Source of the DNA: Pseudobacter ginsenosidimutans
GTDB taxonomy: Bacteria; Bacteroidota; Bacteroidia; Chitinophagales; Chitinophagaceae
Direction of reading: 5' to 3'
Assembly (NCBI RefSeq): GCF_007970185.1
Contig: NZ_CP042431.1
Span: forward strand, 3,410,001-3,474,000
DNA length: 64,000 nt
Shown here: one piece after another, positions 1 to 64,000 of the stretch
How the letters are laid out: the number at the start of each line of letters is the position of its first letter
Numbering within the stretch: the first letter of the stretch is position 1
Notes under the pieces: model-generated
Told to the model about the DNA's origin: nothing
The model's input: the letters and a program-made list of their open reading frames with translations, nothing else
The model's database searches: none
Translations under genes and position numbers: made by a program

Positions 1-1148
1 TCCCGGTCCACTTCTACAAGATGACCTTTTGATAAGATACCAAGGCCCTTGTATATTTTCGACAACAACCTGGCAACAGTTGTTTTACCGGTTCCGGGAT
101 TACCGGTGAATACCGTGTGCAATGAAAACTTGTTCAGAAAATCCCTGCCTGTTTCCTGGTAGAACCGCACCAGTTGTACCATTTCGTTCACATCCGTTTT
201 GATATTGTCAAGTCCTGTGAGTGCATTGAGCTCTGCGAGACTTTCATGCAGCAGATCATCTGAATTCGTTTTTTCTGCCGGGGTTGTAATGCGTACTGTT
301 GCAGGCGTATTGATGGATTCTGTGATCAGGTCGGGATCGCCTTCTTCCCAGGTTTCGCCTACTTTGAATGGAATGGTGGCTATGATCCTGTCCAGGAAAA
401 CGATCTCGATTGAATAGGCGTCCTCTTTGTAAGAACCTGCATGAGGAGAGCCCCAGCCTCCGATGATGGTATGTACATCTCCCACAACGCCTGATTTCAA
501 AAATTGCATTTGTGCAGAAGAGCCTTTCAGTAATCCTGCACTATTGTAAAAGTTGAAGAAGAGTTCCGTGTGATAAGCCTTTTCGCTTTTGTTCCTGATC
601 TTTAATTCTGTGCAGACATAGCGTGTTTCATTTCGGTTGAATTGTTTGTAGTATTGCTTGGGAGTATTGGCATCAACGCTTACATCGTCTTCAAATAATT
701 TGATGGATTCGATATCGAAATAATGGTTCTCCCTGGCTGCATCCGGACCGAGATCCTCCACATGGAATTTTGTTTCAGACACCAGTACTCCACCGATCCA
801 TGCCTCCCAGCGGAAATCGCCCATCAGCCAGTGTTTGCCCAGTTCCGGATTGCCCCATGATTCACGGACATAAACGATATTTTCCTCTTTCGATATTTTT
901 CTTTTCTGTGTGAGTTTACATAAGTTGATCGGCTTTGTTGTATTCACGATACATTCGAGGGTGATCTCGGCTTCCCAGTCTTCCTCATCGAATAATTTAT
1001 TGTAAAAAGAGAATTCTACATAGATGTACCGTAGTTCATAGCGGTCGAATACACGGCGGTATTTCTTACTGCTATCGGCCATCCATTCATCGCTGCCGTG
1101 TACTTTCAGGGCTTTGGGCCTGAATTTCATTTCCATTTGTGAGCTCAT
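1..1148 (-). CDS. CbxX/SpoVK-type AAA+ ATPase, 3' part cut by window edge
   Basis: This frame is open from an ATG at 1148 to the left edge, giving 382 complete codons, so the C-terminal part of the protein is missing. Residues 1 to about 295 look like beta-rich domains with no family I can name. A linker ([20 protein letters not shown], about 305-323) leads into an AAA+ core with Walker [10 protein letters not shown] at about 349-357. The sequence after the P-loop ([15 protein letters not shown]) is typical of CbxX/CfqX/SpoVK ATPases, which remodel protein substrates. The long N-terminal region may select a partner. It is divergent from the ATPase gene at 1311, with a 162 bp shared upstream region. 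The AAA assignment is firm; the biological role is unknown. Confidence 0.85.
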
Positions 1149-1310
1149 ATGATAACTGTTGATGAATTGCTGTAGCCCGGTAAATTAATGGTTCCCTGAT
1201 ATGCTACAAATGCAATTGAAGAAACGGCGGTTCTGATCTGGCGAACGGCGGGATGTATTTTATTACTGTATCTTCAGGTATGAATTTCTGTTTCAATTAA
1301 AAATGCGGCA

Positions 1311-2060
1311 ATGGTGCAGTCAACCAAAGGAATCAGGGAACTTATTTATCACCGGGAGAAGGTTGCTGATCCCCATCAGTATCCCTTTACCATTCCTGCG
1401 CTCAGGCATTTGAAATCGCTCAAATTTCATCCCAGGGTAACTTATCTGTCCGGAGAGAATGGCATGGGGAAATCCACGCTGATTGAAGCTATTGCTGTTG
1501 CGTACGGGTTCAATCCGGAAGGTGGTTCCAGGAATTTCAATTTTGCCACGCGTGCTTCTCATTCGGCATTGCACAATTATTTCACGCTGGCGAGGGGGCC
1601 AAAACACCGGGATGGTTTTTTTCTGCGCAGTGAGAGTTTCTTCAATCTTGCCACCAATATCGAAGACCTGGATAAAGAAGAAGGGGGAGCGAAACTGATC
1701 CGTAGTTATGGAGGTGTATCATTGCATGAGCAATCCCATGGTGAATCTTTCTGGGCGCTTTTCATGAACCGGTTCACAGGCGATGGGCTTTACATTTTGG
1801 ATGAGCCTGAAGCGGCCTTATCGCCCACACGGCAGATGGCCCTGCTGACGAGGATGCATGAGCTGATTGGCGCTGGCGCGCAATTCATCATTGCAACGCA
1901 TTCTCCTATCATACTGGCCTATCCCCATGCGATCATCTATGAATTGTCTGCCAACGGGATCAGCAAAACCTCTTATACGGATACTGAGAACTTCAAGATC
2001 TTTCACGGCTTCATGACAGGTCATGAAGCGATGATCAAGATATTGCTTGACGAAGAATAA
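1311..2060 (+). CDS. Predicted ABC-like ATPase (COG3910 type)
   Basis: A 249-residue soluble ATPase with Walker A GENGMGKST (about 48-56), an ABC-like signature region HEQSHGES (139-146), Walker B YILDEPEAAL (161-170) and an H-loop His in ATHSP (197). Size and motif order match the small stand-alone predicted ATPases of COG3910. These are related to ABC/SMC heads but lack membrane partners. No cellular role is established for the family. The gene has its own upstream region and ends in a terminator shared with gcvP. The divergent AAA gene may be functionally linked, but only proximity suggests this. Confidence 0.85.
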   Translation: MVQSTKGIRELIYHREKVADPHQYPFTIPALRHLKSLKFHPRVTYLSGENGMGKSTLIEAIAVAYGFNPEGGSRNFNFATRASHSALHNYFTLARGPKHRDGFFLRSESFFNLATNIEDLDKEEGGAKLIRSYGGVSLHEQSHGESFWALFMNRFTGDGLYILDEPEAALSPTRQMALLTRMHELIGAGAQFIIATHSPIILAYPHAIIYELSANGISKTSYTDTENFKIFHGFMTGHEAMIKILLDEE

Positions 2061-2062
2061 AG

Positions 2063-2100
2063 AAAATGGACGGCTCAGTTAAAACCGGGCCGTCCATTTT
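2063..2100. terminator. Bidirectional intrinsic terminator between COG3910 ATPase and gcvP
   Basis: A perfect 12-bp stem (2063-2074 with 2089-2100, AAAATGGACGGC) with a 14-nt loop. The A/T ends give a T run on either strand, so it can serve both convergent genes. Confidence 0.85.
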
Positions 2101-2122
2101 TCTATTTTAATATTTCTATTTC

Positions 2123-5014
2123 TTAGTTCGCTTCTGCTTCAGCGTAAGATGAAACAGGCTCGCAGGTACAGATCAGGTTCCTGTCGCCATGCGTATTGTT
2201 CACCCTGCTAACGCTGGGCCAGAACTTGCTTTCGCTTACATATGGCAGTGGGAATGCTGCTGTTTCGCGGCTGTAGCTGCGGTTCCAGTCGGAGCTGATC
2301 ACTACATGCTGTGTGTGCGGCGCATTCTTCAGCGGGTTATCTTTTTTATCGGCTTTACCTTCTTCGATAGCGCGGATCTCTTCGCGGATGCTGAGCATAG
2401 CTTCGCAGAAGCGGTCCAGCTCGGCTTTGTCCTCACTCTCTGTTGGCTCGATCATGATCGTTCCCGGAACAGGGAAGCTGAGAGTAGGTGCGTGGAATCC
2501 GTAATCCATCAGGCGTTTGGCCACATCTTCCGCTTCGATCTCTGCAGATTTTTTGAAGGGGCGGAGGTCGATGATGAACTCGTGTGCGCAGGTTCCGTTG
2601 CTGCCGAGATAGAGGATCTCATACTCACCCTGCAGGCGTGAACGCATGTAGTTGGCATTGAGGATCGCGTATTCGGTAGCAGCTTTCGTTCCTGTGTAAC
2701 CGAGCATGCGGATATAAGCGTAGCTGATCAGCAGGATGCTGGCAGAACCGAATGGCGCTGCGCTCACTGCATGAGTAGCCTGTTTTCCATTTTCGATTGT
2801 AACGTGACCGGGCAGGAATGGCGCCAGGTGCTCTTTCACACAAATGGGGCCCATACCGGGACCGCCGCCACCGTGAGGGATCGCGAAGGTCTTGTGCAGG
2901 TTGAGGTGACAAACATCGGCGCCGATCAGACCGGGCGCTGTGAGGCCCACCTGAGCGTTCATGTTGGCGCCGTCCATATACACCTGACCACCGTGTTCGT
3001 GAATGATGCTGGTGATCTCTTTCACTGTTTCTTCATACACGCCATAAGTGCTGGGATAAGTGATCATGATACCTGCCAGTTCTTTGCTGTACTGGTTGGC
3101 TTTCGCTTTCAGGTCTTCCACATCGATATAACCATTTTCCAGCGCTTTCACCACTACCACCTTCATGCCGGCCATCACGGCTGATGCAGGGTTGGTGCCG
3201 TGTGCAGAGATGGGGATCAGCATCACGTTGCGATGACCTTCGCCGCGTGAACGGTGCCATTCGCGGATCACTAACAGTCCCGCATATTCGCCCTGGGCGC
3301 CGCTGTTGGGTTGAAGGCTGCAGGCGTCGAATGCCGTGATCTTGCAGAGATAGTCGCTCAGTTCTGTAACGATCTGGTAGTAACCCTGAGTTTGATCAAC
3401 AGGCGCAAATGGGTGCATCTTTGCCCAGTGGCTCCAGCTTAAAGGGATCATCTCGCTGGCTGCATTCAGTTTCATGGTGCAGCTTCCGAGAGAGATCATA
3501 CTTGTATTGAGGGATAGGTCTTTGTTCTCGAGGTATTTGATATAACGCATCATCTGTGTTTCGCTGTGGTGCGTGTTGAACACAGGATGTGTCAGGAATG
3601 GAGAAGTACGGGTAAGTGAAGATGGCAGGTGATAGAGACTTGCATCATCACTGATACTGAAACCGGCCACGTTGTGATCATTGGGTTGGTCCAGCAGCAG
3701 AAGAATATCCAGTACATCGGAGAGTGAAGTGGTTTCATCTACGGAGATACCGATCTCATTATTGCTGTAGTAGCGGAAATTGATCTGTGCGGCTTCTGCT
3801 TTGGCGCGGATAGCGGCAGCATCTTTCACTTTGATCACTACGGTGTCGAAGAAGCTGTTGTGCACTACATCGTATCCGTCTGCAGAGAGTTCTTCGCTGA
3901 GTGCATTGGCCAGGATGGTAACGCGTTTGGCGATATTCTTCAGTCCTTCAGGGCCATGGAATACAGCGTACATCGCAGCCATATTGGCCAGGAGCGCCTG
4001 TGCGGTACAGATGTTCGAAGTAGCTTTTTCGCGTTTGATATGTTGTTCCCTGGTCTGGAGGGCCATGCGGAGTGCGCGGTTGCCCTGTGCATCGATACTA
4101 ACGCCGATGATACGGCCGGGGATGGATCTTTTGAAATCATCTTTCACGGCAAAGAAAGCGGCATGTGGTCCGCCGAATCCGAGAGGAACGCCAAAGCGTT
4201 GAGCAGATCCGCAGGCAGCGTCAGCGCCAAGTTCGCCGGGAGGAGTGAGCAGTGTGAGCGCCAGCAGATCTGTGGCCATTACCACGTAAGCTTCTGCAGT
4301 GTGCACTTTGTTGATGAACTGGCGGTAGTCTTCCACAGATCCTTTGTCGTTGGGATACTGCACCAGTGCACCGAAATAAGTATTGTCGATCTCCGCAGTC
4401 CTGTAATCACCGGTTACCACTTCAATGCCTACAGGCGTTGCGCGGGTGATGATCACGTCAAGTGTTTGCGGGAATGTATGCTGGTCAACAAAGAATTTGG
4501 GACGTGTGATATGGTCGTGGTCCCTGTTGAGGGCGTTGAAGAACATGGTCATGGCTTCTGCGGCGGCAGAGCCTTCGTCCAGGAGAGAGGCGTTGGCGAT
4601 GGGAAGACCGGTAAGGTCGCTTACCATCGTCTGGAAATTCAGCAGGCTCTCCAGGCGGCCCTGGGAAATCTCTGCCTGGTAGGGCGTGTACTGGGTATAC
4701 CAGCCTGGATTTTCAAACACATTACGCAAAATCACACTGGGTGTAATGGTATCATAATAACCCTGCCCGATATAGGTCCTGTACACTTTGTTCTTCAGGG
4801 AGATCTCCTTGATGTGCTGCAGGTACTCATATTCGCTCATGGAGGGTGGGATGCTGAGCGGTTTGCTCATACGAATACCCGTGGGGACGGTTTTACTTAC
4901 GAGGCTCTCGAGGCTTGGTTCACCTATCGTAGAGAGCATTTGCTTCGTCTCTGCTTCATTGGGCCCGATATGACGGCCGATAAATTCAGCGTTTTGTTGT
5001 TCGAAGAGATTCAT
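2123..5014 (-). CDS. gcvP: Glycine dehydrogenase (decarboxylating), P protein
   Basis: The PLP-dependent P protein of the glycine cleavage system decarboxylates glycine and passes the aminomethyl group to lipoyl-GcvH. It is a single-chain form of about 963 residues with N- and C-terminal halves fused. The N-terminus [18 protein letters not shown] is typical, and the PLP lysine lies in the LNLHKTF motif, followed by a Gly-rich stretch ([12 protein letters not shown]). I chose the ATG at 5014, not the in-frame ATG at 5059, because family similarity begins there and the -7 box at 5057-5064 would put the transcription start downstream of 5059. No other gcv gene is nearby. Confidence 0.97.
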
Positions 5015-5056
5015 ATTGTGTAATTGAATACTGTTTTTAGCGCTAAAAAGAGGGTG

Positions 5057-5064
5057 CAAAGTTA
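5057..5064 (-). promoter_or_regulatory. Bacteroidota -7 promoter box for gcvP
   Basis: On the minus strand TAACTTTG matches the TAnnTTTG consensus exactly. It lies 42 nt upstream of the chosen gcvP ATG. No clear -33 TTTG was seen at ideal spacing. Confidence 0.55.
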
Positions 5065-5154
5065 CGCTGATTCTGTCACACTAACAGCTGTTTGTTGAGC
5101 TGGTGAATTGATTGGGGAAAAAGGGTTATTTTAGATAGCCTTTAACACTGTCAC

Positions 5155-5991
5155 ATGAACCCAACCAACTGCCTGAACTGCCGTGCGGAACTGGCTACCA
5201 GTCAGCGTTTTTGCGCCGATTGTGGTCAAAAAACTGCTACGCACCGCATCACTTTGCCCCATTTCCTGCACGAATTCTTCCATGCTTTCACACATGCCGA
5301 CAAAGGTGTTTTCCATCTTTTAAAGGAATTGACCCTGCATCCGGGCCTGGTGGCCAGGGAATATATCGGCGGTAAAAGGAAGAAATATTTCAACCCTTTC
5401 ACCTTCTTTCTATTGGTGATGGCGGTCTTCGTGTTTGCGTCCACCATGCTCACCAAAACCCTTCCGGAAGTGAAGCCGGATCCGGCAATTATAGCGAGGA
5501 TCCCAACTGCAGAAGGGAAAGCTGCCTATATCGCCACGATGGAAAGGGCTGGCAATGCCGTTGTGTTTATGAGCAAATACGGAAATGTGGTGGGCATGAT
5601 TGCAGTGCCTTTTCTGAGCCTGATCACCTGGCTCTGTTTCCGGAGAAAAGGATACAATTATGGCGAGCATCTCACCGCCAATCTCCTGTTCACTTCATAT
5701 AACAATCTTGTATTCGCCTTGTTCATCATACCGCTGGAGGCGGTTTGGAAAAGCCTGAATGCAAACCAATGGCTGATCGCATGCGGACTGACCTTTCACG
5801 CCATTTATCTAAGCTGGGGACTAAGCGGTTTCCTGCTGATGCGGGGATTCAGAAAGCGATTGGTTGTATTTCTCGTGAGCCTGATGGCAACTGCATTATG
5901 GATGTTGTTATCGATAACGGCCATGTCGGTCTACATCTATCAAAACAAAAACTTCTACCATTTCATCCTGCGAACACTGGGGCTGGACTGA
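5155..5991 (+). CDS. DUF3667 zinc-ribbon membrane protein
   Basis: A 278-residue protein beginning with a CxxC...CxxC zinc ribbon (C6, C9, C20, C23), then a conserved soluble stretch (HADKGVFHLLKELTLHPG) and several hydrophobic segments from about residue 85 onward. This matches the DUF3667 family, common in Bacteroidota and of unknown function. It is divergent from gcvP and its stop directly abuts the stop of the convergent hydroxylase gene at 5992. Membrane location is inferred from hydrophobicity. Confidence 0.8.
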   Translation: MNPTNCLNCRAELATSQRFCADCGQKTATHRITLPHFLHEFFHAFTHADKGVFHLLKELTLHPGLVAREYIGGKRKKYFNPFTFFLLVMAVFVFASTMLTKTLPEVKPDPAIIARIPTAEGKAAYIATMERAGNAVVFMSKYGNVVGMIAVPFLSLITWLCFRRKGYNYGEHLTANLLFTSYNNLVFALFIIPLEAVWKSLNANQWLIACGLTFHAIYLSWGLSGFLLMRGFRKRLVVFLVSLMATALWMLLSITAMSVYIYQNKNFYHFILRTLGLD

Positions 5992-6939
5992 TTATTTCAT
6001 CCTCAGCCTTTCTTCCTGAAATACGGTGGAGTTGCCTGCCTGTGCATCTTCTTCTGCGCGCATTTCTTCGCTGGTAAGGCGGCTGCCATCGTGGCTCCAG
6101 CCGGGAGGACCGAAGAGGTAATGCCATTTTTCTTTCCAGGTGATATCTGTGCGGGTTATGTCTTTCCAGATACTGCTCCACTCATGGAACACTACTGTAA
6201 CAGGTGTTTCTTTTTTTAGAGGCGATGTAAGCCCGTATTTGATCGGCTGGTATTCGGCTTCGGGAAGCTCGGCCTGGAAGGTGCCGAAGATCTTATCCCA
6301 GATGATGAGGAACATGCCCATGTTCTTGTCCAGGTATTTCGGATTGCTGGCATGATGCACACGATGGTGCGAAGGCGTAACCAGTATATGTTCCAACCAT
6401 CCCATCTTTTTGATGAATTCCGTATGTACGAAGATGCCCCAGATCTGAGTGGCTGAATAGATGAAAATGATATCCAGTGGCGAGAAGCCCATCAGTGCAA
6501 GTGGAATGAAATAGATGAAACGATAGAGCGGCTGAAATACAGATGATCTGAAGCCAACCGTGAAATTGAAAAGATCGGAAGAGTGATGTGTTACATGAAC
6601 GGCCCAGAAGATCCTGATCTCATGATCGAAACGGTGCAACCAGTAATAAAGGAAATCTTCCAGCAGTACTAACATGAACCAGTATACGATAACGTGATCG
6701 AAGTTGAAGATCTGGTGACGGTAGAAATAATCCAATACCACTAAGTACACGCCGCGGAACAGCAGGTCAAGTGCGCCATTCATCAGCATCAGGTACACGT
6801 TCACGCCGGTATCTTTCCAGGTATAAGCTTTACGGTGCCGGTAATTGCTCAACAGAATTTCAGCACCGATGATGATGAGATAAACAGGGGTGCTGATCAG
6901 GATCAGTATTTGTTCTCTTATGGCTTCCACTGCGGGCAA
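5992..6939 (-). CDS. Sterol desaturase / fatty acid hydroxylase superfamily protein (paralog 1)
   Basis: An integral membrane di-iron oxygenase-like protein of 315 residues. It carries the family His clusters: LHRFDHE, HVTHHSSD and PSHHRVHHASN, separated by hydrophobic helices. The family hydroxylates or desaturates lipid substrates at the membrane. The actual substrate cannot be told from sequence. It lies 11 bp downstream of a close paralog (6951-7853) on the same strand, so the two probably form a tandem-duplicate operon. The C-terminus PGWSHDGSR is shared by both paralogs. Confidence 0.88.
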   Translation of the reverse strand: MPAVEAIREQILILISTPVYLIIIGAEILLSNYRHRKAYTWKDTGVNVYLMLMNGALDLLFRGVYLVVLDYFYRHQIFNFDHVIVYWFMLVLLEDFLYYWLHRFDHEIRIFWAVHVTHHSSDLFNFTVGFRSSVFQPLYRFIYFIPLALMGFSPLDIIFIYSATQIWGIFVHTEFIKKMGWLEHILVTPSHHRVHHASNPKYLDKNMGMFLIIWDKIFGTFQAELPEAEYQPIKYGLTSPLKKETPVTVVFHEWSSIWKDITRTDITWKEKWHYLFGPPGWSHDGSRLTSEEMRAEEDAQAGNSTVFQEERLRMK

Positions 6940-6950
6940 AAATAGGCGGC

Positions 6951-7853
6951 TTATCCATATTTGCCAACCTTTTCACATTCTCTTAATGAATCACTGGTCT
7001 TTCTGCTGCCATCATGGCTCCATCCGGGAGCGCGGAAAACATATTGTATTTTTTGTTTCCATGTAATGTCCTTTCTTTTAAGGTCGGTCCAGATACCGCG
7101 CCATTCGTGCAATACAAGCGATGGTATGGATTGATCTTCCAACGGACTGGTGAGTCCGTAACGGATGGGTTCATATTCACTGGCAGGTAATTCCTGCTGG
7201 AAAGTGCCGAATAATTTATCCCAGAAAATAAAAACAGATGCCATGTTCTTATCCAGATACTTTATGTTGGAACCATGATGCACGCGATGGTGTGATGGTG
7301 TAACGAAAATATATTCGAGCCAACCAAGTTGTTTTATTTTTTCTGTATGTGTGCAGATGGCCCAGATCTCGAGAATGGAATACACCAGTAGTACATCGAT
7401 AGGTTGGAATCCTGCAAATGGAAGCGGCAGGTAAAATATAAAACGATAAAAAGGTTCAAACACGGCGGCCCTGAAACCGGTAGTGAAATTGAAATGCGAA
7501 CTGGAATGATGGTTTACATGCACAGCCCAGAAGAAGCGGCTGGTATGGCTTAGCCGGTGCAGCCAGTAGTGAAGGAAGTCAACAGCAAACACCAGTACCA
7601 CCCAATAGGTCCAGGAATGTGAAAGCGTGAACAGTGCATGGGCAAAACAGAAACTCATAACGGCGAGTGAAACGGCGCGCATCAGCAGGTCTGTGAGCCC
7701 TCCAAGAATACTGAGTGCAAAATTGCGGGCGGAATCTTTCCAATGATAGGAGTGGGTATGATGAAGACTGTTCAGCAGGATCTCGATCCCGATGATGATC
7801 ACATAGAAGGGTGTAGATACCAGCGTAACGAACTGCTGTTGAAGCGTATTCAT
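6951..7853 (-). CDS. Sterol desaturase / fatty acid hydroxylase superfamily protein (paralog 2)
   Basis: 300 residues, collinear with the neighbour at 5992-6939. The His motifs LHRLSHT, HVNHHSSSHFN and PSHHRVHHGSN and the C-terminal PGWSHDGSRKTSD are all kept, so the metal site looks intact. First gene of the two-gene unit, divergent from the YkgJ-like gene at 7949. Substrate unknown; a membrane lipid role is inferred from the family only. Confidence 0.88.
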   Translation of the reverse strand: MNTLQQQFVTLVSTPFYVIIIGIEILLNSLHHTHSYHWKDSARNFALSILGGLTDLLMRAVSLAVMSFCFAHALFTLSHSWTYWVVLVFAVDFLHYWLHRLSHTSRFFWAVHVNHHSSSHFNFTTGFRAAVFEPFYRFIFYLPLPFAGFQPIDVLLVYSILEIWAICTHTEKIKQLGWLEYIFVTPSHHRVHHGSNIKYLDKNMASVFIFWDKLFGTFQQELPASEYEPIRYGLTSPLEDQSIPSLVLHEWRGIWTDLKRKDITWKQKIQYVFRAPGWSHDGSRKTSDSLRECEKVGKYG

Positions 7854-7900
7854 ACCACGTGATATTCAAATTAAATACCATGTTATGAATAATTTGTCAG

Positions 7901-7908
7901 TAATTTTG
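7901..7908 (+). promoter_or_regulatory. -7 promoter box for the YkgJ-like gene
   Basis: TAATTTTG fits TAnnTTTG exactly. It is 40 nt upstream of the GTG start at 7949, a normal leader length. No good -33 element was seen. Confidence 0.45.
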
Positions 7909-7948
7909 CAGGCAGTTTCATATTAACCATTTTTTAATTGATCATCAG

Positions 7949-8467
7949 GTGGCTAAACCCCTTTTTGGAAACGGACATTCGATAGAAGTGCTGGAAAAGA
8001 TGCAGTGGAAGAAGCGTTCTGCGGAGCACCAGAAATTGTACAAACAATTTCTCAAATCGGCAGACAAGAACAAAGCGCTGAAACAATTGCCTGATTTGCA
8101 TGAAGAGGCTTTCAGCCAGATCGATTGTCTGCAATGCGCCGCCTGTTGCAAGAATTATTCTCCCCGGTTCAAAACACCGGATATCAAACGTATCAGCAAG
8201 CTCCTGCGGATGAAGGAGAGCGCCTTTATCGAAACTTACCTGAAGCTGGATGAAGAAGGGGATTATGTGGTGAAGTCTACACCCTGTCCGTTCTTAGGCG
8301 CCGATAATTATTGCAGTATTTATGATGATCGTCCTTCGGATTGTCATCGTTTCCCTTATACTGATGAAGACGTGATCCTCAAACGTCCACAGCTGACGCT
8401 AAAGAATGCGGAGTTTTGTCCGGCTGTGTTTTATGTGATGGAAAAATTGGTAGCTAACGGAAAATAA
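7949..8467 (+). CDS. YkgJ-family cysteine cluster protein
   Basis: A 172-residue soluble protein with the Cys-rich signature of the YkgJ/UPF0153 (CxxCxxCC) family: CLQCAACC near 59-66, CPFLGADNYC, DCHRFP and FCPAVFY. The spacing suggests binding of zinc or an iron-sulfur cluster. The start is a GTG at 7949; the first in-frame ATG is inside the protein. It is divergent from the hydroxylase operon. Function unknown beyond metal binding by analogy. Confidence 0.8.
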   Translation: MAKPLFGNGHSIEVLEKMQWKKRSAEHQKLYKQFLKSADKNKALKQLPDLHEEAFSQIDCLQCAACCKNYSPRFKTPDIKRISKLLRMKESAFIETYLKLDEEGDYVVKSTPCPFLGADNYCSIYDDRPSDCHRFPYTDEDVILKRPQLTLKNAEFCPAVFYVMEKLVANGK

Positions 8468-8474
8468 TCCGGCA

Positions 8475-9725
8475 TCAATATTGAAACTTCCGAAGACTTG
8501 GAGCTTTGATCCAGGCACCGATCACTACACATACACTCATGGCGCCACCGAAAAGTACAGAAGGCACAACGCCCATTAATTTTGCGGCGAGGCCGCTTTC
8601 AAAACTTCCGATCTCATTGGCCGAATTGATGAACATGCTGTTGATCGCAGATACGCGGCCACGCATTTCATCTGGTGTTTTGAGTTGAAGGATAGTGCCG
8701 CGGATCACTACGCTGATGCCATCCAGCACACCACTGAACAATAATGCTACGAAACTCAGCCAGTAAATTGTACTCAATCCGAATGTGATGATGCAGATAC
8801 CGAAACCTGCCACTGCAAACAATAATAGTTTGCCCTGGTTCTTTTTCAGCGGGAACAAAGTGAGATATACGATCACCAGCGCGGAACCTATATCTGCAGC
8901 GGCATTCAGCCATCCGAAACCGATAGCGCCCACTTTGAGGATCTCACCGGCAAAGAATGGGATCATGGCTACAGCACCTCCGAACAGAACAGCAAACAGA
9001 TCAAGCGTCATCGCGCCCAATAATTCCTTCGTTCCCATCACGTATTTCAATCCTTCTTTTACACTTTCCCAGGTCTTCTGTTCTTTCTTATTATGCTGTG
9101 GTGGTTTTGCAGAGATGAAATATGCGGCCGTTGCCGAGATGAGGATATAAAAGATGATGAGGGCAAAAGTATTGGTATAACCTGCATAGGCAATCAGGAA
9201 ACCTGCCGATGCGTGTCCCAGCACAGACGCACCCAGCCAGGTGCCGGACCTCCAGGTAACGGCGCTGGGCAGATGTGATTTGGGCACCATCTGCGCCATG
9301 ATGGCATTGGTGACGGGACCCAGGAAAGCCCTGATCACACCGGTGCTGAAGATGATCACATAAATGGAATACTGAATAAAATGTTTGCCTACGGAATGTT
9401 CAATGGAAGGAATGGTGATGGTGAGCAATGCGCCGGCACAGACCACATAAAGCAGAATAGTGATGAGCATCAGCTTCCGGTTATCGGTCTTGTCAACCAC
9501 ATGCCCTGAGTACAACGATAATAAGATAGCGGGAACAGCTTCGGACAACCCGATGAAAGCCAGCGCCAGCGGGTTTTTTGTGATGAGATACATCTGCCAC
9601 CAAACAACTGTGGCGATCATTCTCATGGCCATGGTAAAAAAGAAACGCTGTATGATGTATAACCGGAATTCTTTGATCTTAAGTACTTCGAAGGAACTTT
9701 CCGGGACTCTGTCTCCTGATTCCAT
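8475..9725 (-). CDS. MFS transporter (enterobactin-exporter-like MFS_3 type)
   Basis: A 416-residue, roughly 12-helix major facilitator. The region SGHVVDKTDNRKLM between helices 2 and 3 corresponds to the MFS signature loop, and PDEMRGRVSAINSM is typical of the MFS_3 exporter group. It probably exports small molecules by proton antiport; the substrate is unknown. A perfect -7 box lies only 4 nt upstream of the ATG, suggesting a leaderless transcript. It converges with the YkgJ-like gene with 7 bp between stops. Confidence 0.85.
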   Translation of the reverse strand: MESGDRVPESSFEVLKIKEFRLYIIQRFFFTMAMRMIATVVWWQMYLITKNPLALAFIGLSEAVPAILLSLYSGHVVDKTDNRKLMLITILLYVVCAGALLTITIPSIEHSVGKHFIQYSIYVIIFSTGVIRAFLGPVTNAIMAQMVPKSHLPSAVTWRSGTWLGASVLGHASAGFLIAYAGYTNTFALIIFYILISATAAYFISAKPPQHNKKEQKTWESVKEGLKYVMGTKELLGAMTLDLFAVLFGGAVAMIPFFAGEILKVGAIGFGWLNAAADIGSALVIVYLTLFPLKKNQGKLLLFAVAGFGICIITFGLSTIYWLSFVALLFSGVLDGISVVIRGTILQLKTPDEMRGRVSAINSMFINSANEIGSFESGLAAKLMGVVPSVLFGGAMSVCVVIGAWIKAPSLRKFQY

Positions 9726-9729
9726 GTTA

Positions 9730-9737
9730 CAAAAATA
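9730..9737 (-). promoter_or_regulatory. -7 promoter box abutting the MFS start codon
   Basis: TATTTTTG on the minus strand, a perfect TAnnTTTG, followed by TAAC and then the ATG at 9725. This places the transcription start at or next to the start codon. Confidence 0.5.
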
Positions 9738-9758
9738 CAGTTGTACCGGAATAATCGG

Positions 9759-10391
9759 TTATGGCAAAGTGAAATAATGCTGACCCGGACCGTAATCTTT
9801 TTCCAGTGCATCGGTGATCACCTGCAGATGCTTTTCGTTGCCGAGAAAATCTGCATTGCTGGCGTCAATGAACAGGGTTTTGATATTGTGCTGCTTGATA
9901 TACTGGGTATAGGTCTGCTGAATATTGAAGAGATAATCATCCGGGATCTGCTGTTCGTAAGGTCTGTTACGTCTTTTGATATTTGCCTGTAACTTCTGAA
10001 CAGGTGCATGCAGGTAAATGAGGATATCCGGTTGCACCAGTTGCTGGTGGATGATATCGAACAATTTCTGGTAGAGCCTGAATTCCTCTTCGGGCAGGTT
10101 TACTTTGGCAAAGAGCAAACACTTGGTGAAGAGATAATCGCTGATGGTGATGGTGTTGAACAGATCACGGGTCTGGATCAGCTCTTTCAGTTGTTTGTAA
10201 CGTTCGGCCATGAAGAACAATTCCAGCGGAAAGGCAAACTGGCTGGGATTCTCGTAGAATTTGCTGAGAAAGGGATTGTCGGCAAATGCTTCGAGGATCA
10301 GTCTGGCATCGTATTTCTTGGCAAGCAAATGGGCCAGGGTTGTTTTACCTGCGCCGATATTGCCTTCGATAGTAATGAAGTGATATTTCAT
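9759..10391 (-). CDS. Deoxynucleoside kinase (dAK/dCK family)
   Basis: Phosphorylates deoxynucleosides for salvage. The 210-residue protein starts MKYHFITIEGNIGAGKTTLA, with P-loop GNIGAGKTT at about 10-18; the DRS-like and lid regions follow (NIKRRNRPYEQ). The ATG at 10391 was chosen because upstream in-frame residues are not family-like and overlap the folK end. It sits 77 bp downstream of folK on the same strand and is probably co-transcribed, an arrangement I associate with Bacteroidota. Substrate preference (dA, dC or dG) cannot be assigned. Confidence 0.88.
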   Translation of the reverse strand: MKYHFITIEGNIGAGKTTLAHLLAKKYDARLILEAFADNPFLSKFYENPSQFAFPLELFFMAERYKQLKELIQTRDLFNTITISDYLFTKCLLFAKVNLPEEEFRLYQKLFDIIHQQLVQPDILIYLHAPVQKLQANIKRRNRPYEQQIPDDYLFNIQQTYTQYIKQHNIKTLFIDASNADFLGNEKHLQVITDALEKDYGPGQHYFTLP

Positions 10392-10468
10392 GGAATGAGC
10401 GCCAAAATAAAACAATTGCCTGCAGAAAATAGGATTGGTGAGTGGATGTGGAAAAGTAAAGATTGAAA

Positions 10469-10951
10469 TCAATTGAACCTGGCAACAGGTAATGGGTCTG
10501 TACAGGCTTCCAGCAATTTGCGCATGGTTTGTTTCAGTTGCGGATGTTGCAGGTCCGGCGCGATCTCGGCAAGAGGCGCCAGCACAAAGCGGCGTTGCGC
10601 CATGGCAGGATGCGGCACCAGCAGTCCGGGTTCACTAATTATGGCATCATTATAAAAGATAATATCGATATCGATGGTACGCGGTCCGTTCTTTTCAAGT
10701 CTCTCCCTTCCCATTTCCAGTTCGATGGAGAGCAATTCTTTCAGCAATGGCAGGGGTTCCAGTTGCGTATGCACCAGCAGGGCCTGGTTGAGGAAGGAGG
10801 GCTGGTCTGTTTTGCCCCAGGCGGCCGTTTCATAGAGGGCGGAAACCTGTTCCACCTGTCCAACCCTTTGCCTGATGTGGTCAACCGCCAATTGCAGTTG
10901 TTCAACCCTGTTGCCCATATTGCCGCCTATCAGTAAATACGCTTTATTCAT
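10469..10951 (-). CDS. folK: 2-amino-4-hydroxy-6-hydroxymethyldihydropteridine pyrophosphokinase
   Basis: Folate pathway enzyme that transfers pyrophosphate from ATP to 6-hydroxymethyldihydropterin. About 160 residues, starting MNKAYLLIGGNMGNRVEQ. The conserved GPRTIDIDIIFY and LLVPHPAMAQRRFVLAPLAEIAPD motifs are both present. The ATG at 10951 fits the family better than the in-frame ATG at 10975. It is divergent from sppA, 58 bp apart, and upstream of the deoxynucleoside kinase. Confidence 0.95.
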   Translation of the reverse strand: MNKAYLLIGGNMGNRVEQLQLAVDHIRQRVGQVEQVSALYETAAWGKTDQPSFLNQALLVHTQLEPLPLLKELLSIELEMGRERLEKNGPRTIDIDIIFYNDAIISEPGLLVPHPAMAQRRFVLAPLAEIAPDLQHPQLKQTMRKLLEACTDPLPVARFN

Positions 10952-11009
10952 ATATTGCACTTGCTCAAGGTTCAAATATCAAAGAATTTTGCTTAAAACC
11001 CTATTGTAA

Positions 11010-12761
11010 ATGAGTAGCTTTCTTAAAATATTCCTCGCAAGCCTGTTGGCATTGATCGTGTTCACAGTGGCTGCTTTCTTTTTGCTGGTTGGCATGGCGG
11101 GGAGCCTGGCATCTTCTGAAAAACCAACCGTTGGCGGCAAAGCCATACTGGTGGTGAACCTGGAAGATGAGTTCAAGGAAATTGCAGAAGATAATCCGAT
11201 CGCAGAAATCACTGCAGGGGAGGAAAATCAAACACCTGCCCTCTATGATCTGCTCCGCTTGATCCGTCACGCAAAATCCGATTCGGCGGTGAAAGGCATC
11301 TATCTCCGCTGCGGCAGCAATGCCAATGGTTTTGCCACGGGTGAGGCCATCCGTGAAGCACTTGCTGATTTCAAATCCGCCAACAAATTCGTAATTGCCT
11401 ACGGCGATGTGATCACACAAGGTGGTTATCGTGTAGGCAACGTGGCCAGTAAGATCTATTGCAATCCCAAAGGCGGTGTAGACTGGAAAGGATATGCGAT
11501 GCAACTGTTGTTCCTGAAAGGCACGCTGGAAAAGCTCGATATCCAGCCTCAGATATTCTACGCAGGAAAATTCAAAAGTGCTACAGAACCATTCCGCGAA
11601 ACAAAAATGACCGATGCCAACCGTCAGCAGAGCACGGAGCTGATGAATGGCCTCTATGAGCAATTATTGCTGCAAACCGCGGAAGCCAGGAAGCTGGATA
11701 CGGCTACGCTTCATCGTTATGCCAATGAAAACCTGATCCGCAGCGCCAATGATGCAGTTAAGTACGGACTGGTGGATGGACTGAAATATGATGATGAAGT
11801 GAAAGACGAGATCAAGCAACGTACCGGTTCCGGCAAATATGATAAGATCAACTTTATTACTGCCGGTAAATACATGAAGGCGGTAGATTATAAGAAAAGT
11901 GGAAAAAGCAAAATCGCCGTGATTTATGCGCAGGGTGATATTATCGATGGAAAAGGGGAGAAGGAATCCATCGGCAGTGAAAGCTACCGTACGCTCGTGC
12001 GCAAAGCGAGGCTGGATAAAGATATCAAGGCAATCGTGTTCCGGATCAATTCCGGCGGTGGCAGCGCCCTTGCCAGTGAAGTGATCTGGCGTGAGCTCAC
12101 GCTGGCGAAGGCTGATAAGCCGGTGATCGTGAGTTTCGGCGATGTGGCCGCATCCGGTGGTTATTACCTGGCCTGCAATGCAGACAGCATCTTTGCAGAA
12201 CACAATACCATCACTGGCTCTATCGGCGTGTTCACCCTCATTCCAAATATGCAGGGCTTCTTCAATAAAAAGCTCGGCGTTACTTTCGATGGTGTGAAAA
12301 CATCTCCCGATGCAGATGCCATGACCGTTTCCAAGCCGCTCACCGAATCCCAGAAAAGATTCCTCCAGAATGATATCGACAGCACCTATCATACTTTCAA
12401 ATCCCGCGTGGCGGAAGGAAGAAAGCTGAGCATCGAATATGTTGACAGTGTTGGACAGGGACGTGTATGGATCGGCAGCAAGGCCGTGGAGCTGGGATTG
12501 GTTGACAGGATCGGTGGCCTGGACCAAGCCGTGGCCTGTGCAGCGCGTATGGCGAAGATCACAGATTACCGCCTCCGTGAGTACCCTGATAAAAGAGGTT
12601 TCCTCGATATGATCCTCGGCTCGAAAGAGCAGGCTCCCCAGGCTGCACTCCGCCAGGAACTGGGAGAAGATGGATATCGCGTATACCAGCAAATCAAAAA
12701 AACGAAAAACCTGAGCGGCAAGGCCCAGGCCCGGATGCCTTTCGAACTGGTGGTTGAGTAA
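11010..12761 (+). CDS. sppA: Signal peptide peptidase SppA, 67-kDa type
   Basis: Membrane-anchored serine protease that degrades cleaved signal peptides. The 583-residue length and two tandem domains match the long E. coli-type SppA. An N-terminal membrane segment spans about residues 4-30. The probable catalytic Lys (about K189) lies in AGKFKSATEPF of the N-terminal domain, and the nucleophile Ser (about S382) in VAASGGYYLA of the C-terminal domain. It is divergent from folK. Confidence 0.95.
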   Translation: MSSFLKIFLASLLALIVFTVAAFFLLVGMAGSLASSEKPTVGGKAILVVNLEDEFKEIAEDNPIAEITAGEENQTPALYDLLRLIRHAKSDSAVKGIYLRCGSNANGFATGEAIREALADFKSANKFVIAYGDVITQGGYRVGNVASKIYCNPKGGVDWKGYAMQLLFLKGTLEKLDIQPQIFYAGKFKSATEPFRETKMTDANRQQSTELMNGLYEQLLLQTAEARKLDTATLHRYANENLIRSANDAVKYGLVDGLKYDDEVKDEIKQRTGSGKYDKINFITAGKYMKAVDYKKSGKSKIAVIYAQGDIIDGKGEKESIGSESYRTLVRKARLDKDIKAIVFRINSGGGSALASEVIWRELTLAKADKPVIVSFGDVAASGGYYLACNADSIFAEHNTITGSIGVFTLIPNMQGFFNKKLGVTFDGVKTSPDADAMTVSKPLTESQKRFLQNDIDSTYHTFKSRVAEGRKLSIEYVDSVGQGRVWIGSKAVELGLVDRIGGLDQAVACAARMAKITDYRLREYPDKRGFLDMILGSKEQAPQAALRQELGEDGYRVYQQIKKTKNLSGKAQARMPFELVVE

Positions 12762-12792
12762 AATCATCACTTTTATTTCGGGAGAAACCGCT

Positions 12793-12800
12793 TAGTTTTG
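12793..12800 (+). promoter_or_regulatory. -7 promoter box just before the ABC-2 permease
   Basis: TAGTTTTG is a perfect TAnnTTTG, 7 nt upstream of the ATG at 12808. Either the transcript is leaderless or translation starts at the next in-frame ATG (12838). Confidence 0.45.
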
Positions 12801-12807
12801 CGGCTCT

Positions 12808-13911
12808 ATGTCACAACCATATAGTCAGGTCAAAGCCATGCTGGCTATTACGAAAGCCAGCTTTAAAGGCATACTCAAAAGTCCTCAGGCCGTATTTTTT
12901 AGCTTGTTCTTTCCGATTGTACTGATCACCATCTTTGGCGCAATTGGTGGGAACAGGGGGATTTCTCTCGATGTTGCGTTTACGAAGAACAGTGATACCA
13001 ATAATATAGTGTACCATGCCATTAATGGCGGTTTTGTTCCGGGCGTTGAAGTGGAAACCGGCACTGAGACTGAATTGCAGGACCGGTTGATGAAAGGAAG
13101 GATTGTAGCGCTGATTGAAGTGAAAGAAACCCCGGGCGCTAAATCAAGCTTTGATGTGCATCTCAAAACCACTTCCGCAGGGATGAAAGACCTGCCTGTT
13201 CTGCAGGGTGTTCTCGAAAATGTGATCAATAAGACCAATGACATGATCACACCACGTGAGAAAACCTATGCTACCATCAGTTCCGAAAAAGTAGAAGGCC
13301 GCGAATACCGCATGATCGATTTCTATCTTCCCGGCATGCTCGGTTTCTCGCTCATGGGCACTGCTGTGTTTGGTGTGGCATTTGTTTTCTTCTCCTTCCG
13401 CGAAACACTTGTTCTCAAAAGACTTTTTTCTACTCCCATCAAAAGACTATACATCGTTCTGGGCGAAAGCCTTGCCAGGATCATCTTTCAATTGATGACT
13501 GCTGTGATCCTGATCGTGTTTGGGGTGTTGTTATATAATTTTACACTGGCGCATGGTTTTATGACCTTCCTGGAAATGATGCTGCTCTGTTTGATGGGGG
13601 TAGTGGTATTCATGGGATTCGGTTACACCATCAGTGGCCTGGCAAAGAGCCAGCATGTGATACCGGTGTATGCGAACCTGTTCATGTTCCCGCAATTCTT
13701 TTTATCGGGCACTTTCTTTCCTAAAACCCTGCTGCCTGCTTTTTTACAACCCGTATTGAAATTCATCCCGCTCACTGCCATGAATGATGCTATGAGAAAG
13801 ATCTCTTTCGAAGGCGCGCATATCTGGGAAGTGGGAAGCGAACTGGCTATTTTGCTGGGTTGGGCAGTTGTGGCCTATGCACTGGCAGTGAAAACATTCA
13901 AATGGGAATAA
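12808..13911 (+). CDS. ABC-2 type transporter permease
   Basis: 367 residues. One membrane segment near the N-terminus (about 28-50) is followed by an extracytoplasmic domain (about 50-165) and five or so helices in the C-terminal half, the ABC-2 permease layout. No ATP-binding subunit is encoded next to it, so the ATPase must be elsewhere. An alternative start at residue 11 (MLAITKASFKGIL, 12838) would leave a 30 nt leader after the -7 box. The next gene begins 10 bp downstream and is probably co-transcribed. Substrate unknown. Confidence 0.85.
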   Translation: MSQPYSQVKAMLAITKASFKGILKSPQAVFFSLFFPIVLITIFGAIGGNRGISLDVAFTKNSDTNNIVYHAINGGFVPGVEVETGTETELQDRLMKGRIVALIEVKETPGAKSSFDVHLKTTSAGMKDLPVLQGVLENVINKTNDMITPREKTYATISSEKVEGREYRMIDFYLPGMLGFSLMGTAVFGVAFVFFSFRETLVLKRLFSTPIKRLYIVLGESLARIIFQLMTAVILIVFGVLLYNFTLAHGFMTFLEMMLLCLMGVVVFMGFGYTISGLAKSQHVIPVYANLFMFPQFFLSGTFFPKTLLPAFLQPVLKFIPLTAMNDAMRKISFEGAHIWEVGSELAILLGWAVVAYALAVKTFKWE

Positions 13912-13921
13912 TTCGTTTAAT

Positions 13922-14416
13922 ATGCGTTTAATAAAATTGGCCGTTATCAGTTTTGTGGCCATCTTCCTGGTAGTATTTCTGTTGAGCCTGCTGATCCCTT
14001 CGCATGTGCGCGTGAGCCGCGCCATCAATATCGATGCGCCGGTGGATTCCGTGATGCCGCAACTGACAGATATCCGTAACTGGAAAAGCTGGAATACGAT
14101 GCTGGATAATGCTGCATACAAGGATGTGAAATACGAGGAGAATGGTTTTCATTCAGACCAGGTGCAGATTGTGAGGACGGGTGTGAAAGCAGACAGTGTG
14201 CTCACCACCTGGCACCAGCAGAGTGGCCGGGATATCCTTTCCGGCATGGCCTGTTTCAACTTTAACGGAGTAACAGCTGTGCAATGGTATTTCGATTTCC
14301 ATCTCCGCTGGTACCCCTGGGAAAAAATCGGAAGCATCATTTTCGATAAGCAACTGGGGCCACCGATGGAGAAGTCGCTGGACAATCTGAAGAAGATGGT
14401 GGAGAAACAACGCTGA
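13922..14416 (+). CDS. Membrane-anchored SRPBCC-fold protein
   Basis: 164 residues. One hydrophobic helix (about 5-26) is followed by a START/SRPBCC-like domain: VSRAINIDAPVDSVMPQLTDIRNWKSW is the usual beginning of the polyketide cyclase/AHSA1-like fold, a ligand-binding cavity. It follows the ABC permease by 10 bp, so a lipid or hydrophobic ligand shared with that exporter is possible, but this is inference. Its stop is 1 nt from the stop of the convergent chitinase gene. Confidence 0.75.
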   Translation: MRLIKLAVISFVAIFLVVFLLSLLIPSHVRVSRAINIDAPVDSVMPQLTDIRNWKSWNTMLDNAAYKDVKYEENGFHSDQVQIVRTGVKADSVLTTWHQQSGRDILSGMACFNFNGVTAVQWYFDFHLRWYPWEKIGSIIFDKQLGPPMEKSLDNLKKMVEKQR

Positions 14417-14417
14417 T

Positions 14418-15527
14418 CTACCTTTCAGTGATCATCTCTTTTTTCGTTTTGTGAATTTCATCCAGCAAACCGCCTTTAGGGACATCGAGTGTCAGTTCCC
14501 AGAACATAATGCCATTGAGTCCCTGACTGATGGCATATTTTGTTTTCAGGCGGATGGAGCGCAGGTCATCGTAGGTAGCAAATAATTTCTTTTCAGGATT
14601 GTAGCTGTAAGGCGCCTGCGCTTGTTCGTCCCAGTGAGGAATGAATCCATCTTTGGCCGAAAATTCCTTCAATAGCAGTTTGTAAGGGACAAAGCTTTTG
14701 AATTTTGCCGGGCGGTTCACGCCATTATGCAGACTGTCGGCCCTTTCAAAGACCCGCGCATAGAAAGCCGTTCCGATCACCATTTTATTTTTAGGTACTC
14801 CTGTTGAATCGAGATATTTCACAGCATGATCCGTGGATTCAATCTGCATATCCGTTGAATACAAGCCGGTATGGTGGCCGGTTACAGGGCTATAGCCATT
14901 GATGAGGTCATAGGTCATGAGGTTTACCCTGTTCAATAGTGGCATCACTTTATCCCATTCCACAGATTCCTGCAGGAATTTGGTAAAGCCACCCGCAGCG
15001 AAACTGATCTCCATCTTTTCACCTAATTCTTTGCGAAGCGCCAGCACCAGCTCTGTGAAATTAGTTTTATCCTCTGGTTTGTAGGGGTGTCCGGGATAAC
15101 CTTCGATTGCTGGATATTCCCAGTCAAGATCGATGCCATCCGCATTATATTTTTTCAGCATTTCATTTACGGAAACAGCAAAAGTATTTCTGCCTGCTGC
15201 AGAGGAAAAGCTCTCAGAGCAATCTTTACAACCGCCCCATCCACCTAACGACAACAATATTTTCAGTGCAGGATATTTCTTTTTCAGCGATACGAGCTTT
15301 TTGATCCTTGCATCTGCATCCGGACTGCCGGTCACCAGTTTGTTGTCTTTCAAATAACAAAAACTGAAAATGATATGCGTGAGTTTATCTACCGGATATT
15401 CATCTATCTCTTTTTCATTGCCGGTGTAATAGGCTATTATGGCAAAGTCTTTACTGATATTCGACTGTGCGCACAGGACGGTGCCAGTAAATGCCAGGAT
15501 AAGAATGGACAGGATGCGATGTACCAT
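14418..15527 (-). CDS. Glycoside hydrolase family 18 chitinase, secreted
   Basis: 369 residues with a signal peptide (cleavage near ALCAQS, about residue 20). The GH18 catalytic signature DGIDLDWE is intact (D130, D133, D135, E137), E137 being the acid/base. SLGGW at about 93-97 is the second conserved GH18 motif. It would cleave chitin or chitooligosaccharides in the periplasm or outside. No carbohydrate-binding module or type IX sorting domain is visible, so a periplasmic oligosaccharide role is possible. Confidence 0.93.
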   Translation of the reverse strand: MVHRILSILILAFTGTVLCAQSNISKDFAIIAYYTGNEKEIDEYPVDKLTHIIFSFCYLKDNKLVTGSPDADARIKKLVSLKKKYPALKILLSLGGWGGCKDCSESFSSAAGRNTFAVSVNEMLKKYNADGIDLDWEYPAIEGYPGHPYKPEDKTNFTELVLALRKELGEKMEISFAAGGFTKFLQESVEWDKVMPLLNRVNLMTYDLINGYSPVTGHHTGLYSTDMQIESTDHAVKYLDSTGVPKNKMVIGTAFYARVFERADSLHNGVNRPAKFKSFVPYKLLLKEFSAKDGFIPHWDEQAQAPYSYNPEKKLFATYDDLRSIRLKTKYAISQGLNGIMFWELTLDVPKGGLLDEIHKTKKEMITER

Positions 15528-15601
15528 ATATGAGCTTTGTATTTAAGTGCCGGAAAATATAAAACTGTAATGATGGTACGGAAGCCAGGAACAATAATAT
15601 C

Positions 15602-16219
15602 TTAATGCAGTTTCCTGCTTAGGGAATCCAGACGGGTCTGCAGGCTGTCGAGCTGCTTGTTGAACAATTCCGAAGCAGTAGTGCCCGGTAATCTCTCCTG
15701 TTGGAAATTGTGCATGGCGGGTAGGGTGGTCACCACTTTCAGGAGGATATAAAGATCGTTGATGGTAGCGGTCTTGCGGGTCATCAGGCTATCGAGCTGC
15801 TGTTGTGGCGCGATCTTCTTATTGTATTCTTTCAGGCTTTCAGTCACCAGCGTCAGTACCTTTTTGCGGAAGACAGAGTCCCTGATATTATTGATATTTA
15901 GTTTCGCAGACTCGTAATAAGACTGGTTCTTGTCGTTGAACAAACGGAAGCTGTCCAGCGCCTGCTGCTGTTTTTGACTGAGTGATTTTATTTCAGCATC
16001 GATGGATTTCAGTTCTTCAGATTTGCTGATCAGTTCCTGGTATAAAGATTCGATCAGGTTCTCCTTGTTCTTTGTGTACAGCCGCGATACATCTACCCGT
16101 TTCCCTTCCAGGATAACCGGGATATTGCTGGCGGGTTCGGCAGCGGGCTTGGGCTTCTCCGCGCAGCTGAAAAGGCCGGTAAATAAGAATGGTATGGCAA
16201 ATTGTACAATTGTTTTCAT
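15602..16219 (-). CDS. Predicted lipoprotein with coiled coil, unknown function
   Basis: 205 residues with a lipoprotein signal: a hydrophobic stretch then LFSC with lipid Cys at about 19. After a Pro/Ala linker the rest is strongly charged and helical, with heptad-like segments (SKSEELKSIDAEIKSLSQKQQQ and the C-terminal LDSLQTRLDSLSRKL), so a coiled coil is likely. No family recognised. It lies downstream of bioA on the same strand (41 bp gap), but no link to biotin synthesis is suggested by sequence. Confidence 0.65.
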   Translation of the reverse strand: MKTIVQFAIPFLFTGLFSCAEKPKPAAEPASNIPVILEGKRVDVSRLYTKNKENLIESLYQELISKSEELKSIDAEIKSLSQKQQQALDSFRLFNDKNQSYYESAKLNINNIRDSVFRKKVLTLVTESLKEYNKKIAPQQQLDSLMTRKTATINDLYILLKVVTTLPAMHNFQQERLPGTTASELFNKQLDSLQTRLDSLSRKLH

Positions 16220-16260
16220 CGATGATAATATTGTCCGGTTCCAAAATACTTCAAATTGGA

Positions 16261-17532
16261 TCAGCCTGCAAGTTCCTTCAATATGGAATTGATCACATGG
16301 TACACTTTATTCAGCTCTTCTGTTGTGATGCAATAAGGTGGCATCAGGTACAGGGTGTTCCCTAACGGTCTGAGGTAAACGTTTTGGTCCATTGCCTGCT
16401 GCGTGATCAGTTTGCTGATATTGTTCAGGTACTCATCCCGCCCCTTATCGATCTCAAAAGCAATGATGGTGCCCAGCACCCTTATATTACGGATGGGATG
16501 TCTGCTTTGTTGAAGCTGCTGGCTGAATGCCAGGTGCTGTTGATGGATATTTTCCATTTGTTCTGTGCATTCCGGTTTCAGCAACAGGTCCAGGCTGGCC
16601 AGGGCTGCTGCACAGGCGATAGGGTTGGCAGTGTAGGAATGTCCGTGGAAAAAAGTCTTCAATAAATCTTCCTCCACAAATGCTTCATACACTTTGGCCG
16701 AACAGGCGGTAATGCTTAATGGCATGGTGCCGCCTGTTAAACCTTTCGATAGACATACAATATCAGGCTCATTGCTCATGTACAAAGATGCAAAGAGTTT
16801 GCCTGTTCTGCCAAAACCGGTCATCACTTCATCTGCAATGCAGATCACCTGGTGTTGCTGGCAAAGGCCGATGAGTTGATCCAGTCCTTCCGCATTGTAC
16901 ATCTTCATCCCACCTGCACCCTGCACCAGGGGCTCATAAATAAAACAGGCGATCTCATTCCAGGGAAGATCATATGGCCTATTGACTGATTCCGGAGCGT
17001 CTATAAAGATCACTTCGAAGAGTTTATCCTGGAATGCCATCGTGAAAACCGAGCGGTCGCTCACACTCATGGCGCCGAATGTGTCGCCGTGATAGGAGTT
17101 ATTGAAGGCCAGAATTTTGTTTCTCTTTTTTCCTTCGCCCTTATTCCACCAGTACTGAACGCTCATTTTGAGGGCCACTTCGGTGGAAGTACTGCCATTA
17201 TCTGAATAGAACACACGGGAGAGATTGCCCGGCAGGATTTCCAGGATCCTTTCCGCCAGCCGGATGGCGGGCTCGTGGGTGAAGCCGGCAAAGATCACCT
17301 GTTCCAGGGTGCTGGCCTGTTCAAAGATCTTTTGGGCGATATAGGGATGGGCATGTCCGTGCAAAGTCACCCACCAGCTGCTGATAGCGTCTATATAAGT
17401 CCGGCCATCTGCATCCTGGAGCAGGGTTCCCGAAGCTTTAACAATTGGAATGGGAACTGGCATATACTTTTGCGGTGTAAAGGGGTGCCAGATCACCTTT
17501 TTATCCCTGGTTATCAGCGATTCAGTGTTCAT
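16261..17532 (-). CDS. bioA: Adenosylmethionine-8-amino-7-oxononanoate aminotransferase
   Basis: PLP aminotransferase that makes 7,8-diaminopelargonate in biotin synthesis. 423 residues. The N-terminal DKKVIWHPFTPQKYM is the BioA-type beginning, and the PLP Lys is in LSKGLTGGTMPLS. DEVMTGFGRTG precedes it, as in class III aminotransferases. The -7 box TACCTTTG is only 4 nt upstream of the ATG. BioB is encoded separately at 62213-63190. Confidence 0.95.
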   Translation of the reverse strand: MNTESLITRDKKVIWHPFTPQKYMPVPIPIVKASGTLLQDADGRTYIDAISSWWVTLHGHAHPYIAQKIFEQASTLEQVIFAGFTHEPAIRLAERILEILPGNLSRVFYSDNGSTSTEVALKMSVQYWWNKGEGKKRNKILAFNNSYHGDTFGAMSVSDRSVFTMAFQDKLFEVIFIDAPESVNRPYDLPWNEIACFIYEPLVQGAGGMKMYNAEGLDQLIGLCQQHQVICIADEVMTGFGRTGKLFASLYMSNEPDIVCLSKGLTGGTMPLSITACSAKVYEAFVEEDLLKTFFHGHSYTANPIACAAALASLDLLLKPECTEQMENIHQQHLAFSQQLQQSRHPIRNIRVLGTIIAFEIDKGRDEYLNNISKLITQQAMDQNVYLRPLGNTLYLMPPYCITTEELNKVYHVINSILKELAG

Positions 17533-17536
17533 AATC

Positions 17537-17544
17537 CAAAGGTA
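17537..17544 (-). promoter_or_regulatory. -7 promoter box abutting the bioA start codon
   Basis: TACCTTTG on the minus strand, perfect match to TAnnTTTG, then GATT and the ATG at 17532. Suggests a leaderless bioA transcript. Confidence 0.5.
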
Positions 17545-17620
17545 AGTGATCCAATCGCCCCAAAAAAGAAAGGGGATGCAACGCCTGCATCCTGATTTGT
17601 GTCATGGTTATACTTGAAAG

Positions 17621-18184
17621 ATGGACTATAGCAGGCTGGTAAAAGAATGTTTGAAGGGCCGCCCTGACGCCCAGCGACAACTCTATGAGCATTTTGCCGA
17701 GGGGATGTTAGGGGTATGCTATCGCTATACCAAGTCCATGGCCGACGCAGAAGATGTGCTGCAGGAAGGGTTTATCAAGGTATTCACCCATCTGGGACAA
17801 TTCAAATCGGAGGGTGAACTGGGTGGATGGATCCGCAGGATCATGGTGAATACAGCGCTTAACTTTCTCAAGAAGAACAGCCGCTACCAGCACGACCTGG
17901 CTTATACAGATCCCGGCCTGCATCCGGTATCGGACGATAATCCTGAAGTATTACTCAATGCGAAAGACCTGGCAGAGCTGATCCGGCAATTGCCAACCGG
18001 CTACCAGACAATTTTCAATATGCACGCGGTGGAAGGTTTTTCACACGTGGAGATCGGAAAGATCCTGGGCATCAATGAAGGAACATCCAGATCTCAATAT
18101 GCGCGCGCCCGTGCATTACTGATAACCTGGCTTAAAAAAAACAACCTGGAAGCAACAAAAACTGAATCGTATGTCCGACCATGA
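17621..18184 (+). CDS. ECF-type RNA polymerase sigma factor
   Basis: 187 residues with sigma region 2 (CYRYTKSMADAEDVLQEGFIKVFTHL, about 33-58) and region 4 (TGYQTIFNMHAVEGFSHVEIGKILGINEGTSRSQYARAR). No regions 1 or 3, so ECF class. Its end overlaps the start of the next gene by 14 nt, so translation is probably coupled and the two products probably work together. The gene is divergent from bioA. Confidence 0.92.
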   Translation: MDYSRLVKECLKGRPDAQRQLYEHFAEGMLGVCYRYTKSMADAEDVLQEGFIKVFTHLGQFKSEGELGGWIRRIMVNTALNFLKKNSRYQHDLAYTDPGLHPVSDDNPEVLLNAKDLAELIRQLPTGYQTIFNMHAVEGFSHVEIGKILGINEGTSRSQYARARALLITWLKKNNLEATKTESYVRP

Positions 18185-19865
18185 TTTTGAGAAACAGGTG
18201 CAGCAGAAAATGGAGCAACTGAAGTTGCGCCCGTCTGATGCTGTCTGGACAAAAGTGGATAAGCGTATCCGTAAGGAACGACGCCGCAGGAGAGTGGTGC
18301 TTTGGTTACCGCTTTTTTTGCTCTGCGTGGTCGCAGGCGGCTATTTCTATTTTGATGCCCAATCCAACAACAATAAATTCACTGCTTCTGAACTGAACTC
18401 TACTCAATCGCATTCCGATAAGAACGCTTCTGAATCCACTAGCCAAACTGCCGGCAGCACAGAGAACAAGCCCGTTGCCGGAACCGATGCTTCACCTGCA
18501 GCAACGGGTAATCCTCAGCAATCCATACCCACAGAGAACAGCACTGATCAACCTGCATTGCAGCCCGCACCGGAAAAACCGGGAGAGCGCAACGCAGTTG
18601 CTCCTGAAAATAATGCACCCGCCGTTACTAACAGTACCGTACAACCGGAAAAGGGAATGGCGGTAGTTCCCCGCGTAAACAAATCAGGTAATGGCAATAA
18701 GAAGGCTAACAGGCTTTCTGCCGATCTGACCAAATCTGTTACAGTAGTACAGGGCAATAAGCCGCCACGCAAATCATCAGGCAGTCCGTTGAAGGCTCTG
18801 GTACAGAATAATGATCAGCCTGCCGCCAACACAGTGGCCGTTAATGATGCCAATCCTTCCAGTCTTCCCGGAAAAACGGATTCCGGTAATGTGGTAAGCA
18901 ATTTCATTCCACAACAGGATACCGAAGATTCCGCCGGTATAGCGGCCCCTTCTTCAACACCTGCACCAGCAAAAGTGAACCTGGCCCAAAACCAGGCTCC
19001 AAAAACTAAAAAGAAACCAGTAGTAGAACCACCGAAACCTGCACACAAACCCTCCACCTGGAGTTTTGGTATTGTTGCAGAAGGCGGCGCTTCCCATATT
19101 TCCAAAGGCAGTCCGTTCAGCCTGCTCAGCAAGAAGAACAACGAGCCTGAAGACCTGGCCATGGCAAGCCCCGCGCCTCCCAATCAGAACTTTTATGGAG
19201 GTCCGGCAGGATTCACACAATTCCCGGATAACAAACCTTCCGAATTGAAATCCAGCATTGCCTGGTCGGCGGGCGGATTCGTTCAGAAACAATTGAACAA
19301 ACGCATCAGCGTTTCTGCGGGTGTGCAGTACAGTTACTTCAGCATGAAAACAGATGTTGGACAATTCATGAAGTCCGCCATCTCCGTGAGCAATGCCAAT
19401 TATGACCAGATAGTGAGCGATTATTACCAGGGAAGAAGCGCACTCAATGTGGGTGGGGGACTTGCTGCTACCAGCTACCCAAGACCACCACAACAACAGG
19501 AATACACCAACAAATATCATTTCCTCGAGATCCCCGTGAAGATCCACTGGCGTGTTACCGGTGATGAAGCATCATTGCCCATCATTGTAGATGGCGGTTT
19601 ATCTGTAGCCAAACTGCTTTCCACCAACGCACTCCATTACGATGGTAATAACGATGTATATTATAAAGACTACGATTACTTCAACAAGATTCAAGCCGGC
19701 ATCACTGCAGGTGTGAATGTGGAGCTGTTCAGTGAAAGCAAGCATCCCATCTGGATCGGGCCTACTATCAAATATCAGTTGAGCAACCTGATCACCAGCG
19801 ATCTTTCCAATGGACAACATCTCTGGTCATTTGGATTGGGAGCGAAATTCTTCCTGAGAAAATAA
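18171..19865 (+). CDS. ECF partner: inner-membrane helix, long linker and C-terminal outer-membrane beta-barrel
   Basis: 564 residues. Residues 1-43 are charged and probably cytoplasmic, followed by one membrane helix (about 44-64). A Ser/Asn/Pro/Gln/Ala-rich low-complexity linker runs to about 290, and a C-terminal domain (about 295-564) reads as a Bacteroidota small outer-membrane barrel with alternating aromatic strands and a final FGLGAKFFLRK. It overlaps the ECF sigma gene. By position the N-terminus could bind the sigma factor as an anti-sigma, but there is no clear anti-sigma motif. A chain with an inner-membrane helix and an outer-membrane barrel would span the periplasm. Confidence 0.75.
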   Translation: MSDHDFEKQVQQKMEQLKLRPSDAVWTKVDKRIRKERRRRRVVLWLPLFLLCVVAGGYFYFDAQSNNNKFTASELNSTQSHSDKNASESTSQTAGSTENKPVAGTDASPAATGNPQQSIPTENSTDQPALQPAPEKPGERNAVAPENNAPAVTNSTVQPEKGMAVVPRVNKSGNGNKKANRLSADLTKSVTVVQGNKPPRKSSGSPLKALVQNNDQPAANTVAVNDANPSSLPGKTDSGNVVSNFIPQQDTEDSAGIAAPSSTPAPAKVNLAQNQAPKTKKKPVVEPPKPAHKPSTWSFGIVAEGGASHISKGSPFSLLSKKNNEPEDLAMASPAPPNQNFYGGPAGFTQFPDNKPSELKSSIAWSAGGFVQKQLNKRISVSAGVQYSYFSMKTDVGQFMKSAISVSNANYDQIVSDYYQGRSALNVGGGLAATSYPRPPQQQEYTNKYHFLEIPVKIHWRVTGDEASLPIIVDGGLSVAKLLSTNALHYDGNNDVYYKDYDYFNKIQAGITAGVNVELFSESKHPIWIGPTIKYQLSNLITSDLSNGQHLWSFGLGAKFFLRK

Positions 19866-19870
19866 AAGGA

Positions 19871-20821
19871 TCATTGCTGAAGAAAGCGCAGGTTACGGCG
19901 GATACCCTCAAATTTAGCGCGCTTCAATGGTGAGTGGCGGAAGATCTTTTTGAAACTTTCTTCCGTGAGCTCCTGCCAGTCCTGTAAGGAGAATTCCAGC
20001 AATTCCGGTAGGGGCGTGAATTCCGGCTCGGTATTGGAAACCGAGAAGCGGTTCCATGGACAAACATCCTGGCAGGTATCGCAGCCGAACATCCAGTTAT
20101 CGAATTTCCCCTGCATGCTCTCAGGGATCATCATTTCTTTCAGTTCGATGGTGAAATAGGAAATGCATTTGCTTCCATCTATCACTTTGTTTTCATGGAT
20201 CGCACCTGTTGGGCAGGCATCGATGCATTTGCGGCAGGTACCGCAATAGTCCTTCGCAATGGGATCATCATATAACAGTGGTATATCAACAATCAGCGTG
20301 GCAATAAAAAAGAATGAGCCCTGTTGTTTGTTGATGAGATTGCCATTCCTGCCGATCCAGCCAAGGCCGCTTCGTTGCGCCCAGCTTCTTTCCATCACCG
20401 GTGCAGAATCCACAAAACCTCTTCCTGTTACTGCGCCGATCTCCTGGTTCATGGTAGCCAGCAACTGGTTCAGTTTGGCGCGGATCACTTCGTGATAATC
20501 TTTTCCAAAAGCATATTTGGAAACTTTGGGCGTTTCCTCCTGTTGCGCCTGCGCCGGATAATAATTCATCAGGAGGGTGATCACTGAGCGGGCGCCCGGA
20601 ACTAGGCGCGAAGGGTCTACCCGGAGCTCGAAATGGTTTTCCATATACTTCATATTTCCCTGCATGCCCTGGTTGAGCCAGGCTTCGAGACGGCGGGCAT
20701 CTTCGTCCAGCGGAACAGCCTTTGCGATGCCGCAATAGCTGAAACCCAGCCGGGACGCGGCCTGTTTGATCAGCAGGGTATTTTTTTCTATGGGACTCAT
20801 CGGGCTTCTCGGCACCTGCAA
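19871..20821 (-). CDS. queG: Epoxyqueuosine reductase
   Basis: Cobalamin- and Fe-S-dependent enzyme for the last step of queuosine synthesis in tRNA. 316 residues with two 4Fe-4S motifs, CGTCRKCIDACPTGAI and CDTCQDVCPWNRF. The N-terminal domain contains the usual RYHWG-type region shifted to KYAFGKDYHEVI. Start at 20821, or 20800 at the second Met; both are plausible. The related pathway gene queD is at 33953-34309. Confidence 0.95.
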   Translation of the reverse strand: MQVPRSPMSPIEKNTLLIKQAASRLGFSYCGIAKAVPLDEDARRLEAWLNQGMQGNMKYMENHFELRVDPSRLVPGARSVITLLMNYYPAQAQQEETPKVSKYAFGKDYHEVIRAKLNQLLATMNQEIGAVTGRGFVDSAPVMERSWAQRSGLGWIGRNGNLINKQQGSFFFIATLIVDIPLLYDDPIAKDYCGTCRKCIDACPTGAIHENKVIDGSKCISYFTIELKEMMIPESMQGKFDNWMFGCDTCQDVCPWNRFSVSNTEPEFTPLPELLEFSLQDWQELTEESFKKIFRHSPLKRAKFEGIRRNLRFLQQ

Positions 20822-20896
20822 GTTACACGCTTTCAGGCTATGTTTCCAGCGCTTAATCCAATGCCAATACAGCTGAACAAATATTTTATGTAATCG

Positions 20897-20929
20897 TTTG
20901 CATAAATCAGCCAGTTTTTCCTACTTTAG
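20897..20929 (+). promoter_or_regulatory. Candidate promoter for the SGLT-type symporter
   Basis: TTTG at 20897-20900 and TACTTTAG at 20922-20929 (one mismatch to TAnnTTTG) with a 21 nt spacer, close to the Bacteroidota -33/-7 arrangement. The start codon is 28 nt further on. Confidence 0.4.
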
Positions 20930-20957
20930 TTCCTTCACTCCTTAACGAATTGCTTTT

Positions 20958-22676
20958 ATGAAGAATAAACTGGAGACTGGCGATATTATCGTATTTCTCA
21001 TCTACATCCTCATTGTTGCCGGCTATGGCTACTGGGTTTACCGCAAGCGTCAATCCAAAGAAAATGATACCAAGAGTTTTTTTCTCGCAGAAGGATCACT
21101 CACCTGGTGGGCGATCGGCGCTTCCATGATTGCGAGTAATATTTCCGCTGAACAGTTCATCGGAATGAGCGGCAGCGGATTTGCGATGGGATTGGCCATC
21201 TCTGCCTACGAATGGCTGGCCGCCATCTCGCTGATCATTGTGGCTGTTTTCTTCATGCCCATCTATCTGAAGAACCGCATCTTCACCATGCCGCAATTCC
21301 TGAAGCAGCGCTATAATGAACATGTGGCCCTGTTGATGGCCATCTTCTGGCTTTTCCTGTATGTATTTGTGAATCTTACATCCATTCTCTTTCTCGGTGC
21401 TATCGCCATCAATAACCTTTCGGGCGGTGGCAATTTCCACCTGATCATGATCCTCCTGGCCATTTTCGCGTTGGTGATCACGTTAGGAGGTATGAAAGTG
21501 ATCGGCTATACCGATGTGATCCAGGTGATCTTCCTGGTGATCGGTGGCCTGGCGGCCACTTACCTGGCCCTTACCAAAGTGAGTGAGCATTTCGGTTATG
21601 GAAGGGACCTGCTGGCGGGCATCAACCAGCTGTTTGCGAAAGCGCCTGAGCATTTCGATATGATATTCGACAAACCAACGGAAACAGCTTCCGAGGCACA
21701 GATAAAGAATTACCTCAGTCTTCCGGGTATCGCGATGCTGCTCGGTGGTCAGTGGATCGCCAACCTGAACTATTGGGGCTGTAACCAGTATATCACGCAA
21801 CGTGCGCTGGGCGCGGATCTCAACACTGCACGCAGGGGCATCATCTTCGCTGCTTTCCTGAAAGTGATGATGCCGATCATAGTGGTGCTGCCTGGTATTG
21901 CGGCTTATGTGTTGTACACGAACGGACAGTCCGATGTAACACAGGCCATGAATATCGATGGACATGTAAAAGCAGATAACGCTTACTCGGCAGTGTTAGG
22001 CTTCCTTCCTGAAGGACTGAAAGGCTTATCCATGGCTGCTTTGACGGCGGCCATCGTTGCATCGCTTGCAGGTAAGGCCAATAGTATCTCCACCATCTTC
22101 ACACTCGATATTTACAAGAAATATGTAAGCGCCAATGCCACCGAGAAGAAACTGGTATGGATCGGAAGGCTCACCGTATTACTGGCGATGGTAATAGCGA
22201 TCCTCTTCACCTGGAACGACTGGCTCAATATCGGTGGTGAAGGCGGATTCAACTTCATTCAGAAATACACAGGCTTTGTATCGCCTGGTATCTTCGCGGT
22301 GTTCCTGCTCGGCTTCTTCTGGAAGCGCACCACATCGCTGGCAGCCGTGGTGGGCATTGTAGGCGGTTTCCTGCTGAGTGTGATCTTCAATGGTTACCTG
22401 CCGCAATGGTTCGGTAATGAAACCTGGATGTATACAGCCTATCCCAATCCTGATAACAAAGGCATCTATGAGATCCCATTCCTCACCAGCATGGGCTGGG
22501 TGTTCTTCATCATTGTGGCGGTGATGGCTGTGATCTCATTGCTTGATCCGGGAAGCAAGAACAATCCAAAAGCCACGCAGTACGACCGGAGCATGTTCCG
22601 TGTTACGCCTGGTATGATGGCCATGATCCTGGTGATACTGGGGCTTATTGCTGCTATCTATGTGAGATTCTGGTAA
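20958..22676 (+). CDS. Sodium:solute symporter, SGLT type (SSS family)
   Basis: A 572-residue membrane protein with about 14 hydrophobic helices. FFLAEGSLTWWAIGASMIASNISAEQF is the typical SSS N-terminal region with the Na-site helix. NYWGCNQYITQRALGA and FLPEGLKGLSMAALTAAIVASLAGKANSISTIFT match the sugar-transporting SGLT branch, so sugar uptake driven by sodium is likely. The exact sugar is not evident and no catabolic genes are adjacent. It ends in a strong terminator at 22698. Confidence 0.92.
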   Translation: MKNKLETGDIIVFLIYILIVAGYGYWVYRKRQSKENDTKSFFLAEGSLTWWAIGASMIASNISAEQFIGMSGSGFAMGLAISAYEWLAAISLIIVAVFFMPIYLKNRIFTMPQFLKQRYNEHVALLMAIFWLFLYVFVNLTSILFLGAIAINNLSGGGNFHLIMILLAIFALVITLGGMKVIGYTDVIQVIFLVIGGLAATYLALTKVSEHFGYGRDLLAGINQLFAKAPEHFDMIFDKPTETASEAQIKNYLSLPGIAMLLGGQWIANLNYWGCNQYITQRALGADLNTARRGIIFAAFLKVMMPIIVVLPGIAAYVLYTNGQSDVTQAMNIDGHVKADNAYSAVLGFLPEGLKGLSMAALTAAIVASLAGKANSISTIFTLDIYKKYVSANATEKKLVWIGRLTVLLAMVIAILFTWNDWLNIGGEGGFNFIQKYTGFVSPGIFAVFLLGFFWKRTTSLAAVVGIVGGFLLSVIFNGYLPQWFGNETWMYTAYPNPDNKGIYEIPFLTSMGWVFFIIVAVMAVISLLDPGSKNNPKATQYDRSMFRVTPGMMAMILVILGLIAAIYVRFW

Positions 22677-22697
22677 TAACAAAATTGAACATACATG

Positions 22698-22732
22698 AAA
22701 ATGCCGTCTTCTATTCCGGAAGACGGCATTTT
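22698..22732. terminator. Intrinsic terminator after the symporter
   Basis: A perfect 13-bp stem (22698-22710 with 22720-22732, AAAATGCCGTCTT) with a 9-nt loop and A/T ends. It can act for the symporter and for the convergent gene at 22752-23795. Confidence 0.85.
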
Positions 22733-22751
22733 CGTTTATACTTAAACGATA

Positions 22752-23795
22752 TTACTTACACGCTCCGATGGCTTCGTCCACTTTTTCCCTGAATTGAATA
22801 GCCAGATCTTTCTTCACTTCATTCTTAGCATCAGCAACAAAGAGGATGGCTGCATATTTCCTGCAGAGATCTATATAAGGCCAGGTGCCGGCCAATGATG
22901 GACTACTGAGCACCTGCGCATTACCGGAAGCATCCTTCTCCTGGATATAATTCCCATAGCTCACATCAAAACCGGTCACAGCTTCTGGCAGGTATCTTAC
23001 GGGTTCAGAACCCAGTTGAGCGCGCTGCATTTCTTTGATGGATTCTTCGCCCAATACTTTCTTTCCTTCAAAGGTTCCGCCGTTAAGCAGCATGATGAGA
23101 AAGTTCAGGTAGTCATTGGCGGTAGATTGAGCACCGAATCCGGGATTGGGACAACCGCCATCAAATCCGAAATTGGTTGCGCGCATTTTGCAGGGACGGA
23201 AGATACGCTCCTGCGCCAGCCGCTCGAATGCTTTCTTGCCCACCACTTCGATCACCCGGGCAGCAATGGCCGGTCCGTAAGCGCCATAAAAATATTGTTC
23301 TCCTGCATTGGCGCTGATCTCTTTTGCCGCCAGCGCATTTACCTGGTCTTCCAGGGTCTGGTATTTGCGCCCAAATGTTACCTTTGTGCTCAGCCCCTTG
23401 TCGCGTTCAAATCCGGTGAGATGCATCAGGCATTGCCGTACAGTGAGGTAACTCTTCATGTATTTGTTGAATTCGGGGAGATATTTACCTACCGGATCAT
23501 CCAGCGATATTTTACCCTCTTCCACAAAGGTCAACACAACTGCTGCCGTCAGCCATTGGCTGGATGCTGCAATCGGAGCCTGGGTCCTGGCATTGAAATC
23601 GGTGCCTAACTCTTTCTGGTAAACGATCTTGCCATCTTTCCAAACCAACGCCACCGCTTTGCCGATGGACTTTTGCTGTTTGATAAGAAAGGAACTGATA
23701 GCGGCTGTATCCTGGGCTTTAACAGACTGCAACAATAGCAGGAAAGATGCAGCGAGACTGCATATGAGACAGATTCGTTTGATTTTTAATGACAT
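22752..23795 (-). CDS. Serine-beta-lactamase-fold protein with degenerate catalytic motifs, secreted
   Basis: 347 residues with a signal peptide (cleavage near SVKAQD). The fold is clear: PIAASSQWLTAAVVLTFVEEGKISLDDPVGKYLPEF is the class C beta-lactamase/serine hydrolase region. However, the SxxK motif is A77-S-S-Q80, so both the nucleophile Ser and the Lys are replaced. The YxN motif reads Y170-G-A172, and the C-terminal HxG/KTG region reads SPSLAGTWPYID. It is therefore probably a non-catalytic binding protein or a diverged enzyme using other residues. It has its own signal and converges with the symporter. Confidence 0.8.
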   Translation of the reverse strand: MSLKIKRICLICSLAASFLLLLQSVKAQDTAAISSFLIKQQKSIGKAVALVWKDGKIVYQKELGTDFNARTQAPIAASSQWLTAAVVLTFVEEGKISLDDPVGKYLPEFNKYMKSYLTVRQCLMHLTGFERDKGLSTKVTFGRKYQTLEDQVNALAAKEISANAGEQYFYGAYGPAIAARVIEVVGKKAFERLAQERIFRPCKMRATNFGFDGGCPNPGFGAQSTANDYLNFLIMLLNGGTFEGKKVLGEESIKEMQRAQLGSEPVRYLPEAVTGFDVSYGNYIQEKDASGNAQVLSSPSLAGTWPYIDLCRKYAAILFVADAKNEVKKDLAIQFREKVDEAIGACK

Positions 23796-23889
23796 AACTG
23801 CGGGATTTAGGGCCTTGGTGTATCGTTTGTAACAATAATAAAGTTATTTGAAACGCACAAGTTTCGGGTAACAGAAAAGGAGGGAATAT

Positions 23890-26535
23890 ATGAATCTGAA
23901 CAATTTTACTATTAAGGCACAGGAAGCGATTGCGCAGGCGCAACAGATCGCTTTCAATAACAATAGCGTGAATATTGAAACGGAGCATTTGCTCAAGAGC
24001 CTGCTGGATCAGGAAGACTCGCCCGTGGATTATTTGCTGAAAAAAAATAATGTAACGGTGAATGTGCTGGACACAAAGCTCCAGGAAAGCATCGACCGTT
24101 TACCCAAAGCAAGTGGTGGGGTTACGCCGGCCCAAATGATCGGCCGTGATGCCAACAATGCCGTATTGCGTGCAGGCGCCGTGCTCAAACAATTCGGTGA
24201 TGAATTTGTGAGTGTGGAGCATTTGCTCCTGGCTATTTTACAGGGCAGTGATAATGCATCGAAGCTCCTGAAGGATGCAGGTCTCACAGAGAACGGTCTT
24301 GTGGCCGCCATCAAAGACCTGCGCAAAGGCGATACCATCAAGAGCCAGACACAGGAAACACAATTCAATGCGCTCAATAAATACGCGAAGAACCTCAATG
24401 AACTGGCACGTGCCGGTAAGCTCGATCCGGTGATCGGTCGTGATGAGGAGATCCGCAGAACGCTGCATATCCTCAGTCGCAGGAGCAAGAACAATCCGAT
24501 CCTCGTAGGTGAGCCTGGTGTTGGTAAGACCGCCATCGTGGAAGGTCTTGCACACCGCATCATCAATGGCGATGTGCCGGAGAACCTGCAATCGAAGATC
24601 ATCTATGCGCTCGATATGGGGCAGCTCATTGCCGGCGCCAAATACAAAGGGGAATTTGAAGAAAGATTGAAAGGCGTGATCAAGGAAGTGACCGGCAGCG
24701 ATGGCGAGATCATTCTCTTCATCGATGAGATCCATACCCTGGTAGGTGCCGGTGGCGGTGAAGGCGCAATGGACGCAGCCAATATTCTCAAGCCTGCTCT
24801 CGCCAGAGGCGAGCTCAGAGCGATTGGCGCCACCACACTCAATGAGTACCAGAAATTCTTTGAAAAAGACAAGGCCCTCGAACGCCGCTTCCAGAAAGTG
24901 ATGATCGAAGAGCCTACAGTGGAAGATACCATCTCCATCCTGCGCGGATTGAAAGACAGGTATGAAACCTATCACCATGTGCGTATCAAGGATGAAGCTA
25001 TCATTGCAGCGGTTGAATTATCGCATCGCTATATCACAGATCGTTTTCTGCCAGACAAAGCCATCGATCTGATCGATGAAAGCGCCGCCAGGCTCAGGCT
25101 TGAGATGAACAGCATGCCCGAGGAACTGGACCGTATGGAGCGGCAGATCCGTCAGTTGGAGATCGAACGTGAAGCTATCAAGCGTGAGAACGATGAAGAA
25201 AAACTGAAAGAGCTCAACACGGAGATCGCCAATTTCAGTGTGGAGCGCGATACGCTTCGTGCAAAATGGAAAGAGGAAAAAGAGATTGTAGAAAAAGTAC
25301 AAAGCGCAAAAGCCAGCATCGAATCACTGAAACAGGAAGCGGAACGTGCAGAAAGAAATGGTGATTATGGAAAAGTAGCTGAGATCCGCTATGGTAAAGT
25401 GAAAGAACAGGAACAGATCATTGCAAAATATTCAGAAGAACTGGCAGGCATCAACGAAAAGAGGATGTTGAAAGAAGAAGTGGATGCAGAAGATATCGCA
25501 GAGAATGTAGCAAAGGCAACCGGCATTCCCGTTACCCGCATGCTGCAAAGTGAAAAAGAAAAACTCCTTCAACTGGAAGATCATCTTCATCAACGTGTGG
25601 TAGGGCAGGAAGAAGCCATTACTGCTGTAGCTGATGCTATCCGCAGAAGCCGGGCAGGATTGCAGGATCCTAAGAAACCCATTGGTTCCTTCATCTTCCT
25701 CGGAACTACCGGTGTGGGTAAAACGGAGCTGGCGAAAGCACTTGCTGAATTCCTCTTCGATGATGAAAGCATGCTCACGCGCATAGACATGAGTGAGTAC
25801 CAGGAAAAACATTCAGTATCACGGCTTGTAGGTGCGCCTCCGGGATATGTAGGTTATGATGAAGGTGGCCAGCTCACAGAAGCTGTGCGCCGCAAGCCTT
25901 ACAGCGTAGTGCTGTTGGATGAGATCGAGAAAGCGCACCCCGATGTATGGAATATTTTGTTACAGGTATTGGACGATGGAAGGCTTACCGATAACAAAGG
26001 ACGTGTGGTGAATTTCAAGAACACCATCATCATCATGACCAGCAATATCGGCAGCCACCTTATCCAGGAGGCATTCGAAGATGTGAGTGAGCGTACCCGT
26101 GATGAAGCCACTGAAAAAGCGAAAACTGAAGTGATGAATTTGTTGAGAGAAACAATTCGTCCGGAGTTCCTGAACCGCGTGGATGAGATCATCATGTTCC
26201 AGCCATTGCTGAAAAAAGAGATCAAGGGGATCATCAATATTCAACTGAACAACCTGAAGAAACTGGTGGCACAGAATGGCATCAATCTTCAGTTCAGTGA
26301 GTACACCATGGATTACCTGGCTGAGAATGGTTTCGATCCTCAGTTTGGTGCGCGGCCGCTGAAAAGGCTGATCCAAAAAGAGATCGTGAACCAACTGAGC
26401 CGCAAGATCCTGGCCGGGGATGTAGACAAGACCCATCCTGTGCTGGTAGATGTTTTCGATGGAGTAGTGGTGTTCCGGAATGAGACCAATTCAAAGCCGT
26501 CTGACGATAAGAAAGAAAAAGCGGCTTCCAAATAA
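23890..26535 (+). CDS. clpB: ATP-dependent disaggregase ClpB
   Basis: An 881-residue Hsp100 chaperone that works with DnaK to dissolve protein aggregates. N-terminal Clp-N repeats (about 1-145); AAA-1 with [15 protein letters not shown] (about 206-220); a middle coiled-coil region (about 410-525); AAA-2 with [16 protein letters not shown] (about 604-619). The coiled coil is what marks ClpB rather than ClpA or ClpC. The C-terminus ends in a Lys-rich tail. No CIRCE element was seen upstream. A terminator follows at 26558. Confidence 0.97.
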
Positions 26536-26557
26536 ACAGCCTTAAGTACTGAACTGC

Positions 26558-26594
26558 AATGTCATCCCGCCGTTGCGGGGTGACATTCTGTTTT
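26558..26594 (+). terminator. Intrinsic terminator after clpB
   Basis: A stem of 13 bp with one wobble (26558-26570 with 26575-26587) around a CGTT loop, followed by TCTGTTTTTT. Confidence 0.85.
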
Positions 26595-26704
26595 TTATGC
26601 AACTACTGCCTGAACAACATCATCTTAATAAATGTTATAATTCAAGCACACCAAACCAACTGTTGCCGGTCCTGTGAATGTTAAAAAAAGGAGAAAACAA
26701 TACT

Positions 26705-27283
26705 ATGGCAACAAACAATAAACCCAAATTGATCGAGATCAAGCCTCCCAAGGACATCTGGGTGGGCGCCATCGATGCGCCTGTATCCCTGGTGGAATTC
26801 GGCGACTATGAAAGCGAAGCCTGCGCGAAAGCCCATGAGATCGTGAAGAAGATCATGGAGCAATACGATGGCAGGGTGAAATTCAATTTCCGTCACTTCC
26901 CGCTCACGCAGGTGCACCAGCGCGCGCAAAAAGCTGCTGAAGCCTGTGTAGGAGCAGCCCAGGAAGGAAAGTTCTGGGAGATGCATAACCTGCTCTTTGC
27001 GCACCGCACCCAGTTGGGCAGTATCAGCTTACGGGAATATGCACGCGAAGCTGGCGCAAAGGACAAGAATTTCCTTCCCAAGCTGGTGGATTCCCTTTAT
27101 GGATGGACGGTCAGGAATGATCTGCTTGAAGGCCTCGATAAAGGCATCAGGGACATCCCTGCCTTCTTCATCAATAACGAACTATATACCGGCAAGATCA
27201 GCTTGCCTGGCCTTTCCAAAGCCATCGATGATGCTTTGGCATCTTCCGGTAAAAAGAAATCAACAGTAAAACAGAGAGCCTGA
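26705..27283 (+). CDS. DsbA/thioredoxin-fold protein lacking the first active-site Cys
   Basis: 192 residues related to the thioredoxin-like domain found alone or fused to NhaA-type antiporters (APVSLVEFGDYE...FRHFPLTQVH...EGKFWEMHNLLFAH). The start at 26705 is set by the AGGAG at 26689-26693; the in-frame ATG at 26678 has no such site. The active site is S37-E-A-C40 where CPYC is usual, so the nucleophilic Cys is Ser. The cis-Pro loop is IPAFFINN. No signal peptide, so cytoplasmic. A classic disulfide exchange role is unlikely; a binding or peroxide-linked role is possible. Confidence 0.8.
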   Translation: MATNNKPKLIEIKPPKDIWVGAIDAPVSLVEFGDYESEACAKAHEIVKKIMEQYDGRVKFNFRHFPLTQVHQRAQKAAEACVGAAQEGKFWEMHNLLFAHRTQLGSISLREYAREAGAKDKNFLPKLVDSLYGWTVRNDLLEGLDKGIRDIPAFFINNELYTGKISLPGLSKAIDDALASSGKKKSTVKQRA

Positions 27284-27305
27284 TCATTTTGATCAGGTTT
27301 TTTTT
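27279..27305 (+). terminator. Intrinsic terminator overlapping the stop codon
   Basis: An 8-bp stem CCTGATCA/TGATCAGG (27279-27286 with 27290-27297) followed by eight T residues. The TGA stop at 27281 lies inside the stem. Confidence 0.85.
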
Positions 27306-27311
27306 GCTGTT

Positions 27312-27468
27312 GGCCGGGGAGGGATATGGCAGGGTGGGCTGAGAAAACAAACCAACGCGGGAGGATGTTTTTTTGAGCTGTGGATTGGTTTGATGGGACT
27401 GCAGTAAATCTTTTGAGCTTCTTCGCTTATGTTTTCAAGGCCCTTCCTGCCATATCCCTTCCCCGGCC
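27312..27468 (+). repeat. Covarying-arm hairpin element, copy A
   Basis: 157 bp closed by inverted arms 27312-27333 and 27446-27468, which are complementary over 22 bp with one extra base (core GGGATATGGCAGG). Inside are the shared strands: AACAAACCAACGCGGGAGGA (27345-27364), a T run then GAGCTGTGG (27374-27382), and CTTCTTCGCTTATGTTTTC (27418-27436). It begins 7 nt after a terminator and faces copy B across 341 bp. The arm sequence is unrelated to that of the other copies. Confidence 0.8.
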
Positions 27469-27809
27469 CGGGCACAATGAGGGGGCTACATAAATATCCC
27501 ACAGTTTTGATCTTCCTGTTCATAATGCTGCCCCAATGTTTCCTGCTTCTTTTAACCAGTAATTGTTTTCTATTTTTCTCTTTCTCTTCTTTTGCATTTT
27601 TTCCTGCTCAAATCATACAATGAAAAATCAACGCATTCTAAATCGCATAAAATAAAAGAATCTAACCCTTCAACTCAAGCAGATTTGAATCAGTATTGAA
27701 ACCAGAACCTTTACCTGTAAACCTGCTATTCATCTTGCTCTTCGAAGTTTTCCCCATCCTCTTCCCCAATTGTTAGGATTGCATTAACCTGGCCTTAGCA
27801 GGGTGTACT
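27469..27809. other. Non-coding spacer between element copies A and B
   Basis: 341 bp with a pyrimidine-rich stretch (about 27535-27610) and no convincing gene. A 64-codon frame at 27429-27623 begins inside copy A and is only a hydrophobic reading of the T/C-rich tract. It contains the left arm (27770-27788) of a perfect 19-bp inverted repeat that surrounds copy B. Confidence 0.6.
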
Positions 27810-28007
27810 GGGGCGCAAAGGTGAAATGTACTGGCGGCCTTGAAAACATAAGCGAAGAAGTCCGGTTTAGCAGTACAGCCAATCAAGCCAACCCACAGCC
27901 CAATAATCCCGCAAATGCGTTGGTTTGTTTTCCAGCCGCCCGTTCATATCCCTTTGCGCCCCCTTCAACCCCAACAATAATCCCCCCTGTTAATGCAATC
28001 CTAACAA
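27770..28007. repeat. Perfect 19-bp inverted repeat enclosing copy B
   Basis: TTGTTAGGATTGCATTAAC at 27770-27788 is the exact reverse complement of 27989-28007. Copy B sits between the arms (27810-27962). No such outer repeat was seen around the other copies. Confidence 0.8.
27810..27962 (-). repeat. Covarying-arm hairpin element, copy B
   Basis: 153 bp, opposite in orientation to copy A. Its closing arm is 12 bp perfect (GGGGCGCAAAGG at 27810-27821 with 27951-27962), and then a second GGCGG/CCGCC pairing. Shared strands on the minus strand: AACAAACCAACGC (27917-27929) and CTTCTTCGCTTATGTTTTC (27842-27860). Its GGGA-GGA purine box is less conserved than in A, C, D and E. Unlike the other copies it lies upstream of a plus-strand gene and not at the end of a gene on its own strand. 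Confidence 0.75.
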
Positions 28008-28060
28008 CCCCACCACTTTCCTCTTAAAGTCTTATTTTGCTGCATATAAGGCAGGAATAC

Positions 28061-29992
28061 ATGAGGATATGCTTTTTGATTATGATCATTTGTTGTACCG
28101 GGATCCTGCCGGGCGGCATGGTTGCATCTCTTTATGCCCAGTCGGGAAGGGAGAAAGCTCCCAAAAAGGCCGTCGATACCTCGATCAAGGCTGTGAAGGT
28201 AAAAAGGTCCGATTCGCTGCCGCCGAAGCCGGGAATCGATAGTTTCATCCTCAAAAGAAAGGGGCTGCTGGGTAAGCTGGCGCGTAACCTTCTCCGTGAT
28301 ACCCTGCGTGAAAATATTGCTGCTCTCACACCAATCAGGAATGACCTGGTGTTCAGCATTTACGATAAGCGGGTGATCCGCAGCGTTACGTTAAAAGGAC
28401 TTGACTTCGGTACTGCCATTACTGATACCAACAAAGTGTACAAGAGCCGGCTCACCAGGCTGGCCAATGGCTTCCACCATAAGACGAGAGGGTATGTGAT
28501 CCGCAATAACCTTTTCTTCCATCCCGGCGACAGGGTGGACCCTTACCTGCTGGCAGATAATGAAAGGCACCTGCGTGACCAAACCTATCTGCAGGATGCC
28601 CGGATCATCATTGAGCCGGCAGAGAATAGTTACGATTCAGTGGATGTGATCGTGCTGACGAAAGATGTATTGAGTATCGGTGGCTCCCTGCATTTGCGGA
28701 ATATGAAAAGCTTCGATGTAAGCGCCAGGGAGGATAATCTCGGCGGATGGGGCGACCGCCTGCTGGGCTCAGTTCTTTATGATACACGCCGAGTGGACAG
28801 GGTTGGCTATGGTATGGAATTCATCAAAAGGAATATCGCAGGTTCTTTTATTGACGGATATGTGGGGTACAAGAATTTTGCAGACGGATTGAACAGCGGG
28901 AGGGATGAAGAAACCACATTCTACACAAAATTCATCCGGCCTCTCGTTAACCAGTATACGAAATTTACATACGCAGCAGAACTGGCCTGGCATGAAACAG
29001 AGAACCAGTATATTCCTGATTCTATCTACCAAAAAGGATTCGCTTACAAATACTACAACTACGATGCCTGGATGGGATGGAATACAGGCGCCTTCAAACT
29101 GGTGAAGGAGAAGAACCAGGACGGCCGTTTGCGGACCATCCTCGGTCTGCGCCTGATGAAGAAAAGATTCGAAATGATCCCTGACTCTTTCAAAGTTCAT
29201 TACGATGCCCAGTTTGCGGATATGTATGGCGTGCTGGGGTCTTTGTCCATCTTCGGGCAAAACTTCTATAAGACCCGCTATATCTACGGTTTCGGCAGAT
29301 CGGAGGATCTTCCGGAAGGAATGGATGTAACAGCCACGGCAGGCTGGACCAAAAAGAATGGTGTAGAAAGGCCCTACATGGGACTGGATGTGAGCCGCAA
29401 TTATTTTACGGAAAGGGAAAGCTACCTGAATTTCACTTTCCGCGCCGGTGGATTCTGGAATAAGAATACACTGCAGGATGTGGACATCCTCGCCAACATA
29501 GATTTTTTCAGCCGGCTACGCTCCATGGGCCCAAGATGGAAACAGCGTACATTCATTAACGTTGGTATCACCGGGCAGATCAATAAAGAGTTGAATGAGG
29601 ATCTCTGGCTGGAAAGTAATTTCGGTATCCGTGAGCTGTACAATGGCCGCAATATCGGTGGCGATATGCGGGCAACACTGAAAGGGGAATCTGTGTTCTT
29701 CAGTCCCTGGACCTTTGTCAATTTCCGCTTCGCGCCATTTGCATTCGCCAACTTCACTTTAATGACGCCGCCATACGAAAGTATCAAACAGAGCGATCTG
29801 TACCAGAGTATCGGGGCGGGTTTGAGAGCCAGGAACGAAAGTCTGATCTTCGGAACACTGGAACTGAAAGCGCATTATTTCCCCCGCGCCAATTACTATG
29901 GGGCACACTGGCGTGTAGACTTCAATACCAATATCAAATTCAAATACAATACACAGATCATCAAGCGACCTGAGATCATCGTTGCGAATTGA
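28061..29992 (+). CDS. Omp85-like outer-membrane protein with POTRA-like domain
   Basis: About 643 residues from the ATG at 28061, preceded by AAGGCAGGAA. The frame extends to a TTG at 28037, but the signal peptide (hydrophobic core to LYAQS) supports the later start. Residues about 95-210 resemble a POTRA domain (YDKRVIRSVTLKGLDFG and RNNLFFHPGDRVDPYLLADNERHLRD). The remainder is beta-rich with alternating aromatic residues and a terminal strand FNTNIKFKYNTQI, consistent with an outer-membrane barrel. Possibly a protein or lipid translocation or assembly factor; the substrate is unknown. Paired elements A/B lie just upstream. Confidence 0.7.
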   Translation: MRICFLIMIICCTGILPGGMVASLYAQSGREKAPKKAVDTSIKAVKVKRSDSLPPKPGIDSFILKRKGLLGKLARNLLRDTLRENIAALTPIRNDLVFSIYDKRVIRSVTLKGLDFGTAITDTNKVYKSRLTRLANGFHHKTRGYVIRNNLFFHPGDRVDPYLLADNERHLRDQTYLQDARIIIEPAENSYDSVDVIVLTKDVLSIGGSLHLRNMKSFDVSAREDNLGGWGDRLLGSVLYDTRRVDRVGYGMEFIKRNIAGSFIDGYVGYKNFADGLNSGRDEETTFYTKFIRPLVNQYTKFTYAAELAWHETENQYIPDSIYQKGFAYKYYNYDAWMGWNTGAFKLVKEKNQDGRLRTILGLRLMKKRFEMIPDSFKVHYDAQFADMYGVLGSLSIFGQNFYKTRYIYGFGRSEDLPEGMDVTATAGWTKKNGVERPYMGLDVSRNYFTERESYLNFTFRAGGFWNKNTLQDVDILANIDFFSRLRSMGPRWKQRTFINVGITGQINKELNEDLWLESNFGIRELYNGRNIGGDMRATLKGESVFFSPWTFVNFRFAPFAFANFTLMTPPYESIKQSDLYQSIGAGLRARNESLIFGTLELKAHYFPRANYYGAHWRVDFNTNIKFKYNTQIIKRPEIIVAN

Positions 29993-30019
29993 CAGCCTTA
30001 AATAGTGTAGTGTAATATT

Positions 30020-30757
30020 CTATCCATTCATCAGTTTTTCCTGTAAATACAAAGCGTTCTTGATGGCGTGCCCCTTTGCCGTATTGTTCAGGTAAAGGTA
30101 AGCTTCGCGTACCTGCCCATCGGCCCTGATGGTTTCGCTCACTTCGTCAAGGAACGCTGTGGAGTATTCGCTTTTGTACAGAATGGGTACACCATGAAAG
30201 CGATAATACACAAGTGGTCCGTTGATGACTGGCGTATCCGGAAGCCGGTGGTGGCTCACGCCGCAAAACACTACTTTCTGAGCCGCCATCATCTGTATCA
30301 CGTCTTCCCGCCACCAGCTGATGTCCCGGAATTCGAGTACATTGGTCACTTCCTGGTCCAACTGCGCCAGTATCTCCTCCAGCAGGTAAGGGGAGTAGAC
30401 AGTTTTGGGGTGAAACTGGAACAAAACGGGGCCCAGCTTATCTTTCAAACCTTCTTTCGCAACATTGTAGAAGTCGTCCAGCAAGGGGCGTACATCTTTG
30501 AATTGCTTGAAATGTGTGATAAGCCTTGGGGCTTTGATGGAAAAATTAAAACCTGGAGGGCTTTTGTCGTACCAGCTTTCCAGGGGCGCTACCTGTGGAA
30601 AGCGGTAAAATGTGTAGTTGAGTTCCAGTGTGTTGAACCTGGTGCAATAGTAGTCAAACCATTTGCGCTGTGGTGTTTCCGGAGGGTAGAAAAGTTCTTT
30701 CCACTCGCGGTAGTGAAAGCCGGAACAGCCGATCCGCCATTGAATTATAGTTGCCAT
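30020..30757 (-). CDS. DUF72 (YecE-like) protein
   Basis: 245 residues beginning WRIGCSGFHYREWKELFYP, the usual DUF72 N-terminus, followed by YTFYRFP and FSIKAPRLITH. The family is a TIM-barrel-like fold in many bacteria with no firm biochemical role. C-terminal YLYLNNTAKGHAIKNA is also conserved. It stands alone on the minus strand, convergent with the Omp85-like gene. Confidence 0.88.
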   Translation of the reverse strand: MATIIQWRIGCSGFHYREWKELFYPPETPQRKWFDYYCTRFNTLELNYTFYRFPQVAPLESWYDKSPPGFNFSIKAPRLITHFKQFKDVRPLLDDFYNVAKEGLKDKLGPVLFQFHPKTVYSPYLLEEILAQLDQEVTNVLEFRDISWWREDVIQMMAAQKVVFCGVSHHRLPDTPVINGPLVYYRFHGVPILYKSEYSTAFLDEVSETIRADGQVREAYLYLNNTAKGHAIKNALYLQEKLMNG

Positions 30758-30856
30758 AACCGTAGGATTCTTCTAAAGATTGTGCCACCCTCCTATACAT
30801 AAACACCTCTTAAAGATACATATCAATATAATCAAAAACTTTCATTGGCTTGGAAT

Positions 30857-30885
30857 AAAAAAGAAGGCAGTGTGGAAACACCGCC
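30857..30885 (-). terminator. Intrinsic terminator downstream of the tRNA-like gene (minus strand)
   Basis: GGCGGTGT/ACACTGCC stem (30878-30885 with 30866-30873, one wobble) followed on the minus strand by TTCTTTTTT. It lies about 140 nt beyond the tRNA-like gene and probably ends that transcript. Confidence 0.65.
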
Positions 30886-31021
30886 TCTCATCAACGATTG
30901 CTTGCCATATGAAAAAAAACACTGAGTTGAATCCGGGATGGCTATGGCAGCCACAATTTTTTTGAAGGGCGAAGTAGAAACATCGCCCTGGGGCTCAATG
31001 ATATTGAACCGATGCAAATAG

Positions 31022-31092
31022 CAGTTACGGGTGGACTCGAACCACCGTAAAAGGTCTTGCGTACCTCCGCCTCGCCTCTCGGCCACGTAACT
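31022..31092 (-). tRNA. tRNA-Cys(GCA)-like gene with C33, aberrant
   Basis: A cloverleaf can be drawn on the minus strand. The acceptor stem AGTTACG/CGTAACT is 7/7, the D stem GCC/GGC, the anticodon stem GAGGT/ACCTT (one wobble), a 4-nt variable loop, and the T arm GGTGG-TTCGAGT-CCACC is 5/5. The anticodon loop is ACGCAAG, giving GCA (31058-31060), but position 33 is C where U is nearly universal. Position 1 is A and the discriminator would be G, both unlike ordinary tRNA-Cys. No CCA is encoded. It starts 17 nt after the stop of the hydroxylase gene at 31110. Intact pairing argues against simple decay. Confidence 0.6.
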
Positions 31093-31109
31093 CGTATCAG
31101 TTGTAAGAA

Positions 31110-32330
31110 CTATTGTCTGCGCTGGTAAACCCAGTAGAGATAATGGTCGCGTATCGTTTCAAAATACCTGATCAGCAGGAGGGTCACCAGCAACATCAAC
31201 ACGCTCAGCCAGCCTGCAGGGTATGCTATCACGAGGCCGATTGCCACTGTGAGTAAGCGAAGAAATTCCAGGTAGAACACCCATTTCTTCTGTTCCATGA
31301 TGGCGCCGCAATTGATCAGGGTGAGGATCAATCCCAGCGAGATCAATGCCTGCTGCGTCAGCGGCAGGTAATGTTCAAACAGGATGAATACAAAGAGCAA
31401 TGCAATACTGAGTGCGATCTGCCAGATCACATACCTGTTCAATCGCTGTTCAACCGCCTGTGGCAAATGAAAGATGTTGAATTTCTTTTCTACTGCTTCG
31501 CGGGCTGCAGGATCCACCAGGTCTGGCTTTCCGAAGATCAGCTTCAGTTTGTTAATGAATCCGCCGGTGCGCCGGACAGCATACCAGAGCTCCGCAAAAA
31601 AATGCACATGCTGCCAGAGGAAACTATAACTGTTCAATGGCTTTGTGAGCCCGTATTTGATCTCCACATTGTCTTCCTCTTTCTGGAAGGTACCGAAGAG
31701 CTTATCCCAGATGATGAACACATCTCCATAATTCCTGTCGAGATATTGTTCATTGCTCGCATGATGCACCCTGTGATGCGATGGTGTTACCAGTATATAT
31801 TCCAGGATGCCCAGTTTGCCGATAAGCCGGGTATGGATGAAAAACGGGTAAAGCCCATGTACCAGTAAGAGGCTGGTGATCATCATTGCCGGGAATCCCA
31901 GCAGTGGCAGTATTGCCCAGAAGCCGGTTCTGATAAAGGCCTGGAATACTGTGATGCGCGCACTCACCGTATAATTGAAATCCTCACTCTGGTGATGCAC
32001 TACATGTGCAGCCCAGAATACATTCACTTCATGCGCCAGCCGGTGATACCAGTACCAGCAAAAATCAGTACAAAGGAGCAGCAGGATCCAGGTGAGAACG
32101 CCTGCTCTTATTTCGAACAATCCAAAATTCCTCTGCAGGTAATCATAGAAGAAAAAGAAGGCGCCGGTTACCCACACATCCAGCAATCTTTCGGCAATGC
32201 CTATACTAACATTGGCTACGGAATGATGGAGGTTGAAATAGGGCAGCTTCTTCTTTCTCGCTACCAGAAATTCAATGGTCATGAATAAGACAAAGAACGG
32301 TACAGCAAATGCCAATAAGTTGAACTTCAT
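31110..32330 (-). CDS. Sterol desaturase / fatty acid hydroxylase superfamily protein (paralog 3)
   Basis: 406 residues, about 100 longer than the two paralogs at 5992-7853. The catalytic His clusters are all present: YHRLAHE, HVVHHQSEDFN and PSHHRVHHASN. The extra C-terminal region (about 290-406) holds three or four further membrane helices. A membrane lipid hydroxylase role follows from the family; the substrate is unknown. It is directly upstream of the tRNA-like gene on the same strand, and the two may share a transcript. Confidence 0.88.
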   Translation of the reverse strand: MKFNLLAFAVPFFVLFMTIEFLVARKKKLPYFNLHHSVANVSIGIAERLLDVWVTGAFFFFYDYLQRNFGLFEIRAGVLTWILLLLCTDFCWYWYHRLAHEVNVFWAAHVVHHQSEDFNYTVSARITVFQAFIRTGFWAILPLLGFPAMMITSLLLVHGLYPFFIHTRLIGKLGILEYILVTPSHHRVHHASNEQYLDRNYGDVFIIWDKLFGTFQKEEDNVEIKYGLTKPLNSYSFLWQHVHFFAELWYAVRRTGGFINKLKLIFGKPDLVDPAAREAVEKKFNIFHLPQAVEQRLNRYVIWQIALSIALLFVFILFEHYLPLTQQALISLGLILTLINCGAIMEQKKWVFYLEFLRLLTVAIGLVIAYPAGWLSVLMLLVTLLLIRYFETIRDHYLYWVYQRRQ

Positions 32331-32387
32331 ACAATGGCTATTCGTTGGTTAATGCATCGGAAACGATTCGGCAGAACTCATAAAAGA

Positions 32388-32714
32388 TTATTGTCCTTTG
32401 GGCTCCAGTTTGATCACCTGTTTTTGTGAAGCATCTGTTGTGCGGACTTTCTTTTTCTTGTACTGGGGATGTTCTATCACCAGCGTTACAGGCAGCTGCT
32501 GCCAGGTGGTGATGGAGAACCTTCCATTCTTATCCGATAAACTCTCTTCCTCTCCGGAAACAATGTACACATAGGCATTCTCTATGCGCTGGCCGGTTTC
32601 TGTGTGTATGATCTGTCCACTGATCTCAGCGGGCTTGCCCGGGTAAATCTCCGTTGTGCTGAAGATCAGCGCCGGAACGGCTACCAGCCATTGATATGCA
32701 GGTGATGTTTTCAT
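32388..32714 (-). CDS. Small secreted protein with carboxypeptidase-regulatory-like domain
   Basis: About 108 residues from the ATG at 32714 (MKTSPAYQWLVAVPALIFS), which gives a signal-like N-terminus; the frame opens earlier at 32750. The rest reads AEISGQIIHTETGQRIENAYVYI...SDKNGRFSITTWQQLPVTLVIEHPQYKKKKV. This is the beta-sandwich repeat found at the N-terminus of TonB-dependent receptors and in small stand-alone proteins. Function unknown. It is divergent from the DUF4382 lipoprotein across a dyad at 32765-32793. Confidence 0.65.
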   Translation of the reverse strand: MKTSPAYQWLVAVPALIFSTTEIYPGKPAEISGQIIHTETGQRIENAYVYIVSGEEESLSDKNGRFSITTWQQLPVTLVIEHPQYKKKKVRTTDASQKQVIKLEPKGQ

Positions 32715-32764
32715 GCAGAGACATTGAGTTGCTTGTGAATGACAGCACAATATTACAGTGAAAT

Positions 32765-32793
32765 TATTAGTCTACCAAATTAGTGGACTAATA
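32765..32793. promoter_or_regulatory. Candidate operator dyad
   Basis: Inverted arms TATTAGTC (32765-32772) and GACTAATA (32786-32793) with a 13-nt centre, in the region between two divergent genes. The symmetry suggests a dimeric repressor site. No regulator gene is adjacent. Confidence 0.35.
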
Positions 32794-32911
32794 TTTCGCA
32801 TTCGTTTTTTTCACTATTTCATCATTTTTAGTTTTCCACCAAAACCGGATCAGGCACAGGATTTGTTTTTTATGGTTGGAACTTCATTCAACCACATAAA
32901 AAAAGTCAGGT

Positions 32912-33814
32912 ATGAAACTGTCAAGACTGTATGGTTTTGGGGCGGTTATCGTATTGTTCTCACTTGTTTTCTACGCCTGTTCCAAAAACGATTCCACGGA
33001 ACAACAACCGCTTCCTCCGGGCTCACAACAGGTTAGCCTTTATCTCACCGATGATCCCGGCTTCTTCGATAATGTAATGGTAGATATCAAATCAGTGAAA
33101 GTGCTGATAGACACCTGTTCAAAAGATAACAGGGGAGATGATGACGACGACGACGATGATGATGACAATGGACGGGGTAATCACCACGACTGGGATGATG
33201 ACCGCAACGATTGTGTCAACTGGCAATCACTGGAGATCAAGCCTGGTGTATATGATTTGCTGACACTGCGTAATGGTACGGATACTTTACTGGCGAATGG
33301 CATTATTCCAAAAGGAAAAATTCGTCGTATCAAGATTGAACTGGGAGAGAACAATTCTCTGGTGAAAGACAGTATCACCTATCCGCTGAAACTATGGCCC
33401 GGTCTGTCGTCTACCATCCTGATCTCGGTGAAAGGGGGCGACTGGGATGAGTACCAGCCCGATCGGTTCCGTCTCTGGCTGGACTTTGATGTTACCCGTT
33501 CCGTGGTGCGCGTACGCGATGGCGTGTTCTACCTCAAACCGGTGATCCATCTGTTCACGGTGAAGGCTACAGGCTCTGTGGCCGGCCGTATCGAACCGAA
33601 GGATGCATGGCCTGTTATCAGCGTTTACAACGAATCTGATACAGCTTATGCACTTCCCTGGCATAATGGTCAGTGGAAGGCCCGCGGCCTCAAACAAGGC
33701 ACTTATACGGTTTTCGTGAATGCTTCCAATGGTTACAGCGATACCACCATTACCGGTGTGGAAGTGACAGCAGGAAAAGAAACGAACCTGAACAAGATCA
33801 TCCTCCACAAATAA
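32912..33814 (+). CDS. DUF4382 lipoprotein with poly-Asp insert
   Basis: 300 residues with a lipoprotein signal (LVFYAC, Cys at about 23). The DUF4382 domain begins QQVSLYLTDDPGFFDNVMVDIKSVKVLID and continues through WQSLEIKPGVYDLLTLRNGTDTLLA and GKIRRIKIELGENNS. A run of ten Asp (encoded by GAT/GAC at about 33139-33168), then a His/Asp-rich segment, is inserted between beta strands and could bind divalent cations. C-terminal about 70 residues look like a carboxypeptidase-regulatory-like sandwich (GSVAGRIEPKDAWPVISVYN). Surface lipoprotein of unknown role. Confidence 0.85.
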   Translation: MKLSRLYGFGAVIVLFSLVFYACSKNDSTEQQPLPPGSQQVSLYLTDDPGFFDNVMVDIKSVKVLIDTCSKDNRGDDDDDDDDDDNGRGNHHDWDDDRNDCVNWQSLEIKPGVYDLLTLRNGTDTLLANGIIPKGKIRRIKIELGENNSLVKDSITYPLKLWPGLSSTILISVKGGDWDEYQPDRFRLWLDFDVTRSVVRVRDGVFYLKPVIHLFTVKATGSVAGRIEPKDAWPVISVYNESDTAYALPWHNGQWKARGLKQGTYTVFVNASNGYSDTTITGVEVTAGKETNLNKIILHK

Positions 33815-33928
33815 ATATTCTTCTTTTTGATCTCAGCTCAATGATCGGGAGGCTGCCGCAGAGGCAGCCTCTTTGATTTTTACATGCACATACTGATCAG
33901 TATCATAACCAGACCTCCTGTTATTTTG

Positions 33929-33936
33929 TACCTTTG
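33929..33936 (+). promoter_or_regulatory. -7 promoter box for queD
   Basis: TACCTTTG, a perfect TAnnTTTG, 16 nt upstream of the ATG at 33953. It supports that start over the upstream in-frame ATG at 33884. Confidence 0.55.
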
Positions 33937-33952
33937 CCGCACATTCTATTCT

Positions 33953-34309
33953 ATGCTCATCTACAAAGAATTTACATTCGATTCCGCCCATTTCTTACCC
34001 AATGTACCGGACGGACATAAATGCAAGGAGATGCATGGCCATACCTATCGCCTTCGCGTATGGATCGAAGGCAAGCCTGATCCGCAACTCGGATGGGTAA
34101 TGGACTTTGCAGTACTGAAGAAGATCATCAAACCTGTAGTGTCCACACTGGACCATAAATGTCTCAATAATATTCCCGGCCTTTCCAATCCCACCTGCGA
34201 GCTGATCGCGGTCTGGATCTGGGACCAGTTGAAACCCTCCATCCCCGCCATGAAGCGGCTGGAACTGCACGAAACGCCCACCTCGGGCGTAGTGTACGAA
34301 GGAGAATGA
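33953..34309 (+). CDS. queD: 6-carboxytetrahydropterin synthase
   Basis: Makes 6-carboxytetrahydropterin from dihydroneopterin triphosphate for queuosine synthesis. 118 residues from the ATG at 33953. Zinc ligands H13 (SAHFL), H28 and H30 (MHGHTY), with catalytic C24 (CKEMHGH). LDHKCLNN and the C-terminal ELHETPTSGVVYEGE are both standard. The upstream 23 residues of the open frame are not family-like and lie upstream of the -7 box. No other que gene is adjacent; queG is at 19871. Confidence 0.95.
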   Translation: MLIYKEFTFDSAHFLPNVPDGHKCKEMHGHTYRLRVWIEGKPDPQLGWVMDFAVLKKIIKPVVSTLDHKCLNNIPGLSNPTCELIAVWIWDQLKPSIPAMKRLELHETPTSGVVYEGE

Positions 34310-34328
34310 TCATGCAATCAGCAATGGG

Positions 34329-34763
34329 CTACGCCTGGTGATGTTTGAAGAAATGGTCCAGCGAAATGGGACCGCCACCTTCCACCAGGAAAAATAACAG
34401 CAGCAGAAAAGTTACTATCGTAAGTGGGAACATAGACCCTGCTGCGAAAATTCCCTGTTGTGTGGTGATGAAGATCAGCGCACCCAGCAGAATGGGGATT
34501 TGAAGCGCCACAGCCCAACGGGTGAACAGGCCAACAATGATCATCACTCCACCCAGCAAATGCGCCCAGGTAACAAAGATGGATATGGCATCATTTTGTG
34601 CTGCCAGGCGGCTGTTCTGTAACAGGAGATCCAGTTCTGCAGAGTTGATCATGAAGGAGTAGCCCTTGATGAATAAACATAATCCCAGTGCAACCCGGAT
34701 GACTACCAGCCAGCGCGGGTGATGCGTTAAGCTCCAGTTATGGATTTGTTGAAGCGTACCCAT
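34329..34763 (-). CDS. DoxX family membrane protein
   Basis: 144 residues with four hydrophobic helices, DoxX-like: WLVVIRVALGLCLFIKGYSF, then HLLGGVMIIVGLFTRWAVALQIPILLGALIF. The family is linked to quinone-related or redox membrane functions, but this subgroup is not characterised. Convergent with queD, 19 bp between stops. A second DoxX gene lies at 55093-55569. Confidence 0.8.
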   Translation of the reverse strand: MGTLQQIHNWSLTHHPRWLVVIRVALGLCLFIKGYSFMINSAELDLLLQNSRLAAQNDAISIFVTWAHLLGGVMIIVGLFTRWAVALQIPILLGALIFITTQQGIFAAGSMFPLTIVTFLLLLFFLVEGGGPISLDHFFKHHQA

Positions 34764-34890
34764 GGCAGTAATTTTTAAAAGAACGATTGAAAGAATTATG
34801 CCATATAAAGTTACGTTTATCCCCTGCCAGCTACAAGTTAAATTTCAAATGCAAAATATTTTCGATACTGGCACGTTTTTTTGAGTGTTA

Positions 34891-34938
34891 GCGCTGATCT
34901 TTGCGGACTTAAATCATTACAAACAAAACAATCAGCGC
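34891..34938 (+). other. Leader hairpin upstream of the 34969 lipoprotein gene
   Basis: GCGCTGAT (34891-34898) pairs perfectly with ATCAGCGC (34931-34938). It sits 30 nt before the start codon, and a -7-like GATCTTTG (34895-34902) overlaps its left arm. It could be an operator or a leader hairpin; no more can be said. Confidence 0.3.
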
Positions 34939-34968
34939 CGATCCGAGCCTTCAAAACATCAATAACTT

Positions 34969-35964
34969 ATGAAAAGATCTACCTGGCTGCCGGCAGCCAC
35001 CGCCCTTACCTTTATCTCAGCTTTCGTGTTCAATGGATGTAAACCTGGTACCCGTGGCGTAGCCGCCGAAGTTCAGGCCGCTCCCTTTACCAAACATGAT
35101 ACTGATACAGCTCAACCCCCAGTAGCCCCTGCAGCAGCCGTTCTGGATACTGCCCTCTATGACGCCAAACTCAAATACATGGCCAATGGAGATACCTCCG
35201 GCAGATGGCCTGTTAAAACAGATTACCCGCTCCCCGGCGCTGTTCTTCCCTTCAAACGTGTACTCGCTTTTTATGGCAACCTGTACTCCACCAAAATGGG
35301 TATCCTGGGTGAACTGCCGGAAAAAGATATGCTCGCTAAATTGCAGGAAGAAGTAAAGAACTGGCATGCCGCCGACACCAGCATGGAAGTAGTGCCCGCA
35401 TTGCACTACATCGCAGTAACGGCCCAGGGAAGCGCAGGTGCCGATGGCAAATACCGCCTCCGTATGCCACACAAGGAGATCGATAAGATCCTCGTAATGG
35501 CCGAAAAAATCAATGCACTCGTGTTCATAGATATCCAGGTTGGCCTCAGCAACCTTCAGGCTGAAGTGCCACAGCTGGAAAAATACCTGAAAATGCCGCA
35601 TGTGCATCTCGGTATCGATCCTGAGTTTTCCATGAAAACAGGCAAGAAGCCCGGCTCTGTGATCGGATCATTCGATGCCGCGGATATCAACTACACAACA
35701 GAATATCTCGCCAAACTCGTGAAGGAAAACAACCTGCCTCCAAAAATGCTGGTAGTTCACCGCTTCACAAGACCGATGGTGACCAACTATAAAAATATCA
35801 AGCTGCGTCCTGAGACCCAGATCATCATGGACATGGACGGGTGGGGAGCGCAGGCGCGTAAGATCAGCACCTACCGCTCTTTCCTGTATCCGGAGCCTGT
35901 GCAGTATACTGGGTTCAAGCTTTTCTATAAAAATGATTTTAGAGAGAAGGGAGCAGGATCATGA
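34969..35964 (+). CDS. Lipoprotein with a hydrolase-like barrel, C-terminus probably frameshifted
   Basis: 331 residues with a lipoprotein signal (VFNGC, Cys at about 24). The body resembles an uncharacterised family of secreted TIM-barrel-like proteins: FYGNLYSTKMGILGE, HVHLGIDPEFSM and MLVVHRFTRPMV. The frame ends abruptly at FREKGAGS. Reading one base further back, the sequence continues SRIMTPAEVLKLKPQPVYIQYQ to a stop at 36018-36020, which looks like the genuine C-terminus. One extra G in the GGG at 35949-35951 would join the frames. Enzymatic activity unknown. Confidence 0.75.
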   Translation: MKRSTWLPAATALTFISAFVFNGCKPGTRGVAAEVQAAPFTKHDTDTAQPPVAPAAAVLDTALYDAKLKYMANGDTSGRWPVKTDYPLPGAVLPFKRVLAFYGNLYSTKMGILGELPEKDMLAKLQEEVKNWHAADTSMEVVPALHYIAVTAQGSAGADGKYRLRMPHKEIDKILVMAEKINALVFIDIQVGLSNLQAEVPQLEKYLKMPHVHLGIDPEFSMKTGKKPGSVIGSFDAADINYTTEYLAKLVKENNLPPKMLVVHRFTRPMVTNYKNIKLRPETQIIMDMDGWGAQARKISTYRSFLYPEPVQYTGFKLFYKNDFREKGAGS

Positions 35965-36040
35965 CCCCGGCGGAGGTTTTGAAATTGAAGCCGCAGCCGG
36001 TTTATATTCAATACCAGTAAGAGGTTTAGAATTTTTTGTG

Positions 36041-36073
36041 GAGCCGCTCAGGGATGGGCGGCTCTTCTTTTTT
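36041..36073 (+). terminator. Intrinsic terminator before element copy C
   Basis: GAGCCGC (36041-36047) pairs with GCGGCTC (36058-36064), followed by TTCTTTTTT. It lies 21 nt after the restored stop of the lipoprotein gene, and its T run overlaps the left arm of copy C. Confidence 0.8.
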
Positions 36074-36225
36074 CAAAGCGGGGGATATGGATTGTGAGCT
36101 GGGAAACAAACCAGCGCGGGAGGATTTTTTTTGAGCTGTGGTTGGTTGGGGTGGGCTATTGTATCAAGCCGGACTTCTTCGCTTATGTTTCCAGGGCGCG
36201 TAATCCATATTCCCCCGCTTTGAAA
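36071..36225 (+). repeat. Covarying-arm hairpin element, copy C
   Basis: 155 bp. The outer arms (36071-36093 and 36202-36225) pair over 23 bp with a single bulge (core GGGGGATATGGATT). Shared internal strands: AACAAACCAGCGCGGGAGGA (36105-36124), TTTTTTTTGAGCTGTGG, and CTTCTTCGCTTATGTTTCC. A small internal GGCT/AGCC hairpin can be drawn at 36154-36170. It faces copy D across 548 bp. Confidence 0.82.
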
Positions 36226-36773
36226 TCACCTTGAAGGTGCATCATAATGAGGGTAGCTCCATGATGAAATTCACTCACCATTATTGGTTGAAACAAAAAG
36301 GCTGTGCTTCAATGTTCAACACTGACAGGGTTAATGATTCTGCATCGCTTCACTGAATCATTTTAATGAAATGATGAACCACTGGGTTCTGCAAGAGCGG
36401 CAGGTATAGTGAAAGCCGCTCCGCTGCTGATCTTTAGCGCACTGCGTGAGAAGGGGAGAGGGAAAAAAGCGGCAGGATGCTGATGAATGGCCGGCAATGA
36501 ATAGAAAGACGAAGTAATCAGCAGGAATTATTGAATGCTGATCAAAACATAAAATCTAATCCGATAATTCAATAGTTGCATTCAGAAAGCACATTGAAAA
36601 ACTATGGATCATTGCTTTGCTAGTTTAGCAAGAGAGAATAGAAGCAATGCGATCACTGAAAGAAATCACATTAGTTTCCTGCAATTCGCCAATCAAAAGT
36701 GGAATTGTGTAATAAAATAATTCAGAAAAAAATGCAGCAGTCTGAATCAAACTGCTGCACATTCCGGGGATCG
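36226..36773. other. Non-coding spacer between element copies C and D
   Basis: 548 bp without a convincing reading frame. It contains a minus-strand terminator (36726-36759). Its first bases (CATAATGAGGG) weakly resemble the start of the A-B spacer (CACAATGAGGG). No similarity to the E-F spacer was seen by eye. Confidence 0.55.
36726..36759 (-). terminator. Intrinsic terminator for the M61 peptidase transcript
   Basis: TGCAGCAGT (36733-36741) pairs with ACTGCTGCA (36751-36759); on the minus strand it is followed by a T run (36726-36732). It lies beyond copy D, which would therefore be in the 3' untranslated part of the peptidase mRNA. Confidence 0.75.
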
Positions 36774-36926
36774 GGCCGGTGAAGGGGTATGGGAAACGGG
36801 CCTTGGAAACATAAGCGAAGAAGCATGGCTAAGCTCAATAGCCCAACCCAACCAACCACAGCTCAAAAAAAATCCTCCCGCGCCGGTCTGTTTCCCAGAC
36901 CGCTTTCTCATACCCCCTCAACGGCC
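36774..36926 (-). repeat. Covarying-arm hairpin element, copy D
   Basis: 153 bp in opposite orientation to copy C. Outer arms 36774-36799 and 36900-36926 pair over about 25 bp with wobbles and one bulge (core GGGGTATG). Minus-strand internal strands: AACAGACCGGCGCGGGAGGA, TTTTTTTTGAGCTGTGG and CTTCTTCGCTTATGTTTCC. It starts 14 nt after the peptidase stop codon. Confidence 0.82.
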
Positions 36927-36940
36927 TACCCCTCAACAGC

Positions 36941-38755
36941 CTACCGGCTGCCCAGTAATTTTTTTCTGAATTCAACCGCTGCTGCATTTGCTTTTTCAGC
37001 AGGCACCACAATGAATGCCGGATTTTCGGCCAGCACAATTTTTGTACTGGTCTTGCTGCCGCGATGATCATATTCGATGTCGAGCCTGTCACCAGGTTTG
37101 TGGGATTTCAAGAGCTCGGTGAGATCGGATTGCTTGCGAAGCGGCTTACCATTCAATGAGAGGATCTGATCATCCACATCGAGACCAGCATTATAGAGCG
37201 GCGTTCCGTTCACAGTATTGGAAGCGATAGTGAGCGAGTTTGCGCCATCCCTCCATTGTACATTTCCAACCCAGGCTTTTCCTTCGTTGGACCTTTTCAG
37301 CAGGAGCCCGGCTTTTTCGAGAAGCGGAGCGTAATCAAGCGGTTCATGTCCTTTGATGTATTTGGAAAAGAAATCGGAAGCGAATTGTTTGTTGCCCGTT
37401 AGCTGGGCCAGTACATCCTGCAAACCGTCTACATTGTAGGGGATCTCTGTTTTACCGTATTTCTTCCACACGGCAGTCATGTAGTTGTCGAGCGTAAGAT
37501 TGTTGAACCGGCTGCGCAATTCCAGGTCAAGGGCCAGCGCAATGGCGGCTCCATACGGATAGTAGGAAGTGTACATGTTCACGTAATTGCTTTTGTCGAT
37601 TGCAACGCCGGCATCTACGAAAACCGCATGGCGGCTCACTTCCACGGGAGAGAAGCGCTTCGCGCCCTGCGTATTTACTTTGGTGTTGATGAGACTGCCC
37701 ATTACGCGGAGATAATCTTCTTCGCTCATGCAGCCTGCACGTTCGGTGAGCAGGTCGCCGTAGTATTGTGTGAAGCCTTCAGCAAACCAGAGCTCATTGC
37801 TCATATTGCTTTTCTCGAAATTGAAAGGCTCCAGCGTTTTCGGGCGGATGCGCTCTACATTCCAGCAGTGAAAGAATTCATGTGCGAATACATCCAGCAA
37901 TTCATTGTTGCCATCGAAATTGATGGGAATACTGATCACCGTGGAATTGCGATGCTCCATGCCATCGCCTTTCACCCAGGGATTGATGCTGGCAATGAAT
38001 GTGTAGGTGCCATGATCGAAATCGGGCAGTTCTCCGTATACTGCCATCGATTGTTCGGTGATGCGTTTCACTTTATTGGTGAATGCAGTGAGCAGGCTGT
38101 CTGAGCTGCTGCCTTCGAAAGCAAAACGGATCCTGTATGATTTACCGGAAGGATTGGTGAGACTCCATTCCTTCCAGGTGAGGGAGCCGATCTTTGTTGG
38201 ACTGTCCATGAAATACTGAAGGCCTGGTGCTGTGAAAGCCGTGGAATCGTTGGTGGGCTTGAGTTGTGTGGCAATGCTCCATTGTTTGCCTTCAGGGATA
38301 TTGAATTTTACAGAGATGGGTGTTTTATCATATCCCTTGATCCACATGAAAGCTGCAGGCATATTGAAATGAATGCTGGTGGCATCGATCCCTGCATAAG
38401 TGCCGTCAGGATGATTGGCATAGAGCGTATACTCGAGGCGGATCTGTCCGTCTGTATGCTGAACTTCGTACACATCTCCGTCTGTTCGGGTAATGGTGAG
38501 TGGTTTGTTATTCTTGCCGAAGGCCTTCACGTCGTACACATTCTTTCCGAATTCGTGGGTGGCATAACGGCCGGGTGAAGAGCGGCTCATGCGGAAGACA
38601 GCCGTCTTTTGTTTGGTGCCGATGCCGGTTACGTTGAGACTGATCTGTGCCTCGTGGTGCGTGATATTGGGGAAGGAAACTGAATAGCTGATCTGTTGTG
38701 CCTGCAGTGAAGCGATCACCAGCAGGAAAAAGAACAAGGATAGAGATTTCTTCAT
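36941..38755 (-). CDS. M61 family metallopeptidase with C-terminal PDZ domain, secreted
   Basis: 604 residues with a signal peptide (cleavage near SLQAQ). N-terminal beta domain, then a gluzincin catalytic domain with HEFFH (292-296) followed by WNVERIRPKTL and the third ligand Glu in WFAEGFTQYY. A PDZ domain spans about 490-590 (LYNAGLDVDDQILSLNGKPLRKQSDL). The family includes glycyl aminopeptidases. Likely periplasmic. Element copy D directly follows its stop. Confidence 0.93.
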   Translation of the reverse strand: MKKSLSLFFFLLVIASLQAQQISYSVSFPNITHHEAQISLNVTGIGTKQKTAVFRMSRSSPGRYATHEFGKNVYDVKAFGKNNKPLTITRTDGDVYEVQHTDGQIRLEYTLYANHPDGTYAGIDATSIHFNMPAAFMWIKGYDKTPISVKFNIPEGKQWSIATQLKPTNDSTAFTAPGLQYFMDSPTKIGSLTWKEWSLTNPSGKSYRIRFAFEGSSSDSLLTAFTNKVKRITEQSMAVYGELPDFDHGTYTFIASINPWVKGDGMEHRNSTVISIPINFDGNNELLDVFAHEFFHCWNVERIRPKTLEPFNFEKSNMSNELWFAEGFTQYYGDLLTERAGCMSEEDYLRVMGSLINTKVNTQGAKRFSPVEVSRHAVFVDAGVAIDKSNYVNMYTSYYPYGAAIALALDLELRSRFNNLTLDNYMTAVWKKYGKTEIPYNVDGLQDVLAQLTGNKQFASDFFSKYIKGHEPLDYAPLLEKAGLLLKRSNEGKAWVGNVQWRDGANSLTIASNTVNGTPLYNAGLDVDDQILSLNGKPLRKQSDLTELLKSHKPGDRLDIEYDHRGSKTSTKIVLAENPAFIVVPAEKANAAAVEFRKKLLGSR

Positions 38756-38800
38756 GATGTACGTTTAATAGTATACAAGATAGGGCTTTCTTCGATTTTG

Positions 38801-38808
38801 TACATTTG
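38801..38808 (+). promoter_or_regulatory. -7 promoter box for guaD
   Basis: TACATTTG, a perfect TAnnTTTG, 16 nt upstream of the guaD ATG. Confidence 0.5.
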
Positions 38809-38824
38809 AGTCAAAGAATCGGAT

Positions 38825-39301
38825 ATGAGCACAAGAGAACAACGCTTTATGCAGGCAGCCATCGATGTGGCCAGGGAAGGTATGTTGCAGGGAAAGGGTG
38901 GACCTTTCGGTTGCGTGATCGTACTCGGGGAGGAGATCGTGGGGAAAGGATGCAATTCTGTGGTAGGGGATAATGACCCTACCGCACATGCAGAAGTGGT
39001 AGCCATCCGAGATGCCTGTAAGAACCTGCGCAGTTTTCAACTGACCGGCTGCGAAGTGTACACCAGCTGTGAGCCTTGCCCCATGTGTCTCGGCGCAATC
39101 TACTGGGCAAGACCTAAGCGCGTATTCTTTGCCGCCAACCGTCACGATGCCCAACAGGCGGGCTTCGACGATTCCTTCATTTACGAAGAACTGAAACTCC
39201 CTTATGAAGCAAGACAGATCCTGATGAATGAATTTGGAAGGAACGATGCAGTAAAACTGTTTGAGGAATATGCGCAGTTGCCTGGAAAAGTGGAGTATTA
39301 A
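38825..39301 (+). CDS. guaD: Guanine deaminase (cytidine deaminase-like fold)
   Basis: 158 residues. Zinc-binding motifs HAEVVAIRDAC (DPTAHAE) and CEPCPMCLGAIYWARP are those of the small deaminase fold. The following stretch FFAANRHDAQQAGFDDSFIYEELKLP matches Bacillus-type guanine deaminase rather than tRNA adenosine deaminase TadA, so it should convert guanine to xanthine. Its stop interlocks with that of the convergent gene (TTAA at 39298-39301). Confidence 0.85.
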   Translation: MSTREQRFMQAAIDVAREGMLQGKGGPFGCVIVLGEEIVGKGCNSVVGDNDPTAHAEVVAIRDACKNLRSFQLTGCEVYTSCEPCPMCLGAIYWARPKRVFFAANRHDAQQAGFDDSFIYEELKLPYEARQILMNEFGRNDAVKLFEEYAQLPGKVEY

Positions 39302-39660
39302 GGTGTATATAATTTTTTGATCACGATATACGCGATCACTGCCAGCAGCAGGATGAGCACAATGGAAATGTAGACCCATGGTGCTTCCTGGATCTTTCTC
39401 TTCTCGCGCAGGTTCTTTTTTTTCTGGATGTATTGATTGAGGTCCTTGTTGAGCTGGTCTACGTAATTATCGATCTTCTTTTTGCCGTTCACCTGCAGCA
39501 ACCCTTCGATGGCTTCATTCTCGAAATCATTATCGAGCATCCAGGCTTCTACCTCATGCTTGTCCTGCTCGGACAGTTTGCCTGCGAGGTAATCCATCAA
39601 CTTTTGATTGTCGATGTCTTTGTTTGAATTCGATAATATGTTTAACAGGTCGCGGTTCAT
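39298..39660 (-). CDS. Small single-helix membrane protein next to ECF sigma, putative anti-sigma
   Basis: 120 residues, mostly acidic and helical, with one membrane helix near the C-terminus (about 98-115, WVYISIVLILLLAVIAYIV) and a short extracytoplasmic tail. The N-terminal LMDYLAGKLSEQDKHEVEAWMLDN resembles the zinc-less anti-sigma N-domain seen in Bacteroidota. It lies 24 bp downstream of the ECF sigma gene at 39685 on the same strand, so an anti-sigma role is likely but not proven. Confidence 0.65.
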   Translation of the reverse strand: MNRDLLNILSNSNKDIDNQKLMDYLAGKLSEQDKHEVEAWMLDNDFENEAIEGLLQVNGKKKIDNYVDQLNKDLNQYIQKKKNLREKRKIQEAPWVYISIVLILLLAVIAYIVIKKLYTP

Positions 39661-39684
39661 TGTTTTCGGTTATCCCGCCTTTAT

Positions 39685-40305
39685 CTAATGTTTTAGTTTC
39701 TTTTCCATGTTTATTTTCAGGTTGCGCTTTCCGTTCTGGATATAGCTTTTCACCTGCATCATGGAAAAGCCTGTTTGCCCGGCGATCTCCTGGTAGCTCT
39801 TTTTGTCGAGATAGAACAAAGTTACGCAGAGTTTTTGCTCTTTGCTGAGTTCATCCAGGGATTCGCTCATCAATTCCAGCTGACGGTCTTTTTCCAGGTG
39901 GTTCTGCATGCTGCTGTCTTCCGCGGGAGTGGCCACCATGGTCTCTTTGATCTCGGTGGTCTTGCCGTTTTTGGAACGCAGTTTCATGAGACAATAATTC
40001 TTGGCAACCATGTAGAGCCAGGATTTGAAATAGTCCACCTTGTATTTCGGCAGTTCCTGTATCACTTTCAAGAATACCTGCTGTACGCCATCGCGGGCTT
40101 CTTCTTCATTCTTCAGGTATTTCATGCACACACCGAAGAGCAGCATGGTATACCTTTGCAGGAGCAATCCCAGCCAATAGTTGTTTCGCTCGGCGTAGTA
40201 TTTTCCGAGTAATTCCTGGTCTGTGATATGTGCATATTGATCCTGGTTCACCGTCTGAAAATTAGCTATTTTCCCTGATATGATGCAGGGTGGCAAAAAT
40301 TTCAT
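39685..40305 (-). CDS. ECF-type RNA polymerase sigma factor
   Basis: About 206 residues with region 2 (CMKYLKNEEEARDGVQQVFLKVIQEL) and region 4 (SKEQKLCVTLFYLDKKSYQEIAGQTGFSMMQVKSYIQNGKRNLK). The first 18 residues of the frame are atypical; a GTG at 40251 (VNQDQYAHITDQELL) is an alternative start. Probably an operon with the membrane protein at 39298. Divergent from the NlpC/P60 gene. Confidence 0.88.
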   Translation of the reverse strand: MKFLPPCIISGKIANFQTVNQDQYAHITDQELLGKYYAERNNYWLGLLLQRYTMLLFGVCMKYLKNEEEARDGVQQVFLKVIQELPKYKVDYFKSWLYMVAKNYCLMKLRSKNGKTTEIKETMVATPAEDSSMQNHLEKDRQLELMSESLDELSKEQKLCVTLFYLDKKSYQEIAGQTGFSMMQVKSYIQNGKRNLKINMEKKLKH

Positions 40306-40361
40306 AAACCTAACGGAATCAAACGGTTCTTTATTTCACTAGCTTAGTAAAAAATACCTTT

Positions 40362-41141
40362 ATGCTATACGCTGTTTGTACAGTTCCGGTATCACCCCTT
40401 CGGGCAACCGATAGTCATCGCAGCGAGATGGTGAGTCAATTGTTGCTGGGTGAATGTGGTGAGGTGCTGGAAGAGCGCAAAGACTTTATCAAACTCAAGA
40501 CTTTGTATGATGATTATGAGGGATGGTGCCAGCGCAGCCAGCTGGAGCTGATGGCAACAGTGCCTGGTGATCAGCAGAGCCAGGTGCTGGTGGGGGATTA
40601 CACAGATCGTGTACTCATCAACGGTATGGAGGCCCATGTGCCGATGGGCGCTGTGGTGATTGCGCCTGCAGGCGAGGAATTGCAGTTGGGGCATTATAAA
40701 ATTCGTTATCAGCTGGCCAGTCCATGGCATGCAGGAACTGCCGTTGTATCCGCTGAGGCAATCACGGCCAGGGCTATGCGCTATCTGAATACAGCTTATC
40801 TCTGGGGCGGTCGCTCCATATTCGGCATCGATTGCAGCGGGTTCAGCCAATCGGTTTTCCGTTTCTTCAATTATAAATTACTGCGGGATGCTTACCTGCA
40901 GGCAACGCAGGGAGACCCGATCGGTTTTCTGCAGGAAGCGCGCTGCGGCGACCTCGCATTTTTTGATAACGATGAAGGAAGGATCACGCATGTAGGCATC
41001 ATGCTGAACCCGGAGGAGATCATTCATGCTTCAGGAAAAGTGCGGATAGACAAGATCGATAATGCGGGCATCATTCATGCGGAAACTGGCGTACGTACGC
41101 ATAAGCTGAGGATGCTGCGGAGATATTTCGAAAGGGTTTAG
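40362..41141 (+). CDS. C40 (NlpC/P60) peptidase with N-terminal SH3-like domains
   Basis: 259 residues. N-terminal SH3-like regions (about 1-125) precede an NlpC/P60 domain with probable triad C158 (GIDCSGFSQ), H210 (ITHVGIML) and H222 (IIHASGKVR). It resembles YkfC-type gamma-D-glutamyl-diamino acid endopeptidases that cut cell-wall peptides. No signal peptide is visible, so it may act on recycled murein peptides in the cytoplasm. Its stop interlocks with the convergent gene (TTAG). Confidence 0.9.
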   Translation: MLYAVCTVPVSPLRATDSHRSEMVSQLLLGECGEVLEERKDFIKLKTLYDDYEGWCQRSQLELMATVPGDQQSQVLVGDYTDRVLINGMEAHVPMGAVVIAPAGEELQLGHYKIRYQLASPWHAGTAVVSAEAITARAMRYLNTAYLWGGRSIFGIDCSGFSQSVFRFFNYKLLRDAYLQATQGDPIGFLQEARCGDLAFFDNDEGRITHVGIMLNPEEIIHASGKVRIDKIDNAGIIHAETGVRTHKLRMLRRYFERV

Positions 41142-41554
41142 AACAATGCTTTTATCCAGCGGATGATGAGCAGGTCCCATCCGAAAAGTTTGAAGGCGGT
41201 GTACAGCATGATCACTCCGAAGATCTTTTTGAGTACATCTTTATCGATCTTCACAGCCATGCTGCTGCCGATGAATCCGCCGATGGCAAAGCCTGCGGCC
41301 AGCATCAATACCACTTTGGGTTCGATGGGCGTGCCCATCTTTTTACATTCCGTATAATATTTGGAAAAAGCCAGCGCCGCCACAGGCAGGGTCAGCACAC
41401 CCAATGAAGTGCCCTGAGCCTGGTGCTGTGAATAATGCATGAAGAATGCCAGCGCCGGTACCATGATAACGCCTCCTCCCACACCTATCAATCCGCTGAG
41501 AATACCGGCAGCCAGTCCTATCACCGCCAGGGTGATGATTTCCTGGGTTGCCAT
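41138..41554 (-). CDS. TauE/SafE-type half-size membrane permease
   Basis: 138 residues from the ATG at 41554 (MATQEIITLAVIGLAAGILSG); the open frame has a TTG 21 nt upstream. Four hydrophobic helices with the TauE/SafE signature GLIGVGGGVIMVPAL. Full-length members have about 250 residues built of two repeats; this has one and would need to dimerise. Substrate (sulfite or organic anion in the family) unknown. Confidence 0.82.
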   Translation of the reverse strand: MATQEIITLAVIGLAAGILSGLIGVGGGVIMVPALAFFMHYSQHQAQGTSLGVLTLPVAALAFSKYYTECKKMGTPIEPKVVLMLAAGFAIGGFIGSSMAVKIDKDVLKKIFGVIMLYTAFKLFGWDLLIIRWIKALF

Positions 41555-41599
41555 ATTGCGAGTTTGTAAGTTCAATCAGTGAAAGTTAGCGCATCGTGG

Positions 41600-42142
41600 T
41601 TATTTACGAAAATGTTCTTTGTAAGATTCTACGGCTTCCTGGATCACTTTGAGGGCCGTGGATTTGTCGCCAAATTCTTCCACGATCACTTTTTTGTTTT
41701 CCAGCCTTTTATATTCTTCGAAGAAGTGGCGCAGCTCACTGAAGAAGTGAGGAGGCAGTTCTTCCATATTGTTGTAGTGGTTCACGCCCGGATCGTTGGC
41801 GGCTACGGCAATGATCTTATCGTCGCCATCTCCGTTATCGATCATCTGCATTACGCCTACTACTTTGGCTTCCATGATACAGAGGGCCTGAACAGGCAGT
41901 GAGGTGATCACCAGGATGTCCAGGGGATCCTTATCATCTCCATACGTCTGCGGAATGAATCCGTAGTTGCAGGGATAGTAGAAGGAGGAATAGATCACGC
42001 GGTCCAGTTTCAGGAGGCCGCTATCTTTATCGATCTCATATTTGGCTCTGGAGCCCTGTGGGATTTCGATCACAGCATTTACTACACGGGGGGCATTGTC
42101 TCCATAAGGAACGCCATGCCATGGATGGGAAACAGTTAACAT
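41600..42142 (-). CDS. ppa: Inorganic pyrophosphatase, family I
   Basis: Hydrolyses pyrophosphate to phosphate in the cytoplasm. 180 residues. RAKYEIDKDSGLLKLDRVIYSSFYYPCNYGFIPQT is the usual substrate-binding region, DKDPLDILV carries the metal-binding Asp residues (the usual G is K here), and DNGDGDDKIIAV follows. All catalytic acids are kept. Confidence 0.95.
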   Translation of the reverse strand: MLTVSHPWHGVPYGDNAPRVVNAVIEIPQGSRAKYEIDKDSGLLKLDRVIYSSFYYPCNYGFIPQTYGDDKDPLDILVITSLPVQALCIMEAKVVGVMQMIDNGDGDDKIIAVAANDPGVNHYNNMEELPPHFFSELRHFFEEYKRLENKKVIVEEFGDKSTALKVIQEAVESYKEHFRK

Positions 42143-42270
42143 ACTACTTCTTAGGTTATCTTCTTCAGTTTATAAATACGGGCTGCAATGCAGCTTAATT
42201 GGCTATTAAAGCTGGCTAAATTTTCATAAGCAATCGCAGGGATGGTGGTGGGCAGTATTACAGCAGGGGC

Positions 42271-42681
42271 TTAATGTTTGAAGCTGTGCACCTGTTTAAA
42301 ATCAACGAGCCATTCATCATTTACTTTCACAACAGCGAGTACGGTAGTGTCTTTTTCTTTGAAGCTGTTGGTGTATACATAGTTCACCAGTGAATCGTTC
42401 ACCGGTTCGATAGTCACGGGCCTGATCTGGGCGTCGCGGTATTGACGGCGGTCTTCACTGCTGAGCTGGTCATAATGTTTTCTCTTCCAGGTATCCAGCA
42501 GGTCCAGGTTGGCGGAATCTTTCAGCAGATAGAATTTAGCTTTCTTGAGATCTCCGTCCAGTGAGGCGCGGATGAACTCCCTGCCTGCATCCTGGGCGTC
42601 TGTAGCCTTCGTATAGCTGTCCTGTTGATTGCAGCTCCAGCAGATAAGCGCCAGAACGGGTAATAGAAGATATTTCATCAT
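42271..42681 (-). CDS. DUF4878-like lipoprotein
   Basis: About 137 residues, starting MMKYLLLPVLALICWSC, a lipoprotein signal. The domain reads ATDAQDAGREFIRASLDGDLKKAKFYLLKDS...YVYTNSFKEKDTTVLAVVKVNDEWLVDFKQV, similar to DUF4878 and the NTF2-like fold. The ATG at 42681 or 42678 is the start; the longer frame starts at a TTG. The -7 box TATTTTTG ends 6 nt before the ATG. Function unknown. Confidence 0.72.
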   Translation of the reverse strand: MMKYLLLPVLALICWSCNQQDSYTKATDAQDAGREFIRASLDGDLKKAKFYLLKDSANLDLLDTWKRKHYDQLSSEDRRQYRDAQIRPVTIEPVNDSLVNYVYTNSFKEKDTTVLAVVKVNDEWLVDFKQVHSFKH

Positions 42682-42687
42682 AATGTA

Positions 42688-42695
42688 CAAAAATA
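42688..42695 (-). promoter_or_regulatory. -7 promoter box abutting the lipoprotein start
   Basis: TATTTTTG on the minus strand, perfect TAnnTTTG, 6 nt before the ATG at 42681. It overlaps the TTG that would otherwise be the earliest possible start. Confidence 0.45.
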
Positions 42696-42728
42696 ACGGT
42701 TGTAGGTGAATAGGCGAAAAAGGGGCAT

Positions 42729-42759
42729 AAAAAAGCCCGCGGGCTTTTAGCCGGCGGGC
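42729..42759 (-). terminator. Intrinsic terminator after phoH
   Basis: On the minus strand GCCCGC/GCGGGC (42754-42759 with 42735-42740) then six T residues. An internal perfect palindrome (AAAAGCCCGCGGGCTTTT, 42731-42748) gives an alternative fold. Confidence 0.75.
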
Positions 42760-42780
42760 GAATATGGGTAATCCAAAAGG

Positions 42781-43821
42781 TTAATCGAGGCTCTTGTCGT
42801 CCAGTCTGTGACGCTGCTGGCGCCAGTTGGTTGACTGTTCCGGGTTTTGTTCCGCTTCGAGATTGTAGGCCTTGATGATGGCTTTGACGAGGCGGTGACG
42901 GACAACGTCTTCCTCATCCAGTTCGATATGTCCGATGCCATCCACATTCTTCAGGATGCGTACTGCCTTTTCGAGGCCGCTTCGCTGGTTCTTGGGAAGG
43001 TCAACCTGTGTCATATCACCGGTGATGATGGCTTTTGCATTGGCGCCGATACGGGTGAGGAACATTTTGAGCTGCAGGTCCGTGGCGTTCTGCGCTTCAT
43101 CAAGGATGATGAAGGCATGGTCCAGCGTACGGCCGCGCATGTAGGCCAGTGGCGCGATCTCGATCACACGTGTGCTCATGTAGTAGCCGAGTTTGTCTGC
43201 AGGGATCATATCGTCCAGCGCATCATAAAGAGGGCGCAGGTATGGATCGATCTTCTCTTTCAGGTCGCCGGGCAGGAAGCCGAGGCTTTCACCTGCTTCT
43301 ACAGCTGGCCTGGTAAGGATGATCTTTTTCACCTGCTTGTTCTTGAGCGCCCTCACTGCCATGGCAACGGCAGTGTAGGTTTTACCGGTACCGGCAGGGC
43401 CGATGGCGAAAACGATATCGTTGCGTTCCGCCTGCTGCACCAGTCTTTTCTGATTGGCTGTGCGGGCGCGCACCGTTTTTCCGTTAGGTCCGAAAACGAG
43501 GACATCATTCGGATGACGATCAATAAAATGATCCACCGTTTCTGCGTCATCGCCGCCAAGGACCTGTTCAAAATAATTTTCGCTCATGTGGCCATTGCGT
43601 TCTAAATACTGAACAATGAGTTCAATCTTTTCTTTCGCACTTCCCACTTGCTCCGGAGAGCCGCTTAGTTTTAATTGAGTGCCCCTCGAGAGGATTTTTA
43701 AGAGGGGGAATTTTTTCTTGAGGATGTCTAATTTGCCATTGTTAACACCAAAGAACTCGATAGGGTTAACGGTTTCAAGGTTGATAATTGTGTCTGTCAA
43801 GCGCGTCAGGTTTAAGTTCAC
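42781..43821 (-). CDS. PhoH family ATPase
   Basis: 346 residues. An N-terminal KH-like region (about 1-115) precedes the PhoH ATPase domain with Walker A GPAGTGKTYTAVAMA (about 141-155), the PAVEAGESLGFLPGDLKEK motif and Walker B FIILDEAQNAT. Start is a GTG at 43821 (first ATG is deep inside). The family is associated with RNA handling; specific targets are unknown. Single gene with its own terminator. Confidence 0.92.
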   Translation of the reverse strand: MNLNLTRLTDTIINLETVNPIEFFGVNNGKLDILKKKFPLLKILSRGTQLKLSGSPEQVGSAKEKIELIVQYLERNGHMSENYFEQVLGGDDAETVDHFIDRHPNDVLVFGPNGKTVRARTANQKRLVQQAERNDIVFAIGPAGTGKTYTAVAMAVRALKNKQVKKIILTRPAVEAGESLGFLPGDLKEKIDPYLRPLYDALDDMIPADKLGYYMSTRVIEIAPLAYMRGRTLDHAFIILDEAQNATDLQLKMFLTRIGANAKAIITGDMTQVDLPKNQRSGLEKAVRILKNVDGIGHIELDEEDVVRHRLVKAIIKAYNLEAEQNPEQSTNWRQQRHRLDDKSLD

Positions 43822-43986
43822 AATAGTGGTACCTTGCGATACTCACCAACTCCATCCATCTATTCCAAATCTAATCTTTAGAATAGGTTCTATACAAATT
43901 TACATATTAACAGAGTGTGGAAAATCAGGCTGTTCTTTCAATTTAAGTTAATTTATTTACTTTTAGAGACCTAACATTTTTACGCC

Positions 43987-44550
43987 ATGAAATTGCGCAT
44001 TTTATCACTCGTATTAGCCATGACAGTTGCGGGGTTTGTTGCAAATGCCCAGTCTGCAAAACCTGCATCCGACATTCTCAATGAAGCATACAAAACTGCT
44101 GCCAGAGAAAAGAAAAATGTATTCGTGATCTTTCACGCCAGCTGGTGCGGATGGTGCCATAAAATGGACACGGCCATGAACGATCAGTCAGTGAAAGCAT
44201 TCTTCGACAAAAGTTATGTTGTAGAACATCTCACTGTTAAAGAAGCGCCTACTAAAAAGCAGGATGAAAATCCCGGAGCGGATGAACTGCTGCAGAAATA
44301 TCATGCAGCTGATCTTGGCATTCCATTCTGGATAGTGCTGGATCCTAAAGGAAATCTCCTGGCAGATTCACAGGAACGTCCGGCCGGCGCCAGTCTGGAT
44401 TCAAAGGGACAGAATGTTGGCTGCCCTGCCACTCAAAAAGAGGTGGACTTCTTTGTGGAAGTATTGAAAAAGACTTCTTCCCTGAAGGAAAATGAGTTGA
44501 AGTTGATTGCAGAGAGATTCAGGAAGAATGACCGGGCCGCGGCTCATTAA
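43987..44550 (+). CDS. Periplasmic thioredoxin-fold protein
   Basis: 187 residues with a signal peptide (cleavage near FVANAQS) and an intact active site WCGWC in FHASWCGWCHKMD (C at about 54 and 57). Followed by a cis-Pro loop GIPFWIVLD. Similar to DUF255/thioredoxin_7-type proteins. A role in periplasmic disulfide reduction is likely. It is divergent from phoH. Confidence 0.85.
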   Translation: MKLRILSLVLAMTVAGFVANAQSAKPASDILNEAYKTAAREKKNVFVIFHASWCGWCHKMDTAMNDQSVKAFFDKSYVVEHLTVKEAPTKKQDENPGADELLQKYHAADLGIPFWIVLDPKGNLLADSQERPAGASLDSKGQNVGCPATQKEVDFFVEVLKKTSSLKENELKLIAERFRKNDRAAAH

Positions 44551-44570
44551 TAAGACAATTAAATTGCTCA

Positions 44571-44599
44571 AAGGGTTGCGGTAGCGTAACCCTTTTTTT
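44571..44599 (+). terminator. Intrinsic terminator after the thioredoxin gene
   Basis: AAGGGTT (44571-44577) pairs with AACCCTT with an inner GC/GC and bulge, then TTTTTT. Confidence 0.75.
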
Positions 44600-44669
44600 A
44601 TGCCTGGTATTGCCGTGAAAGACGCATGCGGATGCAGAGGATATTATATAGATATCCTTTAGATATTCC

Positions 44670-45200
44670 TTAGATATTACTTATCCGCCTGTCTTGATTG
44701 TCTTGTTTGAGGGATCTGAGCATCTGGCCGTAGTCGAACTTTTTGGCGAGCGCGATCACGCTTTGTGTGATGCGCTTTGTTCTGGTGGCTTCTGTTTTGG
44801 CGCTTTCGATCCATTTGCTCCAGTAAGCCTGGTGGGAAGGAGGCATGGCGTTGAAATGCTGCTGCGCTGCCGGCTCATCAGCCAGGCAGTCCAGCAATTC
44901 CTGGTTGATCTTGTAAGGCACTTTGTCCAGCGTAAGTTGTACTTCCACTCTGGCTCCTTTCTGTTTGCCAATGGCTTTTCGCACATCGGCTTTGAGAGCC
45001 ATAATGAAATCGCCGCCACCCATGGGCAGGAGCGAAACCCCTTTGATGGAATATTTGTCCAGCTTGCCTTTTACGCGGAAAGATTTCTTATTACCGGGAA
45101 GGATTTGCCGGGCGATTGTAGCCGGAATGCTGATATAGCTCCAGCCTGATTTCTCGCCCATTTCTTCAAACTTCTGTATGGTAGCGGTAAATTGGACCAT
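44670..45200 (-). CDS. DUF1905 / YdeI (OmpD-associated) domain protein
   Basis: 176 residues. An N-terminal DUF1905 domain (VQFTATIQKFEEMGEKSGWSYISIP...FRVKGKLDKYSIKGVSLLPMGGGDFIMALKADVRKAIGK) is followed by a YdeI-type helical region (about 105-165, FNAMPPSHQAYWSKWIESAKTEATRTKRI). Such proteins are linked to bacteriocin or peptide tolerance in some organisms, without a known mechanism. Cytoplasmic. Confidence 0.85.
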   Translation of the reverse strand: MVQFTATIQKFEEMGEKSGWSYISIPATIARQILPGNKKSFRVKGKLDKYSIKGVSLLPMGGGDFIMALKADVRKAIGKQKGARVEVQLTLDKVPYKINQELLDCLADEPAAQQHFNAMPPSHQAYWSKWIESAKTEATRTKRITQSVIALAKKFDYGQMLRSLKQDNQDRRISNI

Positions 45201-45228
45201 AAGGATTATGGCGTAAACTTACCGGTTT

Positions 45229-45516
45229 TTAACTGAACTGAGAAGCGGTAGGATTCTGTAATTCATCTTCGATCAGATCGTGCAGACGCTTTTCATTATC
45301 CCAGATCCAGCGGGGAAGCGGTTGCTCCATGATCTTCCAGGCGCTGTCTTCCTTTTGCATTTTGAAGAGAATACGATTACCTCTGTCATCAACAACATCT
45401 ACAGTGAATATTCCTTCCTGTTGTCCGCCGAGTTTACGGAAATTGAATTCTCTCAGACGGCCTTCCGCCTTCAACAGTTTGGTGAACTGAATATTCTTTA
45501 CAAAATGAATGCGCAT
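45229..45516 (-). CDS. Small conserved-looking protein, unknown
   Basis: 95 residues, basic and mixed alpha/beta: FTVDVVDDRGNRILFKMQKEDSAWKIMEQPLPRWIWDNEKRLHDLIEDEL. No membrane segment or signal. The composition is that of a real soluble protein, but I do not recognise a family. It lies 28 bp upstream of the YdeI-like gene on the same strand and may be co-transcribed with it. Confidence 0.6.
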   Translation of the reverse strand: MRIHFVKNIQFTKLLKAEGRLREFNFRKLGGQQEGIFTVDVVDDRGNRILFKMQKEDSAWKIMEQPLPRWIWDNEKRLHDLIEDELQNPTASQFS

Positions 45517-45702
45517 ATATGATTATTAATAATTGCTTTCTATCAATTCCTGTGCTACAATCTGCACAAAAGCACAATTGTTCCAAAAAAATATTGGACC
45601 TGTGAGTTATTTCCGGTTAAAAGGGGAGTGGGTTAGAATTTAACTGGATAAAGGGTTAGGCTTGCAAGATAAGGGATTTCGGGAATCCGTAGTGAATGGT
45701 GG

Positions 45703-45735
45703 AAAACAAAAAGCCCGGCGAATGGGCCGGGCTTT
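45703..45735 (-). terminator. Intrinsic terminator after ahcY
   Basis: A 10-bp stem AAAGCCCGGC/GCCGGGCTTT (45710-45719 with 45726-45735); on the minus strand it is followed by TTGTTTT. It lies 23 nt past the ahcY stop. Confidence 0.8.
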
Positions 45736-45758
45736 ATATACAGATTGCAAAAGTTCTC

Positions 45759-47087
45759 TTAGTACCTGTAATGTTCCGGCTTGAAGGGACCAGCTTTTGG
45801 AATGCCCAGGTATTCAGCCTGTTCAGTGGTCAGTTCATCCAGTTCAACACCGATCTTTCCGAGGTGCAGGCGCGCCACTTTCTCATCGAGATGTTTAGGC
45901 AACACATACACTTTGTTTTCGTAGCTGCCGTGGTTGGTCCACAGTTCGATCTGAGCGAGTGTCTGATTGGTGAAGGAATTACTCATTACGAAGCTGGGGT
46001 GACCTGTAGCGCAACCCAGGTTCACGAGGCGGCCTTCAGCCAGTACGATCACATCTTTGCCTTCGATATTGTAGAGATCAACCTGAGGCTTGATGGTATC
46101 TTTTGTTTTGCCATAGTTGTTGTTGAGCCATGCGATATCGATCTCGATATCGAAGTGACCGATATTACAAACGATGGCTTTATCCTTCATGTTGCGGAAA
46201 TGCTTTTCTGTGATCAGGTCGCGGCAACCGGAAGCAGTTACGATGATATCAGCTTCTTTCACGGCATCGATCATCTTCTTCACTTCAAAACCATCCATTG
46301 CAGCCTGGAGGGCGCAGATAGGATCGATCTCAGTTACGATCACGCGGCAGCCGGCGCCGGCGAGGGAGGCGGCAGAACCTTTACCTACATCGCCATATCC
46401 ACCAACAACTGCCACTTTACCGGCGAGCATGATATCAGTAGCGCGGCGGATAGAATCCACCAGGCTCTCTTTACAACCATACTTGTTGTCGAATTTGGAT
46501 TTGGTTACGGAGTCGTTCACGTTGATAGCGGGGATAGGCAGGGTGCCTTTTGCCATTCTTTCGTAGAGACGGTGAACGCCGGTAGTTGTTTCTTCGCTGA
46601 GCCCTTTGATATGCTGAACCAGCTCAGGGTATTTATCGAACACGATATTGGTGAGGTCACCACCATCGTCCAGGATCATATTGAGGGGGCGGTCGGCTCC
46701 ACCGAAGAAGAGTGTTTGTTCGATGCACCAGTCAGCTTCTTCCTGTGTTTGTCCTTTCCAGGCAAACACTCCGATACCGGCAGCAGCAATGGCGGCAGCG
46801 GCATGGTCCTGAGTAGAGAAGATATTGCAGGAGCTCCATTTTACTTCAGCGCCGAGGGCTGTAAGTGTTTCGATCAGCACGGCAGTTTGAATGGTCATGT
46901 GCAGGCAACCTGCCACACGCGCACCTTTCAGTGGCTGGCTGGCGCCATATTCTTTCCTGAGAGACATAAGACCGGGCATTTCTGCTTCGGCAAGACGGAT
47001 CTCTTTGCGGCCCCATTCAGCAAGGCTGATATCCTTCACTTTATACGGTAAGGAAAAGTCAATGGTTGACTTTGAAATTGTTGACAT
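45759..47087 (-). CDS. ahcY: Adenosylhomocysteinase
   Basis: NAD-dependent enzyme that splits S-adenosylhomocysteine into adenosine and homocysteine. 442 residues with NAD-binding [18 protein letters not shown], substrate region [21 protein letters not shown] and the characteristic C-terminus FKPEHYRY. An insert at about 150-190 is normal for bacterial members. Confidence 0.97.
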
Positions 47088-47183
47088 ATAAATGGTTTGA
47101 TTTCGCGTGCAAAATTAGTAAAAAGGATGGACAGATATTACAAGATCTGTGCCGGTAAGGCTTTTAATTACAATTCGTAGACA

Positions 47184-47594
47184 TTATTGTTTGGAAATAT
47201 CTGCCACGGATTTCTTCTCCAGGATCTTGAGCGTGGCATCCCTTACTGTGATCATCATATCATGGAGGCCGCACTGCTTTTCATCGCAGTTCTTGCAACG
47301 CTCGTAGAAATAAAGGCTTACACAGGGGAGCATGGCAATGGGACCGTCTATCAGGCGCATCACTTTGGCCATGGAAATATCCTTTGGCGCCACTTTGAAA
47401 AAATATCCGCCGCCTTTTCCTTTCTTACTGTCCAGTATCTCCGCTTTCTTCAGCTCCAACAGGATGTTCTCCAGGAATTTGAGCGGGATCTTCTTCTTTT
47501 TGGCTATTTCAGCAATGAGTACAGGCTGGTTATCTTTCTTTTCAGCCATGTACATCAGCGCTTTAAAAGCGTATTGTGCTTTCTTCGATAACAT
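47184..47594 (-). CDS. Rrf2 family transcriptional regulator with Cys cluster
   Basis: 136 residues. Winged-helix region at the N-terminus (MLSKKAQYAFKALMYMAEKKDNQPVLIAEIAKKKKIPLKFLENILLELKKAEIL) and the Rrf2 Cys region LPCVSLYFYERCKNCDEKQCGLHDMM, with four Cys that could bind an Fe-S cluster. Target genes unknown. It lies upstream of ahcY on the same strand, but the 96 bp gap makes co-transcription uncertain. Confidence 0.9.
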   Translation of the reverse strand: MLSKKAQYAFKALMYMAEKKDNQPVLIAEIAKKKKIPLKFLENILLELKKAEILDSKKGKGGGYFFKVAPKDISMAKVMRLIDGPIAMLPCVSLYFYERCKNCDEKQCGLHDMMITVRDATLKILEKKSVADISKQ

Positions 47595-47648
47595 TTGGGA
47601 TTGATTTCGAGGCGAGAAAGATAAAATAATTTTCTGAATGCTGTGATG

Positions 47649-47876
47649 TCAGACCAATTTATGCTCATAAGCATATTTGATCAATCCGATCACACTGCCC
47701 GTCCGGGTTTTCCTTAGGATGTTTTTCCTGTGTGTTTCCACCGTTCTTTCACTGATGAACAAGGTTTCTGCGATCTTTTTGTTGCTGTATTCTTTTTCGA
47801 TCAACCTCAGTACTTCCAGTTCGCGGTCTGTTAACCGTACTTCTGTAGTACGCTGCACCTCAACTTGCTTTTTCAT
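47649..47876 (-). CDS. Stand-alone LuxR-type HTH protein
   Basis: 75 residues, essentially only a GerE/LuxR DNA-binding domain: LTDRELEVLRLIEKEYSNKKIAETLFISERTVETHRKNILRKTRT. No receiver or sensor domain is present. It may be controlled by abundance or by pairing with a separate receiver protein. A receiver-only protein is encoded at 61782-62216, but no link is proven. Confidence 0.85.
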   Translation of the reverse strand: MKKQVEVQRTTEVRLTDRELEVLRLIEKEYSNKKIAETLFISERTVETHRKNILRKTRTGSVIGLIKYAYEHKLV

Positions 47877-48014
47877 AACGTTATTGGGTTAATGATAAAA
47901 TGGAACCTCCTTGCAGATGGCTCACACTGCGAACAATGAAAATTGGTGATATGTACTCTATTACCGGGTTGGGGTTAATGAAAGGACCGGAAAAGTTCCT
48001 TACTGAAATATAGC

Positions 48015-48056
48015 ATTAATTGTAATCAATGCGGATTAAATCCGCGCACAATTAAT
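48015..48056. other. Nested palindrome downstream of dapB
   Basis: Outer arms ATTAATTGT/ACAATTAAT (48015-48023 with 48048-48056) and inner arms GCGGATT/AATCCGC (48031-48037 with 48039-48045). It lies 11 nt after the dapB stop. There is no T run on the minus strand, so it may be an mRNA-stabilising hairpin, a weak terminator or a protein-binding site. Confidence 0.5.
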
Positions 48057-48066
48057 TTGTGATGGA

Positions 48067-48783
48067 TCAAATTCCGAGCACATCGCTCATGGAGAAGATC
48101 CCTTTTCTGGTATGCAGGAATTCTGCAGCGAGAACAGCTCCGGTGGCAAAGCCCTGACGGCTGTGCGCGGTGTGTTTGATCTCGATATCATCGATGGCGG
48201 ATGTGTATCTGATGATATGTGTGCCGGGCGCAGGATCCACGCGCTCGCTTAATATCACCAGCTCATTTGCCTGATCGCTGTTGTGGTTTACCCACTTTGA
48301 TTTTCTGTTGTTCTCTCCGAGGATCTGTTCTGCCAGTGTGATGGCTGTGCCGCTGGGCGCATCTAATTTTTGGGTATGGTGCACTTCCGTCATCTGAACA
48401 TCGTATTCGGGATGGGATGTCATCAGGGACGCAAGTTTTTTATTGATTGCAAAGAAAATATTCACGCCAACGCTGAAGTTGCTGGCGTAAAGCAGGGAGC
48501 CGTTTTTTTTGGAGCAATAAGTTTTCACTTCCTCATACCTGTTGAGCCAGCCTGTTGAACCACTCACCACGGGAACGCCCGCATCGATGCAACGGATGAT
48601 ATTATCAAAAGCACTTTCGGGTCCGGTGAACTCGATAGCCACATCTGCCTTGCGGATATTGTCGATGGTATTGTCTTCCAGATTCTCGATGGATACTTTC
48701 AATACCACTTCATGTCCGCGTTGCAAAGCGATGGCTTCAATAGCCTGTCCCATTTTACCGTAACCTATCAGTGCGATTTTCAT
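48067..48783 (-). CDS. dapB: 4-hydroxy-tetrahydrodipicolinate reductase
   Basis: NAD(P)H-dependent reductase in lysine and diaminopimelate synthesis. 238 residues with the N-terminal Rossmann motif GYGKMGQAIE, and EVHHTQKLDAPSGTAITLAE carrying the catalytic His and Lys. Last gene of a probable operon parA-parB-DUF5683-dapB on the minus strand with short gaps. Confidence 0.95.
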   Translation of the reverse strand: MKIALIGYGKMGQAIEAIALQRGHEVVLKVSIENLEDNTIDNIRKADVAIEFTGPESAFDNIIRCIDAGVPVVSGSTGWLNRYEEVKTYCSKKNGSLLYASNFSVGVNIFFAINKKLASLMTSHPEYDVQMTEVHHTQKLDAPSGTAITLAEQILGENNRKSKWVNHNSDQANELVILSERVDPAPGTHIIRYTSAIDDIEIKHTAHSRQGFATGAVLAAEFLHTRKGIFSMSDVLGI

Positions 48784-48811
48784 AAGTTCCTATTCAGGTG
48801 CTGCTTCAATT

Positions 48812-49579
48812 TTAGCGCAGCGAAGGTAGAGTTTTTGTGCGATTATTTGCACCTAGTGTAAATACAAAGCTCACACCGGGCACATTCCCGGGCAGCACAG
48901 CAGGCGAAACGCGCATGGAGATATTATCGCTCACATCGAAGTCGCGGAGATGTGCATCCACTGTGGCATCAACAATATTCAAGCCCCAGAGCAGGAGCCC
49001 GAAGAGGATGGAATAATCCATATTCCTTCTGTACTCACTCCTGTAATTCAACAGGGAGGTGCTTTGCCCCCGCTGAACAAGTGGCCTGAGTTGCTCATGC
49101 ACTTTGTTCATGCTGTCGGGATTGTTCTGACTGTGATTTTCCACCACAGCCAGCGCATAACGGATACGGTCATACCAGTTCTTGTTGTATACAAATAAGC
49201 CGGCGGGAATCCCCACTGCTGCCCAAACGATGGGCACTTTCCAGTATTTCTTATTGTAGATCTGGCCCCAGCCCGGAATGATGGCGGAGCGGATGGCTGC
49301 TTTACGCGGACTGTGTTTTTTCTTAACTGCAGTATCTGATTTAACGGGAACAATAGAGTCTGCTTTCACTCTTCCGGAATCCACTTTGATCTCTCTGGCA
49401 ACCGGCACTGTATCGCAATAGTAAATGATCGCCAGTTCCACTTCATCGTGCAAACGCCATTGCAGCGGGTACACTGTTTCATTGGTTGTTGGAGGCAGAA
49501 CAGGGTTCACCGCTTTCGCCTGCGCAAAAGCCGGGCTCATCAATATCAGAAGTATTGCAGGAAGAAAACGTATCATCAA
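48812..49579 (-). CDS. DUF5683 family membrane protein
   Basis: 255 residues with a signal-like N-terminus and the family core RSAIIPGWGQIYNKKYWKVPIVWAAVGIPAGLFVYNKNWYDRIRYAL with further hydrophobic segments. The family is a Bacteroidota envelope protein of unknown function. It is always of interest because it sits between parB and dapB here (8 bp after parB, 28 bp before dapB), an arrangement I recall from other Bacteroidota. Confidence 0.85.
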   Translation of the reverse strand: MMIRFLPAILLILMSPAFAQAKAVNPVLPPTTNETVYPLQWRLHDEVELAIIYYCDTVPVAREIKVDSGRVKADSIVPVKSDTAVKKKHSPRKAAIRSAIIPGWGQIYNKKYWKVPIVWAAVGIPAGLFVYNKNWYDRIRYALAVVENHSQNNPDSMNKVHEQLRPLVQRGQSTSLLNYRSEYRRNMDYSILFGLLLWGLNIVDATVDAHLRDFDVSDNISMRVSPAVLPGNVPGVSFVFTLGANNRTKTLPSLR

Positions 49580-49587
49580 AAATGAAC

Positions 49588-50511
49588 TTAGTTGGCAGTA
49601 ACACCAATCTGGTCCAGGATCTTGTTCAGGTCCTGAATAGAGTAATACTCAATCGAGATCATTCCGTTGCCTTTTTTACTATGATTGAGTTTTACCTTGG
49701 TGCTGAAATGCGAGGCTAAATTATCTTCAATTTTTTTATAGGCCGGTGGGAGATTGGCTTTTACCGAAGATTTAACAGGCTGGTTCCCTTTGTACATTTT
49801 GCGTACCAGCTCTTCAGTCTGGCGTACGGAAAGGCCTTCTTTCTTTATCTCGTTGAAGATGAAAAGCTGTGTTTCCACCGTGTCTACATTGATCAGGGCG
49901 CGTGCATGGCCCATGCTGATCACGCTGGTGCGAACAGCCACCTGGATATCTGGTGGCAGTTTCAGCAGGCGGATATAGTTGGCAACGGTGCTTCTTTCTT
50001 TTCCCATTCTTTCCGCAACCTGCTCCTGTGTATGATTGAGCTCTTCCATCATACGTTTATAGCTCAGCGCAATTTCCATGGCGTTGAGGTCTTCACGTTG
50101 CAGGTTTTCCAGCAGGGCCAGTTCCAGCAGTTCCTGGTCATTGGCCTGGCGGATATAAGCGGGCACATCTTTCAGTCCTGCGATCTTGGAAGCCCTCCAG
50201 CGGCGTTCGCCGGAGATAAGGCGGAACTTTCCGCCGGGCAGTCCGGATACAGTGATGGGCTGCACCAGGTCGTGCAGTTTGATAGAAGCTGCGAGTTCAT
50301 TGAGCGCGGTCTCGTCAAAATCACGGCGGGGTTGTTTGGGGTTGGGCTCGATGTCCGCAACCGGAATCCTTTGCATGGTAGTGACTGCCTCCACAACTGA
50401 TCCTTTCAACTGACCGGTGCCGGTCTTCAAATCTGAGTCAATGCTTTGCAACAGGGAACGGATGCCCTTGCCTAACAATTCCTTGTTATTATCTTTTTTT
50501 TCTTTGCTCAT
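49588..50511 (-). CDS. parB: Chromosome partitioning protein ParB
   Basis: CTP-dependent clamp that loads at parS sites near the origin. 307 residues. ParB/Srx domain with ISGERRWRASKIAGLKDVPAYI (GERRxRA CTP motif) and a central HTH (SYKRMMEELNHTQEQVAERMGKERSTVANYIRLLKLP). A C-terminal dimerisation region follows. It lies 48 bp downstream of parA. No parS-like site (GTTNCACGTGNAAC) was seen in the window. Confidence 0.95.
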   Translation of the reverse strand: MSKEKKDNNKELLGKGIRSLLQSIDSDLKTGTGQLKGSVVEAVTTMQRIPVADIEPNPKQPRRDFDETALNELAASIKLHDLVQPITVSGLPGGKFRLISGERRWRASKIAGLKDVPAYIRQANDQELLELALLENLQREDLNAMEIALSYKRMMEELNHTQEQVAERMGKERSTVANYIRLLKLPPDIQVAVRTSVISMGHARALINVDTVETQLFIFNEIKKEGLSVRQTEELVRKMYKGNQPVKSSVKANLPPAYKKIEDNLASHFSTKVKLNHSKKGNGMISIEYYSIQDLNKILDQIGVTAN

Positions 50512-50559
50512 GAACTGTATGCGTTTACAGATGGTGGTTAGATGTGCTTGGTCCCCGGA

Positions 50560-51360
50560 TTACTCGAGGATCCTTTCTTCCTGCCTGATCTTGGTCATAT
50601 TGTTCTTCTGCAGGATCTCCTTGGCAAGATTGAGGTAGTTGATAGCTCCCTTGCTCTGCCCGTCGTACAGGATCACGGGTTTGCCCACGCTGGGCGCTTC
50701 GCTGATCCTGGTATTGCGGTGGATGATGGTATTGAACACCATTTCATCGAAGTGTTTGCGCACTTCGTTCACCACCTGGTTGCAGAGGCGGAGACGGCCA
50801 TCATACATGGTCATCAGGATACCTTCGATCACCAGGGCGGTGTTCAGACGGCTCTGAACGATCTTGATGGTATTGAGCAGCTTGCCCAAACCTTCCAGGG
50901 CGAAGAATTCCGTTTGCACGGGAACGATCACACTGTCGGCTGCCACCAGGGCATTCACGGTGATCAGGCCCAGTGAAGGGGAACAATCTATGATAATGAA
51001 GTCGTATTCATGTTTCACCGGCTCCAGGATACCCTTGAGCACGCTCTCACGGTTGGGATAGTTGATCATTTCGATCTCGGCGCCTACCAGGTCGATATGA
51101 GAAGGAATCACGTCCAGGTTGGGGATCTCGGATTTCAAAGTCACATCCTTCGCAGCAGTACCATTCACCATGCAATCGTACAGGCTCTGCTGGATATTGT
51201 GCAGGTCAAACCCAACACCGGTGGTGCTGTTCGCCTGCGGATCCGCATCCACCAGCAGTGTTCTGAATTCGAGCACCGCCAGGCTGGCGGCCAGATTGAT
51301 GGCAGAAGTGGTTTTTCCAACTCCCCCTTTTTGATTTGCAACTCCAATTACTCGGGCCAT
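50560..51360 (-). CDS. parA: Chromosome partitioning ATPase ParA (Soj)
   Basis: 266 residues with deviant Walker [19 protein letters not shown] (about 11-28), [18 protein letters not shown] Walker B region and no N-terminal HTH, so the chromosomal Soj type. It acts with ParB in origin segregation. First gene of the operon that continues with parB, DUF5683 and dapB. Confidence 0.95.
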
Positions 51361-51566
51361 TGTAGAGTACCTTATTTAGTAGATCGTAAAATTGTCACCA
51401 ATCGGCAAGACTTCAAAATTTAGTTTTGCCCACCGGAAACCCAGTTATATTTGTGCCGGCAGGCCGGCGGGACGGCAAAAATACACTTCAGCCCCAACAA
51501 TCGCAACCAAAACAGGCTTCGACTGTTAAATAAAGTTCTTAACAAAGGCAAAAAAAATCTAATCCA

Positions 51567-52814
51567 ATGCGCAATTCAGGTTTCTGGTGGGTCATCATCG
51601 GTATCATGATCGTCCTCGATATTTATGTATACCAGGCCATCAAAGTAGTGCTTCCGGAGCATTCCCCTAAAACCCGGCTCATCATTATCGTACTGTACTG
51701 GCTCGTTTCCATTACCGTCACCGGTATCCTGGTAATGATGCCCTTCATCAATTTCGATAACTGGCCACGGGGTCTCCGCACCTATCTTTTTGCCACCACC
51801 GTTGGATTATTCTTTGCCAAACTCATCGTTTCTATCTTCCTTGCCCTGGACGATATCCGCCGCGGCGGGATGTGGGTGATCGGGAAACTTTTCTCCAATC
51901 CTTCTGTTGAGATCACACAGGCATCCGATGGCATCACCCGTTCCGCCTTCCTCAGCTGGCTGGGCCTCGCTGCAGGCAGCACCCTCTTCGGAACCCTGCT
52001 TTACGGTTTCTCCAATAAGTACAAATACCATATCAACCGAATTCCGCTCAGCTTCTCCAATCTGCCAAATGCATTCAAAGGTTTGAAGATCGTGCATATT
52101 TCGGATATCCATTCTGGTAGTTTCATGGACAAGAAAGCGGTTATGCATGGCATTGAAAAGATCATGAAAGAGAAGCCTGATCTTATCCTCTTCACCGGCG
52201 ACCTGGTGAATGACCGCGCCTCTGAAATGACGGATTATATGGATGTGTTCAACCAGCTCAAAGCACCTATGGGGGTTTATTCAACACTCGGTAACCACGA
52301 TTACGGGGATTATGTACGATGGGAATCCCAGGAAGCCAAACATGCCAACCTGGAAAGATTGAAAGCAGTACACGGTGAGCTCGGATGGCGATTGCTCATG
52401 AACGAACATATAATATTCGAAAGAGGAGAAGATAAGATCGCCCTGCTCGGAATCGAGAACTGGAGCGCCAAAGGCAATTTCCCTAAATATGGAAAACTCA
52501 CAGAAGCACATCCCGGCACAGAAGGTCTTCCCTTCAAAATTCTCATGAGCCACGATCCCAGCCACTGGGATGCTGAAGTGGTGCCCAAATACAAGGACAT
52601 CGACCTCATGCTCTCCGGCCATACACACGGAATGCAGTTCGGCGTTGATCTGCCCGGATTCAAATGGAGCCCTGTACAATATATGTACAAACAATGGGCA
52701 GGCTTATATGAAAACGAATCACAAAAACTCTATGTCAACCGCGGTTACGGATTCATCGGTTATCCTGGTCGTGTTGGCATCCTTCCCGAAATTACCGTGA
52801 TCACTTTGGGGTAG
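51567..52814 (+). CDS. Membrane-anchored metallophosphoesterase
   Basis: 415 residues. Three or four hydrophobic helices in the N-terminal 120-160 residues, then a calcineurin-like phosphoesterase domain with the metal motifs SDIHSG, FTGDLVN, LGNHDYG and GHTHG. Similar to YkuE-type phosphoesterases, some of which act on lipid A precursors; this one's substrate is unknown. The catalytic domain would face one side of the inner membrane. Divergent from parA. Confidence 0.92.
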   Translation: MRNSGFWWVIIGIMIVLDIYVYQAIKVVLPEHSPKTRLIIIVLYWLVSITVTGILVMMPFINFDNWPRGLRTYLFATTVGLFFAKLIVSIFLALDDIRRGGMWVIGKLFSNPSVEITQASDGITRSAFLSWLGLAAGSTLFGTLLYGFSNKYKYHINRIPLSFSNLPNAFKGLKIVHISDIHSGSFMDKKAVMHGIEKIMKEKPDLILFTGDLVNDRASEMTDYMDVFNQLKAPMGVYSTLGNHDYGDYVRWESQEAKHANLERLKAVHGELGWRLLMNEHIIFERGEDKIALLGIENWSAKGNFPKYGKLTEAHPGTEGLPFKILMSHDPSHWDAEVVPKYKDIDLMLSGHTHGMQFGVDLPGFKWSPVQYMYKQWAGLYENESQKLYVNRGYGFIGYPGRVGILPEITVITLG

Positions 52815-52971
52815 GAAAATCCCCAATGTTTCATATACTCTAATTTTCGCATACATAATAATGTGAGGCCGTCAATAGGGGGCAAAGCATGGTTGGTAGT
52901 CTATATTAACATCGGCTTGTATGTTACTGGCATATAAGTTGAAAAATTCTGTATGAACCAAATTACAATGT

Positions 52972-53559
52972 ATGAAAAAGAGAACCCTGTATCTTTTAGC
53001 CCTGGCACTAATATTTAGCTCTGCTTCCTTTGCGCAGGGATTGCACCTCGGTGTAAAAGCCGGCGCCAATATTTTTAAGGTGGATGGAAAAAGTTTTAAA
53101 GAAGAGTACAAATTCGGTTACAATCTCGGAGCCTTTGCTGAAATCAATTTCACTGATAAATTCGGTATCCAGCCGGAAGTGATGTGGAACCAGCTGAATT
53201 ACCGTTCAGGCGAAAATTTCGGAGATGTATTCCCCGGCGGCCAGGATGATGTAAAAGGTAAACTCAATTACCTGAGCATCCCGGTATTGCTGAGCTATTC
53301 ACCTGCCAAAGTGTTGAGCCTTCAGGCCGGTCCGCAATTCGGCATTTTGCTGAACCAGGACAAGAACCTTTTTCAGAATGGAAAAGAAGCATTCAAGAGC
53401 GGTGATTTCTCCCTGCTCGGCGGCGTGCAACTGAATCTCGGCAGCGTTAAGGTTGGTGGACGATATGTTATTGGTCTCTCAGACATCAATGATGTAGACA
53501 ATAAAGAGAAATGGAAAAACCAGGGCTTCCAGTTGTATCTGGGTTTGAGGATCATCTAA
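52972..53559 (+). CDS. Small outer-membrane beta-barrel protein (OMP_b-brl_2 type), copy 1
   Basis: 195 residues with a signal peptide (cleavage near ASFAQG) and repeated amphipathic strands: LHLGVKAGANIFKVDGKSFKEEYKFGYNLGAFAEINFTDKFGIQPEVMW. Ends YLGLRII with a terminal aromatic/hydrophobic strand as in outer-membrane barrels. A close tandem paralog follows at 53671. Role unknown. Confidence 0.88.
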   Translation: MKKRTLYLLALALIFSSASFAQGLHLGVKAGANIFKVDGKSFKEEYKFGYNLGAFAEINFTDKFGIQPEVMWNQLNYRSGENFGDVFPGGQDDVKGKLNYLSIPVLLSYSPAKVLSLQAGPQFGILLNQDKNLFQNGKEAFKSGDFSLLGGVQLNLGSVKVGGRYVIGLSDINDVDNKEKWKNQGFQLYLGLRII

Positions 53560-53670
53560 GCCGCAGCTGTGCGCGATAAACATACAGCGCTTTTTTTCTA
53601 TATGTTCTTTCAATTGGGTAACTTGTATAAGTAATATTATCAATTCGTTTACACCATTAAATCAATATGT

Positions 53671-54258
53671 ATGAAAAAAAGATCGCTGGTATTGCTCACC
53701 GGCTTACTGCTCTTCTCGCTGATCAGTTTTTCACAAAGCCTCCATATCGGGTTCAAGGCAGGTGCAAATATTTTCAAGGTAGACGGACAATCGTTCAAAG
53801 ATGAATTCAAATTCGGTTATCATATCGGAGCTTTTGGTGAGATCTATATCATCGATAAGTTCGGAATTCAACCGGAAGTACTTTTCAGTCAAACGAATTT
53901 CCGCACCGGCACGGATTTCAATAATGTCTATCCCGGAGGGGTAAGCGATGTGAAAGGAAAACTGAATTACCTGAGCATCCCCATTTTATTCAGTTACCGT
54001 CCTATCAACCTGTTTGCTTTCCAGATAGGTCCACAATTCGGCACTTTGCTGAACCAGGACAAGAACCTGGTCAATAATGGAAAAGAAGCATTCAAGAAAG
54101 GAGACTTCTCCCTGCTGGTAGGCGCACAGCTTAACCTGCTCAAGTTCAAGGCAGGCGCAAGGTATGTGATAGGATTGAACGATATTAATGATGTGGGAAC
54201 GAGTAATAAATGGAAGAACCAGGGATTTCAGGTCTATGTGGGAGTGAGGGTGTTGTGA
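53671..54258 (+). CDS. Small outer-membrane beta-barrel protein, tandem paralog
   Basis: 195 residues, the same length and collinear with 52972-53559 (shared GAN-IFKVDG-SFK-E-KFGY and KLNYLSIP, NQDKNL-NGKEAFK), so a recent tandem duplication. Signal peptide present. It is followed by its own terminator (54287) and element copy E. Each copy has its own 110-160 bp upstream region. Confidence 0.88.
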   Translation: MKKRSLVLLTGLLLFSLISFSQSLHIGFKAGANIFKVDGQSFKDEFKFGYHIGAFGEIYIIDKFGIQPEVLFSQTNFRTGTDFNNVYPGGVSDVKGKLNYLSIPILFSYRPINLFAFQIGPQFGTLLNQDKNLVNNGKEAFKKGDFSLLVGAQLNLLKFKAGARYVIGLNDINDVGTSNKWKNQGFQVYVGVRVL

Positions 54259-54286
54259 TGAAATCCATACGTTATTTATAGGGAAG

Positions 54287-54317
54287 ATCCCGGTGGTTTC
54301 GGCTGCCGGGATTTTTT
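54287..54317 (+). terminator. Intrinsic terminator before element copy E
   Basis: ATCCCGG (54287-54293) pairs with CCGGGAT (54306-54312), followed by TTTTTTG. Element copy E begins 10 nt later. Confidence 0.75.
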
Positions 54318-54327
54318 GTTTTTGTGC

Positions 54328-54477
54328 GCTTGCGGGGGGATGCGGGCCAGGGCTGTTGAAACAAACCAACGCGGGAGGAGTTTTTTGAGCTGTGGTTGGA
54401 GAGATGGGGCGGTGGTGCTTTGCCGGACTACTTCGCTTATGTTTCAAAGGCCCGTTGCCCGCATCCCCTCCGCAAGC
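54328..54477 (+). repeat. Covarying-arm hairpin element, copy E
   Basis: 150 bp. Outer arms 54328-54347 and 54457-54477 pair over about 20 bp with one bulge (core GGGGATGCGGGC). Shared internal strands: AACAAACCAACGCGGGAGGA (54360-54379), TTTTTTGAGCTGTGG and CTTCGCTTATGTTTC, preceded by GCCGGACTA. It lies directly after a terminator and faces copy F across 522 bp. Confidence 0.82.
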
Positions 54478-54999
54478 AGCAATCACCAAAACAAAATTTG
54501 AATCCCGGCAATGCCGGATTCATTTGATCGCTGACTTACAACATAAATAACGATGGATTTTGGGTGGTAGAGGATGGGGAAAGCTTCGGAACGCGTAAGT
54601 ATGTACGTTAGTTATTGACGCTACTTTGATTATACTTAACATATTGCAGCACCAGAGATTTTAGTTTCACTCATTACTGTCTCAACACTCATACTGGTAA
54701 GAAAACTGCATTGAAAAAATTATTAAATGCCAATCTGAAAAAGATATATATCCTACTCCTTGGTTATGTGCTTAATTTTTACACCTCTATATTTTCTTTT
54801 ATATCTCTTACCTCTTTTATATCTATGTTTTTATTACTTCTCAAACATCTCGCGCTTTCCTGGAGCATCGTTTTGGTTTAGAGTTCACATTCTTTCTTCT
54901 ACAATAATAGTATGCAACATGAATGCAAATACTAATAAAAGCAGGGTTCCCCTTGCAACTATTACTATTGACTGATGGAGTGGGTGTTCATCGAGCGAC
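54478..54999. other. Non-coding spacer between element copies E and F
   Basis: 522 AT-rich bases with a CCGGC/GCCGG hairpin near 54501-54520 and a pyrimidine-rich tract (about 54770-54850). A 71-codon frame at 54760-54975 is hydrophobic only because of the T-rich tract and lacks a ribosome binding site. I see no gene. Confidence 0.55.
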
Positions 55000-55132
55000 G
55001 GGTTATGAATAATCAGGCCTTGAAATATAAGCGAAGAAGCCTGGCATTATACTACAGCTCCATCTCTCCCATCCAAAGCTCAATAATCATTCTCACGCGG
55101 TGGTATATTTCACAGACTGATTATCATAACCC
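55000..55132 (-). repeat. Covarying-arm hairpin element, copy F (diverged)
   Basis: 133 bp, the shortest copy, opposite to E. Arms 55000-55016 and 55117-55132 pair with one bulge (core GGGTTATGA, then TAATCAG). CTTCTTCGCTTATATTTC is well kept on the minus strand, but the other strand is degraded (AATATACCACCGCGTGAGAA), and it includes the TGA stop and last codons of the DoxX gene at 55093. Confidence 0.7.
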
Positions 55133-55569
55133 CGAGCGAGCAAGCGATCAATAGAGAGCCGGCCGCTTCCATTAACTGTCAGTACTGCCGTTATAGCCCA
55201 GATGAGCAGATCAAATTCGAATCCTTCACCGCGCTGATTACCGAACCAGTTCATGAAGAAGCCGTTGTGTCTGTGATCTACAAAGAAGGCTCCGATCATT
55301 ACTATGCCGAGTAGGAAAGCATTGATACGTCCGGCAAAGCCGATGATGAGCAGGAAGGCGCCAAGGGATTCGATCAGGATCACTAATGCTGCCAGTGCAG
55401 ATGGCAATCCAACGTGGCCGGTGAAATAGTTCATGCTTTGTTCCCATCCGAAGCCGCCGAACCAGCCAAAGGTTTTTTGAAGACCGTGGGCAAGGACTAC
55501 AACGCCCAGCACTATGCGAAGAATGAACCAGTTGTAGCTATTGTCGGTTGCGAATATTTTCCTTTTCAT
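55093..55569 (-). CDS. DoxX family membrane protein, 3' end inside element copy F
   Basis: 158 residues, four hydrophobic helices of DoxX type: FILRIVLGVVVLAHGLQKTFGWFGGFGW, then ESLGAFLLIIGFAGRINAFLLGIVMIGAFF and a C-terminal pair. Upstream a near-consensus -7 box (CAACTTTG on the minus strand). The last about 14 codons (ARGYDNQSVKYTTA) and the stop lie within the arm and conserved strand of element copy F, so the C-terminus may have been provided by the element. Role unknown. Confidence 0.85.
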   Translation of the reverse strand: MKRKIFATDNSYNWFILRIVLGVVVLAHGLQKTFGWFGGFGWEQSMNYFTGHVGLPSALAALVILIESLGAFLLIIGFAGRINAFLLGIVMIGAFFVDHRHNGFFMNWFGNQRGEGFEFDLLIWAITAVLTVNGSGRLSIDRLLARGYDNQSVKYTTA

Positions 55570-55661
55570 AAAAGACCGTTTAAAGATTTTGTAGGTGCAA
55601 AGTTGCCTTCAAACGGATGCGTAATCCAATACCACAGGTTAAGAAAAAATCTTGACCTATG

Positions 55662-57014
55662 TTAAGACTTTGGACGGTCCTGTCTTTTTTGCCGGAGCTG
55701 CCGGAGCTGGCGAATTTGCTGAAGCGATCTTTCAATGCGGAATTGATGATGAAATTTAGTTACAGCCACGCGCTGCGCATGATAGACACCGGTATGTCCG
55801 CTGAAATAATAGGCCGTGAAGCAGGCTGCTGCAAAATAAAAGATATTGCCTGCTCCAAAGAGTTCGGCGCCCATGAGAGTACAGGCGATGGGAGTATTGG
55901 TGGCGGCAGCAAAAACAGCAATGAAACCAAGACCAGCAAAAAGATCAACAGGTGCACCGCTGATGGAAGCGATGCTGTTGCCAAGTGTAGCGCCGATGAA
56001 GAAGAGCGGCGTTACTTCGCCTCCCTTGAATCCCATGCCTATTGTGATGGCGGTGAGCAGCAGTTTCCAGACCCAGCTGAAATGGGTGGCTCCGCCGGTA
56101 AAGAAGGCCGATTGAATACTTACGCTGCCCGGAGCAGGATTGCTGACGCCAAGGCCGAGGTAATCGAAGTTGCCGATCAGTAAGCTGATACCCAGTACCA
56201 GCAACGCGCCGGTTACAGGGATCAGGTATTTGTTGCGGATGAACTGCCTGCTTTTGTCTTTGATAAAATGAGTGAGCTCTGCAAATAAAAAACCGGCAAC
56301 ACCAAATATGACGCCTGCGATGATCACCTTCAATAATAAAAGCAGTTTTGGCAGATCATAATTATTGGAGGTAGAAAAATGAATCAAGTATTGCGTATGA
56401 TGAATGCCTACAAGGGAGCAGGTGATATCAGCTATCACGGCTGCGATGAAGCAGGGGATCAGCGCATCATATTTTATACGGCCGATGGCCAGTACTTCCG
56501 TCGCGAAGATGGCGCCGGCAACGGGTGTTCCGAATACTGCACCAAATCCGGCAGACATGCCACACATGAGCAGGGTGCGTTTCTGTTGCGGATTGGGTTG
56601 ATACCATTTGCTGAACAATGCAGCCATACTGCCACCCATTTGTACTGCCGTGCCTTCGCGGCCTGCAGAGCCACCGGTGAGATGCGTGAGCACGGTGGTG
56701 AATAAGATAAGAGGGGTGAGCCTGGCAGGGATCCCGCCACCGGGCTGATGGATCTCATCCATGATGAGGTTGTTGCCGGCATCGGAATTCTTTCCCCATC
56801 GGCTATACAACCAGGTTATGAGGATACCCGCGAAGGGAAGCAGCAGGATCAGCCAGATATGCTGCTGCCGGGTTACAGTGGCCAGGTCCAGTAACCAAAG
56901 AAAAAAGGCTACCAGCAAGCCGATGCTCACAGATACAGGTATGATCAGTAAAGTCCAGTGAAGTAATTGTAGGGCGATATTTGCCTGTCCGGGGAAATTC
57001 TTTTTAAATGTCAT
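55662..57014 (-). CDS. CLC antiporter, probably fluoride-type (CLC-F)
   Basis: 450 residues with about 11 hydrophobic segments. The selectivity region has [15 protein letters not shown] (E120 the gating Glu) where chloride-type CLCs have GREGP; Thr after GREG is a trait I associate with fluoride/proton antiporters (CLC-F). The N-terminal [16 protein letters not shown] and C-terminal [18 protein letters not shown] fit that branch. The C-terminus adds a short Arg/Gln-rich tail ([17 protein letters not shown]). A candidate fluoride riboswitch lies upstream, which supports fluoride export. Confidence 0.82.
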
Positions 57015-57054
57015 CCTGCAATAGATTTTTTATGGCCTGTGGCCAGTTATTATT

Positions 57055-57110
57055 TGCAGGCGCCATCAGTTCTGGGAAGAACGGTTCAAATAGGAAGACA
57101 CCATTTCCTT
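57055..57110 (-). ncRNA. Candidate fluoride riboswitch (crcB motif)
   Basis: On the minus strand, 41 nt upstream of the CLC gene. The 3' part CTGATGGCGCCTGC matches the conserved CTGATGRCNCCTAC region. P1 AGGAA/TTCCT, then ATGGTGTC, whose GGTGTC can pair with GGCGCC (two wobbles) as the known pseudoknot; P2 GTTC/GAAC with a TTCCCA loop. The 3' CCTGCA can pair with TGCAGG next to the start codon (57011-57016 region), a plausible translational switch. Confidence 0.6.
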
Positions 57111-57147
57111 GATCACAAATGTATGCTTTTACATTATTCCATTTTTC

Positions 57148-57720
57148 TTATTTTTTGTAGCTGCGGATCCGGCTCAGGCTTTCAGGTGTGATGCCAAGAT
57201 AGGAAGCGATATGTTTCAATGATAGGCGCTGTTCGAAATGCGGGTACCGGTTGAGGAAAGCATGGTAACGCGCTTCGGCCGTCATGGTGAGCGTTTGATT
57301 GATCCGTTCGCTCATGGCGATGTATGCATTCTGGAGCAGGATTCGGTAGAATCGGTTCAGCTGCGGTATCTCATCATACAACTCTTCCAGCCTTTGCCTT
57401 TCGATCAGCAGAAGCGTGGAGTCTTCAAGGGCTTCCAGGTTGTATTTGGAAGGTTGCCCGCTGAGGAAACTGTACATATCACCGGACCACCAGTCCTCGA
57501 AAGCGAACATCAGCGTATGTTCCACCCCTTTATCGTCCACATAATACTGACGTAGACAACCTTCGGTAACAAAACATTCGTACCGCATCACATCACCTGG
57601 TTGAAGCAGGTACTGTCTCCTGCGGAGTTGTTTCACTTTGATGGACGAGGTAAAAAGTTGCGTCTCTTCCGGACTGAGGCTGATGAACCGGGAAAGGTTC
57701 TGAAGAATGCGTTCGTACAT
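57148..57720 (-). CDS. Crp/Fnr family regulator
   Basis: 190 residues. N-terminal cyclic-nucleotide-binding-like fold (LLQPGDVMRYECFVTEGCLRQYYVDDKGVEHTLMF) and a C-terminal HTH (LKHIASYLGITPESLSRIRSY). It is the short Bacteroidota form without Cys residues for Fe-S. Ligand unknown. A near-consensus -7 box TAACTTTA lies 4 nt upstream of the ATG. It is upstream of the CLC gene on the same strand but 133 bp away. Confidence 0.9.
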   Translation of the reverse strand: MYERILQNLSRFISLSPEETQLFTSSIKVKQLRRRQYLLQPGDVMRYECFVTEGCLRQYYVDDKGVEHTLMFAFEDWWSGDMYSFLSGQPSKYNLEALEDSTLLLIERQRLEELYDEIPQLNRFYRILLQNAYIAMSERINQTLTMTAEARYHAFLNRYPHFEQRLSLKHIASYLGITPESLSRIRSYKK

Positions 57721-57909
57721 GAGCTAAAGTTACAGGAATTGCTACCTTTGAAACCAACCTTTGACCAGTCACCTGCCCTTTTGACCTGATTTATGCCCGC
57801 GATCACCGGCTTATCCGCTTGGCATCAATCTTGAACTATAGCCAGCTTATTCAGAATCATAGGTATTTCACGCTGAGTGTGTTATTTTGTCATAAGATAA
57901 AATGAAGTA

Positions 57910-60315
57910 ATGAAAGAACCCGGTTTACTTTTTCAGGCAGAGGATGAAATGGATTTTCTGCCGATAATTCCCCTGAACGAGAATGAAAGAGATAATGGTG
58001 AAGAACTGGTAGTGCCCGAAGAACTTCCACTGTTGCCCCTTCGTAACACTGTATTGTTTCCCGGTGTGGTGCTCCCCATCACAGTGGGCAGAGATAAAAG
58101 TATCAAAGCCGTGAACGATGCTTACAAAGCTGATAAGCTCGTAGGTGTGGTTGCGCAAAAAGACAGCAACATCGAAGATCCAACCGTTTCCGACCTGGAA
58201 GATATCGGAACAGTAGCACGGATCGTGAAGCTGATCAAGATGCCGGACGGCGGCACCACAGTGATCATCCAGGGCAGACGCCGTTTCAAAGTGGCAGGCA
58301 TCGTGTCTGAAGATCCTTATTTCAAAGCAAAAGTGGAACTGCTAACGGATGATGAAGTGCCCAAAAATCAGGAAGACTTTGAAGCGTATGTGTCCAATAT
58401 TAAAGAACTGGCCACACAGATCATACAGCTTTCTCCCAATATTCCTTCAGAAGCAAGTATCATTTTGAAGAATATCGAGAACCCTTCTTTCCTCATCCAT
58501 TTTATTTCCAGCAACCTCAATACTGATCTCAAAGAAAAGCAGCAACTGCTGCAGTTGAACAATATCGAAGCGCGTGCAGACCTGCTGATGCAATTGCTGC
58601 AGCGCGAACTGCAGTTTGCGGAACTGAAGAACAAGGTCACCACCAAAACAAAAACAGAGCTCGATAAACAACAACGCGAATACTTCCTCAATCAACAGAT
58701 GAAGAGTATCCGTGAAGAGCTGGGTGGCGATTCAAACGACCGTGAGATCAGGGATATGCAGAAGAAAGCAGAAGCCAAAAAATGGCCTGAAGCTGCAAAG
58801 GAAATGTTCCGCAAGGGCATCGAGAAACTGGAGCGTATGCATCCTTCCACGCCCGACTATTCTGTAGTATACAATCATCTCGATCTGATGCTGGACCTTC
58901 CCTGGGGAGATTACACGGAAGATCATTATGATCTCAGGAAGGCACAGAAGCTGCTGGACAAAGATCATTTCGGCATGAAGAAAGTGAAGGAGCGCATCCT
59001 GGAATATCTCGCCGTGCTGAAGCTGAAAGGCGATATGAAGAGCCCGATCCTCTGTTTTGTTGGACCTCCCGGTATCGGTAAAACATCGCTGGGACGCAGC
59101 ATTGCAAGCGCCATCCAGCGAAAGTATGTTCGCATCAGTTTGGGTGGTGTGCATGATGAAAGCGAGATCCGCGGCCATCGCAAAACTTATATCGGCGCAA
59201 TGCCTGGCCGCATCGTACAGTCTATCCGCAAGATCAAATCATCCAACCCTGTGATCATCCTGGATGAGATCGATAAAGTAGGTAATGATTTTCGCGGTGA
59301 TCCTTCTTCCGCTTTGCTGGAAGTGCTTGACCCCGAACAGAACCATACTTTTTACGATAACTACCTGGAGCTGGAATACGATCTCAGCAAAGTGCTGTTC
59401 ATCGCCACAGCAAATAATATCAATAATATACAGCCTGCGCTCCGCGACCGTCTCGAGATCATCGATCTCAGCGGGTATGCAGTGGAGGAAAAAGTGGAAA
59501 TCGCCAAACGTCACCTCGTGCCCAAACAAAAGGATGCGCACGGACTGAAAGATTTCAATTTCAAGCTGGGTGATAAAGTACTGGAAAAGATCGTGCAGGA
59601 TTATACCAGGGAGAGCGGTGTTCGTGAACTGGACCGCCTGCTCGCCAGCATCATGCGTTATGAAGCCAGGGAGTACGCAATGAAGGAAAAGATAAAGACC
59701 GTTCTCACCACAAAGGATGTAGAAAAGATCCTGGGCAAACCGCGGTACAGTAATGATATTTACAAGGTGGCCAATATGCCGGGTGTGGCAGTTGGACTTG
59801 CCTGGACCTATGTAGGAGGCGATATTCTCTTCATAGAAACCAGCCTCGGTGAAGGAAAAGGAGAGCTCAAGCTCACCGGCAATCTCGGCAATGTGATGAA
59901 AGAATCCGCTGCTACGGCACTTACTTTCCTGCAGTCCAACGCTAAAAAGCTGGACCTCGATCCGGTCATGTTCGAGAAACGCACCATTCATATTCACGTA
60001 CCCGAAGGTGCTGTTCCCAAGGATGGCCCGAGTGCAGGTATCACTATGATGACGGCCATTGCTTCCGCATTTTCAGGCCGTAAGGTGAAATCCTATCTCG
60101 CCATGACTGGTGAAATAACTTTAAGAGGTCAGGTGCTGCCTGTAGGCGGTATCAAAGAGAAGGTGCTGGCTGCCAAACGCGCGGGCCTCAAAGAGATCAT
60201 TCTCTGCTGGCAGAACGAAAAAGATGTTCAGGAGATTGATTCTGAATTTATCAGGGGCATGAAGTTCCATTTCGTGAAGACCATGCAGCAGGTGTTGGAA
60301 CTTGCGCTTGTTTAA
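57910..60315 (+). CDS. lon: ATP-dependent Lon protease
   Basis: 801 residues. N-terminal substrate domain (about 35-240), coiled coil, AAA+ with GPPGIGKTSLGRSIA (about 384-398) and ILDEIDKVG, and the C-terminal serine protease domain with PKDGPSAG (S708) and GGIKEKVLAAKRAG (K749). Cytoplasmic quality-control protease. Start MKEPGLLFQAEDEMDFLPI; a later start at residue 14 is possible. A TACCTTTG box occurs at 57743-57750 but would leave a long leader. Confidence 0.97.
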   Translation: MKEPGLLFQAEDEMDFLPIIPLNENERDNGEELVVPEELPLLPLRNTVLFPGVVLPITVGRDKSIKAVNDAYKADKLVGVVAQKDSNIEDPTVSDLEDIGTVARIVKLIKMPDGGTTVIIQGRRRFKVAGIVSEDPYFKAKVELLTDDEVPKNQEDFEAYVSNIKELATQIIQLSPNIPSEASIILKNIENPSFLIHFISSNLNTDLKEKQQLLQLNNIEARADLLMQLLQRELQFAELKNKVTTKTKTELDKQQREYFLNQQMKSIREELGGDSNDREIRDMQKKAEAKKWPEAAKEMFRKGIEKLERMHPSTPDYSVVYNHLDLMLDLPWGDYTEDHYDLRKAQKLLDKDHFGMKKVKERILEYLAVLKLKGDMKSPILCFVGPPGIGKTSLGRSIASAIQRKYVRISLGGVHDESEIRGHRKTYIGAMPGRIVQSIRKIKSSNPVIILDEIDKVGNDFRGDPSSALLEVLDPEQNHTFYDNYLELEYDLSKVLFIATANNINNIQPALRDRLEIIDLSGYAVEEKVEIAKRHLVPKQKDAHGLKDFNFKLGDKVLEKIVQDYTRESGVRELDRLLASIMRYEAREYAMKEKIKTVLTTKDVEKILGKPRYSNDIYKVANMPGVAVGLAWTYVGGDILFIETSLGEGKGELKLTGNLGNVMKESAATALTFLQSNAKKLDLDPVMFEKRTIHIHVPEGAVPKDGPSAGITMMTAIASAFSGRKVKSYLAMTGEITLRGQVLPVGGIKEKVLAAKRAGLKEIILCWQNEKDVQEIDSEFIRGMKFHFVKTMQQVLELALV

Positions 60316-60339
60316 CATTTATCCAACGATTGATAATTG

Positions 60340-60388
60340 AATTCCCTGAACTCCCGAAACCCAATGTGGTAGGGTATTTCAGGGAATT
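60340..60388 (+). terminator. Hairpin after lon
   Basis: AATTCCCTGAA (60340-60350) pairs with TTCAGGGAATT (60378-60388), an 11-bp perfect stem with a 27-nt loop, followed by TGGCTTTTCGG. It is weak as a terminator because the T run is short. Confidence 0.5.
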
Positions 60389-60527
60389 TGGCTTTTCGGG
60401 GCGAGGCTTTTTAATATCATTTTAATCGATATATGAGCAGGGAAGGCCAACAAAAGGACTCTAATCATGTTATATTTATAGTATCAATTGAAAATTTTTT
60501 CATGTTGGTTGTTTTAAGGGTTAAAGG

Positions 60528-60559
60528 AATTCCTCCATGTCAATGGAGGAATTTTTTTT
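60528..60559 (+). terminator. Strong intrinsic terminator upstream of porQ
   Basis: AATTCCTCCAT (60528-60538) pairs with ATGGAGGAATT (60543-60553) around a GTCA loop, followed by eight T residues. It is 213 nt past lon and only 37 nt before porQ. It may end a small RNA from 60389-60527 or act as an attenuator. Confidence 0.75.
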
Positions 60560-60595
60560 GAGCAGTAAATAGCTATTTTCGCTGGCCCAGACTGC

Positions 60596-61641
60596 ATGAG
60601 ACGATGGCTCCTCATATCGATGGCTGTGTTCACACAGTTTCAGCTCCGGTCCCAGACATTGGGGGCAGTACCGTCTTCAATTTTCTCAAACTTCCCAACG
60701 CTCCTCAACTCACCGCACTCGGTGGTATCAATATTTCACAGATCACGAACGACATTGGTCTCGCTTACAATAATCCAGCATTGCTGAGGAATAACATGCA
60801 TACGCAAACGCAGTTATCTTTCAATTCGCTGAAGGGCGGTTTGCAGCAGTATCACCTGATGGCGGGTTATCATCATGAAGCCATCAATACCGATTTTGCC
60901 CTGGGTGTGCAGTTCATGAATTATGGTTCAGTACCGAAAACAGATCTTTCAGGAAATATCAACGGAGAATTCCGTCCTGTTGATTATGTAGTGCAGGCCA
61001 GTGCCAGCCGTCAGTACATGAACAAATGGCATTACGGCGCTTCTTTTAAATTCATTCATTCTTCTTACGGTATCTATCGTTCTTCCGGATTGGCGCTGGA
61101 TATTGGCATCAGTTATTATGATTCTGCTTCATTATGGCAGGCTTCATTTGTGGCAAAGAATATGGGAGCGCAGCTGACGGTCTATGCAGGATCGGAAAAA
61201 GAAGAGCTGCCTTTCGACCTGCAACTGGGTATTTCGAAGCGTTTGGCCAATGCACCCCTTCAATTTTCCATTACGGCCTGGCATTTGCAAAGATTCGATA
61301 TCCGTTATGAAGACACAGCATTCAATGAGGAGAACGGTTTTGAACAGAATGGAAAAGGAAAGGATTTTTTCCTGGACAAACTGTTCCGTCATGTTGTGAT
61401 CGGCGCCCAGTGCTATGTTACAGATAAGATCGAACTGAGCCTGGGGTACAATCATATGCGCAGGAAGGAACTGAATGCCGGAACTCAGGGAAATGGGCTG
61501 AATGGATTTTCGCTGGGGGTGGGAGCCCTGTTCAAGAAACTACAGATCCGGTATGCAAGGAGCTGGTTCCAGCGTAATATCGCTTTCAATCAATTTGGGC
61601 TGAGCCTCCGGATGAACGACTACCTGGGCACCGGGAAATAA
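60596..61641 (+). CDS. porQ: Type IX secretion system protein PorQ, frameshifted near the N-terminus
   Basis: The body from 60604 (GGSTVFNFLKLPNAPQLTALGG...NPALLRNNM...) is PorQ-like, about 330 residues of beta-barrel. Its own frame has no signal peptide (MAPHIDGCVHTVSA). The frame from 60596 instead reads MRRWLLISMAVFTQFQLRSQTLGA, an obvious signal peptide that runs out of frame. One extra G in the GGGGG run at 60661-60665 joins the two as SQTLGGSTVFNF. So the gene carries a one-base deletion in a G run, or an assembly error. PorQ is an outer-membrane T9SS protein. Confidence 0.8.
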
Positions 61642-61781
61642 CGCGCAGGGGTGTCCAGTACACGTTTCCCCTTAGTGGACCTTATCAAATTTCCTTGACT
61701 TGGCTGAAATTGATGGGAACAAATACGGTTTTCTCGCCAATTTGAATGAACTTTTGGGCCTTACATTAATTTAGTTGTTCC

Positions 61782-62216
61782 ATGATAAAAATCGTGATTG
61801 CAGATGATCACCGGTTGGTCCGGGAGGCCTGGCGGCTCTTGCTGAGCCGGGACCCGCGGCTGGATGTGATCGCTGTTTGTGAAAATGGCCACCGCGTGGT
61901 GGAAGCTTCCAGGGTCCTGCAGCCGCAGGTGATATTGATGGACATCAATATGGAACCGATGAATGGCATTGAAGCCACCCGCAAGATCCGCGAGTTCTCC
62001 AAAGACATCCGCATTATCGGCATATCAGTGCATACCGATTGGGCTTATGTGAATGGCCTCATGCAGGCCGGCGCCAATGGTTATGTTACCAAGAATTCCT
62101 CCGGCGAAGAAATGATCGCCGCCATCCTTCAGGTACTGGAAGGTCAGCCCTACTTCTGCAAAGAGATCACCAATATCCACTCCACTACAACCAATACAGC
62201 GCGGGCTGCCGGTTAG
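61782..62216 (+). CDS. Receiver-only response regulator (NarL-type, no output domain)
   Basis: 144 residues. Intact receiver domain: acidic pocket D8/D9, phosphoacceptor D54 (ILMDINM), switch Ser in GISVH and Lys in [10 protein letters not shown]. The NarL-type linker is present but the HTH is absent; the protein ends [14 protein letters not shown]. It may bind a separate partner, or a frameshift may have removed the HTH (none was seen downstream). Its stop interlocks with that of the convergent bioB (TTAG). Confidence 0.88.
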
Positions 62217-63190
62217 TGTTGAACCATTTCCTTTTCTCCCTTGAAAGCTTCGCGGGGTTTTAGTCCCAGCAGATCGAACATGGCCATGTCCTCATCAAAT
62301 GTTGGATTGGGCGTGGTAAGTAATTTTTCTCCTGCAAAAATTGAATTGGCTCCGGCCATGAAACAAAGTGTCTGATCGGCAATGCTCATGCTGGTCCTTC
62401 CTGCGCTTAGTCTTACCATTGCTCTTGGCATCAGGATGCGTGCGGAGGCGATCATACGCACCAGGTCCCATACATTCACCTTTGCATTGTTCTCCAGCGG
62501 CGTGCCTTTTACAGGCACCAGTGCATTCACCGGAACACTTTCAGGATGCTCGGGCATTGTAGCCAGCGTATGAAGCATTTTGATGCGGTCTTCATGGGAT
62601 TCTCCCAGACCAACAATGCCACCACAGCAAACGGAAACGCCAGCCTTGCGGACATTGTCGAGCGTTTTCAGCCTGTCGTCATAAGTGCGGGTGGTGATGA
62701 TATCACCATAATATTCAGCAGATGTATCGAGGTTGTGATTGTAAGCGTAGAGACCGGCATCGGCCAGTTTTTTTGCCTGCTCTTCCGTGAGCATGCCCAG
62801 CGTACAGCAAACTTCCATGCCCATTTCGTTCACACCTTTTACCATATCTATCACCCGGTCAAAATCGCGGTTATCGCGCACTTCACGCCAGGCTGCGCCC
62901 ATACAGAAGCGGGTGGACCCTGCATCCTTTGCTTTTTTCGCATACTCCAGCACTTCATCTTTTTTCATCAGCGCCTGAACATCCAGGCCGGTATGATAAC
63001 GGGCGGCCTGCGGACAATAAGCGCAGTCTTCAGAACAGCCGCCGGTTTTGATAGACAACAAGGTGCACACCTGAACCTCGCCGGTATCGTTGTACTCACG
63101 ATGCAGCGTAGCTGCTTTGTAGATCAATTCCAATAAGGGCGTATTGTATAAATCTTCCACTTCGGTCAAAGTCCAGTCGTTTCTGATCAT
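62213..63190 (-). CDS. bioB: Biotin synthase
   Basis: Radical SAM enzyme that inserts sulfur into dethiobiotin. 325 residues. The radical-SAM Cys motif C52-S-E-D-C56-A-Y-C59 is intact. Other biotin synthase features follow: [28 protein letters not shown] and the Arg of VRLSAGR, which binds the auxiliary cluster. The bioA gene is far away (16261), so the pathway is split. Confidence 0.97.
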
Positions 63191-63232
63191 ATCAAAAATA
63201 TTTTAAGGGTGTTGAGAGGGCGAATATAAAGG

Positions 63233-64000
63233 TTATTTTGAAGCTGGAGTATCCTCATATTTGGGAACTGGTTTGTAAATACCAGGAAGCGCTGTTCTTA
63301 CACAATTATCCGGCAGCAGTTTGTAATGCTGTTCAAATAAAGTATTAAAAAGTGTCCTGAATTGATTCACATTGGTGATACTATCGTAGAATTGACCATA
63401 TTTCCCCGAAGGCAGGTAAATGGCATTCTGATTATAGAATACATTGGAGATCTCAGCAGCCATAACATTCCATCTATATCCGTGATCAGACATAAAAAGA
63501 ATAACAGCCTGTGGATCGTTGGCGCGGATCCCGGCGATCAGTTTCTTTATTTCGATATTGGCATACTGTACATATTCCAGGTATTTGGGCAGCGGGTCAA
63601 GTCTGTTCTGTTGCACACCGTTCACAACAGAGTCAGGTGCTATTTTCCCATTCCTGTCTCTGTAAAAAGGATAATGCGGTAACATAAAATGTCCGTAGAT
63701 AAAACGTGGACTGCTGTGTTGTTTTGCAGAAGTATTCAACACTGCTTCCAGGCAGCGGTCATTATTCTGCATCTGTTCCTGATAAGAGGTTACCGGTAAT
63801 ATCTTCCGGAATAAAGCATACCGTTCAAAGAACCAGTTGAATTCATAACAAAGCCTGCCCATCAGGGTTTCTTCTGTGATCAGCCTGGTATCCACATTCA
63901 GCCATCGCTGGCTTACAGGAGCAGGGTGATGTTTGAGGTGAAAGATGCTTTGGTTCACGATCTGATAGCCATTGTCAGAAAGCAGCTGCACCACTTCATT
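63233..64000 (-). CDS. Sulfatase/alkaline-phosphatase-fold protein, 5' part cut by window edge
   Basis: The frame is open from the right edge to 63233, about 255 codons seen. The C-terminal half of a sulfatase-type fold: FIYGHFMLPHYPFYRDRNGK, then ILFMSDHGYRW, whose Asp-His is a metal ligand pair in the alkaline phosphatase superfamily. The N-terminal metal site and any membrane helices are outside the window. Could be a phosphoethanolamine-transferase- or LtaS-like envelope enzyme; the subtype cannot be assigned. Confidence 0.7.
   Translation of the reverse strand, partial: NEVVQLLSDNGYQIVNQSIFHLKHHPAPVSQRWLNVDTRLITEETLMGRLCYEFNWFFERYALFRKILPVTSYQEQMQNNDRCLEAVLNTSAKQHSSPRFIYGHFMLPHYPFYRDRNGKIAPDSVVNGVQQNRLDPLPKYLEYVQYANIEIKKLIAGIRANDPQAVILFMSDHGYRWNVMAAEISNVFYNQNAIYLPSGKYGQFYDSITNVNQFRTLFNTLFEQHYKLLPDNCVRTALPGIYKPVPKYEDTPASK

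Follow-up and report, generated by a model that had tools for sequence, protein, structure and literature searches.

Bacterial MITEs such as the Correia or ERIC elements are short, noncoding inverted-repeat elements that lie between genes. REPINs are extragenic and present in many copies; they consist of inverted doublets that form hairpins and show compensatory changes, with singles as likely remnants (PMC3116915), and they have been stated to persist for long periods (PMC8049555). Hairpin stems can also be made, and kept perfect, by template switching during replication, in which local sequence is copied as its reverse complement (PMC8794818). In the foldback inversions of yeast, a resected end folds into a hairpin and so primes the copying of its own flank (PMC7467729).

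Here we describe a hairpin family from the soil bacterium Pseudobacter ginsenosidimutans, six copies of which lie in the window analyzed, a 64,000-nt stretch of contig NZ_CP042431.1 (GCF_007970185.1). Like REPINs and BIMEs, the family is extragenic, has a high copy number, and shows compensatory hairpin changes. On balance, we favor the reading that it is a genus-limited, extragenic, REPIN/MITE-like family of DNA hairpins, born by paired fold-back copying and now fixed and conserved.

Results

Hairpin units form facing pairs

All six copies and the conserved inner strands of the original prediction were recovered at the coordinates given there. They form three facing pairs, in each of which the left member lies on the plus strand and the right member on the minus strand: A (27312 to 27468) with B (27810 to 27962), C (36071 to 36225) with D (36774 to 36926), and E (54328 to 54477) with F (55000 to 55132). 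The two copies that were folded, A and C, both gave better structures than dinucleotide shuffles (z scores of -7.45 and -5.28, respectively). The conserved core of the unit is nonpalindromic, its ends pair over only about 7 bp, and its loop contains 14% C and 38% G.

The arms of each copy had been described as complementary to each other yet unrelated between copies. Complementarity within copies is above chance: in 104 of 111 copies, the 5' and 3' arms score higher against each other than the 95% level of pairings between loci. The arms are specific to each place only beyond a weak common core: five of the six copies contain GGG(A/G/T)TATG, from which only copy E diverges, and G(A/G/T)TATG is found in the 5' arm of 48 of the 111 genome copies.

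The source genome (G000) holds at least 113 copies, arranged as 38 pairs and 37 singles; most per-copy tests cover 111 of these (76 pair sides and 35 singles). All 38 pairs are in the plus-minus order, with units of about 150 bp and a median of 380 bp between the two facing members.

The family is confined to one genus in the genomes searched

Copies were found in four of six genus members and in none of 53 genomes from other genera. A further search of 294 genomes of the bacterial family, made with R2 under strict filters, returned the same four members and one weak match in another genus (E value of 3.3e-4), which was taken as chance. No Rfam 15 family matches the copies at the gathering score, the only hit in the window being a fluoride riboswitch elsewhere; subthreshold matches over A and B are weak and of miRNA type. 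Nor was any description of the family found in the literature searched, which most subscription papers lay outside. A phage origin was also considered, and two exact patterns gave no matches in viral contigs.

The places are held across species. In G004, 58 of 62 fetched loci coincide with element loci of the source genome; in G001, 10 of 20 tested loci share a flank with such a locus, 8 of them both flanks. The core types of the hairpin differ between species. In G005, one place that carries a pair in the source genome is empty, and about 20 bp separate the two stop codons there.

A REPIN/BIME-type element that a Y1 (RAYT) transposase moves in single-stranded form, with the facing pairs as a higher-order arrangement, would account for several of these features. 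Extragenic location, a copy number of about 100, inverted doublets, singles that may be remnants, and compensatory changes are as reported for REPINs (PMC3116915), and a Y1_Tnp gene is present in the source genome. However, Y1_Tnp occurs in every one of the six genus members, even in the two with no detected element; in the source genome it scores 28 bits against a RAYT cutoff of 80, about 10 kb separate the only full-length gene from the nearest copy, and no RAYT was found beside the copies. In addition, the stem consists mainly of place-specific arm, and the pairing of the conserved core ends is short. We regard such an origin as unlikely.

Copies often lie at gene ends

In 77 of 109 cases, the neighboring gene on the outer side points at the copy, with a median distance of 20 nt. 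By raw counts, 20 of the 38 pairs lie between convergent genes, 2 between divergent genes, and 16 between codirectional genes. Because of these last 16, the idea that pairs arise from each gene having its own 3' element was rejected. A run of five or more T residues precedes the hairpin on its outer side in 60 of 111 copies and looks like the end of the neighboring gene's terminator; such a run directly follows the hairpin, on the inner side, in only 20 of 111, which sets the unit apart from an intrinsic terminator.

The pairs might act as bidirectional transcription barriers between genes, with the RNA of both strands mattering. Strict pairing would be expected of such a barrier, because a G-U pair on one strand is an A-C mismatch on the other. 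The raw numbers of convergent and divergent settings fit this role, as does the base composition of the loop, the complement of which is C-rich and G-poor and presumably resembles a Rho loading site. The codirectional pairs and the scarcity of inner T runs count against it, and it leaves the mirrored flanks described below unexplained. We give the barrier a small share of the probability.

Arm pairing is conserved at orthologous places

Over 74 copies compared between G000 and G004, identity is 94% and 91% in the two arms and 93% in the core ends, against 79% in the loop, 77% in the outer flank, and 73% in the spacer. At each of 18 arm positions, counted over the copies whose arm alignment covers that position, Watson-Crick pairs outnumber those in every one of 200 shuffles. 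Double stem changes at orthologous places restore a Watson-Crick pair in 38 of 47 cases; a second count gave 18 of 21, where 3.5 doubles of any kind were expected. Changes at orthologous places are independent of kinship among the copies, and these counts are therefore not those of pairing without covariation beyond phylogeny, the outcome that the original prediction had set against itself. Its wording that every base changes goes too far, since the arms at orthologous places are largely identical and the differences lie mostly between places.

The evidence on wobble pairing is mixed. In the arms of the three genomes counted, G-U pairs do not outnumber A-C mismatches (16 G-U and 28 A-C of 1835 in G000, 14 and 26 of 1628 in G004, and 3 and 5 of 594 in G002). 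Single changes between G000 and G004 gave 18 G-U and 26 A-C. Against this, single changes between G000 and G002 gave 12 G-U and 6 A-C, and a longer-range pairing count gave 201 G-U and 81 A-C; close to the stem, much of this G-U signal falls on junction positions 0 and 1 (37 G-U). Because arm G-U is no commoner than A-C, the hairpin pairing seems to be kept at the DNA level.

The same lack of preference in the arms speaks against a small RNA, for which the original prediction had proposed a check of reads. A structured RNA, either a 3' untranslated region or a small RNA read from the outside in, would explain the strong covariation, the nearby genes that read toward the copies, and the longer-range G-U excess. 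The arm counts do not fit it, nor do the frequent outer T runs resembling a neighbor's terminator or the absence of an Rfam match, and we consider an RNA gene improbable. That reading had been favored at first and was lowered once the arm G-U and A-C counts proved alike.

Template-switch mutation could, in principle, form and maintain the palindromes by itself, with no selection, since the process can create and mend hairpin stems (PMC8794818); strict Watson-Crick pairing and double changes of the transversion type agree with this. Mending alone, however, would let the arms drift as pairs, whereas they are conserved far above the spacer, and the conserved core is not palindromic. An origin and upkeep by mutation only is already disfavored and, in our judgment, very improbable.

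Host flanks are mirrored inside some pairs

On the inner side of some hairpins lies an inverted copy of the host flank, up to about 250 nt long and including gene ends. A preserved pair has the arrangement L-E-rc(L)-rc(R)-rc(E)-R, where L and R are host flanks and E is the hairpin unit. At pair C/D, the flank outside C, the 3' end of the neighboring gene (35849 to 36051, plus strand), has its inverted copy at 36247 to 36446 (minus strand; 149 of 215 aligned positions identical). The flank outside D, the 3' end of an M61 peptidase gene (36936 to 37157, plus strand), corresponds to 36530 to 36745 (minus strand); taken as a whole, this match is weak (142 of 254 aligned, 72 gaps), but it includes a perfect 15-nt piece (36719 to 36733 and 36958 to 36972). 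At pair E/F, the flank outside E, which follows an outer-membrane-barrel gene and carries its terminator (54261 to 54322, plus strand), is mirrored at 54488 to 54560 (minus strand; 52 of 75 positions identical), and at pair A/B, the flank outside B (27989 to 28007, plus strand) is mirrored at 27770 to 27788 (minus strand; 19 of 19).

Mirrors exceed the 95, 99, and 99.9% cross-locus control levels in 31, 21, and 11 of 111 copies, respectively; in the other 80, which stay below the 95% level, the inner copy is assumed to have decayed. Above the 99% level, the pair sides show own-side inverted copies in 17 of 76, opposite-side copies in 0 of 76, and direct-orientation copies in 1 of 76. At the 95% level, both sides are mirrored in 3 of 38 pairs and at least one side in 23 of 38. 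Among singles, 2 of 35 exceed the 99% level; in G001, 2 of 26 copies do so, and none of the 26 reaches 99.9%.

In a tree of locus C, a single clade (0.983) unites the inner copies of three species; it groups (0.997) with the outer sequences of the same three species, apart from G001, G003, and G005. This grouping indicates that the mirror at C is a single event, with the outer gene end as its donor. Separate recopying of the interior in each species is unsupported at this locus, the sole one so tested. The original prediction had noticed neither the facing pairs nor the mirrored host DNA nor the absence of a wobble preference.

Discussion

Inverted host flanks between facing hairpins point to an unusual way of DNA insertion. 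At birth, an intergenic site would have been opened, with an E on each of its two 3' ends; each hairpin would fold back and prime copying of the adjoining flank, and joining of the two ends would give the arrangement L-E-rc(L)-rc(R)-rc(E)-R. Like treatment of both 3' ends would fix the facing orientation. The original prediction had put forward two readings, selection on the structure and arms derived from nearby sequence. Each finds partial support, in that the arms are conserved above the spacer with compensatory pairs and the inner flanks of some copies mirror host DNA; many proximal arms nevertheless share the family core.

After birth, the same places are held across species while inner copies decay and the hairpin arms are kept. 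Selection may act on DNA-level pairing, as a cruciform, a single-stranded DNA hairpin, or through use of both strands, and template-switch copying may help the arms stay perfect. The most likely role would be a protein-recognized or topological boundary at gene ends. More tentatively, we suggest a new mode of insertion, in which an opened site receives a conserved hairpin at each of its 3' ends, each end copies up to about 250 nt of its own flank by folding back, the two are joined, and the pair is long kept as a DNA structure recognized by a coevolving factor. Neither a mobilizing enzyme nor an intermediate nor a fresh insertion of the family was found. An origin of the variable loop from a retron or a diversity-generating system was set aside: an RVT_1 reverse transcriptase was found in G002, G003, and G004 but not in G000 or G001, both carriers, and the loop is no more variable than the spacer.

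The family would provide a natural record of bacterial fold-back copying, in which many events share one hairpin and the origin of DNA palindromes can be read from sequence. It also indicates that strong covariation is no proof of a functional RNA, since Watson-Crick pairing with no wobble preference can persist in the DNA itself. Should a host factor recognize the pairs, they would constitute a new set of gene-end sites spread over the chromosome.

Its relation to known systems is one of partial likeness. The unit is a hairpin in itself, with place-specific arms, and not two inverted REP sequences forming a stem; its copies face each other over several hundred base pairs, with an interior that mirrors host flanks; and, unlike REPINs and BIMEs, the family has no adjacent RAYT that we could find and was seen here within one genus. 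As in MITEs, there are terminal inverted repeats, the facing hairpins, around a short body, but each end is itself a hairpin and the interior is host derived at preserved places. No transposase or target duplication was identified, the one clean empty site, in G005, showing no established direct repeat. No autonomous element or transposon with these hairpin ends was found in the three wide pairs examined, which hold a RibD_C protein, a YycE-like glyoxalase, and an unmatched 226-amino-acid frame. Template-switch hairpins have no shared conserved unit at their apex, whereas this family shares one over about 100 places, in facing pairs. Yeast foldback inversions, as described in the source cited above, are rearrangements in repair mutants; here, two facing events occur per place, each spans at most about 250 nt, and the products are fixed in species.

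Hairpin copies form facing pairs

The original prediction placed a family of six hairpin copies, A to F, in the window, and all six are present as described; B, D, and F, however, lie on the minus strand, so that the six make up three facing pairs (A/B, C/D, and E/F). In the source genome (G000), a single contig of 7.80 Mb, model R1, with 57 copies as input, found at least 113 copies, a lower bound with 150 of 2,038 candidates scored; by position, these form 38 pairs and 37 singles. The plus copy precedes the minus copy in all 38 pairs, across a median gap of 380 bp. A search among relatives had also been proposed: under strict filters, R1 matched four of the six genomes of the genus, G000 included, and gave no copies in 53 genomes of other genera. 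Among named genomes, the exact core pattern was matched in Pseudoflavitalea rhizosphaerae KACC 18655 and Chitinophagaceae MAG BIN25. The element type of G001, another genome of the genus, has diverged, with a different inner stem (e.g., AAATATG/CATATTT); model R2, made from 22 G001 copies, gave 59 matches there (E up to 0.1) and also matched copies in G000, G002, and G004. G003 and G005 had no copies by R1 or R2. Plainly scanning for hairpins where these two genomes are syntenic with part of the window, a small sample, likewise found none.

Arm pairing is kept through compensatory change

Sequence-level analysis covered 111 of the 113 G000 copies, at 73 places. The 5' and 3' arms, the place-specific outer stem strands, paired with each other above the 95% level of cross-locus pairings in 104 of 111 copies. 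Three or four pair types occur at each of 18 arm positions, and the Watson-Crick share (from 83/97 to 105/107 aligned cells) exceeded that of every one of 200 shuffles. Because kinship among copies could mislead, same-place copies were compared across species. Between G000 and G004 (74 copies), identity was 94% in the 5' arm, 93% at the core ends, and 91% in the 3' arm, and the outer flank (77%), loop (79%), and spacer (73%) were less kept, with conservation edges near -25 and +125; between G000 and G002 (27 copies), the arms were 79 and 75% identical and the spacer 64%. With stems set in G000 and carried over by pairwise alignment, which may favor conserved pairs, 21 double changes were counted in 2,167 mapped G000-G004 stem pairs (3.5 expected for independent sides), 18 of them from one Watson-Crick pair to another; in 700 G000-G002 pairs, 38 of 47 double changes from Watson-Crick gave another Watson-Crick pair. 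The arm covariation claimed from the window is thus seen between same-place copies.

A one-strand RNA stem under selection is expected to favor G-U. In the arm (-24 to -7), G-U and A-C numbered 16 and 28 of 1,835 in G000, 14 and 26 of 1,628 in G004, and 3 and 5 of 594 in G002, counts that overlap through orthologous copies common to these genomes. Single changes away from Watson-Crick between G000 and G004 led to G-U in 18 cases and to A-C in 26. Contrary counts came from single changes between G000 and G002 (12 G-U versus 6 A-C) and from a longer stretch including unpaired flank (201 versus 81); near the stem, 37 G-U fell at junction positions 0 and 1. Our tentative reading is that the arms are paired at the DNA level, or in both strands. 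The loop is C-poor (14% C, 38% G), and changes in it tend not to involve C (A/G 297, A/T 191, G/T 182, C/T 70, C/G 27, A/C 22); the two loops of a pair resemble each other slightly more than loops from different places do (medians, 0.685 versus 0.645; P = 0.002, 38 pairs).

Host DNA is mirrored inside some pairs

Farther out than the arms, inverted 9-mer matches close to the diagonal occurred in 9, 13, and 12 of 111 copies at 25 to 50, 50 to 75, and 75 to 100 nt from the core (1.2, 0.7, and 1.4 copies in shuffled pairings), fading to background at about 200 nt. By gapped alignment, the mirror exceeded the 95, 99, and 99.9% cross-locus control levels in 31, 21, and 11 of 111 copies in G000, 22, 13, and 8 of 101 in G004, 10, 6, and 4 of 36 in G002, and 4, 2, and 0 of 26 in G001. 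At the 99% level, the 38 pairs gave own-side inverted matches on 17 of 76 sides, opposite-side inverted matches on none, and direct-orientation matches on one; 2 of 35 singles exceeded this level. At the 95% level, at least one side was mirrored in 23 pairs and both sides in 3.

At locus C, inner 36247-36446 and outer 35849-36051 are identical at 149 of 215 positions; the D mirror (36530-36745) is weaker, and the two mirrors together explain most of the interior of pair C/D. In a tree of locus C, one clade (0.983) unites the inner copies of G000, G004, and G002, and it joins the outer sequences of the same genomes (0.997), apart from G001, G003, and G005. Because the outer piece belongs to the end of a gene conserved in those three genomes, it is placed as the donor, in a single event at this locus. 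At 2413692, where G000 has a whole pair, two G005 gene ends lie about 20 bp apart.

Two side observations concern the C/D locus. For the frame at 34969-36018 (plus strand), the C-terminal end seen in G005, with YIQYQ as its last residues, falls in a different frame in G000, and the long G000 frame therefore stops at 35964; either a change of frame or an error in the sequence would account for this. Where G000 has pair C/D, G005 carries a hairpin of short TTGATAAG-like repeats (about 8880-9110 of stretch L156), which looks like another kind of repeat.

Element places are shared across species

In G004, 58 of 62 fetched loci lie at G000 element places (4 were unmapped; 2 G000 places were outside the fetched set), and make-up was alike in 40 of 42 loci compared. 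In G002, 15 of 21 stretches mapped. Among 20 G001 loci chosen for being visible to R1, 10 have a flank in common with an element place of G000, and for 8 of these both flanks are shared; at the D position of the window, G001 also carries a hairpin, of the G001 type. By this sharing of loci with G004, G002, and G001, the places are mostly old, while the species differ in core type.

A proposed fold-back model and the gene setting

Preserved places read L-E-rc(L)-rc(R)-rc(E)-R (E, hairpin unit; L and R, host flanks; rc, reverse complement), with fixed orientation, stability, and conserved arms. We infer that facing pairs were born by fold-back: where a site was opened, both 3' ends would carry or gain E and fold back, each copying its own strand; like treatment of both ends would leave E plus at the left and minus at the right, matching 38 of 38 pairs. 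A yeast study proposes hairpin-primed fold-back copying after resection (PMC7467729).

By our own gene calls, the genes on either side of the 38 pairs are convergent in 20 cases, co-directional in 16, and divergent in 2; among 109 cases, there were 77 in which the outer gene is read toward its copy, with a median distance of 20 nt. Our best guess is that the pairs may now serve as boundaries at gene ends.

T runs of at least 5 cluster in G000 outer flanks beyond the arms, 64 of them with their ends at -50 to -21 relative to the core, and also occur where the neighboring gene reads away (14 of 32); they could be either element part or target preference. On the inner side, a small CACCTTGAAGGTGCAACAG-like hairpin soon follows the 3' arm in G000 and G001 copies, and a strict GKGCARCA motif occurs in 29 of 111 G000 copies. 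Three wide pairs hold frames between their hairpins, which may be captured genes: RibD_C (L105, 1466-2068), a YycE-like glyoxalase (L104, 1508-1885), and an unmatched 226-aa frame (L103, 1303-1983).

Comparison with known elements

The claim that no described family has this form holds for Rfam, which gave no match for the element, and for the literature searched, which yielded no description of it; across the window, only a fluoride riboswitch (57050-57117, minus strand, 45.1 bits) reaches the gathering score of an Rfam family. The nearest described elements are REPINs, inverted REP doublets that are reported to be extragenic, with common compensatory changes (PMC3116915). Unlike REPINs, the present element has neither a nearby RAYT, the REPIN-associated transposase, nor mutually inverted REP units. 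We place it among extragenic hairpin repeats, as a new variant, and regard the proposed insertion mode as the bolder reading.
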